This document shows positions 1-50,416 of a stretch of 50,416 nucleotides of DNA, in pieces. The first letter of the stretch is position 1; each line of letters starts with the position of its first letter. Made by a program: the position numbers and the translations under genes. The notes under the pieces were generated by a model. It worked only from the letters and a program-made list of their open reading frames with translations, searched no databases and had not been told where the DNA came from. The stretch lies in IMG/VR virus record IMGVR_UViG_3300027708_000101, positions 1-50,416 of that record. One strand, given 5' to 3'. This stretch comes from a virus.

Positions 1-32
1 TCATCTACTATTTTTGTTTGATTTTGTTCCAT
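1..32 (-). CDS. Truncated small gene at left window edge
   Basis: An ATG on the minus strand at 32 opens a frame that runs off the window after ten codons (MEQNQTKIVD). It is preceded by an A-rich leader containing CTAAAAACAATT, the same kind of leader found before the other minus-strand genes. It lies 12 nt downstream of the stop of the 93-aa gene in the same direction, so it is probably the next gene of that operon. The product cannot be recognised. Confidence 0.5.
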   Translation of the reverse strand, partial: MEQNQTKIVD

Positions 33-44
33 AATTAATTGTTT

Positions 45-326
45 TTAGGTTGTATGTAAAAATTTATCTCTACCACAATGTTTACAAATGGTAGCACTAC
101 TTGTGTTGGTTGTTGGTTCAAAATGGCATTCATCACTTCCCTTACTTACAAATGTTTCTTGATAGTATTTATCAGCTGTTGAGTATGGCTTATCTCTTAA
201 TTCGAAAGATTTGTTATAAGCGTTTAAAATTTCTTGCTTGTGCATTTCTTTGGCTTGTTCAAATAACTTTTTATGTGTTATTTCTGATATACCAAGTTTA
301 CTAATCAACCATTCTATTGATGTCAT
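45..326 (-). CDS. Small phage protein with C-terminal Cys pair, unknown function
   Basis: This is a 93-aa soluble protein. The N-terminus (MTSIEWLISKLG, then EQAKEMHKQEILNAY) and a central YYQETF segment resemble short hypothetical proteins that are frequent in Bacteroidota phages; this is from memory of the pattern, not a search. The C-terminus has a CKHCG motif, half of a zinc-ribbon-like site, with His residues nearby. It is the first gene after a 124-nt spacer that holds two inverted repeats, so it probably starts its own transcript or is controlled there. The function is unknown. Confidence 0.7.
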   Translation of the reverse strand: MTSIEWLISKLGISEITHKKLFEQAKEMHKQEILNAYNKSFELRDKPYSTADKYYQETFVSKGSDECHFEPTTNTSSATICKHCGRDKFLHTT

Positions 327-348
327 AGTTTAAATTTATTTGATTATT

Positions 349-404
349 GGTACTTATAGTACCTTGTTGTTTATTTTTTTAAACTGTTTACGTTGTCGTA
401 AACA
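349..404. promoter_or_regulatory. Two inverted repeats in the 5' spacer of the 93-aa gene
   Basis: The 124-nt gap between two minus-strand genes contains two perfect inverted repeats. One is GGTACT-TAT-AGTACC at 349-363. The other is TGTTTACG-TTGT-CGTAAACA at 385-404 (8-bp arms). A further TTTACGAC copy of the second arm lies around 430. They sit just upstream of the start at 326. Operator sites or RNA hairpins in the leader are both possible. No clear TAnnTTTG element could be placed on the minus strand here. Confidence 0.45.
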
Positions 405-450
405 AAGTAAATATTTGCGACAGGTGCTGATTTACGACACCTTTTGCAAA

Positions 451-645
451 CTAATCATTAAAGTCTTCTTCTTCTTCCTTTAATTCACCTGCTTTATCAA
501 TTATGTAATTATTTATTTGTGCCTGGGAAAAGGTGGCAGAGATAAGTAAAGCATTGAACATATTGAACATCTCATCTATTGTGATGTCGTCATATTGTTG
601 CTCAATAATCATTCTAGTTTCGTGCATTTTTAAAGATAGTTCCAT
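451..645 (-). CDS. Small acidic hypothetical protein
   Basis: This is a 64-aa protein, helical in appearance, with an acidic tail (KEEEEDFND). It contains no recognisable domain. The ATG at 645 follows the leader AAAAAACTAAACA, which also holds the TAA stop of the upstream 54-aa gene, so the two genes are tightly coupled. It belongs to the small-gene operon on the minus strand. Confidence 0.6.
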   Translation of the reverse strand: MELSLKMHETRMIIEQQYDDITIDEMFNMFNALLISATFSQAQINNYIIDKAGELKEEEEDFND

Positions 646-648
646 TGT

Positions 649-813
649 TTAGTTTTTTATAAGTGGTAAAATGTATTGATAGTTGGGTTTGTATTTATAA
701 GGTATGGGAGTTAGTAATCGTGGGTTTTTAAGTATATATGCGTATAAATGCGTATCAGGTTTGGGAACATACACTTCTTTAATAACTTCGGTTTTAGTCT
801 TGACTCTTCCCAT
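649..813 (-). CDS. 54-aa basic hypothetical protein
   Basis: Reading the minus strand from an ATG at 813 gives 54 codons: MGRVKTKTEVIKEVYVPKPD, then a Tyr- and Pro-rich tail ending in LPLIKN. The stop lies 3 nt before the next gene's start (645), within the shared CTAAACA leader, as expected for a real operon member. The protein is basic (Lys/Arg-rich) and rich in Tyr and Pro. It has no known domain. A GTTTGGGAA motif site (759-767) lies inside it. Confidence 0.5.
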   Translation of the reverse strand: MGRVKTKTEVIKEVYVPKPDTHLYAYILKNPRLLTPIPYKYKPNYQYILPLIKN

Positions 814-848
814 GACACAAAAATAATAATAATTTTGACAAAAATAAT

Positions 849-879
849 TTTGAAATGATATTTATTTTAATTTATTTTG
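849..879 (+). promoter_or_regulatory. Candidate Bacteroidota-type promoter, rightward
   Basis: TTTG at 849-852 is followed after 20 nt by TATTTTG at 873-879. This is one base short of the Bacteroidota -7 consensus TAnnTTTG but has the expected spacing. It lies in the divergent gap between the leftward small genes and the rightward late-type genes. Transcription would begin at or just before the ATG at 885, giving a very short leader. Confidence 0.4.
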
Positions 880-884
880 CTTAT

Positions 885-1148
885 ATGATAGAAATACAAG
901 GCTATAACAAGGTCAATTACCAAAAATTCCAAACCGAAATGGATGCACGGTTTGCGAACTGCGAACTATCTGAGCTAGAAATTGCAGTAAAACTTGGACT
1001 AAAGTCAACGGCTACAATAAAGAACGCATTTAGAAAAGACAATCAGATAGTATCAGATGAGGTTATGTCTGGTATCATGGAGTGTATTGAGTTGAGGGGA
1101 TTTATTTTGTGGATGTGTGGGGATAGGTACTATTATATCAAAACATAA
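885..1148 (+). CDS. Small HTH-like regulator candidate
   Basis: The frame opens at 855, but the first ten codons overlap the promoter and are hydrophobic and odd. The ATG at 885 gives an 87-aa protein starting MIEIQGYNKVNY. Residues about 25-50 (SELEIAVKLGLKSTATIKNAF) look like a helix-turn-helix with a recognition helix, as in Cro/CI-type or sigma-like small regulators. It is the first gene of the rightward block, which suits a role in switching transcription. This is an inference from pattern, not from a family match. Confidence 0.5.
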   Translation: MIEIQGYNKVNYQKFQTEMDARFANCELSELEIAVKLGLKSTATIKNAFRKDNQIVSDEVMSGIMECIELRGFILWMCGDRYYYIKT

Positions 1149-1162
1149 ATATTCTTAACACT

Positions 1163-1249
1163 ATGAAAAACTATTATTCTTGGGGAGGTGAAGGTGCAGA
1201 AAGCACCGAAGAACTTGACTGGGATGCACATACAGAAGGGCAATTATAA
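1163..1249 (+). CDS. 28-aa acidic micro-ORF
   Basis: An ATG at 1163 gives 28 codons, MKNYYSWGGEGAESTEELDW and a short acidic tail, stopping 10 nt before the start of the GroES-like gene. It has A-rich leaders on both sides like its neighbours and leaves no gap in the gene string. It could be a real micro-protein or a leader peptide. No function can be assigned. Confidence 0.35.
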   Translation: MKNYYSWGGEGAESTEELDWDAHTEGQL

Positions 1250-1259
1250 AACAAAAAAT

Positions 1260-1559
1260 ATGCAAAAATTTGAGCCAGTTGGCAGAAAAATGTTGGTTGA
1301 ACCACTAAAGGAGGACAACTACACAACATCAGTAGGTATTGAACTTGTGCAACTTGAATTCCAAAAGGTAAGGGTTGTAGAGGTTAGTAAAGAGTACAGC
1401 GATATGTACATTCCTGGAGATGTAGTAGTAATTAGTTCTAGTTCGGGCATTGGTCAGATGTATAATGGCGATGCTTGTCTATGGATTGACGCAAAGGCAG
1501 CACCAGATGGTGATGTATGGTTCATTGTAAGGGAATACGAAAATGATGATGCAATTTAA
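1260..1559 (+). CDS. GroES-like co-chaperonin
   Basis: A longer frame begins at 1188 but overlaps the 28-aa ORF. The ATG at 1260 after an A-rich leader starts the conserved part, MQKFEPVGRKMLVEPL. The 99-aa protein follows the Cpn10 plan: an N-terminal strand with R-x-L-V-x-P, a mobile-loop-like region (DNYTTSVGIE), a V-x-x-V central strand (VRVVEVS), the P-G-D-V-V turn (IPGDVVVIS) and a closing strand. Cpn10 proteins cap GroEL, and phage versions such as T4 gp31 help fold the major capsid protein. A second GroES-like gene follows at 2025. Length is normal for Cpn10. Confidence 0.65.
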   Translation: MQKFEPVGRKMLVEPLKEDNYTTSVGIELVQLEFQKVRVVEVSKEYSDMYIPGDVVVISSSSGIGQMYNGDACLWIDAKAAPDGDVWFIVREYENDDAI

Positions 1560-1746
1560 TATACCGATTCCAGTAGTTACCGAAAAGGGTGAAGATGGGT
1601 ATGCCATTTATGTAGAATCATCAGGAATGTTTGAGAACGACATATGGTGTGTGGTTTTGTGTGATGGTGGGATTATTAGGCACTTCAACACTTCCCAAAT
1701 AAAAATACATAAAAACGCAACCTTTGGAATACATAACGTATCGTGA
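1543..1746 (+). CDS. Small hypothetical protein
   Basis: This 67-aa frame starts within the last codons of the GroES-like gene (ATGATGATG at 1543) and overlaps the start of the next gene at 1724. The sequence VTEKGEDGYAIYVESSG...WCVVLCDGG looks like a small beta-rich domain. It has no membrane segment or motif. The overlap on both sides suggests translational coupling between the two co-chaperonin-like genes. Confidence 0.5.
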   Translation: MMMQFNIPIPVVTEKGEDGYAIYVESSGMFENDIWCVVLCDGGIIRHFNTSQIKIHKNATFGIHNVS

Positions 1747-2047
1747 ACAAGATAATGCTGGGGAATTGCAATACTATATTTTACAGCGTGAATTCCCTCA
1801 CTATATAGGATTAATATCTACATACCCAAAAGATTCAATAATCCCATCCATACAAATAACCAATTATTATCTTTGGGTTGTATTTAGCGGTTCTTTGAGA
1901 GGAAGTTTAATTCCAGGGTATAAAAATATAGAAAAGGATATTAAATTTGTATTGAACGACATGGCGATATGGTACTATGCTTATCGTATAGTTCCCAAAG
2001 AAAAAAAATACAAAAAATTCAAGTATGATTCAAGCCCCAACAAATAA
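1724..2047 (+). CDS. Hypothetical protein between two GroES-like genes
   Basis: This 107-aa protein is rich in Tyr and Ile (YYILQREFPHYIGLISTYPK) with a basic Lys/Tyr tail. It overlaps its neighbours at both ends (23 nt each side), typical of a compact phage operon. No family is recognised. Its position suggests a role linked to the co-chaperonins or early expression, but nothing in the sequence proves that. Confidence 0.5.
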   Translation: MEYITYREQDNAGELQYYILQREFPHYIGLISTYPKDSIIPSIQITNYYLWVVFSGSLRGSLIPGYKNIEKDIKFVLNDMAIWYYAYRIVPKEKKYKKFKYDSSPNK

Positions 2048-2660
2048 AGTAATAGTACACCCAAAGACAAGATACATAAGACATATAACAGACCTAATGA
2101 AGAGGTCATCAATTCAAAATGGGGCATCAGTAGACCCAGCAGATGCGGTAAATATTGTAGGGGAAATAGTTTCAATTCCCCAACGCATCACAACTGATAT
2201 GCAATACGAGGGTTACTCAATAGAAGACCTAAGAGTAGGGGACATGGCAATATTCTCATTTAAGGTTATCTATGACCTAGTGATAAAGCAAGAGAATGGA
2301 GAGCCAATATACAGGAATTTAGTAAACTACAACGGCAAGGAGTACTTTAGCTGCGACATCAGAAACTTGTTTGGGGTTATTCGTGACGGGGAAATAATAA
2401 TGGTCAATGGATATGTGATGCTTGAAGAGTTTGAGCAGGACAAAATTATATTGTCGCAGACCATAAAAAAAACAAAGAGGGCAAAGTCTTCGCACATTAT
2501 GCACATTGGGAATAACAGGCAGCACCTCCCCAACATACAAGCCTCAAACGGCGACCTAGCATACTTCAACTCAGATAAGGTGCAGCACTATGAGATAAAT
2601 GGTAAGAAGTTTATAATATTACAGCAAGACAGAATATTGGGCAAAGAAATTGTAGAATAA
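2025..2660 (+). CDS. Second, extended GroES-like protein
   Basis: This is a 211-aa protein. The opening NKVIVHPKTRYIRHITDL, the central VGEIVSIPQ strand, the VGDMAIFSF turn and the closing GVIRDGEIIMVNGYVMLEE match the order of conserved strands in Cpn10/GroES-like proteins, with a long insert where the roof loop would be and about 60 extra C-terminal residues. Such enlarged GroES-like proteins are seen in Bacteroidota phages as far as I recall. It would cap a host or phage chaperonin during virion protein folding. It overlaps the preceding gene and ends just before a candidate late promoter. Confidence 0.5.
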   Translation: MIQAPTNKVIVHPKTRYIRHITDLMKRSSIQNGASVDPADAVNIVGEIVSIPQRITTDMQYEGYSIEDLRVGDMAIFSFKVIYDLVIKQENGEPIYRNLVNYNGKEYFSCDIRNLFGVIRDGEIIMVNGYVMLEEFEQDKIILSQTIKKTKRAKSSHIMHIGNNRQHLPNIQASNGDLAYFNSDKVQHYEINGKKFIILQQDRILGKEIVE

Positions 2661-2692
2661 AAATTTTTTTCTTAATAATATTATTAAATTTG
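2659..2692 (+). promoter_or_regulatory. Candidate late promoter before the neck genes
   Basis: An A5T7 tract (2659-2670) is followed after 14 nt by TAAATTTG (2685-2692), which fits TAnnTTTG. The first neck gene starts at 2710. A nearly identical arrangement (A6T7, 16 nt, TATTTTTA, then an ATG) lies before the scaffold/capsid genes at 26930-26966, which supports a shared phage late promoter type with an A/T-tract upstream element. Confidence 0.45.
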
Positions 2693-2709
2693 GCAAACTT
2701 TCAGCCAAA

Positions 2710-3621
2710 ATGAATATTAAAGACTGTGTTGATTATATTAATTTCTGGATAAGAAAAGAAAGAGGTTCTTTCTTGACAATAGAAGAGTCTGTTGCCGTAA
2801 TTGACTTGGGACAAATAGCATACTACAATGACATTATTCCAAAGTACGCTACATCTCAAATTGTAAAAGATTGTCTAACTCCATTTAGAACCACATACAA
2901 TTTTAATTCTGCTGCTAGCGACCCACAGCTAGTTTCAATTCCCAACACATTTTTAGTATCAGTAATCACAGCCAATGCTGCATCTTCTGGCACAACAATT
3001 AATGTGTCAAGTACAAATGGTTTAGTTATAGGAAGAATTGTTATAGTTAACACGGGAGTTGGTTTATTCCAGCCAGACACTGTTATAACTAAGATAATAT
3101 CTTCTACTTCATTTGAGGTAAGTATAGCACCAATTACAACTATACAAAGCGGAGCTACAATAAGCGTCTTTGATAGCAGGGTATACCTTGATATGTTAGA
3201 CATGGAAATTGTTTTTAATCAAAATGGGAGGGATACATACTACCCAATTAAGATGACGAATGAAGACGAGAGGTCTAATAAATTAAATTCTCAAATAGAC
3301 CCACCACTTCCCACAGCACCATTAGGAGAAATAGTTGCTCCAAGAACTATTCGCTTATATCCTGCTAATAACAATTATATTGGAAGCGTGTCTTACATGA
3401 GAAGACCGAAGAAACCTGTTTATGGATATAGCATTGTTGGCGGAAGAAATATTGTATATGACCCAATAAATTCTGTACAATTGGAGTGGAGGGATACAGA
3501 TATAAACATGATTTTAATAAAGGCTTTATTGAGTGTTGGTATAAATCTTAGCGATGCTGAGGTATCTCAATTTGCAGAAATGAAATCACAACAAAATTAT
3601 CAAGGCGTTAACCACATATAA
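2710..3621 (+). CDS. Neck/adaptor-like virion protein with inserted Ig-like domain
   Basis: This is a 303-aa protein. The N-terminus is helical (NIKDCVDYINFWIRKERGSF). About residues 78-160 form a Thr/Ser/Val-rich beta segment that resembles a small Ig-like or capsid-decoration insert. The C-terminal part (YMRRPKKPVYGY, then LEWRDTDINMILIKALLSVG) resembles head-tail adaptor proteins of crAss-like and other Bacteroidota podoviruses. It opens the gene block running to the nozzle protein, which fits a neck role. The family assignment is by resemblance and context only. Confidence 0.5.
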   Translation: MNIKDCVDYINFWIRKERGSFLTIEESVAVIDLGQIAYYNDIIPKYATSQIVKDCLTPFRTTYNFNSAASDPQLVSIPNTFLVSVITANAASSGTTINVSSTNGLVIGRIVIVNTGVGLFQPDTVITKIISSTSFEVSIAPITTIQSGATISVFDSRVYLDMLDMEIVFNQNGRDTYYPIKMTNEDERSNKLNSQIDPPLPTAPLGEIVAPRTIRLYPANNNYIGSVSYMRRPKKPVYGYSIVGGRNIVYDPINSVQLEWRDTDINMILIKALLSVGINLSDAEVSQFAEMKSQQNYQGVNHI

Positions 3622-3632
3622 AATAAAAAATT

Positions 3633-4211
3633 ATGACAAAAGAAGAATGGGATTCAAAACAAAACTCTTTGAAAAAATCATATAATTATATGCCTACTGG
3701 AGTTCCTGGTCAAGTAAAAAAAGTAGAAGCAACCGAAGAAGATGGTGAAGATAAAGACGGGAAAGAAGAGGAAGGTGAGCCTATAGTAACAGATAAGCAT
3801 AAATCAGATTGGAATAAATATTTAACATGGCTTGATACTAAAAAAATGAGAGGTAAATCTGAATTAGATAAAAACGGGTTAGGTAATCAATTATTTGGTC
3901 AGTATATTAAAGAAAATCCAACAACAAGTTTAAGTGCTAACATAATCCCAGGCATTAGAAAAGAATATAAAAAATTAAGACAATCTGGTATAGATGATAT
4001 AATGAAGGGAAGTGCTTACTATTTAGGCAAGACAGGCAAGGGCGCAGATACATCTAGTTTTATGAAGCACATAGAATTGAATGAGCAATCTAAAGACCCT
4101 AACTATGTAGGACAGCATTTGACACAAACTTATTTTCCTGATGTTAAAATTGGAGATGAAGAGGCGGTTAGATATAATATAAAAGAAAAAGAATCATTAC
4201 TAAATAAATAA
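3633..4211 (+). CDS. Charged hypothetical virion-region protein
   Basis: This is a 192-aa hydrophilic protein. Residues about 28-55 are an acidic low-complexity stretch (EEDGEDKDGKEEEGE), followed by a Lys-rich helical part. No catalytic motif or membrane segment is seen. It is translated 2 nt upstream of the next adaptor gene, so they are coupled. Location suggests an assembly or internal head protein, but the sequence alone does not show it. Confidence 0.5.
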   Translation: MTKEEWDSKQNSLKKSYNYMPTGVPGQVKKVEATEEDGEDKDGKEEEGEPIVTDKHKSDWNKYLTWLDTKKMRGKSELDKNGLGNQLFGQYIKENPTTSLSANIIPGIRKEYKKLRQSGIDDIMKGSAYYLGKTGKGADTSSFMKHIELNEQSKDPNYVGQHLTQTYFPDVKIGDEEAVRYNIKEKESLLNK

Positions 4212-4213
4212 AA

Positions 4214-4909
4214 ATGAGTGTTGTAACAATTTACAGATTAGCAGAAAGCTGTTTATCACTTATTGAAGGCGGTGACATAGCAGAAGGTTCTAGTCTTTCA
4301 TATAATGAAATAAAAATAGCCTGTGGTAATGTAATAAATCAATTACTTAAAACAGAGTATTTTAGTATTAATGGGAAGATGGGGGAAGTGATACCAAACG
4401 GCACAACATTAGGTCTATATGAAGGCATAGATGTTGTTTCATATAATGGCAAGAGTAAGGCAACGCTTCCCATCAAGCCAATAAAACTACCAAGAAATAT
4501 GGGTATATGGGCTATATATGCAAAGTACGACCCAAATGATATAGGATATGAATTAGACAAAGAGTTTATCCCATTACAAATGGGTCAGGGAGGTCTTATT
4601 AAATCTCAGCCGTTATTGAACGACTTAATGGGGCAAGTGGGATATGAAAACTTTGGCATGGACGTTATCTTTACAAAGGATTTGAAGACCCTATTCCCTA
4701 ACATAAAGTTAGCAATGCGTTTAGCCATAATGGACATTTCTATGTATGGGGATTACGACCCATTGCCGATACTTCCCGAACAAGAATGGCAAGTAATTCA
4801 AGAAGTATATAAATTATACAGCACTCAAGCAATACCTGATAAACTTGTTGACCCAACTGTTGACGAGAGTAAGGGAGTCCCTACAAACCAACAAAAAGCT
4901 AACCAATAA
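4214..4909 (+). CDS. Neck/tail adaptor-like structural protein
   Basis: This is a 231-aa protein with an N-terminal helix (VTIYRLAESCLSLIEGG), a central beta region (TLPIKPIKLPRNMGIWAIY) and a helical C-terminus. The layout resembles ring/adaptor proteins found next to the tail nozzle in Bacteroidota short-tailed phages. It carries two TTCCCNAAC sites (4694 and 4773). The start follows the previous stop by 2 nt. Confidence 0.45.
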   Translation: MSVVTIYRLAESCLSLIEGGDIAEGSSLSYNEIKIACGNVINQLLKTEYFSINGKMGEVIPNGTTLGLYEGIDVVSYNGKSKATLPIKPIKLPRNMGIWAIYAKYDPNDIGYELDKEFIPLQMGQGGLIKSQPLLNDLMGQVGYENFGMDVIFTKDLKTLFPNIKLAMRLAIMDISMYGDYDPLPILPEQEWQVIQEVYKLYSTQAIPDKLVDPTVDESKGVPTNQQKANQ

Positions 4910-4924
4910 AAATAATAATAAAAG

Positions 4925-5710
4925 ATGGTACTAGCAACATTAGATGAAATAACAAGGCGCGGACTTATTGAGTCAGGTCTTCCCATACATTACTATTTAG
5001 AATACATGGTACATGGTGCTACTTGCCTAAGAGAACTATCATTTGACACGCTTAAAATAGTTAACACGGTAGAACTACCAGTTAACGACTATGGTGCAGT
5101 AGACCTTCCAGACGATTTTGTTGACGATGTGTCTTGTGGTTTTTATGGTAATGGAGTTCTGCAAAAACTTCCACATCAAAGCTCTATTAGCCCGTTAAGA
5201 AAATATGACCCAGCAACGGCTCAATTTACGCATCCACATTACCCTACAACCAATGGAGTTACACCAGGGAATGTAAACAACATTTATGGCGGCAATCAGT
5301 TATTTTTAGGCGGTTTGGGTGTGTATTGGTTTTGGAACGTAAATGACTTTGGTGAGCCAACAGGTAGATTTTTTGGTGCTACGGGAGGCACTAGTATTGG
5401 ATACAAGGTAATAAAGGAAAGAAGACAAATACAGATGTCGCTGGGATTTGAAAGAAAGAGTGTAGTGCTTCAGTACATATCAAGCGGTCAGAGTGTAGAT
5501 ACTGCAAGTCAGATAGATATACAGGCTATACAGACAATAAGAGCGTGGCAGGAGTGGAAGCACTCCCCTAACGCAAACAATGACTTCAGCCCAGAGGCTG
5601 TATCTTTCTATAACAACAAGAAAAGATTAAGAGCAAGATTAAGCGGATTATCATTAATAGACATTAAAAATACACTCCGCAATGGATATACTGCGGCTAT
5701 TAAAAATTAA
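4925..5710 (+). CDS. Tail tube/adaptor-like structural protein
   Basis: This is a 261-aa protein. The start LATLDEITRRGLIESGLPIHYYLEYM, then VDLPDDFVDDVSCG and the C-terminal EWKHSPN...YNNKKRLRARL, follow the plan of gp11-like tail tubular or head completion proteins: helical bundle, beta core, helical end. It lies 2 nt before the large nozzle-like gene, the usual order of the two tail tube components in podoviruses. Function is inferred from position and overall shape. Confidence 0.5.
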   Translation: MVLATLDEITRRGLIESGLPIHYYLEYMVHGATCLRELSFDTLKIVNTVELPVNDYGAVDLPDDFVDDVSCGFYGNGVLQKLPHQSSISPLRKYDPATAQFTHPHYPTTNGVTPGNVNNIYGGNQLFLGGLGVYWFWNVNDFGEPTGRFFGATGGTSIGYKVIKERRQIQMSLGFERKSVVLQYISSGQSVDTASQIDIQAIQTIRAWQEWKHSPNANNDFSPEAVSFYNNKKRLRARLSGLSLIDIKNTLRNGYTAAIKN

Positions 5711-5712
5711 TA

Positions 5713-8700
5713 ATGAGGCAAAAAGACTTAAAATACTTTGGAGATATACAGTCAGGAAGATTAAATGCAGACGACTCTCCATTTGCGGTAACTACTAATG
5801 AGTGGGTTAATGCACAGAATGTGCGTACGGGAACTACCGACAAGGGTGTTACGGGGGTTGTTGAAAGTGTTGGGGGAAATGTAGAAATTCCCAAACCTGC
5901 CGACTTAGCCTCAGTAGTTATAGGTGACCAAAAATGGTCAGCACAAAACTTAAATGTAACTAAATATAGAAATGGTGATGATATCCTAGAGGTTACAGAC
6001 CCCACAGCTTGGGCAGCACTAACAACAGGTGCTAGATGTTGGTATAATAACGACCCTGCTACAGGTATTATGCTTTATAATTGGTATGCAGTAAACGACC
6101 CAAGGGGGTTAGCTCCTCAAGGTTGGTGGATTCCCACACGATATGAATGGCAACAACTATCTACTTATTTAGGTGGCGATACCGTATCTGGAGGGAAGTT
6201 AAAAGAAGAAGGATTTGCACATTGGATTTCACCAAACACAGATGCTACAAATAGTAGTGGTTTTACTGCTTTGGGAAATGGATTCAGAGATTCTAACGGC
6301 AGTTTTTTACAAATAAATGAATCTGGAAACATATGGTCTGCAACTGAATATTCACCAAGCCCAGTTGATTACGCTAACTATGTAGGGCTTTTATACAATA
6401 CCGCAGAAGTTGAATTTAATGCAGAATCCAAACAATTGGGCTTTTCTGTAAGGGTAATAACATTCAATTCCCAGTACATAACAATAGGCTCAATAGAAGA
6501 CACAGAGAACAACAGATTTGTTTACTTTGACTATGACACAGTAAGAAGCCATCAAGTGCCTATAGCCAACATAGTGTTATTAGGTACTCTATTCCCAGCC
6601 ACCAATTTAATATACACATACGATTCAAGAGCGGCTGTATTAAAGGCAGGAGATGGCATAACTATAATAAACGGGGCTGGTACTGCGGTATTATTTACTA
6701 TTATTTCTTTTACTATTGACCCAGTTAGTAGTTATTATAGAATAGAGCTATCAGATATTTTCCCAATAAATGACAGCTTTACTACTGATATTTTTTATAC
6801 TGCTGGAGGGGAAGATAAGATTGTCTGTATGTATACAGATGCAAATACGCAATACAATGTTTTAACTTCCTCCGAAGTAATTGGAGGGTTAAACTTTGAC
6901 AAAAATTCTCTTATACATAGTGCACATATAGCAAACAATATTTTATCGTGGACAGACAGTACAAACAATGAACCAAGAAAAATAAATATAGAGTCTGGCA
7001 TTGGGGCTAATTACTTATTATTTCCCACAACAGAAAAAAGATATACATTCCCATTAAATTTTGATGAAATAACTTTAATAAAAAGACCGCCAATATCAAC
7101 ACCTAATTTTATTAAGGATTACGATGCATTGTTTACTAAAAACTTTATAAATAATGAATCTTTTGAGTTTGCGTTTCAGTATCAATATTATGACTATGAA
7201 ACAAGTGTTATAAGTAGCTACAGTGCGTCATCAAGATATAATTTCCCAGTTACAGCCCCAGATAATTCTCCTAATAGAATTATTATAACTATGGATTTTA
7301 ATGAATTTATACCTAATACAGTTAAAATAGTAAATTTAATTGTAAGAAGTAGCGATACAAATTATGCATTTATAGTTAAATCATGGGACAAAGGGTTGGC
7401 TCAAGATGAAAACCAAATATTAGACCATAATAATAATATTAATGCATTAACATATAATTTTTACAATGACACAATTGGTATAGTAATAGCAGAACCAGAT
7501 GTACTAAGACCATTTGATAATATACCTATTTATTCCCAATCACATGAAATAGCAAAACAAAGATATTTTCTTGCAAATAATATAGATGGATATGATACTC
7601 CATTAACTACATCTATGGGTATAGGAGTTGGTAGTTTTTTAAATCCTACTACCACAACAAAAAATACTCAATTAATTAAAATAAGTCATGGAGGTAAACA
7701 TAATACAATCCCATTTCAGTGGTATGGTTATTCTGGGTGGTATTTTTATTTATCATGGGCTGAACAACCAGGTTGGTATTTATTAAATGGGTACGATACT
7801 ACTGTTTTTACATTTAGTTTAAATGCGCCTGGATACCCTACTCCACCTGCGCCCCCGTCATCTATTGTTTATAACACAGCAAACCTTAGATTTCAAGGCA
7901 GAGATATTCAAACTGTAATAAATAAAACAACACCATCCGCATATAAAAATAAATCATCTTCAACTACGCCAGGAAGCACCATACCTATAACTGGTATAAC
8001 TGGTAATATATTTAATGCATTCCCACAATCATCTATATATAAATGCGGAATGGTTTTTTATGATTATGCAATGAGAAAATGTGGTGTTGTAACTAATAAT
8101 AATTGTTCAATATCAACTCCAGAAAGAGATTTTAATTATACTGTTGCAATATCTTCTTTTATATGGGGGGTTACTAACGCTACTCCATTATTAGAAATAC
8201 CAGACTGGGCTTATTATTACGCACCCGTATTAACAAAAAATCAAGATAAAAGATTTTTTATACAATCATTTACGAATCAAGCTAAATATTTTACAAAAGA
8301 TAGTAGTGGGAATTATGTATATAGTGACCTTTTTTTACCTGCAACTATAGGCATTGCATTAAACACCAATGCTTTAAATAATTCTGGGCTTGGATATGTA
8401 TTTACAGAAGGAGATATTTGTATTTTAACAAAAGATTTTGGAAGCCCTGCTTATCAAACATTTACATTAAATGTTATTGGGCAAGACAATAATTATATTT
8501 TATTGCAAAGCAAAAATATATCTGACCCAAATCCATTAACAGACATAAAATTTGTTTATGAAATATATACTCCATATAAATCAGCGCAACCAGAACCTTT
8601 TTATGAAATGGGTGAGATATATAAAATAAATAATCCTGGTACTATATATAGAGAATACTCTCAACTATATGGGTATTTTATAGCAGATAGCTATATATTA

Positions 8701-9999
8701 AATAGAAGCTGGGGTACTAATTTATATTTTGCAAATGCAATGAGTCCAAATGATTTATTTTATAAAACATGGATTACAGACACAGGTAAGGTTAATATTA
8801 TTACAAGATTAGGTCAAGTAAACAACAACACAGAGGTTGTATGGAGCGACACATATATATCGGGTACACAAATAAATGGCTCAAGTACATTCCGTTTGGG
8901 AAGTCAAACCTTTGTGTCAGATGATTGTGGTTCTATAAATAAACTTCAGAACACATCAAAGGTACAAGACCAGGGTAGTGTTATGTTAGCCTTGTGTGCA
9001 GTAGAAACTAATTCTATGTATCTTGGGGAAACGCAGATAACGGATAGTACAGGTGCAACACAGTTCTTTAGTGCAGGTAAGGATGTTGTGGGAACTATTA
9101 ATATATTAAAGGGGAACTATGGTTGCATAGACCCTGCATCAGTTGTTCAGTATCGTGGTAATGTTTATTATCTTGATGCAAGTAATGGTAGATGGGTACA
9201 ATATTCTGTAAATGGCTTAGATAATATATCATCAATAAAGATGTCAAGGTTTTGGAAGAATTGGTGCTACAAGTATATGTCTTTGACAAAGGATGAGATT
9301 GAGGCGTTTGGGAATAGACCGTATGTATTTGCAACGGTAGACCCTAGCCATGATGAGTTGTTGATAACAATTCCCAAACTTTCAGATGTACCACCAAAAG
9401 GATTTTTACCTGACTATCCATTGATAGTATATCCATTTGATATCCTAGACTATCAAGGTAAAACTATCTCTTACAAGTTAGGTACAGGAGCTGTAGTACA
9501 ACCACATTGGCAGAGTGCATTTAGTTTCAACACAGAATACTTCTGCACAATACAGAACAGGTTGTTTTCATTTAAAAATGGTAATGCTTGGGAACACAAT
9601 CAAGACAATCAAAATATATTCTATGGAGTATATTCCCCGTCACAAATAATGTTTACATCAAACATTTTACCACAAATGCCGAAGGTTTATGATAATTTTT
9701 TATCAGAATCTAATATTGTTCCAAATTTTGTGTATTTTTATAATGAATTCCCTTACTTACAAACATCAGACTTAGAGGACATTAGTTTTGTACAGAAAGA
9801 AGGAATTTGGTACGCACAGATATTGAGAAACAAGGTAGTACCAACAACAAGTGGTGATGTGTATACAGGTTTGTTAACGGCTGAGGTAATGAGGAATACT
9901 AATATGTTTGTTTTAGCAGAGTATTCCCCAACAACATCACCTTTACAACTTCGTATTTTAGAACTAGGAATGTCAATAAGTAAAGGTCATATAGTTTAA
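5713..9999 (+). CDS. Large tail nozzle-like protein carrying a FISUMP domain
   Basis: This is a 1428-aa protein. Residues 1-60 (LKYFGDIQSGRLNADDSPFA, then EWVNAQNVRTG) match the opening of T7 gp12-like nozzle proteins of podoviruses, which form the tail tip tube. Residues about 62-250 are a FISUMP-type domain (separate entry). From about 251 the beta-propeller-like nozzle sequence resumes (GSIEDTENNRFVYFDYDT). The C-terminal part (QFFSAGKDVVGTINILKGNYG, then VVQYRGNVYYLD) is typical of beta-propeller blades. It follows two adaptor genes and precedes the ejection-type proteins, the expected place for a nozzle. The middle (about 6600-8800) is more AT-rich than its flanks. Confidence 0.6.
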   Translation: MRQKDLKYFGDIQSGRLNADDSPFAVTTNEWVNAQNVRTGTTDKGVTGVVESVGGNVEIPKPADLASVVIGDQKWSAQNLNVTKYRNGDDILEVTDPTAWAALTTGARCWYNNDPATGIMLYNWYAVNDPRGLAPQGWWIPTRYEWQQLSTYLGGDTVSGGKLKEEGFAHWISPNTDATNSSGFTALGNGFRDSNGSFLQINESGNIWSATEYSPSPVDYANYVGLLYNTAEVEFNAESKQLGFSVRVITFNSQYITIGSIEDTENNRFVYFDYDTVRSHQVPIANIVLLGTLFPATNLIYTYDSRAAVLKAGDGITIINGAGTAVLFTIISFTIDPVSSYYRIELSDIFPINDSFTTDIFYTAGGEDKIVCMYTDANTQYNVLTSSEVIGGLNFDKNSLIHSAHIANNILSWTDSTNNEPRKINIESGIGANYLLFPTTEKRYTFPLNFDEITLIKRPPISTPNFIKDYDALFTKNFINNESFEFAFQYQYYDYETSVISSYSASSRYNFPVTAPDNSPNRIIITMDFNEFIPNTVKIVNLIVRSSDTNYAFIVKSWDKGLAQDENQILDHNNNINALTYNFYNDTIGIVIAEPDVLRPFDNIPIYSQSHEIAKQRYFLANNIDGYDTPLTTSMGIGVGSFLNPTTTTKNTQLIKISHGGKHNTIPFQWYGYSGWYFYLSWAEQPGWYLLNGYDTTVFTFSLNAPGYPTPPAPPSSIVYNTANLRFQGRDIQTVINKTTPSAYKNKSSSTTPGSTIPITGITGNIFNAFPQSSIYKCGMVFYDYAMRKCGVVTNNNCSISTPERDFNYTVAISSFIWGVTNATPLLEIPDWAYYYAPVLTKNQDKRFFIQSFTNQAKYFTKDSSGNYVYSDLFLPATIGIALNTNALNNSGLGYVFTEGDICILTKDFGSPAYQTFTLNVIGQDNNYILLQSKNISDPNPLTDIKFVYEIYTPYKSAQPEPFYEMGEIYKINNPGTIYREYSQLYGYFIADSYILNRSWGTNLYFANAMSPNDLFYKTWITDTGKVNIITRLGQVNNNTEVVWSDTYISGTQINGSSTFRLGSQTFVSDDCGSINKLQNTSKVQDQGSVMLALCAVETNSMYLGETQITDSTGATQFFSAGKDVVGTINILKGNYGCIDPASVVQYRGNVYYLDASNGRWVQYSVNGLDNISSIKMSRFWKNWCYKYMSLTKDEIEAFGNRPYVFATVDPSHDELLITIPKLSDVPPKGFLPDYPLIVYPFDILDYQGKTISYKLGTGAVVQPHWQSAFSFNTEYFCTIQNRLFSFKNGNAWEHNQDNQNIFYGVYSPSQIMFTSNILPQMPKVYDNFLSESNIVPNFVYFYNEFPYLQTSDLEDISFVQKEGIWYAQILRNKVVPTTSGDVYTGLLTAEVMRNTNMFVLAEYSPTTSPLQLRILELGMSISKGHIV
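5896..6462 (+). other. FISUMP (Fib_succ_major) domain inserted in the nozzle-like protein
   Basis: Residues about 62-250 carry the diagnostic pattern of the Fibrobacter succinogenes major paralogous domain: IGDQKWSAQNLNV, YRNGDDI, LYNWYAVNDPRGLAPQGW, W-x-x-L, then GF-x-ALGNGFRDSNGSF, IWSATEYSP and GFSVRVI. In cellular proteins it is a secreted, C-type-lectin-like domain, and I believe this group includes targets of diversity-generating retroelements. Here it interrupts the nozzle between IP-KP and FNSQYI. A TTCCCAAAC site (5888-5896) sits at the 5' edge. A surface-exposed ligand-binding role is inferred. Confidence 0.75.
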
Positions 10000-10009
10000 A
10001 ACTATAGTT

Positions 10010-10537
10010 ATGCAAAACGAAGAAAAGTCAGTGGTTACAATTTCGGCTTCTGACATACAAGAGAAGACTAAGGAGCAGAAGATAGACGAACTAGAGTCAA
10101 TAATGGCTGAGAACTTTGACATAATTAGTTGCCCATTAAATCACAGGTTTACAGATGGGCTTTATGTTAGGGAAATATTCATGCCAGCAGGTTCTTTGAT
10201 TGTAAGCAAGATACACAAAACACAGCACCAATATTTTATATTGAAGGGGTCTGTTTCTGTTTGGATAGATGAGGGCGTAGAGCAATATTTGGAAGCACCA
10301 TATATTGGTGTTACAGAACCAGGCACAAGGCGTGTTTTATATATTTGGGAAGACTGCATTTGGGCAACGGCTCATGCTAATCCAGAAAATGAAGATGAGT
10401 TTCAGGTAGAGGAAAGGATTATAGAAAAGCATGACAACCCAATGCTTCCCACAGACCTAAAAGAAAAATTAAAAATAATAAATTCATCTAATAGCGTTAG
10501 ATTAGATTCTGTTAACAATAAAAATTTAGAACTATGA
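10010..10537 (+). CDS. Cupin-fold protein
   Basis: This is a 175-aa protein. Residues about 50-115 (REIFMPAGSLIVSKIHKTQH, then QYFILKGSVSVWID and GTRRVLYIWED) have the cupin order: a G-x(5)-H-x-H-like first motif, the glycine turn, and a second beta motif. The metal ligands are not fully conserved. Cupin-like proteins of this type are common next to tail genes in phages; their role is unclear, possibly small-molecule binding or structural. It overlaps the next gene by 4 nt (ATGA). Confidence 0.6.
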   Translation: MQNEEKSVVTISASDIQEKTKEQKIDELESIMAENFDIISCPLNHRFTDGLYVREIFMPAGSLIVSKIHKTQHQYFILKGSVSVWIDEGVEQYLEAPYIGVTEPGTRRVLYIWEDCIWATAHANPENEDEFQVEERIIEKHDNPMLPTDLKEKLKIINSSNSVRLDSVNNKNLEL

Positions 10538-11331
10538 GTTTTGCAGCAATAGCAATAGGAGGCGCAGTTGTATCAGGGGCAGGTGTAGTTGGAGGTATAG
10601 CTAGTAGAGCGCAGGCTAACAAACAAATCAGAAATCAGCTCAAGAACAGACCGATGCCACAGATAAGTAACTTGGCAAGGACTCAATTAAATGCAAGAAT
10701 GCCAGGGGCAGAGCAGCAAGAAAGAAATATATATCAAAGTGGAGCTAACGCTATGGGAAGAACACAGCAAGCAGCCACGTCTGCTGCTGATGTAATGCAG
10801 GCTGCTGCTGGAATACAATCTCAAACAAATAATGCTATGGCAGCCTTGGGTCTTCAAGAAGCTGGTGATTACCAAAGAAGATACGGCAACTTGGTTAACG
10901 AAGAGCAATATAATCAAGCACAAAGAATGCAAGACTTTGAAACAGTCAATTCAGCTCAAGCGGCTATTGCTCAAAATAGAGCAAAGTCTTGGGGAGATGC
11001 TGCTCAATTTGGAATGGGCGCAACATCAATAGGTTTAAGTGGTATGGGTGGCTCATTTGGGAAGGTTGGCGGAGGTGGGGGAGTAAATCAAGCTAATGCT
11101 GTATCTAATATGTCAAAGATGGGATACCCAACAGCTAATATGCCATCAAACATGGGATTAGTTCCAGGAGCATTAAATCCATTTGCATTAAGAAATATGG
11201 GTAATATGGGGAATGGTAGTATAATCGGCAGTTATGGTCAAAGAGGAATACTTCCAAATGCAAATAATCCATATTATTATCAACAACAAGCATTAATGTA
11301 TCCTCAGCAATATCCAGGTGGGTATGAATAA
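10534..11331 (+). CDS. Internal virion (ejection) protein, gp14-like
   Basis: This is a 265-aa protein. It opens with a Gly/Ala-rich hydrophobic helix (AAIAIGGAVVSGAGVVGGIA), followed by a long Ala/Gln-rich helical region (about 60-160), then a Gly/Asn/Met-rich flexible tail ending in Tyr- and Gln-rich sequence. This is the composition of T7 gp14-type internal proteins, the membrane part of the DNA ejection channel. It is the first of three consecutive genes of increasing length (265, 549, 2618 aa), matching gp14-gp15-gp16 order. The assignment is by composition and context. Confidence 0.45.
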   Translation: MSFAAIAIGGAVVSGAGVVGGIASRAQANKQIRNQLKNRPMPQISNLARTQLNARMPGAEQQERNIYQSGANAMGRTQQAATSAADVMQAAAGIQSQTNNAMAALGLQEAGDYQRRYGNLVNEEQYNQAQRMQDFETVNSAQAAIAQNRAKSWGDAAQFGMGATSIGLSGMGGSFGKVGGGGGVNQANAVSNMSKMGYPTANMPSNMGLVPGALNPFALRNMGNMGNGSIIGSYGQRGILPNANNPYYYQQQALMYPQQYPGGYE

Positions 11332-11342
11332 AAAATAAAAAA

Positions 11343-12992
11343 ATGGCAGATTTTTCACAGTTTATAATTCCCCAACAAGATTTTAGTGGACTATATAAAA
11401 TAGGTCAACAACTAGAGGGGAAGCAACAAGCAAAAGCTAAGGCAGCTCAAGATGCAGCAAATAAAAAGGCTGCTACATCAGCACAATTAGCTAAGGATTT
11501 AGAATTGTCAAATTTTACTACTGGTACTGTAGAAGACCAAATATTCTCAAGAGATTTAGGCAGACTTCAACAAAAAGCTGATTTAATGGCTCAGGGTGGG
11601 TATGATTATAATCATATAAGAATGGGAATTGCTGACGATGTAGCTAAATTGAGAACAGCAACAGAGAATGTAAAGTACGCTGAAACGCAAAGAAAATTAG
11701 GATTAGAAAATATAAAAGGCAAGAAAGGGTATAACCCAGATGCATACAATGCTGAATTTATAAAGAAATATTATTTAGATGCTGATGGTAAGCCAAGGGA
11801 AGACTATTGGAACTTAGATACAGCAGTAGACTTTGACTCTGAAATTAAAAAGAGTGGTAATATTTATAATTTAGATGAGGCTGTTGGGGAAGATATAAAA
11901 AATATGGCTAAAAGTTCTAAAGAAACGGATGTTAATGAAAGAGATGCAAATGGTTATGTTAGAAAGGTTAAAAAGAAAATACAGACATCTTCTTCATTTG
12001 TCCCAGATATGGATGCCAAAGGTGTATTTCAGGGAGTAGTTCCCGAACACACAGTAGCACCAACCACAGACGCAAATAAGACAATAAGCGAATACATATC
12101 TGGGGATGCTAACAAGCCACTAAGAATGGTGTCAGATAACGAGTTTAATAGGATGAGATATAACCCTGCCGTTATGGGGGGCGTTAATGCAGAAACTCAA
12201 AAGTTTGCACAGGCTTTGGGTCGTGTTCCCAAACCAGAAGAAATAATAGCATTCCAAAAAGCAAAGCTATACGACATATACGCTAACAACGCCAAGGTAG
12301 GATTTGTACATGAGGATGTACAAGAAACCAAAGCACCTATAACTAAAAATATAACAAATGTTAGTGTAGGGGGAGCAGGTGGAGAAAAAAGGGATATATA
12401 TACTCCTGCTGCTGAACAATATAAATCTCTTCAAGACCAAAAAGATAAAGCTGCTATTTTATTAAAGCAAGGCAAGAGTGTAAATGAAGTTTCAAAAGAA
12501 ACGGGATTACAGCCAGACGCTGTACTAGCGTCACAGCAAGGTAGAAATACAGCTATGCTTCCATTGAATAGAGAAGACTTAGATGCGGAATTTTCAAAAA
12601 GTATTGTAGGGATAATTAAAGATTTAAAACTAGGATACGAAGTAACGGAACAAGGCAAAAAAGAAAAAAAAGAGTATGGTTCGGATAATTTAGGTGTAAA
12701 GTTAAATAAGCAAGGCAATTGGGAAGTGTATCCTGTTTTAGATAATAAAATAGGAAAAAGATTAACTACTATAGATGCCGCTACGTTGGGATATAAAGTA
12801 CAGCCTAATGCAAAAGGCAAAACTATATTAGCAATAGAAGAAAAAAAAGGCATACCCAAATCTGCACCATCAATAAAATCTTATGATAATGCAACTCAAA
12901 AAAAGATTTCATCTTTTATGGGTAAGAATAAATTAAGCGAAAGCGATGCTATAAAAATACTTATTGCTGAAGGGTTAATAAAAAAACCATAA
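11343..12992 (+). CDS. Internal virion (ejection) protein, gp15-like position
   Basis: This is a 549-aa, mostly helical, Lys- and Gln-rich hydrophilic protein (KQQAKAKAAQDAANKKA near residue 30). The C-terminus (KKISSFMGKNKLSESDAIKILIAEGLIKK) looks like a small helix-turn-helix or UBA-like end. It sits between the gp14-like protein and the giant 2618-aa protein, as gp15 does in T7-type ejection modules. No enzymatic motif is recognised. Function is inferred from order and composition. Confidence 0.4.
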   Translation: MADFSQFIIPQQDFSGLYKIGQQLEGKQQAKAKAAQDAANKKAATSAQLAKDLELSNFTTGTVEDQIFSRDLGRLQQKADLMAQGGYDYNHIRMGIADDVAKLRTATENVKYAETQRKLGLENIKGKKGYNPDAYNAEFIKKYYLDADGKPREDYWNLDTAVDFDSEIKKSGNIYNLDEAVGEDIKNMAKSSKETDVNERDANGYVRKVKKKIQTSSSFVPDMDAKGVFQGVVPEHTVAPTTDANKTISEYISGDANKPLRMVSDNEFNRMRYNPAVMGGVNAETQKFAQALGRVPKPEEIIAFQKAKLYDIYANNAKVGFVHEDVQETKAPITKNITNVSVGGAGGEKRDIYTPAAEQYKSLQDQKDKAAILLKQGKSVNEVSKETGLQPDAVLASQQGRNTAMLPLNREDLDAEFSKSIVGIIKDLKLGYEVTEQGKKEKKEYGSDNLGVKLNKQGNWEVYPVLDNKIGKRLTTIDAATLGYKVQPNAKGKTILAIEEKKGIPKSAPSIKSYDNATQKKISSFMGKNKLSESDAIKILIAEGLIKKP

Positions 12993-13004
12993 AATACATA
13001 AATA

Positions 13005-16000
13005 ATGTCTGGAGCTAAAAAATATGATTTTTCCGCATTTGATGAAGCTGTTAGCAACAAAGAGCAAGCTCCATCTAATACTCAATACGATTTCTCTGAT
13101 TTTGATGATGTAAAAAAAAAAGTAGATGGTCAATCTGGTGGTCAAGAATTAAAGACAAATACCAATCCCCCTACACCCTCACAATCACCATCAAGTTTAC
13201 AAGAAGGGGGAGAAAAGCCAAGTTGGCAAACAAGCGCACTTAATCCTGCATACTCAGCACAACAAGCTCAATTAAAAGAAGACCAAAGTAAATACATAAC
13301 GCCTCCTGTATCAAAGGAGGCTAAAGCTGATTTAGGCGCAACTAAGGCTAAGTTAAATATTGCTACAATGCAATTAAAGCCACAAGAAAAAATTCAGCTT
13401 CCCACAACAAAAAAATTATTTGCAGTTAGCGTTACTGGTGGCGGAAGAACTCCTTTAGCAGAAACGGAAGAAGGGGCTTTCCAAGGTGCAGAAGATTATG
13501 CAAAATATATATGGGATAGAACTGTTGAAACCGTAGGTAAAATTACTTCTGGTACTGTAAAAGGATTAGGCAGAATGATAGCAATGGGGGATGACCCTAA
13601 TTTCCCTAAAGAAGCATTTATAAAAGGGGTAGATGAATTAGGCGAAAAAGCTAGAAAAAAAATAGTATCCCCTTTAACGTCAAATCTGAATGAAAAAAGA
13701 AAGCAAGATTTTGATGATAGTTTCCTTGCAAGCACTGTAGCATCATTACCAGGATTAGCTATAGAGGCAGCAGTACCATATGGCGTAGGGTTTATGGCAG
13801 ATGCATTTGATGGTGCAATTACTAATATAAATAATACAAAAGAAGGAGCAAAACTTCCCGAAAGCATGAAGACCATATATGCAGCAAGCTCAGCAGCAGC
13901 TATGGGTATTTTAATGGAAGCAGGTATAGATAAAATTGTTGGGAATAAAATTGGGGTAGTTACTAATAAATTAACTGCTGAAACTATAACGAAACTTCTT
14001 TCTGAATCAGAAGCTCCCATAACAAAAGAAGCATTTGATGCAGCATTCAAACAAACAGCTAAAACATTTAAGAATAAACTTCTTACAAATACAGCTCAAT
14101 TAGGACATTCCGCTGCTGTTGGTGCTGCCTTTATGGGTAGCAATGAAGCCTTGAATATAATGGCTGAAAAGGCAATAAATAAATATGAAGATAAAGATGT
14201 TTTTGAGCCTACTTCATTTGGTCAAGATGTAGCTAGAATAATAAAGAAAAGTGCAGAAGGAGCTGGATTTGGTTTAGTTATGGGAGGTGTCCATATTCCA
14301 TTTAATAAGGTAGATAACTATATTAAAACAAAGGTAGCAGAAGCAAAGACTCCCGAAGATATAAATAAATTAAAACAAGATTTAGCTCAAAATGTACAAA
14401 ATAGAGGCATAGATGCTAATTCAGCACAAAGAATTAATAATTTAATTGATGAATATACCAATATTCATAGCCAAATACCAGCAGAAGTTCAAAATAAAAA
14501 ACAAGTAGCAGAAAAGATAAAGCAAAGCAATGATTTAAAACAGCAAGCTACTCAAACTTTAGAAAGCGCATCAACTTTACACCCTGCATTTCAGTCAGAA
14601 AAAGTAGAGGAAGCTCAAAATTTATCAAAGGCTGCTGATGATATTGATAATAAAGTATCAGAAAAACCAATTTATAAAATAGGAGATAGAGAGGTAGATA
14701 GAAATACATTTGAGCAATTTGTAAAAAATAATGACGCTACTACTAAAGATATTGATTTGTATGTTGAGGGAGATGATGAAATGAGTACCGAATTAGAAAA
14801 GATAGGTGGCGTATCAAAAGTAGCAGATGTAGAAGCAGGTATTCCCGAACACACAATAAAAACACAAACAAATGATAAAGAAAACATCCCAGGGTTACCA
14901 AGTAAAGTCGGAGTCGGGGAAGAACCTGTCACAACCGAACCTATCAAAGGAGCAGGCGCAGAAGAGATTAGCACAAGTGGAGTACTTCAAGCACCAGGGG
15001 CTGAAGGAGAAGGGAAAGGAATTGGTGATAAAGTTGGGGAAGAAGTAAAATCCAAAACAGATGCTGAGATAGAAACAAGGATGTCTGAATTAGAAAAGAG
15101 TAATAATTATGATACAGGTGAATTTGATATTCTTGAAAAAGAAATGGAAAAAAGAGAACGAAATAGTGTTTTTGGTGTAACATTAGATAAAGTAAATGAT
15201 GCGGTTGATGCTCTGATGAAAAAAGAAAAAGAAATGCCAAATGGATATGGTTCTTTTATTGAAAAAAGCGATGCAAGAGAAACAAAAGCAGTAGCAACAA
15301 AATATTTAAATGCAAAAGAACTTACCGATAAAGAATTAAAACAAGATTTTTCAAATGCATTAAGAGGAAGACCTACCACTTGGTATGCTGATGGATTAAA
15401 ATTAAGAGAATCATTAAAAGAAGCTACTAGTAGAGGTATTGATACAAAAGAAATGGTAGGTGAAGCAATTAAAGTATATACAGATGCAGGATATGATATT
15501 GAAACAGCAAAAGATGTAGTAGCTGGTATGTTAAAGCCTGTATTTGAAGGTTCAACTGAAGCAAAGCCAGAACTTCCCCAACAAAAAACAGTAGAACAAC
15601 TAAGAGCAGATGAACAAGCCGAGTACGATGCGATGCCTGACCCAACAGACGAAGCAAAGCGAAAAGAAATTTATGACAAGTACGATAAACTTATTAAACC
15701 TTTATTAAAAGAAGATGTAGGAAAGCTAGAAGTTCCCAAACAAGAAGAAACAAAAATAACAGGCATAGATGAAAAAGAAGTAGCAAGACTAGCTAAGCCT
15801 ACTACAGATAGAATGGTAGAAATAGAACGTGAATTTGAAAATAAAGGATATACCATAGATACTACTTATGATAACGAAATAATTGTAAATGATAAAGACG
15901 GGGAGCAAGTAGAGTTTGAAGATTTGCCAAATGAATTAAAGGATATTACATTAGAATATCAAGCCGCTACTGCAAAACTTGGAGAGGTTAGTGATAAGGC

Positions 16001-19000
16001 TAGGGAAATGGCACTTGCCGAATCTAGGAAAGTAGTAGAAACGGAAGCGGAGGTAGTTGAGCCTGAAAAGGTAGCACTTCCCGAACAAAATCAAGAACAA
16101 GTAAACCAACAAGAACTAAGAGAAACAGAAAACCTACTAAATGACGGAGATAAAATAAGAAAAGAAGGCAAGTATGTAAAAGACGGTGTTGAGTATGTTA
16201 GAAATGAAAAAGGTTTGGGAATCAAATCCGAAGAAGGTGGCAGTGTTAGATTTACAAGTGAGCCAGGTGGTGGCGGTGTATCAGTTCCCTTTACATACAA
16301 ATTAGTAGAATCGGAAACACTACAGCCTTCGCATCAAGACGGACTAAGAAATCCTAATCATTTTATATGGGAAGCACAACCTAAGAATAGAAATGACGAA
16401 GGTAGTATTCAAGCGGAAGAAGGATTTGCAAACAAGCCAAGGTTTGCTGAAATGGGCGAAAATACAAATGCGTATAGTGGTGCACCTGTAGTTAATGAAA
16501 GAGGTGAAGTTATACAAGGTAATAATCGTTCAGCAGGGTTAAAGAAGGGATACCAAAGGGGTATTGAAACATACAAAAAATCACTTGCTGAAAATGCTGA
16601 AAACTTTGGATTTACAAAAGAACAAGTAGAAGGAATGAAAAATCCTGTTCTTGTAAGGGAAGTAGCAGTATCTGATACAGGCGCAATAGAACTAGGAAAT
16701 TACGATGTAAAGGATTTGGAGTCGGGAGGTAAAAGAAGATTAGACCCTGTAGCCATAACAAGAAGAATGCCTTTTGAATTAAAGGGTAGAATAGCTGACT
16801 TGTTATTTAAGGGTGAGGGAACTCTTAATCAAGCCATTAGAGAGAATACAAAAAGATTAATGGAATTAATTAACCCATTCCTTAATCAAGCACAGAGAAA
16901 TACTATTTTTAAGGACGGGGAATTGACGCAAGACGGGGCTAAGGATTTAGAAACTGTAGCACAACATTTCTTATTTGATGGCGGAGATACAGCACTTCCC
17001 GAACTTCATGATAATCTATCTCATACCCAAAAAGAAGGTCTAAGAAAATCATTACCATATATATTTTCTACAGGTATAGAAAAAAGCATAGTACCAGAAG
17101 TACAAGAAGCTATAATTGCATTAAACGACTTTGCTGCAAGTAAAGCAGGAAGTTTTGATAATTGGTTAGCTCAGTCCGATATGTTCAATAACGGAATGAC
17201 ACCAAAAGACAAGTATTCCCCAACAGCAATAAAATTAGCAGAAATACTAAATGATGCTAAAAACCAAAAAGAAATAACAAACCAATTTGGTAAATACGCA
17301 GAATTAGTAAATGATAAACCTGCTACAATGTTTGATGAAGCCACAAAGGGCATTTCTAAAAAAGAAGGTATTAAACAAATATTTAAAACAGAATATGATG
17401 AAAGTAAAAGACCCGCAATTAGTGAAGGAGGTGGTAAGCAGATTCCTACACAAGAAGAACCACTCCCACAACCATCTGCTGAACCAAGTGCAACAAAGCC
17501 TACTAAGCCAACAACAAGAGCCACAGCAGAAGCAGCCAAGCCAAAGCCAGCAGAGCCAAAGCCAGCAGAGCCAAAACCAACAGCTCCCGAACAAACAGCC
17601 ATAGAAAAAGCAAGAGAAGCAAGAAAGACAGCTAAAGAAAAACTTGATACTATAAGAAGAGGGTTGGGCATCACTCCTGACCCTAAAAAAGAAGCGGAAG
17701 CTCTATTTGAATACCATAAAGCATTAGTTACGGAAGCTAAAGAATACATTAAGGAAGGTGTTAAATCCGTAGAAGAATGGGCTAAGGAGGTAGGGGAAAA
17801 GGTAGGCGTTGCCTTGAAATCAGCATGGGACGAAGCAAGCGGTAAGATTTCCCCTACAGAAAAAGTAGAAGATTTAAAATATACAATAAATGATTTGCCA
17901 AAAATAGAAGCCGAGAATATAGTTCTATCAAAAGGTAAAATACAAATGGGGGGTGAAGATGTAAGGGGGATAACTGTTGAGGAAAATAAAGAAAGAAGAA
18001 AAGATTTAGGTATGCCAGAAAGACAACCTAATCCAGAATCTTTTGAGCAATGGGATAATGAAGCTAAAAGTATTGTAGAAAATGGATACAATATGAATAA
18101 TCTTATTGAAAAAATGGAAAGGGGGGAAGCGACAACTCCTGTAGAAAATTCAATAAGGAAAATATTTGCTGCCACAATAGATAAAAAATTAACAGAAAAT
18201 CCATCTGATGAATTTTTAACTCAAGCAAGAAGATTTATAAAGGCATCCGATGTAGCTAGTTCCCAAGCAGGTAAAAATTTAGTTTCATTAAAATCAAATT
18301 CAAATCCACTTGAAACTATAACGGATTTCTATATGGCTAAAATGGATGCCAACGGAGTTGATGTCCTTACGGAGCAACAAAAAATTGATGTTCAAGAGCA
18401 ATTTGATAAAATAAATGCAGCCAAGCAAGAATTTGAAATTAAATTAAAAGAGGCAGAAGATAAAAATTTAGCGTTGTTGGCTCAGAACGAATTGCTAAAA
18501 CAACAAAAAAATAATCCTAAGCCAAAAGTTCCCAAACAAAAGAAAGATTTCATAGAAGAAAGACAATCTCTTAAAGACCAATTAAAACAAGCAATACAAA
18601 AATATAAAAACAATTTAAACAAATTAGGCATATCGCCAGATGGTGGAGCTGAGAATTTTGCTATAACGGTAGACATGGCTAAGATAATAGCCAAAATAGC
18701 TAAAAGCCATGTTGAAGAAGTGGGAGCTAAATTATCAGAAGTAACAAAAAGAACGCTTGATGATGTAAAAGACTTATTTGATGGGATAACAGAAAAGGAT
18801 ATAACAAACGTAATTGCAGGGGAGTATTCGGAAGGTAAAAAAACAAAATCTCAATTACTAGCCGACTTAAATGAAATTAAATCAGAAGCTAAATTATTAA
18901 ATGAATACCAAAGAGTTTTAAATGGCGAAGCCAAAACAGAAAAAGATAAAATAAAAAAGAATCAAAAATTAGTTGATTTAAGAAAATCTATAAACGAATT

Positions 19001-20861
19001 AAAAAAAGAAAAAGAGGTAGAGCAGTATTCAGACGAAGCAAAGGCTAAGAGAATGATAGAGGCTAACAAGAAGAAAGAGCAACAAATAAGAGAGAAATTA
19101 GATAATGAAGATTTTGAAAAAGAAGATAAACCTAAATCTTTATTTGAAAACAAGGAATTTAAAAATAAGAATCCTAAATTATATAAAGAGTTGCTAGATT
19201 CTTACACAGCAAAACAAAACGCTCTTCATGAATACGAAGTTGCTTTGCTTAATGATACCAAATCAAAGATGTCAAAAGGAGAACAAGTTTTGGATTTCAC
19301 ATCAAAAGCCGTTAATACAACAAAGAAACTTGTTACTGGTGTTGATGATTCCGCATTGTTTATGCAGACTTTGGTAGCCATGATGTCTAGACCCATAACA
19401 GGTGGCAAAGCATTTGTTTCTCATATAAAAGATGCTGCATCCCAAAAACTATACGAAAGAAATTTAGCAGAATTGCACAATAGCCCAATATTTGATTTAA
19501 TGCAAAAATCTGGGTTAGATATTACAGAACCCAAAACATTATCAGCAAAAGCAAGAGAAGAGGCTTTTGCAGGGGAATCGCTTGATTTTAATGTTAAAAT
19601 AAAAGGTAAAAATCATAGAGTGTTAGGTACATTATTAGAGCCATTTGAAAGAGCATTTACTAGTTTGGGTAACAATATGAGAGCCATCGCTTTTACAGAG
19701 TTGTCAGAAAAATACATGAGCGAAGGGTATACATTTGAAAATAATCCTAAATTGTTTAAGGATTTAGCTGCAATGCTAAATACTGAAACTGGCAGAGGAA
19801 AACAAAATGAGTATATTGAAAAAGCATCTAAATTAGTAACAGCAGGCATATGGTCGCCAAGGCTAATGGCATCAAGATTAAATATTTTAGGCATAAGTGA
19901 TGTATTGAGTCCATTTGTTAAAGGGACTGAGGGTTATTATAGAAAAATGTCACCAGAGATAAGAAAGCAAGCTATATATTCAGTTGCTAAATTTACGGCA
20001 GCAATAATGGCTCTATCTTATAGTGCAGCATATATGTTTAATGGAGATGTAGACAATGACCCTACAAGCCCAGGATTTATGGATATAAAAATAGGAGATA
20101 AAATATATAATATTGCAGGTGGGTTTGCTCAATACATAAGATTGATTGCTCAGACTATACGAGGGGGTAAAACAATTGATGGTAAATTTAAGGAATTTAG
20201 AGGCGGAGACAGGTCTGGTAATATGTTGCATTTTTTAAGAGGAAAATTAACACCAGTGGCTGGAACGGCAGCAAATGTTATATCTGGCATGAAAGATTAT
20301 GTTGGACAACCAGTGACTGTTTCTCAAGAAATAAAAAAATTGACTATACCATTATCAATGCAAGGAGTATCAAAAGAAATGGAAAGAGATGGCGTAGCTT
20401 CAATATTTAAATCTGACTTGCCATCATTTGTGGGGATAGGCGTAAAGGATAAGAGGGATTTTAAGAAAGAAGAAATGTTTACTGAAAAAGAAATGCAATC
20501 TTCTTTATTCAAAGATTTAGCTAAATCAGACATAGAATTTCCCAAACTTGGAACAAGATTATCGTACACAGTAAAATCAGATGACGCTCATCCTAAAGGG
20601 GTAATGACAGTGGATGAATATAATAAATTCTCAGAGCTTGTAATCAAGTATTCCCATGACTATACAAAAGAAAACCTATCCGATTCTTATACTATATCTA
20701 ATATTAAAAGATTAAAAGAATTAATTGATAAAGAATCGGAAGACCCTAAAATACAAGCAGAGATAACTGAATTAAAAAAACAAATAAAATCAACTTTACA
20801 ATCAGCACATAAAAATGCCATAGATATGGCAAGGGATGAATTGAAATTATATACAAAATAA
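13005..20861 (+). CDS. Giant polyvalent/ejection protein with ddrB-like ParB region
   Basis: This 2618-aa protein is the largest gene of the window. The N-terminus has a repeated Y-D-F-S-x-F-D short motif (residues about 6-12 and 27-33). Residues about 1110-1400 (HFIWEAQPKNRN, GAPVVNERGEVIQGNNRSAG, VLVREVAV) match the ddrB-like ParB superfamily domain of phage large polyvalent proteins, often injected with DNA to block restriction. A KPKPAEPKPAEPKP linker lies near 1512-1530. Long charged coiled-coil regions follow (about 1750-2100). The C-terminal 450 residues resemble other polyvalent or internal virion proteins and contain a hydrophobic helix (about 2325-2345). Probable role: ejected internal protein with host take-over functions. 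Confidence 0.6.
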   Translation: MSGAKKYDFSAFDEAVSNKEQAPSNTQYDFSDFDDVKKKVDGQSGGQELKTNTNPPTPSQSPSSLQEGGEKPSWQTSALNPAYSAQQAQLKEDQSKYITPPVSKEAKADLGATKAKLNIATMQLKPQEKIQLPTTKKLFAVSVTGGGRTPLAETEEGAFQGAEDYAKYIWDRTVETVGKITSGTVKGLGRMIAMGDDPNFPKEAFIKGVDELGEKARKKIVSPLTSNLNEKRKQDFDDSFLASTVASLPGLAIEAAVPYGVGFMADAFDGAITNINNTKEGAKLPESMKTIYAASSAAAMGILMEAGIDKIVGNKIGVVTNKLTAETITKLLSESEAPITKEAFDAAFKQTAKTFKNKLLTNTAQLGHSAAVGAAFMGSNEALNIMAEKAINKYEDKDVFEPTSFGQDVARIIKKSAEGAGFGLVMGGVHIPFNKVDNYIKTKVAEAKTPEDINKLKQDLAQNVQNRGIDANSAQRINNLIDEYTNIHSQIPAEVQNKKQVAEKIKQSNDLKQQATQTLESASTLHPAFQSEKVEEAQNLSKAADDIDNKVSEKPIYKIGDREVDRNTFEQFVKNNDATTKDIDLYVEGDDEMSTELEKIGGVSKVADVEAGIPEHTIKTQTNDKENIPGLPSKVGVGEEPVTTEPIKGAGAEEISTSGVLQAPGAEGEGKGIGDKVGEEVKSKTDAEIETRMSELEKSNNYDTGEFDILEKEMEKRERNSVFGVTLDKVNDAVDALMKKEKEMPNGYGSFIEKSDARETKAVATKYLNAKELTDKELKQDFSNALRGRPTTWYADGLKLRESLKEATSRGIDTKEMVGEAIKVYTDAGYDIETAKDVVAGMLKPVFEGSTEAKPELPQQKTVEQLRADEQAEYDAMPDPTDEAKRKEIYDKYDKLIKPLLKEDVGKLEVPKQEETKITGIDEKEVARLAKPTTDRMVEIEREFENKGYTIDTTYDNEIIVNDKDGEQVEFEDLPNELKDITLEYQAATAKLGEVSDKAREMALAESRKVVETEAEVVEPEKVALPEQNQEQVNQQELRETENLLNDGDKIRKEGKYVKDGVEYVRNEKGLGIKSEEGGSVRFTSEPGGGGVSVPFTYKLVESETLQPSHQDGLRNPNHFIWEAQPKNRNDEGSIQAEEGFANKPRFAEMGENTNAYSGAPVVNERGEVIQGNNRSAGLKKGYQRGIETYKKSLAENAENFGFTKEQVEGMKNPVLVREVAVSDTGAIELGNYDVKDLESGGKRRLDPVAITRRMPFELKGRIADLLFKGEGTLNQAIRENTKRLMELINPFLNQAQRNTIFKDGELTQDGAKDLETVAQHFLFDGGDTALPELHDNLSHTQKEGLRKSLPYIFSTGIEKSIVPEVQEAIIALNDFAASKAGSFDNWLAQSDMFNNGMTPKDKYSPTAIKLAEILNDAKNQKEITNQFGKYAELVNDKPATMFDEATKGISKKEGIKQIFKTEYDESKRPAISEGGGKQIPTQEEPLPQPSAEPSATKPTKPTTRATAEAAKPKPAEPKPAEPKPTAPEQTAIEKAREARKTAKEKLDTIRRGLGITPDPKKEAEALFEYHKALVTEAKEYIKEGVKSVEEWAKEVGEKVGVALKSAWDEASGKISPTEKVEDLKYTINDLPKIEAENIVLSKGKIQMGGEDVRGITVEENKERRKDLGMPERQPNPESFEQWDNEAKSIVENGYNMNNLIEKMERGEATTPVENSIRKIFAATIDKKLTENPSDEFLTQARRFIKASDVASSQAGKNLVSLKSNSNPLETITDFYMAKMDANGVDVLTEQQKIDVQEQFDKINAAKQEFEIKLKEAEDKNLALLAQNELLKQQKNNPKPKVPKQKKDFIEERQSLKDQLKQAIQKYKNNLNKLGISPDGGAENFAITVDMAKIIAKIAKSHVEEVGAKLSEVTKRTLDDVKDLFDGITEKDITNVIAGEYSEGKKTKSQLLADLNEIKSEAKLLNEYQRVLNGEAKTEKDKIKKNQKLVDLRKSINELKKEKEVEQYSDEAKAKRMIEANKKKEQQIREKLDNEDFEKEDKPKSLFENKEFKNKNPKLYKELLDSYTAKQNALHEYEVALLNDTKSKMSKGEQVLDFTSKAVNTTKKLVTGVDDSALFMQTLVAMMSRPITGGKAFVSHIKDAASQKLYERNLAELHNSPIFDLMQKSGLDITEPKTLSAKAREEAFAGESLDFNVKIKGKNHRVLGTLLEPFERAFTSLGNNMRAIAFTELSEKYMSEGYTFENNPKLFKDLAAMLNTETGRGKQNEYIEKASKLVTAGIWSPRLMASRLNILGISDVLSPFVKGTEGYYRKMSPEIRKQAIYSVAKFTAAIMALSYSAAYMFNGDVDNDPTSPGFMDIKIGDKIYNIAGGFAQYIRLIAQTIRGGKTIDGKFKEFRGGDRSGNMLHFLRGKLTPVAGTAANVISGMKDYVGQPVTVSQEIKKLTIPLSMQGVSKEMERDGVASIFKSDLPSFVGIGVKDKRDFKKEEMFTEKEMQSSLFKDLAKSDIEFPKLGTRLSYTVKSDDAHPKGVMTVDEYNKFSELVIKYSHDYTKENLSDSYTISNIKRLKELIDKESEDPKIQAEITELKKQIKSTLQSAHKNAIDMARDELKLYTK

Positions 20862-20871
20862 AAAAACAAAT

Positions 20872-21372
20872 ATGACACCAGTAAAATTACCACAAGACAT
20901 TGCCAACCTCCTAAACGAAAGAATAGGTAATGAATACAAGGCACACTATTATTACAGAGAAGTTACAAACTATTGTGAAAATGTAGGTTACCTAAAGGCT
21001 GCTGAATATTTTAAAGGCGAAGCGGTAGATGAGCTTACTCATGCAGAAGGCTTACAAAAGTATTTAACAGATTGGAATGTTCAACCATCAATGCCTCCCA
21101 TACAATCACCTCAAAAAGTAACAGGTTTAGTAGATGCTATTGAAAAAGCATACGAGATGGAATACGAGCTATATGAGGCTTACGAAAAAATAAGCATGGA
21201 GATATTTAAAAAGAACGACCCATGTACTTGGGATTTCTTACAACAATATAGAACAATACAAAGATTAGCAGTAGCAGAATATTCTACATTCTTAAATCAG
21301 TTAGAAACAATAGACCAAACTGATAAGAACTGGGTATACGAGTTTGAAAAGAGAGCATTTAAACATAAATAA
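20872..21372 (+). CDS. Ferritin-like four-helix protein
   Basis: This is a 166-aa protein of ferritin length. The first helix holds E21 in NEYKAHYYY; the second holds E54 and H57 in DELTHAEGL. The spacing E-33-E-3-H is that of FtnA (E17, E50, H53). A third helix offers E95/E97/E99 where FtnA has E94, and Q130 aligns with FtnA Q127, but the last Glu of the B site appears to be Ala133. So the ferroxidase A site looks complete and the B site altered. Iron binding is plausible. A ferritin-like gene within a virion/packaging operon is unusual; whether it is packaged is unknown. Confidence 0.65.
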   Translation: MTPVKLPQDIANLLNERIGNEYKAHYYYREVTNYCENVGYLKAAEYFKGEAVDELTHAEGLQKYLTDWNVQPSMPPIQSPQKVTGLVDAIEKAYEMEYELYEAYEKISMEIFKKNDPCTWDFLQQYRTIQRLAVAEYSTFLNQLETIDQTDKNWVYEFEKRAFKHK

Positions 21373-21398
21373 TTAATTAATCACCAATTCCCAAACAT

Positions 21399-21833
21399 AT
21401 GACAGAAGAACAATTAAACGAGCTTATTGAAAAAAGAAAAAAAGATGTAGCTACTAAGAATGGAGAGGAATATATTCCCCAACATGAAGAAATAGTAGAC
21501 AAATCATCACCAGACTATCTTAAATCAAAGATAGCCAAGCTAGAAGACAAGTTAGCCAAGTACGAAGACAACGGAATGGCTAAACTTTACTACAGCTTGA
21601 ACAGGAAGGCAAACGAAATGGCTGACCTCATGAATGCAATAAGTTTGAAAGACCTTGACATTGACGACCCTAAAAGCAAGACTTTCGATAGGCTTAAAGT
21701 TCTCTGGACTGGGGCATATGAAATTGCAACATCTATAACACAATTAGGGCAAATGGCAGGGGTATTAAAAGTTGATAAAAAGCTAGAAGAGCCAAAACCA
21801 TTTGTTGATTTAATAGCCCAAGAAAGAAAGTAA
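21399..21833 (+). CDS. Possible small terminase subunit
   Basis: This is a 144-aa helical protein with a central coiled coil (DYLKSKIAKLEDKLAKYED) and acidic N-terminus. It is separated from the large terminase only by the HNH endonuclease gene. In phages the gene just upstream of terL usually encodes TerS, and the helical oligomerisation segment would fit. No clear DNA-binding HTH is seen, so this remains a positional inference. The start at 21399 follows a TTCCCAAAC site (21388-21396). Confidence 0.4.
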   Translation: MTEEQLNELIEKRKKDVATKNGEEYIPQHEEIVDKSSPDYLKSKIAKLEDKLAKYEDNGMAKLYYSLNRKANEMADLMNAISLKDLDIDDPKSKTFDRLKVLWTGAYEIATSITQLGQMAGVLKVDKKLEEPKPFVDLIAQERK

Positions 21834-21834
21834 T

Positions 21835-22479
21835 ATGACAAATTTTATAAATTTAAAAGGACAAAAATTTAATAGATTATTAGTTATAGATATATATGAT
21901 AAAAAAAAATCAGGTTCATATAGATATATATGTAAATGCAATTGTGGTAAAGATACAATCGTGGAATCTAGTAAGCTAAAAAGTGGTTGGACTAAATCTT
22001 GTGGATGTTTACAAAAAGAAATTGTATCTGCAAAAGGTACAAAACATAAATTATGTAATCATAAATTATATGGCGTTTTTAATTCTATGAAAGAAAGATG
22101 TTATAATAAAAAAAATATAAGGTTTAAAAATTATGGTAATAGAGGTATAATTATTTGTGATGAATGGAGAAATGATTTTAAATCTTTTTATGATTGGGCT
22201 ATAGCTAATGGATATAAAGAAGGTTTGCAAATAGATAGAATAGATGTAAATGGCAATTATGAATCATCCAATTGTAGATTTATTTCTTTTAAAGAAAATA
22301 TGAATAATACTACAAGAAATGTGTTTATTGAAGTAAATGGCATTAAAAAAACAGCAGCTCAATGGGGAGAAGAAGTTAATATAAATGGTATAGCTATAGC
22401 ACAAAGAGTTAGAGAGGGTAAAACTGGATTAGAGGCTATTTATGGAACAAAATATAAAAACAAATGTCTGAAAAAATAA
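21835..22479 (+). CDS. HNH homing-type endonuclease inserted before terL
   Basis: This is a 214-aa protein. The N-terminal zinc-binding segment (KCNCGKDTIVESSKLKSGWT, then SCGC) is the usual opening of phage HNH/AP2-type endonucleases. The middle (YGVFNSMKERCYN, NYGNRGIIICDEW, FYDWAIANGY) and the LQIDRIDVNGNYESSNCRFIS segment are the HNH-like core. A C-terminal stretch resembles a modular DNA-binding repeat. Such free-standing genes move by homing. It starts 1 nt after the putative TerS stop, overlaps terL by 16 nt, is very AT-rich, and contains no TTCCCNWAC site, all consistent with a late insertion. Confidence 0.8.
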   Translation: MTNFINLKGQKFNRLLVIDIYDKKKSGSYRYICKCNCGKDTIVESSKLKSGWTKSCGCLQKEIVSAKGTKHKLCNHKLYGVFNSMKERCYNKKNIRFKNYGNRGIIICDEWRNDFKSFYDWAIANGYKEGLQIDRIDVNGNYESSNCRFISFKENMNNTTRNVFIEVNGIKKTAAQWGEEVNINGIAIAQRVREGKTGLEAIYGTKYKNKCLKK

Positions 22480-24548
22480 CAATATATCATACCGAAATAG
22501 AACTTCCCAAACAACCATCTATTGAAGAAATAGAAAATTGGGGAGTAAATGATATATCAGAACAATATTGGAGAAGAAGAGAATTGCCAGGTTATTTTGA
22601 ATTGGTAGAATATGATAAAGATGGTAATGCTTTATTAAATTACGAACAAAGAGATTATGCAGTAGAAGAAGTAAAAAGATGTAGGGAAGGATTTTGGTTT
22701 ATGAATAATGGCAATCCTACATATATAACAGGAAGAAATTATTTTTATTTGCAATGGTGGAAACTTGAAGATGATATTTATCCAGACTATCGTGATTTAG
22801 ATAGACGATATTTTATCTTTTTAAATCATTGGCAAAAAATTCCCTGGAATATCGGAATTTTGATAGGTAAGAAAAGAAGACAAGGGCAGACCTCTATTGG
22901 TACATCCAATCTCATATACGAATGTATATTTTTCAAGAATAGCAAATGTGGTCTAACAAGTAAAACAGAAAAAGATGCAAAAACTGCTTTTACGGACATG
23001 GTTAGTTTTGGTTACCGTCAACTCCCAGTCTTTCTAAAACCTAAACAATTAAATAATAAAGACTCTGTAACTGAACTTGTATTTGCGCATAAATCTGTTA
23101 CGGTAAAGGGAGGAAAGGGCAGTAGTATAGATACTGATATAGGTCATAGGAGTAAGGTAGATTATCGTGCTCCAGGAAAGAATGCATATGATTCTGGCAA
23201 ATTAAATTATGGGCTTTTTGACGAAGGGGGGAAGTTCCCTTTAGAAGTCCCATTTTCTGAATTTTTATCTATTGTTAGCAAGACCTTAGTTAAGGGAGTA
23301 AAGAAGGTTGGTTATATAGAATGTCCCTCAACAATGAATAATATGTCTAAAGGTGGCGGCTCTGAATATAAAAAGGTTTGGGAATTGGCTGACTTTAAAA
23401 AATACGATAGAACGCCCAACAGAATGGTAAAATATTTTACTCCTGCTTATGATGGGTTCTTAGGATTTATAGATAAATATGGAATGTCAGTAATAGACCC
23501 ACCAACTCCTGAACAATATGATTATTTAGTAGAGAACTTTGTAGGCATAGGCGACTTAACAGAAGAAGATGTGAAATTAGGGGCAAGACAATATCTTTTA
23601 GAAAAAAGAACAGGTCTTGAAGGCTCTCTTCTTGAGGAAGAGATTCGTATGAACCCTTTTGATGAGAAAGAAATGTTTATGTCAGCCCAGCAAGGCAGTA
23701 TATACAACACATTTAAAATAAATGAGCAATTAGATTGGTTAAATTTTAACAAAGATTGCGTAGAAAGAGGTAATTTAGTGTGGGAAAATAATGATGAGTA
23801 TTATAAGGAAGTCGTTCACGGTAATGGAGTTAGGGAAATGAAACCTAGTAAACTTATGTGGGTGGCAAATCCTAATGGTATGTATGAGAAGGTAGTAGGT
23901 TGGATGCCCAAGGAAGCAAACAATGTTTTCCAAAGGGCAGGTAGTTTTGCACCAAACGGAAACTATGCGGTAAGGATTGGATGTGACCCATTTAAGTACG
24001 ATAAAACAAAAGACAACAGAAAATCAAACTGTGCAGCATATGCGTATCAAATTGAAGACCTATTGGATGAGAGCAGCCCGTATAACGATATGTTTGTTTT
24101 ACGTTACGTTGACAGAGCGGCTACGACAGATATTCAATACCAATACGTATTAAAGATGGCATGGTTTTGTGGCTGTCAGGTTTTATTTGAGAGAAATGTA
24201 AATGGTTGGAAGAAGTTTTTTGAAGAGAAGTTGTGTAGTTCGTTCTTGATGTGGATGCCAGGGGAAGTAGAGCCAGGCATCTACTCTGATGGTAAGGGTA
24301 AAACCATACAGCAAATATGCGACTTTACAGAGTCATATATTGAGAAAGATGTTAACAAGGTCTATTTCCCACAACTATTAGGAGATAAATCTGGCTGGTT
24401 AGGTTTTGAAGTAGGCGACACACAGAAGTATGATGATGCTATGGCAGCAGGATTTGCTCTTATAGCAGCAAAGTCAAAGAGGTACTACAAGCCTCAAGAG
24501 GCAACACAAAAAATAGAAACAATAATGCCATATAGAAAGGCAATATAA
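22464..24548 (+). CDS. terL: Terminase large subunit
   Basis: This is a 694-aa protein, length normal for TerL of Bacteroidota podoviruses. An ATPase Walker A-like loop with degenerate sequence, GKKRRQGQTS, lies at about residues 135-144; Walker B with the catalytic Glu is YGLFDEGG (about 249-256). The C-terminal nuclease half has RIGCDPF (first Asp near 508), VLFERN (acidic residue in the middle) and DDAMAAGFAL (near 657). It cuts and pumps phage DNA into the prohead through the portal encoded next. The start overlaps the HNH gene by 16 nt. Confidence 0.85.
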   Translation: MSEKITIYHTEIELPKQPSIEEIENWGVNDISEQYWRRRELPGYFELVEYDKDGNALLNYEQRDYAVEEVKRCREGFWFMNNGNPTYITGRNYFYLQWWKLEDDIYPDYRDLDRRYFIFLNHWQKIPWNIGILIGKKRRQGQTSIGTSNLIYECIFFKNSKCGLTSKTEKDAKTAFTDMVSFGYRQLPVFLKPKQLNNKDSVTELVFAHKSVTVKGGKGSSIDTDIGHRSKVDYRAPGKNAYDSGKLNYGLFDEGGKFPLEVPFSEFLSIVSKTLVKGVKKVGYIECPSTMNNMSKGGGSEYKKVWELADFKKYDRTPNRMVKYFTPAYDGFLGFIDKYGMSVIDPPTPEQYDYLVENFVGIGDLTEEDVKLGARQYLLEKRTGLEGSLLEEEIRMNPFDEKEMFMSAQQGSIYNTFKINEQLDWLNFNKDCVERGNLVWENNDEYYKEVVHGNGVREMKPSKLMWVANPNGMYEKVVGWMPKEANNVFQRAGSFAPNGNYAVRIGCDPFKYDKTKDNRKSNCAAYAYQIEDLLDESSPYNDMFVLRYVDRAATTDIQYQYVLKMAWFCGCQVLFERNVNGWKKFFEEKLCSSFLMWMPGEVEPGIYSDGKGKTIQQICDFTESYIEKDVNKVYFPQLLGDKSGWLGFEVGDTQKYDDAMAAGFALIAAKSKRYYKPQEATQKIETIMPYRKAI

Positions 24549-24563
24549 AAAACCCAAAAGAAA

Positions 24564-26918
24564 ATGCAATATCAACAAATTACTAGTGGTGGACAATTCC
24601 CTTACCCAAATCATGACATAGACCCTGCAAAAAAAGGTGCAGACTTTTGTAGAGAGTATGCACAAGCAGCATATTATGATTGGCAGTTTGTTTATCCCAA
24701 GGGTATATTCTCTGGTAATGGTGGGGATTATTCCAAGTTTAGACTATATGCGTTAGGGAAGCAGCCGAATTCCCAGTACAAAAAATGGTTAGGTGTAGAC
24801 GAAACAACTAACAACACATGGCTAAGTTTAGACTGGAGTATTCGTTCTATAGTGTCTGGGTATAGGGACAAGGCTATATCAAGACTAATGGCTACCGACT
24901 ATAATATTGTTGCAACACCTGTAGATATTTTAGCTAAGTCAGAGATGGATGGCTACTATGCTAGTTTAAAGGCTAAGTTGGCTGTTAGGGAAATGATGAT
25001 GCAACAAAATCCAGAGTTAGCAAATCATCCATTGTTGGCTATGGACTCAAAAGACCCAATGGACATTGAAGAGTTAGAAATGAGGATGGAGTTTGGCGAA
25101 CAATTTAATAGAAGCAAGGACGCTGAAATGGCAATTAATCTTGCATTTTATCAAAACGACTATAAAACAAAAAGAAGAAAAATATTTGAAGACCTATTTG
25201 ACTTAGGTGTAGCAGGGGTGAAAGACTATTTAGGCGATGATGGGAAACCAGGTTTTAGAGTTGTAGACCCAGAATGTGTAATAACATCATTTGATAAGAA
25301 TGGTAACTTTTCGGATATTGTTCATGCTGGGGAAATAATAGACGTGCCTCTAATTGACTTGGCAACAGTTACAGATGATGAGGGGAATATAATGTTTACG
25401 GAAGACGACTTGACTCAGTTTGCGTCTACAATAGCAGGTCAGTTTGGTAACCCAAGGTTATTAGGTTTGGGAACTGGTTGGATGAAGCCATACGATAAAT
25501 TTAAGTGTAAGGTGTTGGACATTGAGTTTTATACCTACAACGACAGAGTATACCGTGACACCGTAGACGAACAAGGTAATCCAAACTTTAGAAAGGCTGA
25601 CTTTGCAAGGGGTAAGAAGTCAGAGAAGTATACAAGAAAGAAAATACAATACACATACAAGTGCAAATGGGTTATAGGGACAGACAAGGTTTATGACTTT
25701 GGTATGTGCTACGACCAAAAGCGTTCCAACGAAATAAAGAAAAAAGCAAAAACAAAACTATCTTATACATTCTATGCATACAACTTCTATCAAATGAAGG
25801 CGCAGGGTATGATGGAAAGATTAATCCCATACATTGACGATTATCAATTGACAATGTTAAAGATTCAGAACTTCAAGAACAGAGCAGTTCCTTCTGGTTG
25901 GTGGATTGACTTGTCTGCATTAGAGAAGGTGGCAATGACAAAAGGCGGTCAAGATATGCAGCCACAAGATTTGCTACAGATGTTTTTTGATACAGGTGTA
26001 CTCTTGGGAAGAAGCGACAATGATGGTGGCACACCGCAGAGTGCAAACTGGCGACCAGTAATTCCGATTGAAAACACAGCGGCAAGTGAACTATCTATGT
26101 TCTACAACGACTTGATAAGCACAATATCTGCAATAGAAAAAATGACAGGTTACAATGACGTTACTCTAGGTCAAGCATCATCTAAGACACTTGTCCCAGG
26201 ATACGAAAGCGGACAGCAGAGTACAAACGAAGCGTTGTATCCGTTAGCGTTCTCAGAAGAAAATATTTCTTTACGACTTGCAGAAAATATGTTGTTTAGA
26301 ACTCAGCAGGCTTTGAAGATAGGTGACGTGACTGGATTTGCTCCAGGATTAAACTCCAATTCCCTAACATTCATGCAAATTTCTCCTAGCATAGCATGGA
26401 GAGATTATGGTATAGAACTAGAAAAAAGAACAACTCAAGACCAAAAGGCTTGGCTAATGCAGATGATGCAGATGGACATAGCCAATGGTTTTTTGACAAC
26501 GGCTGATGCTGTACTCCTTGTAAACACAAAGAATGTAAAAGAAGCTCAAATGATTTGGGCATATAGAACAAAGAAAGAAAAAGAAAGACAGTCACAACAA
26601 AAAATGGCTGAGATACAAGCACAGCAGCAGGGTAACCAACAAGCGGCACAAATCGCACAACAAGCAGAAATACAAAAATTCCAAATGCAGTCAGAGTTGG
26701 AATTAAGAAAGGAGCAGATGAGAATTGATGGGGAATTACAAAAAGAACAAATGAGAATTGAGTCAGCGGAAAGGATTGCAATGGCTAACAACAATACTAA
26801 AATTCAAGTGTCTTCTGATACCGCAAGTGCTAAAGAGAACTCTACGCACATAGCAGGACAGTCGTCAATCATGAAGCAGCAGATATCTAATCAAAAGACT
26901 ACTTCCCAAACAAAATAA
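24564..26918 (+). CDS. Portal protein
   Basis: This is a 784-aa protein directly after terL, the usual position. Features seen include the N-terminal NTWLSLDWSIRSIVSGYRDK, the clip/stem region with KAKTKLSYTFYAYNFYQMKA, the helix YIDDYQLTMLKIQNFKNRAV, the segment ENTAASELSMFYNDLISTIS, and a very Gln-rich coiled-coil C-terminus (about residues 670-735). These match large portal proteins of crAss-like and related phages. Twelve copies would form the DNA entry ring, binding TerL and the neck proteins encoded at 2710-5710. Confidence 0.8.
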   Translation: MQYQQITSGGQFPYPNHDIDPAKKGADFCREYAQAAYYDWQFVYPKGIFSGNGGDYSKFRLYALGKQPNSQYKKWLGVDETTNNTWLSLDWSIRSIVSGYRDKAISRLMATDYNIVATPVDILAKSEMDGYYASLKAKLAVREMMMQQNPELANHPLLAMDSKDPMDIEELEMRMEFGEQFNRSKDAEMAINLAFYQNDYKTKRRKIFEDLFDLGVAGVKDYLGDDGKPGFRVVDPECVITSFDKNGNFSDIVHAGEIIDVPLIDLATVTDDEGNIMFTEDDLTQFASTIAGQFGNPRLLGLGTGWMKPYDKFKCKVLDIEFYTYNDRVYRDTVDEQGNPNFRKADFARGKKSEKYTRKKIQYTYKCKWVIGTDKVYDFGMCYDQKRSNEIKKKAKTKLSYTFYAYNFYQMKAQGMMERLIPYIDDYQLTMLKIQNFKNRAVPSGWWIDLSALEKVAMTKGGQDMQPQDLLQMFFDTGVLLGRSDNDGGTPQSANWRPVIPIENTAASELSMFYNDLISTISAIEKMTGYNDVTLGQASSKTLVPGYESGQQSTNEALYPLAFSEENISLRLAENMLFRTQQALKIGDVTGFAPGLNSNSLTFMQISPSIAWRDYGIELEKRTTQDQKAWLMQMMQMDIANGFLTTADAVLLVNTKNVKEAQMIWAYRTKKEKERQSQQKMAEIQAQQQGNQQAAQIAQQAEIQKFQMQSELELRKEQMRIDGELQKEQMRIESAERIAMANNNTKIQVSSDTASAKENSTHIAGQSSIMKQQISNQKTTSQTK

Positions 26919-26929
26919 AATAGTATAAG

Positions 26930-26966
26930 AAAAAATTTTTTTATTTAAAATGAACTAATATTTTTA
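26930..26966 (+). promoter_or_regulatory. Candidate late promoter before scaffold/capsid genes
   Basis: An A6T7 tract (26930-26942) is followed after 16 nt by TATTTTTA (26959-26966), a TAnnTTTG-like -7 element with one mismatch. The scaffold-like gene starts at 26986. The arrangement copies that at 2659-2692, which supports both. Confidence 0.4.
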
Positions 26967-26985
26967 CTTCACCAAATTCAAATCA

Positions 26986-28218
26986 ATGATAAAAAAGTTC
27001 TATGACATGGATGAAGCAGATACTGCGACATCAAATGAAACAAGCGAAGCCCAATCGTCATCAAGTGCAGAACCTATGAGTATAGCTGCAATGATGGCTA
27101 GACAGGGTACAAAAAGTAGTGCAGAAGGTGAGGATGTAAATCCAATCCGTTTAAATAGAGATGGCTCTTGGGAATCTAATACAGAGGTAAAGAACGCCCC
27201 CGTTGCTCCAACGAAGGCAGAAAATACTTCCGAACAAGAACAAGAAACATCCGAGTCAGTTGAAAGCGAAGCAACGACTTCCCAAACTCAAAAAGAGATG
27301 GAGTCAAGCACAGAACTAAACTGGCAAGATGCAGTAAAAAGCCAACAACCTGATGACGTTCTAAAAGCATTAGGGTTTGACGAAAAGGCTATTTCTTTTA
27401 TCAAGGACTTGAAAGAGGTTGACCCTAAAATGTTAGGCTTCTTAAATACTTGGAAAGAGAACGGGAATGTAACAGAATACTTAAGCGAGTTGAGCAAGGA
27501 TTACACACAAATGCCAGCCGAAGACGTGATGCGCCATCAGCTTCGGATAGATTATCCTAGGGCAAGCGATGCTCAGTTAGATGTTCTTTACAAAAAGGAG
27601 ATAGTTGAGAAATACAACTTAAACTCTTACGATGATGATGAGGCGAATGAAGGGAAGCTCTTATTGGAAGCGAAAGCAGACAAGTACAGAGATGAACTAG
27701 CCAAGGCACATCAAGAGAAACTTCTTCCCACAGCACCAGACAGAAGTGCAGCGGCACAAGAAGAGGAACAGCGTTTAGCTGAATTCTCTAAGCACATTGT
27801 AACGGAGTTTAACAATTCCCCGTACACAAAAGAAGTTCTTAGTAAAAATGCAATTACAATCGGTGAGGGAAATGACAAGTTCAGCTTCCCAATAGATTCA
27901 AAAGCAGTTACAGACTTAGTATTAAATGGTGATACAACAGGCGAACTGATGTTTGATAAGGTCAACAAGGACGGGCAAGATGTATTTCTTCCCAAAACAC
28001 AACATCAACTACTTGTAGCAACAGTTAATAAGTACGGAGAAAAATTCATTACAGAGCTTGCCAAGCATTACAAGTCATTAGGTAGCAAAGCCGCAATTGA
28101 ACCCATAGACAATGCAAGACCTACTGGAGTTAAACAGACCTCAACCGCAGGTGAAGAGCCTAAGTCAGTTGCAGGGGCAATGGCTAAGTATGGCAGATTG
28201 AATTCGGGAGGATGGTAA
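26986..28218 (+). CDS. Scaffold-like head assembly protein
   Basis: This is a 410-aa protein, strongly acidic and Ser/Thr/Glu-rich in the first 110 residues (disordered), with a helical middle (DVLKALGFDEKAISFIKDLK, LDVLYKKEIVEKYN) and a short conserved tail (GAMAKYGRLNSGGW). Position between portal and capsid, acidity and helical content are the hallmarks of scaffolding proteins, which shape the prohead and leave. No protease motif is seen. Confidence rests mainly on context. Confidence 0.6.
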   Translation: MIKKFYDMDEADTATSNETSEAQSSSSAEPMSIAAMMARQGTKSSAEGEDVNPIRLNRDGSWESNTEVKNAPVAPTKAENTSEQEQETSESVESEATTSQTQKEMESSTELNWQDAVKSQQPDDVLKALGFDEKAISFIKDLKEVDPKMLGFLNTWKENGNVTEYLSELSKDYTQMPAEDVMRHQLRIDYPRASDAQLDVLYKKEIVEKYNLNSYDDDEANEGKLLLEAKADKYRDELAKAHQEKLLPTAPDRSAAAQEEEQRLAEFSKHIVTEFNNSPYTKEVLSKNAITIGEGNDKFSFPIDSKAVTDLVLNGDTTGELMFDKVNKDGQDVFLPKTQHQLLVATVNKYGEKFITELAKHYKSLGSKAAIEPIDNARPTGVKQTSTAGEEPKSVAGAMAKYGRLNSGGW

Positions 28219-28256
28219 AAACAAACAAAATTATAAAAAAATAAAACTTAATTAAA

Positions 28257-29675
28257 ATGGCAGTTACTCAAGGTACTATGTTGAAATCCTTCGTGTCAGC
28301 GATTGATTTTCTTGACCAAAGGGATATAGACCCTAACATTTACGACCAAAGTCGTGACAGAGCGTTTACCGATATTATGAAAATCGTAAATCGCACTAAA
28401 CCAGCTAAAATGTTTTTCTACAACAACTTCGTTAATAACGATGTTTATGAAGTAGCAACAGTAGCAACTGGTGGTATTACAACAGGTGCGCCTACTGTAG
28501 TATTTAATATTACAAGTGGTGCTTATCTTTTCCCACGTGTAGGAGATTTGATTAAAACATCAAATAGTTCTAACGTAGGTAAGCAAGCGTTAGTTACATC
28601 CGTAACTGTTTCTTCTACTACAGCTACTATTACAGCTAAATCTGTAGATGGAACTAATATGACAATTGTAGCAGGCGATTTAGTTCAGTTTGGTTCTAAT
28701 GCATTCCCAGAGCAATCAGGTGCGCCAACAAATCGCAGATATGGTTTAACTAAGTACTACAATAACATTCAAATCTTCCGTGAGGTTGATGAAATCTCTG
28801 ACGTTCAGAAGGTTGCTAAAATTGAAGTTAACGTAGGCGGTGACTACCACATCCTCCCTTACCAAACAGTTCAGAAGGTTATCAAATTAAATGGTGACAT
28901 TTCTGTACAAATGTTAGCTGGTACTGCATCTTCATATAATAATGCAATTAATGGTGGTAACTTAGGTACTAATACATTATTTACTAATGCTAGTCCTGCA
29001 TCTACTACTCCGTTCTTAACAACTAATAACGCTTCAGGTGTTGCCACTCCAGTTCAAACAACTGGTGGTCTTGATTGGTATGTAACTAATTACGGCATTT
29101 CTGATAGTGCTACTACATTGGGAACATTTTCTTTTGTTGAATTAGATGAAATTATTGACAACTTCATCGCTAACAAAGCACCTACAGATATGATGGTGTT
29201 TATGGGAAGCCGTGCTTACCGTTTAATTTCTAAGTTCTTAAAGCAATTGGGTTCATCTTCAGTGGATTCAAGACGTTTGAACGTAGATGGTAAGGATTTT
29301 GATTTCAACGTAGAACACCTTTCTTATGGTGGATACGAGTTTGATTTCGTACACGTTCCTATCTTTGACCACCCACAATTGTTCTCAGCTACATTAGTTG
29401 CTGACGTTAACGGTTCTATGTACTTTGTACCAAAAGACCAAGTTGACACAGTAGATAATGGTCGTCAGCCAAGAATGCAGATTCGTTACACTCCTACTCC
29501 ATTCATGGGTAGCGCAGCTAACAAGTCTTCTAACGGTATGATTACTGAGTGGAGAACAGGTGCTTTGGCTGAAATCCCAACTTCATCAACTATGTCATTG
29601 CATACTGACTGGGAAACAGCACAAGGTCTTGAGTGTTTAGCAGTTAAACACTTCCAGAAGTACAGAGTTATCTAA
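28257..29675 (+). CDS. Major capsid protein
   Basis: This is a 472-aa protein after portal and scaffold and before a strong terminator. The N-terminal helix region has FLDQRDIDPNIYDQSRDRAF; the body is beta-rich; the C-terminus ends HTDWETAQGLECLAVKHFQK, in the style of HK97-fold capsid proteins of Bacteroidota phages. Residues about 70-145 form an inserted beta domain (TGAPTVVFNITSG, SSTTATITAK). Codon use differs from its neighbours: Arg is often CGT and Asn/Phe/Asp often end in C, where flanking genes prefer AGA and A/T endings, as expected for the most highly expressed gene. No exact TTCCCNWAC site lies inside. Confidence 0.8.
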   Translation: MAVTQGTMLKSFVSAIDFLDQRDIDPNIYDQSRDRAFTDIMKIVNRTKPAKMFFYNNFVNNDVYEVATVATGGITTGAPTVVFNITSGAYLFPRVGDLIKTSNSSNVGKQALVTSVTVSSTTATITAKSVDGTNMTIVAGDLVQFGSNAFPEQSGAPTNRRYGLTKYYNNIQIFREVDEISDVQKVAKIEVNVGGDYHILPYQTVQKVIKLNGDISVQMLAGTASSYNNAINGGNLGTNTLFTNASPASTTPFLTTNNASGVATPVQTTGGLDWYVTNYGISDSATTLGTFSFVELDEIIDNFIANKAPTDMMVFMGSRAYRLISKFLKQLGSSSVDSRRLNVDGKDFDFNVEHLSYGGYEFDFVHVPIFDHPQLFSATLVADVNGSMYFVPKDQVDTVDNGRQPRMQIRYTPTPFMGSAANKSSNGMITEWRTGALAEIPTSSTMSLHTDWETAQGLECLAVKHFQKYRVI

Positions 29676-29691
29676 TTATATAATAATAATC

Positions 29692-29717
29692 AAGTAGGGG
29701 AAGAAATTCCCCTACTT
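29692..29717 (+). terminator. Terminator after the major capsid gene
   Basis: A perfect 11-bp stem, AAGTAGGGGAA / TTCCCCTACTT, closes a GAAA tetraloop, 17 nt after the capsid stop. T-rich sequence (ACTTTTCTTT) follows. Both stem arms contain the iterated motif in the form GTAGGGGAA / TTCCCCTAC. The hairpin probably limits read-through or protects the capsid mRNA 3' end. Confidence 0.85.
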
Positions 29718-29748
29718 ACTTTTCTTTAAATAATAAAAAATAAATAAA

Positions 29749-29991
29749 ATGGCAAATTCAGTTAGTGTAGCCGTTATAGGCAAAAATGGTAACGCATATG
29801 GTTCAAGTAAAACTACAGGGTTTCCAACACAAGGTATTTTGATTGAGGCTTATGCCCCTACAGCAACCTTGCCTGATGGAACACCGAACCCACTTGCATC
29901 TGCTTTGACTCAAGTAACATTGTTGTCAACTAGTGATAGATATTATACTGCAACAGCTACGGCTACAGTAATTACAGCAGCAAATGCTTAA
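29749..29991 (+). CDS. Small post-capsid protein, possible head decoration
   Basis: This 80-aa protein is Ala/Thr-rich and beta-like (TLPDGTPNPLASALTQVTLL, YYTATATATVITAANA), bounded on both sides by strong terminators (29692 and 30006). An isolated, well-terminated small gene next to the capsid gene suggests a separately abundant transcript, as for a decoration or cement protein. No family is recognised. Confidence 0.55.
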   Translation: MANSVSVAVIGKNGNAYGSSKTTGFPTQGILIEAYAPTATLPDGTPNPLASALTQVTLLSTSDRYYTATATATVITAANA

Positions 29992-30005
29992 GTTTTAATT
30001 TTTTC

Positions 30006-30032
30006 AGTTGGGGGAGCAGTGCTTCCCCAACT
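30006..30032 (+). terminator. Terminator after the 80-aa gene
   Basis: A 12-bp stem, AGTTGGGGGAGC / GCTTCCCCAACT, with an AGT loop and one G-T wobble, lies 14 nt after the stop. The right arm contains the motif TTCCCCAAC (30023-30031). The following sequence is only moderately T-rich. Confidence 0.75.
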
Positions 30033-30068
30033 ATTTAACCAATTCAACCAATTTAAAATCAAATAAAA

Positions 30069-30980
30069 ATGTCTTTAGAAAATTTCGCACACTTCAATGA
30101 CCTCTCTCCCAAATTGAGAGAAGAGTTAGAACAAAAGGTAGAATCATTTGGTAAAAGAGTTAGGTATAAGTTTGACATAGCTAAACCTAATCCTGACCCA
30201 GAAAAATACAATGGAGAATTTGTATACCCTAATATGTATACACTTGACCCAACTAAGTTTACTATTCAAGACCCATACGAAAATAGAGAGGGCAAAAGTA
30301 AAACAAAAAATATTGGTCTTGTAGACGATGGATTTATGAGTGATACTGGTGTTCCAGAAAGATTTAAAAAAATAAAAGTAGGCGGTTCTGATAGGTCTGT
30401 GTTGACATTAAACATAGAAGACAATAGAGATGACTTTTATATGGCTATGCTTTTAGAATTGCATCCTAAAAATAAGGGGAGTAGATTTGTAAGTAAAACA
30501 TTACATCCTATTATATCAAGAATAGACGAAAATGCAGCAGCTAAAGATGCTAGAACAGAAAGAAGCGAAAGATTAAAAGCTCTTAATGTAGCACAAGGAA
30601 TGTCTGACTCTGAATTAATAGACTTTGCTGATGCAATGCAATGGGACAGCTCAGAAGATATAGAAATTCTTAGAAATAAAGCAGAAGAGTTAGCAGATAG
30701 TAACCCTGTATACTTCAATGATTTTGTTCAAGGTAAAACAGTTGAATATCAATCATTGGTAAAACAAGCAATGAACAAAGGTCTAATCTCTTTTAACCAT
30801 TTAGATTATAGTTTTACATGGACGGGGAATCAGCAGGTAATAACAAACCTTCCCCCAACAGGACAAAAAACAGAAATTCAGAAAATGTCTGAGTGGATGC
30901 AAACAAGTGGTAACAAAGGAGATGATTTTTATAAAAAATTAAAGTCATTAGTAAAAGGCGGCAAGAAGGTCGCTGAATAA
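30069..30980 (+). CDS. Hypothetical virion-region protein
   Basis: This is a 303-aa hydrophilic protein with an N-terminal helical segment (KLREELEQKVESFGKRVRY), a Pro-rich part with PNPDPEKYNGEF and YPNMYTLDPT, and a helical, acidic C-terminal half (MSDSELIDFADAMQWDSSED). It has no catalytic motif or signal peptide. It is placed between the decoration-type gene and the fibre genes. The middle resembles small structural or regulatory proteins, but I cannot name a family. Confidence 0.5.
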   Translation: MSLENFAHFNDLSPKLREELEQKVESFGKRVRYKFDIAKPNPDPEKYNGEFVYPNMYTLDPTKFTIQDPYENREGKSKTKNIGLVDDGFMSDTGVPERFKKIKVGGSDRSVLTLNIEDNRDDFYMAMLLELHPKNKGSRFVSKTLHPIISRIDENAAAKDARTERSERLKALNVAQGMSDSELIDFADAMQWDSSEDIEILRNKAEELADSNPVYFNDFVQGKTVEYQSLVKQAMNKGLISFNHLDYSFTWTGNQQVITNLPPTGQKTEIQKMSEWMQTSGNKGDDFYKKLKSLVKGGKKVAE

Positions 30981-31002
30981 GTTTTGATTTTGAATTGGTG
31001 AT

Positions 31003-31051
31003 TAGCCGAAAGGCTATGACGGCTAAGTTGGGTACATTAGTACTACTGCCC
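31003..31051 (+). ncRNA. Structured intergenic element with competing hairpins
   Basis: The 106-nt gap after the 303-aa gene holds TAGCC-GAAA-GGCTA (31003-31016, GNRA tetraloop) followed by a second GGCTAA (31021-31026) that can pair instead with TTAGCC. Next comes GTAC-ATTA-GTAC (31032-31043) enclosed by GGG (31030-31032) and CCC (31049-31051), then a T/A-rich run. It is more GC-rich than its surroundings. It may be an unusual terminator, an mRNA-stabilising leader for the 88-aa gene, or a small RNA. Confidence 0.4.
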
Positions 31052-31086
31052 TTATTTTATTAAGTAATAATTAAAAAAAAAGAAAA

Positions 31087-31353
31087 ATGGCTGTTACAAC
31101 AATTACAAAGACGACAAATTTGATTAAGATAAAAACTGGTTCAAATTTAGAAAAATGCTATTCCCTAACAAATGGATACAAATTTGCTCCTAAACATAGT
31201 GTGTTAGATACAACACTAGAAACAGATGCAATTATTTTTACTATTGGAGGGGAATCGTTTGATATGGTTTGTACAAGTGGTATAACTGTAGGTTCTACAA
31301 ATTATACTACCTTAGCAACGGCATATCCAGCCTTAATTACTTATCTTACTTAA
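31087..31353 (+). CDS. Small structural-region protein
   Basis: This 88-aa beta-rich protein (TTNLIKIKTGSNLEKCYSL, then FTIGGESFDMVCTSG) has no membrane segment or catalytic motif. It opens a tight run of small genes before the fibres, preceded by the structured intergenic element. It may be a minor capsid or tail component; this is only contextual. Confidence 0.5.
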   Translation: MAVTTITKTTNLIKIKTGSNLEKCYSLTNGYKFAPKHSVLDTTLETDAIIFTIGGESFDMVCTSGITVGSTNYTTLATAYPALITYLT

Positions 31354-31363
31354 AATATAAAAG

Positions 31364-31909
31364 ATGCCTTTTACACCAGGTTTCAGCACTTCCCAAACAA
31401 TTGGGTTACCAAACAAAATAAACTTCACAGACACTTCTACAGGGTCTGATATAAATATTGTTAGCCGCAGAATCTTTATACGAGATGCGGCTAACACTTA
31501 TATAGTTCAGAAGGGTACTACTACTAATTATGAAGACTGGATAATCGTTTCCCCTCCACTAGACCCATTATCAATATCATTAGATGTGTTAAAGAAAGAT
31601 ATGGCGTTATATCTTACAGTGCAATGGTTAAATGTTTCCAATACGGTATTATATGAAAAGTCTTATCTAACAGGGTTTACTTTGTACAATGAGTCTTTTG
31701 ATTATCAAATGACGCAGGTATTGTCTGGGAATCCATTGCTTATAAACGACCACAACTTTTTTGCAAACAAGAGTCAATTGAGAGTGAGCATAGATAGTGG
31801 TAATCAAGCAATATTTTTGGCAGCAGATATATTTGGAGGTCAGCAGTGTTACGATAGGGCAACTAATCTTAGATTAAATTCACCATACTTCTTTAACGCT
31901 AATGTATAG
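31364..31909 (+). CDS. Hypothetical tail-region protein
   Basis: This is a 181-aa beta-rich protein. The opening TPGFSTSQTIGLPNKINFTD and the DWIIVSPPLDPLSISLDVL segment resemble an Ig-like or fibre-attachment domain. It overlaps the next gene by 8 nt. The position before the fibre genes suggests a tail appendage base component, but no family is recognised. Confidence 0.5.
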   Translation: MPFTPGFSTSQTIGLPNKINFTDTSTGSDINIVSRRIFIRDAANTYIVQKGTTTNYEDWIIVSPPLDPLSISLDVLKKDMALYLTVQWLNVSNTVLYEKSYLTGFTLYNESFDYQMTQVLSGNPLLINDHNFFANKSQLRVSIDSGNQAIFLAADIFGGQQCYDRATNLRLNSPYFFNANV

Positions 31910-32411
31910 TATACTTGATAAAATAAAGATTGCAAAAGTAAGCCAGTTCTTGGCTGAAAATGATATTGACAAGAGAGGTCTTTATGGTGGGGGAGTTGAC
32001 ATAATGCTTCCCACAAAAATATACAACATTAGAAAGAGCGTAGAATGGATGTATGGCATCAATCCCCCAACAAACGAAGTAAGAGCAAAGGGATACATAA
32101 CTATTGACAATAGAGGCTTTTTAGATACTGGGATAATAATAACAGTTTATATTGACGACCCAGACTTGGGCTTTATTATTTTAGGAGCTTATACTGTTTT
32201 AATTACAGACACGACAACAGATTTGGTCGCCACAGGTCTTGCCAATTCCCTAACATTAAATCCATATGGCTACTATATAACCAGAATAAACAATACCATT
32301 ACAATAGAAGCAAGGGCAGGAGTGGGTGCATCAATAAATGACAATAATAGAATACAAGTTATTATAACTACAAGAATATTTGATAATACATTTGATAATA
32401 CATTCAATTAA
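31902..32411 (+). CDS. Hypothetical tail-region protein
   Basis: This is a 169-aa protein. An N-terminal helix (SILDKIKIAKVSQFLAENDI) is followed by a beta region (TIDNRGFLDTGIIITVYIDD) and a repeat-like end (IFDNTFDNTFN). It is coupled to its upstream neighbour by an 8-nt overlap and lies 5 nt before the fibre gene. It probably belongs to the same appendage assembly; function unproven. Confidence 0.5.
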   Translation: MYSILDKIKIAKVSQFLAENDIDKRGLYGGGVDIMLPTKIYNIRKSVEWMYGINPPTNEVRAKGYITIDNRGFLDTGIIITVYIDDPDLGFIILGAYTVLITDTTTDLVATGLANSLTLNPYGYYITRINNTITIEARAGVGASINDNNRIQVIITTRIFDNTFDNTFN

Positions 32412-32416
32412 ATAAA

Positions 32417-33673
32417 ATGGCACAAAAGACAGACTTAGACTTAATTACAGAAGCAAACATCATAAGGGACGAAACTGCTATAGGTGCAAATACAGCACTT
32501 AGGGTAGGTACAATGTTTGACAATACAATTGATAGCAAAATAAACAATGATAGAGTAAGCAATGATACTCAGTTAGGAAATGCTACAACAATAGTTCCCA
32601 CGCAATACGCAGTAAAAACTTATGTAGACACATTTGCTACAGGCTTATTAACGGATAATGGCAACTATGACCCAACTGTTACAAGTCAGTATCCAACATC
32701 TGGAAATACATTATCTGGAGGTGCTGTTAAAAAGGGCGACATTTGGTATATTAGTGCAGACGGTACAATAAATGGCAACTCTGTACTTATAGGATATAGT
32801 GTTCGTGCCTTGGTAGACAACGCAGGGGCTACTACAGATGCAAACTGGTCAATATCAAATGTAGGCATAGGCTTTGTGCCAGAGAATGTAGCTAATAAGT
32901 CAACTGACGTTAACTTAGGAACAAGTGATGTTTACTACCCATCACAAAATGCAGTGAAGAGCTATGTTGATACACAAGTAGCAGCAGTACTTCCCTATAC
33001 ACCCGAAAATGTAGCAAATAAAAGTCAAGACATTACCGCTAACCCATCAAGCACAGTATTATATCCATCTAATAAAGCAGTAGCAGATTATGTTAACTTA
33101 GGTATTAATTTACAAACTGCAACCGACAACGGCAACATAACTACAAACGATATTCATGTTTATAATGTAATAGACTCAAGCAATGCAACCGATTCGGCTG
33201 CTGCTTATCTTAATAATGTTGTGGGAGATGGTGGTGTTGTGGGAATAAAAAAAGCAGACGGAACAACTGGCGAAATAAAGGGTACAAATCTTACAGCAAA
33301 TAGAAACTACGAATTCCCAGACAGAAGCGGAACATTAGCATTAACAAGTGATATAGTGCCACCATATAAAGTATTTGTAGGTATACTGACTGCATCTGGA
33401 ACAACCTTATATATTACTGAATTAGAAAACACAATAGGAACGATAGGATATTCTTCATATGGTACAGGAGGCGATTTCGTATTAACTACAAGTGGTTTAT
33501 TTACAGCAGATAAAACAATAGTATTGTCTGGGAATTCAAATTCTGATAATGCTACTATATTTAAAGCATACTGGGGTAGCATATATGGCGTGTATATCAA
33601 AAATTGGGTTAGTGGCGTACTTTCAAGTACGGGTATTTTAAATGTCCCTATTGAAATAAGAGTTTACCCATAA
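32417..33673 (+). CDS. Tail fibre-like protein
   Basis: This is a 418-aa protein. The N-terminus (ITEANIIRDETAIGANTALR, then VGTMFDNTIDSKIN) is a typical attachment region of Bacteroidota phage fibres. Three spaced copies of a T-x-x-Y-P-S-(N/Q)-x-A-V-x-(S/T/D)-Y-V-(D/N) motif (residues about 57-72, 172-184 and 212-226) form fibre-shaft repeats. The C-terminus carries a short beta domain. It is part of the receptor-binding apparatus with the two giant proteins downstream. Confidence 0.7.
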   Translation: MAQKTDLDLITEANIIRDETAIGANTALRVGTMFDNTIDSKINNDRVSNDTQLGNATTIVPTQYAVKTYVDTFATGLLTDNGNYDPTVTSQYPTSGNTLSGGAVKKGDIWYISADGTINGNSVLIGYSVRALVDNAGATTDANWSISNVGIGFVPENVANKSTDVNLGTSDVYYPSQNAVKSYVDTQVAAVLPYTPENVANKSQDITANPSSTVLYPSNKAVADYVNLGINLQTATDNGNITTNDIHVYNVIDSSNATDSAAAYLNNVVGDGGVVGIKKADGTTGEIKGTNLTANRNYEFPDRSGTLALTSDIVPPYKVFVGILTASGTTLYITELENTIGTIGYSSYGTGGDFVLTTSGLFTADKTIVLSGNSNSDNATIFKAYWGSIYGVYIKNWVSGVLSSTGILNVPIEIRVYP

Positions 33674-33683
33674 TATATAAATA

Positions 33684-34106
33684 ATGCAGACAACAACAAT
33701 ACAATTTCAAGGAGGTGTAAATGCTTCAGATGGCGAACCAAGTTTGGTAGATACATCAAACTATCTATATGCATTGTGTGCGCCATATAACCTAAAGGCA
33801 GCGTATATAATAAATACAAACCTACCAACAGTTGTTGTTACTCCTTCGGGTGTTTCGGGAATTATTACCCCTATAAGAATAACAGAAGCCGATTTTATTG
33901 ATGCTACGCATTGGGCAGGAGCAAATAGTGTTAACCAAGCAATACTTCCCAACTACAGACTACAAGTATTTGCTAACTTTGTAGCTAGGTATTTATTGCA
34001 GGGAACTGAGTGGGTAAGAACGGCAGCAGGTATACAGATAATAATGCCAGGGTTTGATGCCACAGTTAATCAGTATGAGTTTTATATTGACATAAGTCTA
34101 TACTAA
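33684..34106 (+). CDS. Small fibre-associated protein
   Basis: This is a 140-aa beta-rich protein (TIQFQGGVNASDGEPSLVDT, FVARYLLQGTEWVRTAAGIQ). It lacks signal peptide and catalytic motifs. It sits between a fibre and the 1782-aa adhesin-like protein with 4-nt spacing, and may be a fibre joint, chaperone or tip protein. No family is recognised. Confidence 0.5.
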   Translation: MQTTTIQFQGGVNASDGEPSLVDTSNYLYALCAPYNLKAAYIINTNLPTVVVTPSGVSGIITPIRITEADFIDATHWAGANSVNQAILPNYRLQVFANFVARYLLQGTEWVRTAAGIQIIMPGFDATVNQYEFYIDISLY

Positions 34107-34110
34107 TAAT

Positions 34111-37100
34111 ATGAAAAAAATAATAGTTTTATTTGCTTTGCTATTGGGAAGTATTATCTCAATAGCACAGCCAGTTACACAGAGAGGTACGTCAGCAGTT
34201 ACCGTTCAAGACTCAAGATTATTTGCTGAACTAAACTTCAGACCACCAGCATTTCCCGACACAGTAAGAGCAAACCAACAGATAGGATTAGATAGCTGTG
34301 GAGCATTAATATTTTCTAGGGACATTAACGCTTACTACTACAGAGCGTGTAGCCCAAAGAGATGGGTAAGGGTTGCATCTGGGGGAAGCACATCTGATAG
34401 CGCATACTTATCCTACAGACCACTAACAGATAGTACATTTTTACTTTGTCGTGTTGGGGGAACTAGGTGTGATACTATAAAGGTAAATGGTAAGGGAGTG
34501 ACACAGGCATGGCTATTAGGGGGTAATCTAAATCCCGTATCTAATAACTTAGGTACAACAAGTACGACAGACGTAGTTATAATAACTAATGATGTGGCAA
34601 GGATGAAGATAGCAGGGAATGGCATTAATAGAAGTTCAGCAGCAAGGAATAGATACTTGATGATAGACACCCTTACAAGATATTTATTCTATGGGGACGA
34701 GTCAGATACAACTGCTTGGAAATTGTTGGGGAATTCAAACGCTATTGCAGGAACTAGTTTTTTAGGTACAACAAATAATGTACCTCTTGAATTTAGAATA
34801 AAAAATAAAAAATCTGGTATTATAGATAGCACCAATAAGAATGTAGGGTTAGGCTTCAATACATTGAAAACAAATGCTCCAAATGGGGTTATATTGCCGC
34901 CACCAAATAATGCTACATTAGGAACATATAACGTAGCAATAGGTCATAATGCTTTAAGTAAAGATACGCTGGGCTATCAAAACGTAGCAATTGGTGGTGG
35001 GGCATTGGGTACGACAACAACATACTCGCAAAGAAACGTAGCCATAGGATATGCGGCATTAAACCAATCAATAACACCAAGTTTAGATGTTGCAATTGGA
35101 TGGGGTGCTTTAGCAAGAGATTATTATGGTCAAGCTAATACAGCAGTAGGAGCAGATGTGGCTAATTTTTATGCACCTGCTTCTGGCGATACCATGGCAT
35201 TTAATACATTGGTAGGGTACAGTTCAGCAAAACAAAAAAAAGCTGGGAAGTACAATGTGTTTGTTGGGGATAGTACTGGGGCGTTAAATATAAACGGCAG
35301 TAGCAATGTTTTTATAGGAAGCAGAGCTGGTCAAAATGAAACTGGTTCAAGTAAATTGTATATATCAAATTCAAGCACTTCTAATCCTTTAATTAAAGGG
35401 AACTTTGCTGATTCTACTTTGAATGTGAACGGGAAGATGTCAATATCACTCACTTCCCAGACACCAGATTCAAGTCTAGACGTAACAGGTGGTGTTAAAC
35501 TAAGGACAATATATAGAAGTGGTGCTTTAACTGATAGTATGCTTTTGGTAGGAGCAGATGGGGGTGTTGTTAAGAGGGAAGTGATAGTGCCAAGCAATAC
35601 AAATGTTACAAGGATTATATCTGGTAGCGCAGTATGGGACTCATTGTTGGTATATAGCGTTACGAAATGCTTTTATTATATCAATGGCATACTATACAAT
35701 TCCCCAGCAACAAATATAACACTAGCAGCAGCAGATTCATCTAACCCAAGGATTGATGTTATTTATTGTGATACCTTGGGAAATGTTGGAGTAATAACAG
35801 GGATTCCCTCACCCAATCCTGTAAAGCCAACAGTTAATCCTCTATCCCAAATAGAATTAACCCACATCAATATAAATGCTCAAGCAACAACACCAGTAGG
35901 CGTAAGCAATAGAATAATATACAATGAAAATGTTGGTGTGCCTAATGAGTGGAATACATCAAAAAGTTTACCCTTATCGCCAGCCGATTTTGCGTATACT
36001 ATAAATCCATATGTAGGAACTAAGTCAGCATACGCTCCACCGTTTGAAGGGAATTACTCTTTGATATTTACAAATAATGCCTTTGTTAATGCAGATACGC
36101 TAAGTGAACTATCAATGTATTTAAGACAAAATTCTGCACCTCCTGCAAAAGTAGGAACAAATATGTTTAGTGTAATATTATACAAGTCTGGGGTAAAGGT
36201 AACTAATCAAGTCTTTGTATCAGATGGGTTTTATGGCTATAGTCTTTTGACATTGAATTCTTATCAACATATAGCTATACCATTTTCAAGTTTTGTATAT
36301 TCAAACCCTTTAGATAAAACATTTGACCAAATACAAATACTATTAGATTTTTCAACTATTCCTAAATTAGGCTTTCAATTTGATTATATAACTGCTGGTG
36401 CTGGGGGAACTCCTCCTGCGGTTATAAGCAACTATTGGTCATTGACTGGGAACGACAACACTAGCTTCCCTAACGCAAAGTTAGGAACAACAAGCAAGGA
36501 CAAGTTAAGCATAGTTACAAGCGATGTAGAAAGAATAAACATCGCCAACACAGGTGTTATATCACTTCCCCAACTTCAAACAACAACAGACACATTACTA
36601 TACAAGCCATTAGTTATTAATCCTAGCAATGGTCAAGTAGCAGGTATAACAAATTGGGGCAACAACACAGTCTACACAGAGAACCCAATAATGTCAAGGA
36701 CATCTGGTGACTCTAATATCATCTACTTCAATGCTGATACTGCTAATGCTTGGCGTGGGGGAGGTGGAACTACTCCAAATCTTCAACAAGTAACTGATGT
36801 AGGCGATACTACTACAAATAATATCTTTTTGAATAAAATGTATATGTATGATGGTACAAATGATATATATTCATTAAATGCACGAGTTGAAGATGAGAAT
36901 TTTTATATAACAAGTGGTGCTTCTGGAGCAGATTATTTTAGAGTTACTGATGGAGAAATGGCAATATATAAAGCACCATCAAGCGTAGGGGTAATAAGAG
37001 CCTATAATCTTACAGGAGGTAGAGCTTATGACCTTCCTGATGCTTCAGGTACATTATTATTAGACGCTCCTTCTGATGGTAATTTGTATGGTAGAAAAGA

Positions 37101-39459
37101 TAATGCTTGGGAAGTAGTAAGTGGAGGTGGTGGTACTGGTACAGTTACAAGTATATCTCAAGGATATGGCATCACAAATTCCCCTAACCCAATAGTAGCA
37201 ACAGGTACTATAAAGGTAGATACTAGTACAGGTGGATTGTCTGGGAAATATTTGAGGTTAACTGATACAAGTACAATGCTTAGCCCATATCTTAGAAAGA
37301 TAGATACGGCAAGTCTTTCAAACAGAATAAATCTTAAAGTAAATATTTCAGATACAAGTGCAATGCTTAGCCCATATCTTAGAAAGATAGATACGGCAAG
37401 TCTTTCAAACAGAATAAATCTTAAAGTAAATATTTCAGATACAAGTGCAATGCTTAGCCCATATCTTAGAAAGATAGATACTACCAATAGATTTGTAAAC
37501 AACGTAACTAAAAAGAATGATAGCACCATAACTGTATTTAAGGGGAGTACATCTACTGATATAGTATTGCCTAGAGGTAGCACAGGAAGTAGTGGGACAG
37601 TTACAAGTATTGCACAAGGATATGGTATTGCTAATTCCCCTAACCCAATCATAGCAACAGGTACAGTAACGGTAGATACTAGTACAAGTGGATTGTCTGG
37701 GAAGTATTTAAGAATAGTAGATACTGCTAACAAATGGGTTAGTGGTTCTGGAACGGCTACAAGAGTTCCATATTGGTCAGCAAGTAGAACCTTAACTAGT
37801 TCGCCTAATATGATTTGGAATACACCAGATTCATCATTAGGGGTTAGTAATTTTTATACAGGAACAGCAGGTAGTACACAATTTGATATAAATTCAACAG
37901 CTACATCTTTGCCTTTATCTTTGGGTATATGGAGAAGACAAATAAATGGAGCTTATACATATTTTAAAGAAGATGAACAAGGAGCACAACATAAGTGGGC
38001 ATTTGTAAGGAGAGATGGTTTTAATCAAACCAGAGATTTTTATCAAGTTAATTCTTCAATTATGAATATTAATCTTGGTTGGGGAAATCCTAATAGTAGT
38101 AATTATGATGGTAGTACATTGCTAATAAACCCTAATATAAATATAACTAATGCATTGAATACAGGGACAATAATAAGAGGCATATATTATAATCCAACAT
38201 TGACTTCCCTAACAAACACAAAACACATAGCATTTGAAAGTACCTCTGGTGATGTAGTTATGAAAGGATTAAAAAAATCATCTTCAACTACAGATAGTAT
38301 TGCTATCTTCATTAATGATACATTAAGCAAAGCACCATATCCAGCTTCAGCTACAGGTTTTGTACCATATACAGGAGCAACTAGTAATCTTGACATGGGG
38401 GCAAAAAACATAACTGCTAATGCTTATTTTAATGGCTTTACTTCAATGATTGCCGCAGGCACTACAGTTACATTAACTATTGATTCTACACCAGTGCATA
38501 ACGTAACTGGTTCTGGTGGTCAAACATATCAATTGCCAAATGCTACAACACTAACAAATGGAACTATATTTTCTTTTAATAACAATCAATCAAGTGGCAA
38601 TATATCTGTTAATAATAACTCTGGCACATTAGTAAAAGCGGTTGGAAGTGGAGGATATATGACCTTAGAATTAACAAATAATACAACTGCCGCAGGTACA
38701 TGGGATTCACACTTTCAAACTCCTTCAAATGTATCTTGGTCAACTAACACTTTTGACTATGGCGGCTCTATAACTTCAGCACAATGGAATGGTACAACTG
38801 TTGCTTATAATCGTGGGGGAACTGGTCAATCATCATTATTTACTCAAGGTGGTGTAGCGTTTGGTTCTACTACTACTGCGTTGGGAACTACTGCCGCAGG
38901 GACAAGTGGACAAGTGCTTACTTCAGCAGGTACAGGTACACCTACTTGGTCTACAGTTATTACCCCATCAGACACATCAGTATTTCAACGCAAAAGCATT
39001 TCATCTTACACAATGTTAGCAAACAATACTAATGCTAGTGGTAATGCAACTGCTCAGACATTTAGAGATACGGCAGGTACTTATGCTGGTACAATAACTT
39101 GGACAGGTACTGCTCCCACAACACAAACAATTAATAAATATCAATGGCAACAAACAGGTAAGATGGTAAGATTACAATTATTTGGATATTATACAAATGC
39201 CGCTGTTGCTTCTACTTCTGTTACTTTAACAATACCTGCTGATTGTCCAGCTCCAGATATTAGTATGTTTACAAGTGGTTCATTAGCTATTTTGTATCAA
39301 GGTATTGGTGGGCTAGGTTTAAGTAATACTTCCCTAACAACCACAACCAATGCTTATATGAGAAGAAATGTAGCTGATAATGGCAATGAATTAATAATAT
39401 CAGCAGCAGGTGCGAACTACAGAAGATATCAAATAGACATAACTTATAGAGCGCAATAA
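34111..39459 (+). CDS. Giant adhesin/fibre with Sec signal peptide and repeats
   Basis: This is a 1782-aa protein. It starts with a Sec signal of Bacteroidota type (MKKIIVLFALLLGSIISIAQ), unusual for a virion protein. Residues about 270-440 contain YadA-head-like G-x-x-N-V-A-I-G repeats (YQNVAIGGGALG, QRNVAIGYAALN, SLDVAIGWGALA, SSNVFIGSRAG), common in phage fibres and trimeric adhesins. Residues about 1000-1210 hold GTVTSI-x-Q-GYGI segments and 29-aa tandem repeats. The C-terminus ends in a beta domain without an obvious S74-type chaperone. Likely host-surface binding, or, because of the signal, a secreted surface protein. Confidence 0.7.
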   Translation: MKKIIVLFALLLGSIISIAQPVTQRGTSAVTVQDSRLFAELNFRPPAFPDTVRANQQIGLDSCGALIFSRDINAYYYRACSPKRWVRVASGGSTSDSAYLSYRPLTDSTFLLCRVGGTRCDTIKVNGKGVTQAWLLGGNLNPVSNNLGTTSTTDVVIITNDVARMKIAGNGINRSSAARNRYLMIDTLTRYLFYGDESDTTAWKLLGNSNAIAGTSFLGTTNNVPLEFRIKNKKSGIIDSTNKNVGLGFNTLKTNAPNGVILPPPNNATLGTYNVAIGHNALSKDTLGYQNVAIGGGALGTTTTYSQRNVAIGYAALNQSITPSLDVAIGWGALARDYYGQANTAVGADVANFYAPASGDTMAFNTLVGYSSAKQKKAGKYNVFVGDSTGALNINGSSNVFIGSRAGQNETGSSKLYISNSSTSNPLIKGNFADSTLNVNGKMSISLTSQTPDSSLDVTGGVKLRTIYRSGALTDSMLLVGADGGVVKREVIVPSNTNVTRIISGSAVWDSLLVYSVTKCFYYINGILYNSPATNITLAAADSSNPRIDVIYCDTLGNVGVITGIPSPNPVKPTVNPLSQIELTHININAQATTPVGVSNRIIYNENVGVPNEWNTSKSLPLSPADFAYTINPYVGTKSAYAPPFEGNYSLIFTNNAFVNADTLSELSMYLRQNSAPPAKVGTNMFSVILYKSGVKVTNQVFVSDGFYGYSLLTLNSYQHIAIPFSSFVYSNPLDKTFDQIQILLDFSTIPKLGFQFDYITAGAGGTPPAVISNYWSLTGNDNTSFPNAKLGTTSKDKLSIVTSDVERINIANTGVISLPQLQTTTDTLLYKPLVINPSNGQVAGITNWGNNTVYTENPIMSRTSGDSNIIYFNADTANAWRGGGGTTPNLQQVTDVGDTTTNNIFLNKMYMYDGTNDIYSLNARVEDENFYITSGASGADYFRVTDGEMAIYKAPSSVGVIRAYNLTGGRAYDLPDASGTLLLDAPSDGNLYGRKDNAWEVVSGGGGTGTVTSISQGYGITNSPNPIVATGTIKVDTSTGGLSGKYLRLTDTSTMLSPYLRKIDTASLSNRINLKVNISDTSAMLSPYLRKIDTASLSNRINLKVNISDTSAMLSPYLRKIDTTNRFVNNVTKKNDSTITVFKGSTSTDIVLPRGSTGSSGTVTSIAQGYGIANSPNPIIATGTVTVDTSTSGLSGKYLRIVDTANKWVSGSGTATRVPYWSASRTLTSSPNMIWNTPDSSLGVSNFYTGTAGSTQFDINSTATSLPLSLGIWRRQINGAYTYFKEDEQGAQHKWAFVRRDGFNQTRDFYQVNSSIMNINLGWGNPNSSNYDGSTLLINPNINITNALNTGTIIRGIYYNPTLTSLTNTKHIAFESTSGDVVMKGLKKSSSTTDSIAIFINDTLSKAPYPASATGFVPYTGATSNLDMGAKNITANAYFNGFTSMIAAGTTVTLTIDSTPVHNVTGSGGQTYQLPNATTLTNGTIFSFNNNQSSGNISVNNNSGTLVKAVGSGGYMTLELTNNTTAAGTWDSHFQTPSNVSWSTNTFDYGGSITSAQWNGTTVAYNRGGTGQSSLFTQGGVAFGSTTTALGTTAAGTSGQVLTSAGTGTPTWSTVITPSDTSVFQRKSISSYTMLANNTNASGNATAQTFRDTAGTYAGTITWTGTAPTTQTINKYQWQQTGKMVRLQLFGYYTNAAVASTSVTLTIPADCPAPDISMFTSGSLAILYQGIGGLGLSNTSLTTTTNAYMRRNVADNGNELIISAAGANYRRYQIDITYRAQ
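37141..37713 (+). repeat. Direct repeat of about 117 bp within the adhesin gene
   Basis: The segment at about 37141-37257 (encoding TVTSISQGYGITNSPNPI and on to the SGKYLRL region) recurs at about 37597-37713 (TVTSIAQGYGIANSPNPI). The copies differ by scattered substitutions, so the duplication is older than the 87-bp tandem array between them. It marks two shaft modules of the same fibre. Confidence 0.8.
37264..37481 (+). repeat. 87-bp tandem repeat, 2.5 copies
   Basis: Copies start at 37264, 37351 and 37438, each starting GATACAAGT; the third stops after 44 bp. Copies 1 and 2 differ by one base (A/G, tenth base), and copy 3 is identical to copy 2 as far as it goes. The unit is 29 codons (DTSAMLSPYLRKIDTASLSN plus RINLKVNIS), so copy number changes keep the frame. 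Near identity points to recent expansion. Confidence 0.95.
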
Positions 39460-39461
39460 TT

Positions 39462-39641
39462 ATGAAACACATCAGACAAATAAATAGCGTAGGCACTAAC
39501 ACCTACACAATAGTAATAACAGAAGGTTGGGACAAGCCACTAGAAGAGCATCCATCTGTGGTTGAAAAGCCAGATATTTTTGAAGTGTCAGATACTGAGC
39601 CTCCATCTTATGTACAATATGTCAATTATATTCAAGAATGA
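39462..39641 (+). CDS. 59-aa protein between two giant fibre genes
   Basis: An ATG at 39462 gives 59 codons: MKHIRQINSVGTNTYTIVIT, then an acidic Pro-rich tail (HPSVVEKPDIFEVSDTEPPS). The stop overlaps the next start as ATGA (39638-39641), so translation is coupled. The small size and location suggest a fibre connector or assembly chaperone. No family is recognised. Confidence 0.65.
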   Translation: MKHIRQINSVGTNTYTIVITEGWDKPLEEHPSVVEKPDIFEVSDTEPPSYVQYVNYIQE

Positions 39642-42600
39642 GAAAACTTTTATTTATAGTTTTATTTTTTCCCCTACTTGCTAATGCAAGAAAGTTTTAT
39701 TTTTCATCTAGTACGGGAAGTGATAGTTATACTATTTCCCAAGCACAAAACCAAGCCACTCCTTGGAGAACACTTCAGAAATTACAACAACAAGTTGTGG
39801 GCGGTGTAGTTTGTTTTGCAGCAGGAGATACAATAGCATTTAAAAGAGGAGATATTTTTGATAATGGGTATACTAGATTTTCCACTCCTAATTATTATAC
39901 ATTTGCAAGTTGTAGTTGGACAAATGACCCTGCACAAGGTTGGACTGCGCCAAGTGGCACACCATCTGCTCCAATTGTATTTACCAGTTATGGTGATGTT
40001 AGTCTACCAAAACCAAATTTTTATTATCCATTAGCAGAAACACCTATAACTAATGCATCTTATAATGTACTTTATTTTTCTGGAGTACATGATATTATTA
40101 TTGATGGATTGCAATTTGATGATACTAGATTTCCAATACAAGACAAATCTAATCCTGCATATACAAGAACCGCTATTATATTTGGAGAATGGACACAATC
40201 TAAAGTTGTTGGCGTAGATACAATATTTGGTTCTAACAGAGATACAGCGAATAGAAAACGGATGATTACTAATGGTGTTATTAAAAATTGTTTCTTTAAT
40301 AATATATCTTTTGGTATCATAAATGCAGGTATTAATTGTAAGTTTCAAAACAATACAATGACTAACTTAAAGTCTACAGTTGACACTACAGGCTTTACAG
40401 ATATTGGGGCAGGTGCTTTTGAAGGATTATATGGGTTTAACAATGAATTCTCAAACAATTATATTCAAGGGGCATGGTGTAGAACAGGGCGTGTTAGTGA
40501 TGGTAATGGTATGATGGGGGTTGCCTTTGATATATTCTGTTTAAAAAATTCTAAATTTATAAACAATACCATAGTAGATTGTTCTGGTACATGGGAAATT
40601 GGCAATACTGATAGATACGATACATTGTCTGGAGCATGGTATGATACTTTTGCTTTTAATAAATCAATTAATTGTGGACAGTTTGGATATATACATGGTA
40701 GTCCAGGGGATGTATTTAGTGGGAACAACAGAAATATAGGTTGTTTTAATAACATTGTTATTAATAATAATTCATCAAGAATATCTGGTCAAAACTTTGG
40801 ATGGGACTTATATAACGATGGGCAGTCTTTTAGAGGTAACTCTTTAGGTCAATATGCTTGGTGGTTTTTTAGAAGTCCAACTAAATGCCCAAGTAATTTT
40901 TTTCAAACAGGTTCTGTAACAAATGGTTCTACAATAGTTATAATCCCAACCGCAGGCATACAAGTGGGTTCAAGATTATATGACGCAGATGAAAATGGAG
41001 CTTATAAAGAAGTGACAGCAATTGGTTCTGGACAAGTAACAGTAGCTGCTCCTTTTACAGTGACTAATGCTACATATTCATTTAACATATACGCTCCATT
41101 GACGGATTTATCTTGGAGCTATCCCATTAATCCTCCCTATTGTAATTGGAGTGGGCATAGATATGTAGTTCAATACGCATCAGATAACATTAAAGGAAAT
41201 GCTGACACGTTAGTAGATTTGAGAAATAATATAATTTATGCAACAACTGGTGACCAATTTATTTATGACGTTTCAAGAACTAAGCAAAAGCACATAAATA
41301 ATATATACTACATCAAGGGTGCATTTTTAAACCCTACTTCTCTTGGCGGTACTCTTGGTGTAGGGGAATTCAGCACGATAACAAGATTGTTCGCAGATAC
41401 GTCTGCTTCCCTTCCAGAAAATTGGGATTTACATTTAGCATCTGGTAGTCTGGGAATAGGGGCAGGAACTCCCATAACAAGTTTAACAACAGACTTTGCA
41501 GGTAATTCCCTTACTAATCCTCCAAGCATAGGCTTGTACAATTTTACAGCAACGGCAACAATTCCCATACTAACAACAACCTCAGCAAGTGGCATATCTT
41601 ACAATAATGCATCAAGTGGGGGAAATATTAGTTCTGATGGCGGCTCACCCATTACTAGAAGAGGATTAATGTATAGCACATCAGCGATTACGGACACAAC
41701 TACAGGGACTAAGGTTATTGATGGAAGTGTGGGAACGGGTATTTATACTACTTCCCTAACAGGATTAACCTCATCTACTTTATACCATGTAAGAGCATTT
41801 GCAGTAAATAGCGTTGGAGTGTCTTATGGTTTAGATTTAACTTTTACAACATTGACTATACCAGTTTTGCCATCCGTATTTTTTAGTGGCTATAGTTCTA
41901 CAGGCACAACGGCATCCTTGACAGGCAATGTTACTTCAGAAGGCTCAAGTCCAGTATACAGAAGGGGTTTTATTTATAGTACTAGTCCATTGACAAATGA
42001 TACAAGTCTATATCCAAAGGTTGGCATCAATGGCTCTGGAACAGGCTTTTTTGCAACTACATTAACAGGTTTGACTCAAGGTACATTATATTATGTATTG
42101 GCATGGGCAGTAAATTCAGCAGGTATTTCTTTTAGCACCGCAGGGAGTGCTTTTATAACAAAATCATTACCAACCATAGTAACGCTTTCCCCAACATCAA
42201 TAGTTTCTACATCAGCTACAATAGGTTTTAATCTTACAAATGAAGGCGGAACACCTGCTTATGAAAGAGGTATAATGTATAGTACAAGCGCAATAGTAGA
42301 TACTACAAGCGGAACTAAAATTACATTCCCTTTTTTAAGTGGTACGGGAAGTTATAGTTTTACACTAATAGGATTATCTCCACTAACTACTTACCACGTT
42401 AGAGCCTTTGCTTTAAATTCAGTTGGCGTAGCATATGGACTAGACCTTACGTTTACAACATTAGCGGCTGCATCTGTGCCAATAGTTGTTGCCAATTCCC
42501 CAGCATCAATAACAAGCAACTCTGCTATATTAGGAGGGGATGTTAAGTCAGATGGTAATGCTTCTGTATATAGGAGGGGATTTGTATATAGCACATCCCC

Positions 42601-42835
42601 AATCACAGATACCACATCTATTACAGGAGGGGGAAAGGTTATAAATGGTAGCGGATTAGGCACGTATAATTCTACCATCAGTTCCCTAGCACTCAACACA
42701 ACTTACTATGTAAAAGCATTTGCTCTTAATTCAGTAGGAGTATCATATAGTTCTGAAGTTTACTTTTCAACATCTGGTACACCGCCTAGTGTTAATAGTT
42801 TTAGAACTAGAAAGAAATATGTTCAAAAATTATGA
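39638..42835 (+). CDS. Signal-bearing beta-helix tailspike-like protein with FN3-like repeats
   Basis: This is a 1065-aa protein. MRKLLFIVLFFPLLANA is a Sec-type signal. Residues about 20-420 (STGSDSYTISQAQNQATPWR, then IIIDGLQFDD, NGVIKNCFFNN, FQNNTMTNLK, SKFINNTIVDC) show the short Asn-rich rungs of a right-handed parallel beta-helix, the fold of pectate lyases and tailspike depolymerases. Residues about 637-1050 are four FN3-like repeats. The end, SFRTRKKYVQKL, is basic and lacks a T9SS sorting pattern that I can recognise. Probable surface polysaccharide binding or cleavage; catalytic residues not identified. Confidence 0.7.
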   Translation: MRKLLFIVLFFPLLANARKFYFSSSTGSDSYTISQAQNQATPWRTLQKLQQQVVGGVVCFAAGDTIAFKRGDIFDNGYTRFSTPNYYTFASCSWTNDPAQGWTAPSGTPSAPIVFTSYGDVSLPKPNFYYPLAETPITNASYNVLYFSGVHDIIIDGLQFDDTRFPIQDKSNPAYTRTAIIFGEWTQSKVVGVDTIFGSNRDTANRKRMITNGVIKNCFFNNISFGIINAGINCKFQNNTMTNLKSTVDTTGFTDIGAGAFEGLYGFNNEFSNNYIQGAWCRTGRVSDGNGMMGVAFDIFCLKNSKFINNTIVDCSGTWEIGNTDRYDTLSGAWYDTFAFNKSINCGQFGYIHGSPGDVFSGNNRNIGCFNNIVINNNSSRISGQNFGWDLYNDGQSFRGNSLGQYAWWFFRSPTKCPSNFFQTGSVTNGSTIVIIPTAGIQVGSRLYDADENGAYKEVTAIGSGQVTVAAPFTVTNATYSFNIYAPLTDLSWSYPINPPYCNWSGHRYVVQYASDNIKGNADTLVDLRNNIIYATTGDQFIYDVSRTKQKHINNIYYIKGAFLNPTSLGGTLGVGEFSTITRLFADTSASLPENWDLHLASGSLGIGAGTPITSLTTDFAGNSLTNPPSIGLYNFTATATIPILTTTSASGISYNNASSGGNISSDGGSPITRRGLMYSTSAITDTTTGTKVIDGSVGTGIYTTSLTGLTSSTLYHVRAFAVNSVGVSYGLDLTFTTLTIPVLPSVFFSGYSSTGTTASLTGNVTSEGSSPVYRRGFIYSTSPLTNDTSLYPKVGINGSGTGFFATTLTGLTQGTLYYVLAWAVNSAGISFSTAGSAFITKSLPTIVTLSPTSIVSTSATIGFNLTNEGGTPAYERGIMYSTSAIVDTTSGTKITFPFLSGTGSYSFTLIGLSPLTTYHVRAFALNSVGVAYGLDLTFTTLAAASVPIVVANSPASITSNSAILGGDVKSDGNASVYRRGFVYSTSPITDTTSITGGGKVINGSGLGTYNSTISSLALNTTYYVKAFALNSVGVSYSSEVYFSTSGTPPSVNSFRTRKKYVQKL
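41549..42778 (+). repeat. Four FN3-like repeats of about 100 codons
   Basis: Each unit carries R-R-G-x-(M/I/V)-Y-S-T-S (ERG in unit 3), then G-T-G-x-(Y/F) and T-T-Y-(H/Y)-V-(R/K)-A-(F/W)-A-(V/L)-N-S-(V/A)-G. At the DNA level the repeats are diverged, so they are an old duplication. This repeat type is frequent in secreted Bacteroidota proteins and suggests transfer between host and phage. Confidence 0.85.
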
Positions 42836-42875
42836 TGGCATAAATATTGAATAACATATACCAAACCCTAAGAAA

Positions 42876-43070
42876 ATGGAAAACCAAAACAATCATCCCG
42901 TAGGAGCAGCAGTTAGTTCAACAATAAGTATGCTAACGGCATTGTTTGCTATATTAACTATGGAGAATGTACAAATGTATTTAACTATGTCAGCGTCCTT
43001 TATTGCTATTGTATCTGGTGCATTTGCTATTAGATACTACTATTATGCAACAAAGAAAATAAAAAAGTAA
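42876..43070 (+). CDS. Small two-helix membrane protein, holin-like
   Basis: This is a 64-aa protein with two hydrophobic helices, about residues 9-29 (VGAAVSSTISMLTALFAILT) and 33-57 (MYLTMSASFIAIVSGAFAIR), then a basic end (ATKKIKK). Size and topology fit class II holins. It is followed at once by a second holin-like gene, so one may be a holin and the other an antiholin or pinholin. Confidence 0.55.
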   Translation: MENQNNHPVGAAVSSTISMLTALFAILTMENVQMYLTMSASFIAIVSGAFAIRYYYYATKKIKK

Positions 43071-43090
43071 AAATGATATTTGTTTTTTTG

Positions 43091-43098
43091 TATCTTTA
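43091..43098 (+). promoter_or_regulatory. Weak candidate promoter before the holin-like gene
   Basis: TATCTTTA matches the Bacteroidota -7 element with one mismatch and lies 25 nt before the ATG at 43124, after a T-run. No TTTG is found at the right distance upstream, so the call is weak. Confidence 0.25.
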
Positions 43099-43123
43099 GC
43101 ATAGAAAACAAAAACCATAATAT

Positions 43124-43378
43124 ATGAACTCATCATTGTTTACATTGAACTCAAAGGATTGGGCTAAGGGGTTGGTAGTTGCAATTTTAACTGCAATTAT
43201 TACCGTGGTTTATAACACCATCCAAACGGGGGCATTAGTATTAGATTGGAAGGCTATTTCTATTGCAGGTATTTCTGCGGCATTAGCTTACATCACAAAG
43301 AATTTATTGACTAACTCTAATGACCAACTCTTAACAAAAGAGCCAGTTAAAGAAGAGATAGTAAAGGAAGAAGTTTAA
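43124..43378 (+). CDS. Holin-like membrane protein
   Basis: This is an 84-aa protein. Residues about 10-31 (DWAKGLVVAILTAIITVVYN) form one helix, residues about 43-62 (AISIAGISAALAYITKNLL) a second, and the tail is charged (KEPVKEEIVKEEV). This pattern, including the highly charged C-terminus, is typical of phage holins of Bacteroidota. A strong terminator follows (43393-43416). With the lysozyme at 45560 it would time host lysis. Confidence 0.65.
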   Translation: MNSSLFTLNSKDWAKGLVVAILTAIITVVYNTIQTGALVLDWKAISIAGISAALAYITKNLLTNSNDQLLTKEPVKEEIVKEEV

Positions 43379-43392
43379 TTAGATTTTATTTG

Positions 43393-43416
43393 TGTGGGGG
43401 AAGAGATTCCCCCACA
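43393..43416 (+). terminator. Terminator after the holin-like gene
   Basis: A perfect 10-bp stem, TGTGGGGGAA / TTCCCCCACA, with a GAGA loop lies 15 nt after the stop. A T-rich run (TCGTTTTATA) follows. A frame of the next gene extends back into the hairpin to 43394, but that start is rejected in favour of 43442. Confidence 0.8.
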
Positions 43417-43441
43417 TCGTTTTATACCAATTCAAAACATA

Positions 43442-43672
43442 ATGGACACCAACTCAAAGATTAAGTACGCATTGCTATTAACATTATTTCTTACAGGATG
43501 CTATAGTTCTAAAGTAGCAAACCTATACATTGATAACTTACAATTTAAAAATCCACGACTCTTACAAAGAAAAATGCAGACATACTATCCGTGTGGCTAT
43601 ATTACAATCAAAATGAATAAAGCAGATAGTTTACTTGCAGATAGTTTGTTTAGGGTTGGCAAACCCAATTAG
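43442..43672 (+). CDS. Small lipoprotein in lysis region
   Basis: The ATG at 43442 gives 76 aa starting MDTNSKIKYALLLTLFLTGC, a lipoprotein signal with lipobox LTGC (Cys20). The mature part is short and basic. Earlier in-frame ATGs lie in the terminator hairpin and give an unlikely N-terminus. A small lipoprotein beside holins suggests an outer-membrane spanin subunit (o-spanin), though a unimolecular spanin candidate is also present at 44905. Confidence 0.65.
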   Translation: MDTNSKIKYALLLTLFLTGCYSSKVANLYIDNLQFKNPRLLQRKMQTYYPCGYITIKMNKADSLLADSLFRVGKPN

Positions 43673-43674
43673 CT

Positions 43675-44430
43675 ATGGCTAAGTCCACCACTAACAATTT
43701 TACCACAAAAAGACGTAGACTCTTTTTTGATATTGAAGTGTCACCTAACATAGGGTTGTTCTGGGAGGCTGGGTGGAAGAAAAGCATAGGCTATGAAAAC
43801 ATTATAAAGGAGAGAGCAATAATTTGTATTTGTTATAAATGGGAAGAGCAGAAAGAAGTATACCACTTGCAGTGGGATGCGAAGCAGTCAGACAAGAAAA
43901 TGTTAGAGGCATTTGTGAAGGTAGCAAACGAGGCTCATGAATTAGTAGGTCACAATGGGGATAAATTTGACTTGTCTTGGATAAGGACAAGATGTTTGTT
44001 TCATGGGATTGATATGTTCCCCAACTACATTACAATAGACACATTAAAGATAAGCAGGTCTAAGTTTAAATTCAACTCCAACAAATTAGATTACATAGGT
44101 AAGTTTCTGGGTATAGGGAAAAAGATAAAGACAGACTTCAACTTATGGAAAGATATCTTGTTAAACAAGGACAAGTTAGCAATGGCTAAGATGATTAAGT
44201 ATTGCCAAATGGATGTAATATTGCTTGAAAAAGTTTACAAAAAGTTATCAAATCATATAGCAGCTAAGACGCATTTTGGAGTTATCTTTGGGCAGGATAG
44301 AGGCACTTGCCCAGAATGTGGCTCTGATGATATAATTATAGGGAATAGGAGAACAACTGCTGGTGGCACTAAAAAAATACAATATATTTGTAAAACTTGC
44401 CATAAGTACCATACAAAAACAGACAAGTAG
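43675..44430 (+). CDS. DEDD-type 3'-5' exonuclease with zinc ribbon
   Basis: This is a 251-aa protein. It has the RNase H-like exonuclease motifs: FFDIEVSP (D19, E21), HNGDKFDLSW (D96 or D99) and YCQMDVILLEKVY (Y176, D180), followed by a C-terminal zinc ribbon (C212, C215, C239, C242). The family degrades DNA or RNA 3' ends in replication or repair. It starts 2 nt after the lipoprotein gene; the next gene starts 1 nt after its stop. An exonuclease inside a lysis cassette is odd and suggests recombination or DNA-turnover duties late in infection. Confidence 0.8.
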   Translation: MAKSTTNNFTTKRRRLFFDIEVSPNIGLFWEAGWKKSIGYENIIKERAIICICYKWEEQKEVYHLQWDAKQSDKKMLEAFVKVANEAHELVGHNGDKFDLSWIRTRCLFHGIDMFPNYITIDTLKISRSKFKFNSNKLDYIGKFLGIGKKIKTDFNLWKDILLNKDKLAMAKMIKYCQMDVILLEKVYKKLSNHIAAKTHFGVIFGQDRGTCPECGSDDIIIGNRRTTAGGTKKIQYICKTCHKYHTKTDK

Positions 44431-44431
44431 C

Positions 44432-44629
44432 ATGACACCAAGACAAGAAATAGGGTTGATTTTGAACAGATTACACCCATCAGATGCGATTGCTTTGATA
44501 GAGAGCATAGGCAAGGAACTTAGGAAGAAAAATTCAATCAGAATTAATAGAGGTATTGAGCCGAAATCATTACTTTTGGATGACCGACCAGACTTGGAAA
44601 TCCTAAAAGTAAAGCCCTATGGAAAATGA
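44432..44629 (+). CDS. Small hypothetical protein
   Basis: A longer frame begins at 44363 inside the exonuclease gene. The ATG at 44432, 1 nt after its stop, gives 65 aa beginning MTPRQEIGLILNRLHPSDAI. The sequence is helical and basic (GKELRKKNSIRINRG). It overlaps the next gene by 11 nt. No function is recognised. Confidence 0.6.
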   Translation: MTPRQEIGLILNRLHPSDAIALIESIGKELRKKNSIRINRGIEPKSLLLDDRPDLEILKVKPYGK

Positions 44630-44918
44630 AATCATAACAAAAGTACCGCCAGAAATTCCCGAACAAGAGGAAGAATTAGCTGAAGAAATTATATACGAAG
44701 AAGAGATGTCTTGGAGCGAAGTAATACATTGTGTCTTTGCCGCAGTTTCGTCAATAGAAGATATAGATATGGCAATGGCATCCCCAATGGATAGAAAGAG
44801 AATCAAGAGAATAAAAAGAAAAGCATTGAGATTGATTGATGTGGGTATAGGCGAGATATATGCAGAGAAATTTGAAACAGAAACCGAAGAAAAACAAGAT
44901 GATAATGAAGAAGATTAA
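44619..44918 (+). CDS. Acidic small hypothetical protein
   Basis: This is a 99-aa protein with acidic ends (PEQEEELAEEIIYEEE and ETETEEKQDDNEED) and a basic middle (MDRKRIKRIKRKALRL). The end overlaps the spanin-like gene by 14 nt. It contains a TTCCCGAAC site (44656). No domain is recognised. Confidence 0.55.
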   Translation: MENEIITKVPPEIPEQEEELAEEIIYEEEMSWSEVIHCVFAAVSSIEDIDMAMASPMDRKRIKRIKRKALRLIDVGIGEIYAEKFETETEEKQDDNEED

Positions 44919-45408
44919 TTACTTATGTTTGGCGTTAGTATTGTGTTTGGGAAGTTGTAGCAAGTACAACGACCAAGAGGCATTGAAACAATTGCTAAAG
45001 GCAGAATCACTGAAGCCTAAGGTTACTGCTGACTTTGTTGGGGAACACTTCCCATGCAAACCAAAGACAGATACACTAGTGCAGACACAGACAGACTACA
45101 AGTACATAGACGTTGTTTGCCCTCCAGCAGATAGCACTGCCGATACTATTTACTTGGACAAAATAAAAGTGGTAACAAAAACTAGCGTGGTTAAACGAAC
45201 AATAGCATTGCCGTCCAAGACTATTACCATTACAAAGTACTTTGAGGATTCGGCTAAAATTAAATCATTGTCGCTTGCCAATTCCCAAACACAAGAAGAG
45301 TTGAAAAAATGTGCAGAGAAAAAAGACAAATCGTCAAGCCTAAACTTATGGCTCATTATTTGTTTGTGTTGTTCTATCATCCTTAACTTAATCCAACTTC
45401 GTAAATGA
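44905..45408 (+). CDS. Probable unimolecular spanin (u-spanin)
   Basis: The frame opens at 44860, but the ATG at 44905 (or 44899) gives a lipoprotein signal MKKINYLCLALVLCLGSC with lipobox LGSC. The 167-aa protein then has a periplasmic beta/helical part and ends with a C-terminal transmembrane helix (SLNLWLIICLCCSIILNLIQ) and a basic tip. An outer-membrane lipid anchor plus an inner-membrane helix in one protein is the defining layout of u-spanins such as T1 gp11, which fuse the two membranes at lysis. Its stop overlaps the next start (ATGA). Confidence 0.65.
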   Translation: MKKINYLCLALVLCLGSCSKYNDQEALKQLLKAESLKPKVTADFVGEHFPCKPKTDTLVQTQTDYKYIDVVCPPADSTADTIYLDKIKVVTKTSVVKRTIALPSKTITITKYFEDSAKIKSLSLANSQTQEELKKCAEKKDKSSSLNLWLIICLCCSIILNLIQLRK

Positions 45409-45563
45409 AGTACATAAAAAAAATATTCCACTATTTACATGGCAGACCTATGAACAGGTATGAAGAGGATTACTATGAAATAATCTTAGGTGAACTGCTT
45501 TCTATTTTAATCGTTTCAGCAATCGTTGTATGTGCCGTATATTTATTAATGGGTATCAAATGA
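45405..45563 (+). CDS. 52-aa single-span membrane protein in lysis cassette
   Basis: The ATG at 45405 overlaps the spanin stop, and its stop overlaps the lysozyme start (ATGA at 45560-45563), so three genes are translationally coupled. The protein opens MKYIKKIFHYLHGRPMNRYE, then an acidic part, then one hydrophobic helix (LLSILIVSAIVVCAVYLLMG) and K. It may be a holin, antiholin or spanin partner. Confidence 0.65.
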   Translation: MKYIKKIFHYLHGRPMNRYEEDYYEIILGELLSILIVSAIVVCAVYLLMGIK

Positions 45564-46036
45564 ATCCGAGTAATAGCTTTTACAATATCATCACTCTTTT
45601 AGAAGGCTTGAGAACAAAAGCCTACCAAGATACCAAAGGCATTTGGACTATCGGCATTGGCACAATTACCTATCCTAATGGGGACAAGGTAAAGAAGGGG
45701 GATGTCTGCACCGAAGAGAAGGCTTATGAATATCTAAAGCACCATACAGAAAAGATGGTAGGAACTATCAATGGGCTACTGAATGGCGTTAGTTTAAATC
45801 AGAATCAATTTGATGCCATCTGTTCCCTAACATACAACATAGGTACTGGAGGCTTCGCTTCATCCAATGTGCTTAAATTAGTGCGTCAAAATCCTTCTGA
45901 TGCGAATATAAAAGAAGAGTGGCTAGGATGGTGTAAGGAAACAATAAATGGTAAGAAGGAAGTTAATAAGGGATTACTAAGCAGAAGAAAAAAGGAGTAC
46001 CAATTATATAGCACTCCTTTGGTTAATCACGGATAA
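45560..46036 (+). CDS. GH24 (T4-type) lysozyme, endolysin
   Basis: An upstream in-frame ATG at 45530 lies within the previous gene; the coupled ATG at 45560 gives 158 aa. The catalytic triad is E15, D24 and T30 in LLEGLRTKAYQDTKGIWTIG, with the same spacing as T4 lysozyme (E11, D20, T26). The later QFDAICSLTYNIGTGGFASS motif is typical of GH24. No signal peptide is present, so release needs the holin. It cuts peptidoglycan at the end of infection. Length is normal. Confidence 0.9.
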   Translation: MNPSNSFYNIITLLEGLRTKAYQDTKGIWTIGIGTITYPNGDKVKKGDVCTEEKAYEYLKHHTEKMVGTINGLLNGVSLNQNQFDAICSLTYNIGTGGFASSNVLKLVRQNPSDANIKEEWLGWCKETINGKKEVNKGLLSRRKKEYQLYSTPLVNHG

Positions 46037-46038
46037 TA

Positions 46039-46215
46039 CTAGTCGTTTAATGATTTTATATAGTCTTGAAATGCCTTTTGGCAATTAGCATTCTCCCCCT
46101 CCTTCAGACTTATAATCCACTCACAAGCAGATAGCCATGCGTCTTCCCTAGCATCATATAACTTTTCAGCCAACAACGTCTCAATTTCATTAGTGTCAAT
46201 TTGTTTCTTTGCCAT
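46039..46215 (-). CDS. 58-aa acidic hypothetical protein
   Basis: Minus-strand ATG at 46215 gives 58 codons: MAKKQIDTNEIETLLAEKLY, then DAREDAWLSACEWII and a short tail ending KSLND. It overlaps the end of the next upstream gene by 20 nt and converges on the lysozyme stop with only 2 nt between, with no separate terminator. It is the distal gene of the minus-strand early operon. No function is recognised. Confidence 0.6.
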   Translation of the reverse strand: MAKKQIDTNEIETLLAEKLYDAREDAWLSACEWIISLKEGENANCQKAFQDYIKSLND

Positions 46216-46390
46216 CTTCGTTTAGTTTTGTTTGTAAGTGATTGATTAGTATTTCTTGAGCCTTCTCTATGCCACCTATCTTGTCTATCTTATAGCGTTC
46301 TAAGTAGATTTGGATGCCTATCTTTCTTAGGCTTTCTTTCACTGGCTTTCTGCCCCTTTTTTCTGTAGTTTCTTTTTTCTTATAACTCAT
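46196..46390 (-). CDS. Small basic protein, possible DNA-binding
   Basis: This is a 64-aa basic protein: KKKETTEKRGRKPVKESLRK, then GIQIYLERYKIDKIGGIEKA, then helical. The RGRKP AT-hook-like motif followed by strand-helix-helix order suggests a ribbon-helix-helix-type DNA-binding protein. It overlaps its neighbours by 20 and 11 nt. This is a weak functional inference. Confidence 0.5.
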   Translation of the reverse strand: MSYKKKETTEKRGRKPVKESLRKIGIQIYLERYKIDKIGGIEKAQEILINHLQTKLNEDGKETN

Positions 46391-46694
46391 GGATGTCTGT
46401 TTTAGTTTCTTGTTCTAGTTTGTGTCGCTCTGCCCACTTCTCACCTCTTAGTGATGGCTCTTTCTCTTGTAGTTTTCTTCTTACCCTTGTGATGTTATCG
46501 GGTAGGGGAAATCGCTTCTCAGCAAAGTCCTTCAAGAATTGAAATGCACTGATGTTTTCAAATGCTTCCCTCCCACCATATTTTATATAGTAGAAAGCAG
46601 AAACCAATCTGTTATCATCATCTCTGTATTCGGGATACTTTACTAGCAGTTCCCTTACATCGTTCTTAATTTTACGCATTTGTTTTACTATCAT
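46380..46694 (-). CDS. Phage early protein of unknown function
   Basis: This is a 104-aa protein. KNDVRELLVKYPEYRDDDNR, then LVSAFYY, then FPLPDNITRVRRKLQEKEPS with a final LRGEKWAER motif resembles a widespread family of small hypothetical phage proteins, as I recall. A second ATG at 46679 is possible. The leader AAACTAATACC fits the operon pattern. Its function is unknown. Confidence 0.6.
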   Translation of the reverse strand: MIVKQMRKIKNDVRELLVKYPEYRDDDNRLVSAFYYIKYGGREAFENISAFQFLKDFAEKRFPLPDNITRVRRKLQEKEPSLRGEKWAERHKLEQETKTDIHEL

Positions 46695-46720
46695 GGTATT
46701 AGTTTAAAAGGTTAAAAATT

Positions 46721-46744
46721 CCCCAACCTAAGAATAGGTCGGGG
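46721..46744 (-). terminator. Terminator within the minus-strand early operon
   Basis: A 10-bp stem CCCCAACCTA / TAGGTCGGGG (one A-C mismatch on this strand, G-U on the transcribed minus RNA) with an AGAA loop lies 28 nt after the stop of the 103-aa gene. On the minus strand it is followed by AATTTTT. One arm contains TTCCCCAAC (46719-46727). It would separate the gene pair 46380-46694/46196-46390 from upstream ones. Confidence 0.7.
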
Positions 46745-46772
46745 CATCATTAAAAAAAACAGAAACACTATA

Positions 46773-47084
46773 TTAGTTAGACGAGTGATTATAGTCATCT
46801 ATAATGTCGGGGATGTCAAACACTTCTACCTCTATAATTTCCAAGGCAGGTTGTTGCCTTCTATCAACGATTAAATGATACTCATTAATCTGCGTAATGG
46901 TGTACGCCTCATGACTGCCTCTTAGTATCTCAGCTTTGGCATAGGCGATTAACTCAGCCATTGTTATCTTTTCCCCTACAGGCATACCATTACTTTTAGC
47001 TGCAATTTCTACTAGATAATCGCATACCAATGCAGTTGCTGGGAATCTTGTAATTTTGAATGATGTTTCAATTTTTTGTTCCAT
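46773..47084 (-). CDS. Hypothetical early protein
   Basis: This is a 103-aa protein with KITRFPATALVCDYLVEIAA, a helical middle (MAELIAYAKAEILRGSHEAY) and an acidic C-terminus (EVEVFDIPDIIDDYN). The leader AAACAAAAACTAAAAACA precedes ATG at 47084 and overlaps the end of the 50-aa gene. A terminator follows. No family is recognised. Confidence 0.55.
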   Translation of the reverse strand: MEQKIETSFKITRFPATALVCDYLVEIAAKSNGMPVGEKITMAELIAYAKAEILRGSHEAYTITQINEYHLIVDRRQQPALEIIEVEVFDIPDIIDDYNHSSN

Positions 47085-47220
47085 TGTTTTTAGTTTTTGT
47101 TTTTGTTTTATAAAATTGTTTTTTGATTACTTTCGGTATCAGTACCCCATCAATAACGTCATACATTTCTCCATTAGGTTTACAACTGAACATTGGAGTT
47201 ACTTTCTTTTTGGCTTTCAT
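47068..47220 (-). CDS. 50-aa basic protein
   Basis: Minus-strand ATG at 47220 gives 50 codons: MKAKKKVTPMFSCKPNGEMY, DVIDGVLIPKVIKK, then a Lys/Thr/Asn tail. Its 3' end overlaps the start of the 103-aa gene by 17 nt, so the CTAAAAACA leader of that gene is also coding here. A beta core with basic ends is seen. Function is unknown. Confidence 0.5.
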   Translation of the reverse strand: MKAKKKVTPMFSCKPNGEMYDVIDGVLIPKVIKKQFYKTKTKTKNNGTKN

Positions 47221-47329
47221 TTTCTTTTATATATTTAAAAAATACGTAAGTGTAATAAAATAATACAGATAATAGTGTTGTAGTTACTGATGCTATCAAT
47301 ATTGCTAGTGTGGTTAATATGTTATTCAT
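47180..47329 (-). CDS. 49-aa single-span membrane protein
   Basis: Minus-strand ATG at 47329 gives 49 codons. Residues 4-30 (ILTTLAILIASVTTTLLSVL and on) form one strong hydrophobic helix, followed by FKYIKENESQKESNSNVQL. It overlaps both neighbouring genes (8 nt upstream, 41 nt downstream). A small early membrane protein may act in superinfection exclusion or host take-over, but nothing proves this. Confidence 0.55.
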   Translation of the reverse strand: MNNILTTLAILIASVTTTLLSVLFYYTYVFFKYIKENESQKESNSNVQL

Positions 47330-47516
47330 TATTATTTGTTTTGAAGTTGACAAATAATTGTTTTGTTTGGGAATATCCGTCCCATAATGACATTATTCTT
47401 TGTGCATTATCAATTCCCTCACGTGATTGATATAAACGTGATACGTTAAATTGTTCGCACCATTCATTAAATGTTGGTCTGCTTGTTGGGGTTGTTGTTT
47501 TGACTTGTAGTTGCAT
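47322..47516 (-). CDS. Small early hypothetical protein
   Basis: This is a 64-aa protein: VKTTTPTSRPTFNEWCEQFN, then SRLYQSREGIDNAQRIMSLW. The leader before ATG at 47516 has CTAAACTAAAAACA with two CTAAA units. No domain is recognised. Confidence 0.55.
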   Translation of the reverse strand: MQLQVKTTTPTSRPTFNEWCEQFNVSRLYQSREGIDNAQRIMSLWDGYSQTKQLFVNFKTNNNE

Positions 47517-47543
47517 TGTTTTTAGTTTAGTGTAGTTTAGTGA

Positions 47544-47807
47544 TTAATATACTTGTAGCATTGATTCTATTTCATTAATTTGTTTGGGAGTTAGTGATGA
47601 GATTAGATTACTTCTTTGGTTGAATTTTACTGCTTCCCCAGCAATAATCAGTTCTACATAGGTTATATCAACATTAGTATATGATGTATCATGTATGCCA
47701 TGACATTCTTCTGTTGACTTTACTTCTTCAAATATATAGGTTACTTCTAACTGTATATTCCCGAACGATTCTAAGATTACATTTTCTGTTTTAGTTTGCT
47801 TTGCCAT
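47544..47807 (-). CDS. Small early hypothetical protein
   Basis: This is an 87-aa protein rich in beta strands (ILESFGNIQLEVTYIFEEV, NVDITYVELIIAGEAVKF) ending in a helix (SLTPKQINEIESMLQVY). The leader AAACTAAACTAAAC precedes the start and contains the stop of the upstream HTH-like gene. No family is recognised. Confidence 0.55.
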   Translation of the reverse strand: MAKQTKTENVILESFGNIQLEVTYIFEEVKSTEECHGIHDTSYTNVDITYVELIIAGEAVKFNQRSNLISSLTPKQINEIESMLQVY

Positions 47808-47814
47808 GTTTAGT

Positions 47815-48018
47815 TTAGTTTGTTTCGGAATTAGCGTTCTCTGTTATCTTAATGAAGTGTACTCCGTCTATCTGTATTAAGTCCCAATTATCATTTCTTC
47901 CCTGACTTAATAGCTTATAAATATACCCTACATTTACTCCTGTGCCGTTCCTCTTACTTGGGTATTGGTCTGCAAAGTTTTTGACGGTAATCAGTTTTTC
48001 ATTTTTTTTCAATTTCAT
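47815..48018 (-). CDS. Small excisionase/MerR-like DNA-binding protein
   Basis: The frame extends to 48036, but that ATG lies within the promoter; the ATG at 48018 gives a 67-aa protein beginning MKLKKNEKLITVKNFADQYP. The order VKNFADQYPS...GVNVGYIYKLLSQG, then DLIQIDGVHFIK, is that of excisionase-type winged helix proteins: a helix-turn-helix then a short wing. It lies directly under a strong promoter with an operator-like palindrome, so it may regulate itself. Inference from pattern. Confidence 0.5.
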   Translation of the reverse strand: MKLKKNEKLITVKNFADQYPSKRNGTGVNVGYIYKLLSQGRNDNWDLIQIDGVHFIKITENANSETN

Positions 48019-48033
48019 TTTATTTAATTTTAA

Positions 48034-48064
48034 CAAATGTAAATACTTTTACCTTATTGGCAAA
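48034..48064 (-). promoter_or_regulatory. Bacteroidota-type promoter with palindrome, minus strand
   Basis: On the minus strand TTTG (plus 48061-48064) is followed after 19 nt by TACATTTG (plus 48034-48041), a full match to TAnnTTTG. Between them lies GTAAA-TACT-TTTAC (plus 48039-48052), an inverted repeat whose 15-bp context is repeated at 50192-50206 with one difference. Confidence 0.75.
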
Positions 48065-48077
48065 AAATATTTCTAAA

Positions 48078-48524
48078 TTATATTTTTCCTTCATCATTGT
48101 AGCTATAATATCCATCACTTGTTACTATTAAATGGTCTAATAATTTTATATCAAGCATTTCCCCTGCATTCTTTATTTTTTGTGTAATTGCATTGTCCTC
48201 ATTTGAAGCAGATAGATTTCCAGAAGGATGATTATGGGCTAAGATTATATTGGTAGTTCCTGCACAATTTAATGCAATGGTAAATATTACCTTTGGGTCA
48301 ACGACTGTTCCTGTAATTCCCCCTACACTAACTTTATAATATCCCATAACCTTATTAGCCCTTGATAAGCATATTAAAATAACTTCCTCAGTCCAATCTA
48401 TTGTGTCTTGGTTGAAGAGTAACTTTAATATGGTATATATATCGTTACTGCTGGATATTGTTTTTAAGTCTGCTTTCTTAGTTCCCTTGTACTTTATTGA
48501 TATCTCTATTTGTGGTAGTTTCAT
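48078..48524 (-). CDS. RadC-like JAB/MPN domain protein
   Basis: This is a 148-aa protein. It has the JAB metal-binding signature ILAHNHPSGNLSASNEDNAI (H-x-H, then Pro-Ser-Gly and Asp) and LLDHLIVTSDGYYSYNDEG near the C-terminus, the RadC-type pattern. It lacks the N-terminal HhH region of full RadC. Such short RadC-like proteins are common on mobile elements and phages of Bacteroidota; the molecular role is unsettled. A promoter follows it for the downstream genes. Note also GGTAA-ATA-TTACC inside it at 48279-48291. Confidence 0.85.
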   Translation of the reverse strand: MKLPQIEISIKYKGTKKADLKTISSSNDIYTILKLLFNQDTIDWTEEVILICLSRANKVMGYYKVSVGGITGTVVDPKVIFTIALNCAGTTNIILAHNHPSGNLSASNEDNAITQKIKNAGEMLDIKLLDHLIVTSDGYYSYNDEGKI

Positions 48525-48537
48525 TTTTAATTTTTTA

Positions 48538-48705
48538 TTAGTTTAGTAAATTAAATTCATCTATAAATATTGCTTCGTCATTTAGTTTAGTTACTCCCTT
48601 TTCTTCCAATTCCCTGACAGCAGGATAAAATTGATTAACCTTTATACTTGAACTAATAATATAGTCCATTGCTTGTTCTAAGTTTTTAAATACTTGCATT
48701 TTCAT
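48538..48705 (-). CDS. 55-aa hypothetical protein
   Basis: Minus-strand ATG at 48705 gives 55 codons: MKMQVFKNLEQAMDYIISSS, then IKVNQFYPAVRELEEKGVTK and an acidic tail. The leader has three CTAAA units (AAACTAAAACTAAACTAAA). The stop lies in the leader of the RadC-like gene. It looks like a small helical protein; function unknown. Confidence 0.55.
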   Translation of the reverse strand: MKMQVFKNLEQAMDYIISSSIKVNQFYPAVRELEEKGVTKLNDEAIFIDEFNLLN

Positions 48706-48733
48706 TTTAGTTTAGTTTTAGTTTGTTTGGGAA

Positions 48734-48934
48734 TTAATGTTTACAGGATTCTATGAGGTTAAGGTAATCATCATAGTAGTCATTAAATATGTCTTGAGCC
48801 TCTTCGGTATATGTTGTTATACCTTCTTCCTCATCTATATATATTTGAATACTATCTTGCCATTCTCTTTCTAGTTTCATATTGGCTAATTCTGAGGCTA
48901 ATTCTAGCTTGTTGATTGTGATTAGTTCTTGCAT
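48734..48934 (-). CDS. Small acidic early protein
   Basis: This is a 66-aa, acidic, helical protein (LELASELANMKLEREWQDSI, then EEEGITTYTEEAQDIFNDYY). Acidic mini-proteins of early operons often inhibit host enzymes or mimic DNA, but this is only a thought. No family is recognised. Confidence 0.5.
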   Translation of the reverse strand: MQELITINKLELASELANMKLEREWQDSIQIYIDEEEGITTYTEEAQDIFNDYYDDYLNLIESCKH

Positions 48935-48985
48935 TGTTTTATGATTTTAGTTAATGATTAATTTATTAGTGTTTTATTATTTCCT

Positions 48986-49255
48986 TTACATATCATCTTT
49001 ACCGTCTTGACATATCATTTCCATTTTATCATTATATAATTCTGTTACTGCATTCCAGCTATTATCTTCTAAACACATATCTGTAATGGTATCATCAAGC
49101 CATTCTTGACCAATGAAGGTATCATCTGTATTTTCTCCTACTACTATACTTTCCATAGTTTCCTTTGCATTTTCATAACTTTCTGCTTGTACTTCATGTG
49201 TTTCTCTTATCCACATGGTAACTTTTCTGTCAATAAAAAATGTGTGCGTGTTCAT
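48986..49255 (-). CDS. Small acidic early protein, DpnD/PcfM-like pattern
   Basis: This is an 89-aa protein. MNTHTFFIDRKVTMWIRETH, then EVQAESYENAKETMESIV, is a strand-helix pattern resembling the DpnD/PcfM group of short proteins, followed by an acidic, Trp-containing half. The resemblance is loose. The leader AAACTAAACAATT precedes the start. Confidence 0.5.
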   Translation of the reverse strand: MNTHTFFIDRKVTMWIRETHEVQAESYENAKETMESIVVGENTDDTFIGQEWLDDTITDMCLEDNSWNAVTELYNDKMEMICQDGKDDM

Positions 49256-49293
49256 AATTGTTTAGTTTTATTTTGTTTTTAATAGTGTTTTAA

Positions 49294-49324
49294 GTAGGGG
49301 AAATTGTGTTAAAATTTCCCCTAC
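49294..49324 (-). terminator. Terminator after the frameshifted gene
   Basis: A perfect 12-bp stem, GTAGGGGAAATT / AATTTCCCCTAC, with a 7-nt loop lies 7 nt after the stop at 49331. Both arms carry the iterated motif (GTAGGGGAA and TTCCCCTAC), as in the terminator at 29692. Confidence 0.8.
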
Positions 49325-49330
49325 ATGATA

Positions 49331-49898
49331 TTATATTACTTCAATAGTTTTTATTGTAAAAGGATTATAATTAACAGGCTTTTTGCTATCTATTGCATCA
49401 GTGTCTAATTGTAGCAAATGAAATAAATTTGCGCCACTGTTTAAGCCTTCTTTGCAAGTATCCCAAAATTGAGTGTATAGTGGTTTTAATTCCTCAGGTT
49501 TTGCGCCTCCATAAATACACGTGCTTTTAAAGTCAACAAATGACATTGATAAAATACAGCTATAAAAGTATTTTATTTCTTGGCTAGTAAATAGCTCAAA
49601 ATTATCATTGATAAATTTTGCGCCTTTGTTTATTTCTGAATCTCCGTTGAAGTCTGTGTGTAGTGTTTTTATATGGTTATTTTCATCATAATATCTAACT
49701 ACTAAGGCACTGTATGTTGATTTTTTCGGCTTATTTAGTCGGTTTGTTTTTGGGCAAATAGTTTGAGTACAGTGTCTATATCCTTTTTTTTCATCAAATT
49801 CTATGTAATCAAATAAAGTGGTGCGTAATTTGAAGCCGTAAGGATAATTTAATACTTCAACTTTTTCAAATGTTGGAATGAATTTTTTTTGCGTTCAT
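49331..49898 (-). pseudogene. 188-codon gene split by one extra base in an A8 tract
   Basis: A 71-aa frame ends at 49331, but coding continues upstream without stop through 49547-49892 (FIPTFEKVEVLNYPYGFKLR and so on to SQEIKYFYSCILSMSFVDFK). The only start with a matching leader (AATAAAACTTAAAAAC) is the ATG at 49898, which is one base out of frame. Seven As instead of eight (plus 49883-49890, T8) would give an intact 188-aa protein starting MNAKKFIPTF. As written, translation from ATG stops after ten codons. It may be an assembly error, a slippage-corrected gene, or a fresh mutation. No domain is recognised; a CTQTICP and a C-x(12)-C are seen. Confidence 0.75.
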
Positions 49899-49938
49899 GT
49901 TTTTAAGTTTTATTCGTTAATGTTAATTTATAAAATAG

Positions 49939-50148
49939 TTACCCGTTTTGATTTTTTAAAAATCCGCTCCAATGTGCTTTTATTCTTTCGTTAAATTCTG
50001 CCTCATTTAATTGATGAATCCCAGTATTTGGGCTTATCATATAAAAAGAATTAAATTCTTTGGCTTGTCTTAGTTGGCAATTGTTTTGCTCATCTATTAA
50101 TGAGGTAAACATTTCTAAAAAAATTTTTGTGTTACTTGTAATTTTCAT
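49939..50148 (-). CDS. First gene of the minus-strand early operon
   Basis: This is a 69-aa protein: KITSNTKIFLEMFTSLIDEQ, then NNCQLRQAKEFNSFYMISPN and a Trp-containing end. It begins 34 nt downstream of a promoter -7 element and has leader AACTAACTAAAAAACGATC. No domain is recognised. As the promoter-proximal gene it should be highly expressed early. Confidence 0.55.
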   Translation of the reverse strand: MKITSNTKIFLEMFTSLIDEQNNCQLRQAKEFNSFYMISPNTGIHQLNEAEFNERIKAHWSGFLKNQNG

Positions 50149-50181
50149 GATCGTTTTTTAGTTAGTTAATTAATATGAATG

Positions 50182-50214
50182 TAAAGATAAGGTAAATACT
50201 ATTACCTTTCCAAA
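50182..50214 (-). promoter_or_regulatory. Early promoter with operator-like palindrome
   Basis: On the minus strand TTTG (plus 50211-50214) is followed after 21 nt by TATCTTTA (plus 50182-50189). Between them is the perfect inverted repeat AAGGTAA-ATACTA-TTACCTT (50189-50208). The core GTAAATACTATTACC (50192-50206) matches 14 of 15 bases at 48039-48053. Confidence 0.65.
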
Positions 50215-50416
50215 TTTATTTTACTCATTATGAAAACTTTAACATTTGACTAAATTCATTAGCAATTTAATACTTAATAAGTTTATAAATATTTATAATA
50301 TGTTATTAATGCTAAATATTTTAGTGTCATCACTTCCCCCCACAAACAAAAAACACTATAAGACACAATAAACACACCAACATAACAACACTGCATGGAA
50401 TTACCAATTACCTCAG
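50215..50416. other. Gene-free right edge
   Basis: About 200 nt without a supportable gene on either strand. It is AT-rich, with a C-rich run (ACTTCCCCCCAC) near 50336 and A-rich sequence after it. It is probably a divergent control region between the leftward early operon and whatever lies to the right. No clear rightward promoter could be placed. Confidence 0.4.

Follow-up and report, generated by a model that had tools for sequence, protein, structure and literature searches.

This phage genome, one of a group of uncultured phages, carries a short asymmetric word, GTNNGGGAA, that is enriched on both strands, is conserved site by site among relatives that bear it, drifts into dialects sharing a GGGAA core, and supplies the stems of intergenic hairpins that follow the local dialect. 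Our preferred explanation, on which we are about evenly divided between belief and doubt, is that GTNNGGGAA would be the dispersed recognition site of a lineage-specific phage protein and that inverted pairs of the word have been reused as terminators. By "the window" we mean the whole stretch of DNA analyzed, 50,416 bases in length.

Enrichment of the word in the window

We counted 102 GTNNGGGAA sites in the window (42 plus-strand, 60 minus-strand), compared with five for the reversed pattern, which served as a control, and 5.1 expected from a Markov model; the excess over the reversed control is ~20-fold. In 100 synonymous-codon shuffles, with every protein and the codon usage preserved, the count was 22.4 +/- 2.7 with a maximum of 29, and this control is conservative because intergenic DNA was left unshuffled. 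The first-pass annotation had described the motif as a 9-mer; it is indeed iterated, and the 9-mer proved too narrow, being part of the broader GTNNGGGAA. Sites within coding DNA lie in both orientations (38 sense, 48 antisense) and occupy all six codon phases, and we saw no orientation signal among the sites of the window. High density, the use of both strands, and the inclusion of coding DNA are traits shared with uptake sequences. Regular spacing was rejected, the intervals being Poisson-like with a CV of ~1.

We read the word as selected; it is dispersed with no bias toward a strand, a codon phase, or a location, and its signal acts at the DNA level and is not a by-product of the protein level. 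An origin of the motif in nothing more than codon usage, repeats in proteins, or the composition of stems is scarcely credible; an AT-rich, coding, and strongly codon-periodic genome speaks for it, but all six phases are used, the synonymous shuffles fall short of the observed count, site conservation exceeds background (see below), and single scattered sites exist outside the hairpins.

Using 301 non-hairpin, nonredundant sites and codon-phase-matched expectations, we found flanking preferences reaching from -7 to +16, and the extended consensus covers ~24 bp (TnnKnnTGTtnGGGAAgTnnTnnY). Refinement of a position weight matrix by EM collapsed onto codon periodicity, and its result was not used. 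The length of this consensus bears on a replication reading, in which the motif would be what a phage primase recognizes on its template, present on both strands at roughly Okazaki spacing. The distribution is orientation-free with about one site per kb per strand, and one related record holds a BT4734-like_N/PriCT_1 primase gene, as this reading would predict, but a 7-base core whose flanks extend the site to ~24 bp would be a long target for such an enzyme, the BT4734-like type is seen in only some records, and the window has no recognized primase. We consider this initiation role quite improbable.

Features of the window discussed in the text
Feature	Position	Strand	Description
Span of 102 GTNNGGGAA sites	137..49324	.	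Mean spacing 487 bp, Poisson-like
Small XRE/Cro-type HTH protein, clade-specific	885..1148	+	Weak candidate for motif reader
Convergent motif pair inside a coding gene	2157..2184	.	GTAGGGGAA / GTTGGGGAA, NN noncomplementary
Phage-encoded ferritin	20872..21372	+	Pfam Ferritin, E 6e-22
Major capsid protein-like gene	28257..29675	+	Gene order, downstream of terminase and portal
Terminator-like hairpin after capsid gene	29692..29717	+	Both arms GTAGGGGAA, loop GAAA (GNRA), T-rich tail
Second hairpin downstream of capsid gene	30006..30032	+	Arms TTCCCCAAC and GTTGGGGGA (one base off)
Intergenic hairpin	43392..43417	+	Both arms GTGGGGGAA, loop GAGA (GNRA), tail CGTTTTATAC
Terminator-like hairpin between two minus-strand genes	46721..46744	-	One arm GTTGGGGAA, tail AATTTTTAAC
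Intergenic inverted pair of GTAGGGGAA	49294..49324	.	12-bp stem, 7-nt loop

Dialects and conservation among related phages

Portal (phrog_6547), terminase-like, and capsid-like genes stand in order in the window, which also encodes large virion proteins, an endolysin, a DnaQ-like exonuclease, and RadC. We assigned the terminase and capsid genes from matches to terminases of isolates and from gene order, and the capsid-like gene had no PHROG match. An HNH endonuclease gene (21835-22479), inserted upstream of the terminase and found elsewhere only in the near-identical G410 and, at another genome position, in G009, is probably a homing element. An 87-bp unit occurs two and a half times in direct repeat, nearly unchanged, within a 1782-aa ORF (37264-37481). 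Among isolates, the closest are Flavobacterium elemo phages, Cellulophaga phages phi38:1 and phi18:3, and Maribacter phage Panino, with terminase or portal identities of 24-29%, and capsid relatives in genome collections come from metagenome-assembled genomes labeled Bacteroidota, Bacteroidia, and in one case Thaumarchaeota, the last probably misbinned. Because both the nearest isolates and these labels point there, the host is probably a member of Bacteroidota.

We read the records of 21 relatives, a few without their last bases; these are incomplete genomes, and replication and regulation genes are missing from several. Two members of one clade differ in what they carry, a BT4734-like/PriCT_1 primase at L028:17448-19304 in one and a DnaB-type helicase at L033:3434-4846 in the other, an alternation that suggests exchange of the replication module.

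GTNNGGGAA is enriched in every phage of one monophyletic clade in the tree (G000-G005) and in five further fragments with the same XRE gene. Phages with the words GGGAAGT, CAAGGGGAAG, or GRACGGGA form a clade near it in the tree. The dialect word is GGGAAGTNGT in G011 and CAAGGGGAAGT in G415, G012 uses both GRACGGGA and GGGAAG, and G010 has the weaker word TCGGGAA; the dialects share a GGGAA core. Measured against synonymous shuffles, exactly nine related phages have GGGAA as their top enriched 5-mer (z 10.6-18.6); in G010 it comes second, close behind CGGGA, while in seven other relatives its z is 3.1 or less. The distribution of the motif tracks the phage phylogeny and its consensus drifts with lineage. 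In up to 49 kb of each of the isolates phi38:1, phi18:3, Panino, and elemo we found no such motif, their top words being tRNA or codon words, and literature searches for an equivalent phage motif returned nothing matching. An apparent motif in G008 was rejected as a tandem repeat; the locus (L049, G008 66917-67265) consists of ~60 tandem copies of an ACGGAA-like 6-bp unit.

Individual sites are conserved at 0.36-0.87 among motif-bearing phages versus 0.10-0.42 for the background, defined as any seven bases with the same spacing, and against relatives without the motif conservation is at or below background. Scattered sites are two to four times above background between motif-bearing relatives. 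Such a pattern would be expected if single sites are under selection and also turn over.

Hairpins with stems drawn from the word

The first-pass annotation had proposed that five terminators in this region have stems related to the iterated motif, and all five hairpins are present where it placed them. It had counted two with the motif in both arms, which we raise to three (29692, 43392, and 49294), and had rightly assigned a single arm to 30006 and 46721; the hairpin it had set apart as a close variant, at 43393, has arms that both fit the consensus. T runs are modest and differ among them: the one at 46744 on the minus strand is clear, those at 29717 and 43417 are delayed by a few bases, that at 30006 is unclear, and 49294..49324 has no clear T tract on either strand. 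In a consensus terminator scan of 29500-49400 we found 18 terminator-like sites versus 9.2 expected in shuffles, and the four best-scoring entries, at three loci, bear the motif. Neither 30006 nor 49294, the two that lack a clear T tract, is on the scan list. The earlier proposal that terminators are made from the motif thus stands for the five it named, in a selective list: the 18 sites also include terminator-like hairpins without the motif, such as 46020-45991. Because of these, we call the motif the preferred but not the sole stem material of terminators in the window. The hairpin at 45991-46020 (minus) has a strong T tract and lies at the 3' end of the endolysin gene, which is on the opposite strand. 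Rfam and tRNA scans of the window gave no matches.

Co-occurrence of motif and hairpin, which had been proposed from this one stretch, extends beyond chance in the relatives. In the six GTNNGGGAA phages the motif is present in 14/21 intergenic perfect hairpins versus 8.5% of random intergenic 30-mers, and in seven relatives without the iterated motif it is present in 0/9 intergenic hairpins. Nearly every relative, L085/G417 being the one exception, has a hairpin in the corresponding position after the capsid gene, and the stem of this hairpin matches each phage's own word: GTAGGGGAA in the clade of the window, GGGGAAGTGA in G011, AAGGGGAAGTGG in G012, CAAGGGGAAGTAGT in G415, and GGTCGGGGA in G010. 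A second hairpin in G012, GGGACGGGATT / GCTTCCCGTCCC, is built from that phage's own second word. Relatives that keep the hairpin and not the motif, a combination that the first-pass annotation had named as counting against its proposal, do exist, yet they lack the motif genome-wide and their stem is unrelated, which fits a stem that changes along with the motif.

All ten of the 4-nt loops are GNRA when read in one orientation (GAAA, GAGA, GCAA, GTGA, GGAA, and GTAA were seen), although 8/10 of these hairpins are orthologous and hence not independent; the loops vary and yet remain GNRA. At the capsid hairpin, the orientation that reads GNRA is the transcribed-sense strand, and in three stems the mismatched NN positions become G-U pairs on the GNRA-reading strand. 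GNRA loops and G-U pairs on one strand therefore support the view that these are RNA hairpins, that is, predicted terminators at which transcription would end. As in an intrinsic terminator, the stems are stable and G+C-rich, their loops are short, and they lie where transcription units end; inverted pairs forming such stems, as in uptake sequences, are present at the sequence level only.

Candidate readers, host genomes, and known systems

In our preferred explanation, a phage-made, lineage-specific DNA-binding protein would most likely bind sites about every 500 bp, and its binding would mark or organize the phage genome for replication, packaging, condensation, or telling it apart from host DNA. 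Head-to-head intergenic sites would double as the stem of an RNA hairpin, an intrinsic terminator, the tightest of which would be closed by a GNRA tetraloop, and a change of the motif would be followed by new stems made from the local dialect. Termination, the existence of the reader, its phage origin, and its purpose are what we infer from this pattern.

Two genes were considered for the reader. The small XRE protein (AlphaFold pLDDT 85; closest fold HipB, E 0.06) has a C-terminal beta hairpin and is a weak candidate. Its gene is present in nine viral contigs, and the motif is enriched in those whose records were counted; the gene follows the GTNNGGGAA clade only, and among the dialect phages we did not detect it in G011, G012, or G415. 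We found no conserved motif arrangement at its promoter region, G004 having no site there at all. A palindrome-like sequence, CGTATATATACG, lies upstream of the XRE gene in several relatives and may be an operator of the XRE protein. The ferritin gene lies a short distance upstream of the terminase region. Every one of the nine strong-motif records has it, the copies of G011, G012, and G415 being diverged but in the same position, and 0/7 records without the motif do. Ferritin was rejected as reader, since it is also present in an unrelated contig (L140) without the motif. The reader gene may lie in a part of the genome absent from these records.

A repressor, perhaps the XRE protein, could instead bind the motif genome-wide and block elongation, in the manner of the stoperators of Cluster A mycobacteriophages, which are dispersed asymmetric sites, mostly oriented with transcription, whose consensus drifts among related phages (PMC6550527). 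The phage word shares the dispersed asymmetric sites within a phage genome and the lineage-drifting consensus, and the co-occurrence of XRE gene and motif would fit. We nevertheless regard this as very doubtful: the sense and antisense counts show no orientation with transcription, the ~100 sites are more numerous than stoperators and mostly intragenic, terminator stems are made from them, and the XRE gene does not extend to the dialects.

The word could also be host-driven, with the host using GTNNGGGAA as an uptake sequence, a Chi-like sequence, or another DNA mark, the phage having acquired it, and the dialects reflecting different hosts. The isolate relatives infect Flavobacteriia, and density, both strands, a core with weak flanks, dialects, and terminator pairs all resemble bacterial uptake sequences (DUS/USS), which are short asymmetric motifs, dense on both strands and within genes, with dialects among related lineages (PMC2397512, PMC3630211). 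In 395 Bacteroidia genomes, a sample that probably does not include the true host, we found no enrichment above ~3-fold over the reversed control, which is evidence, not proof, against a common Bacteroidia signal. The motif hairpin was present in 1/395 Bacteroidota genomes. It was found in 26 viral stretches, and the motif is enriched only in those of this phage family; sharing of the motif with other phages through the same hairpin was therefore rejected. Together with a motif that follows phage phylogeny, these results make a host origin rather unlikely.

The first-pass annotation had called the parallel with Neisseria and Haemophilus direct. What holds is the arrangement, in which inverted pairs serve as terminator stems as neisserial DUS do (PMC2397512), with stem and motif changing together; status as an uptake sequence is not supported. 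At one per 0.5 kb, the phage sites are about twice as dense as neisserial DUS (~1.15-1.5 kb apart, PMC2397512). Unlike DUS/USS, the word sits in a phage genome, has no enriched host among the genomes sampled, and has no link to competence. The structural parallel is real as a matter of sequence arrangement; nothing supports a role in DNA uptake, and we do not file the word as an uptake sequence. To our knowledge, its GGGAA core also differs from known DUS/USS cores.

We class the word with the dispersed genomic recognition words. Polar sequences of the Chi or KOPS type are likewise short, G-rich, and dispersed; unlike them, the phage word is strand-symmetric and lineage-specific and has no known partner in recombination or DNA translocation. 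Its hairpins resemble intrinsic terminators in their G+C-rich stem, 4-nt GNRA loop, conserved position after the capsid gene, and, in some of them, a T-rich tail, and differ from them in a stem sequence set by a genome-wide motif and in T tracts that are late or unclear (30006, 49294).

Words that are scattered over a whole genome and have dialects are familiar chiefly from bacterial uptake sequences, and the same architecture in a phage lineage would point to a new phage mechanism for labeling the genome or to an undescribed host signal; the dialects are natural variants that could be used to find the reader. We advance more tentatively the possibility that this lineage labels its genome with a fast-changing, orientation-free word, which a phage-encoded protein would read to recognize the phage's DNA as self, whether to package it, replicate it, or spare it, with terminators rebuilt from that word. 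If true, such a self-labeling word would be the phage counterpart of uptake-sequence dialects, without natural transformation.
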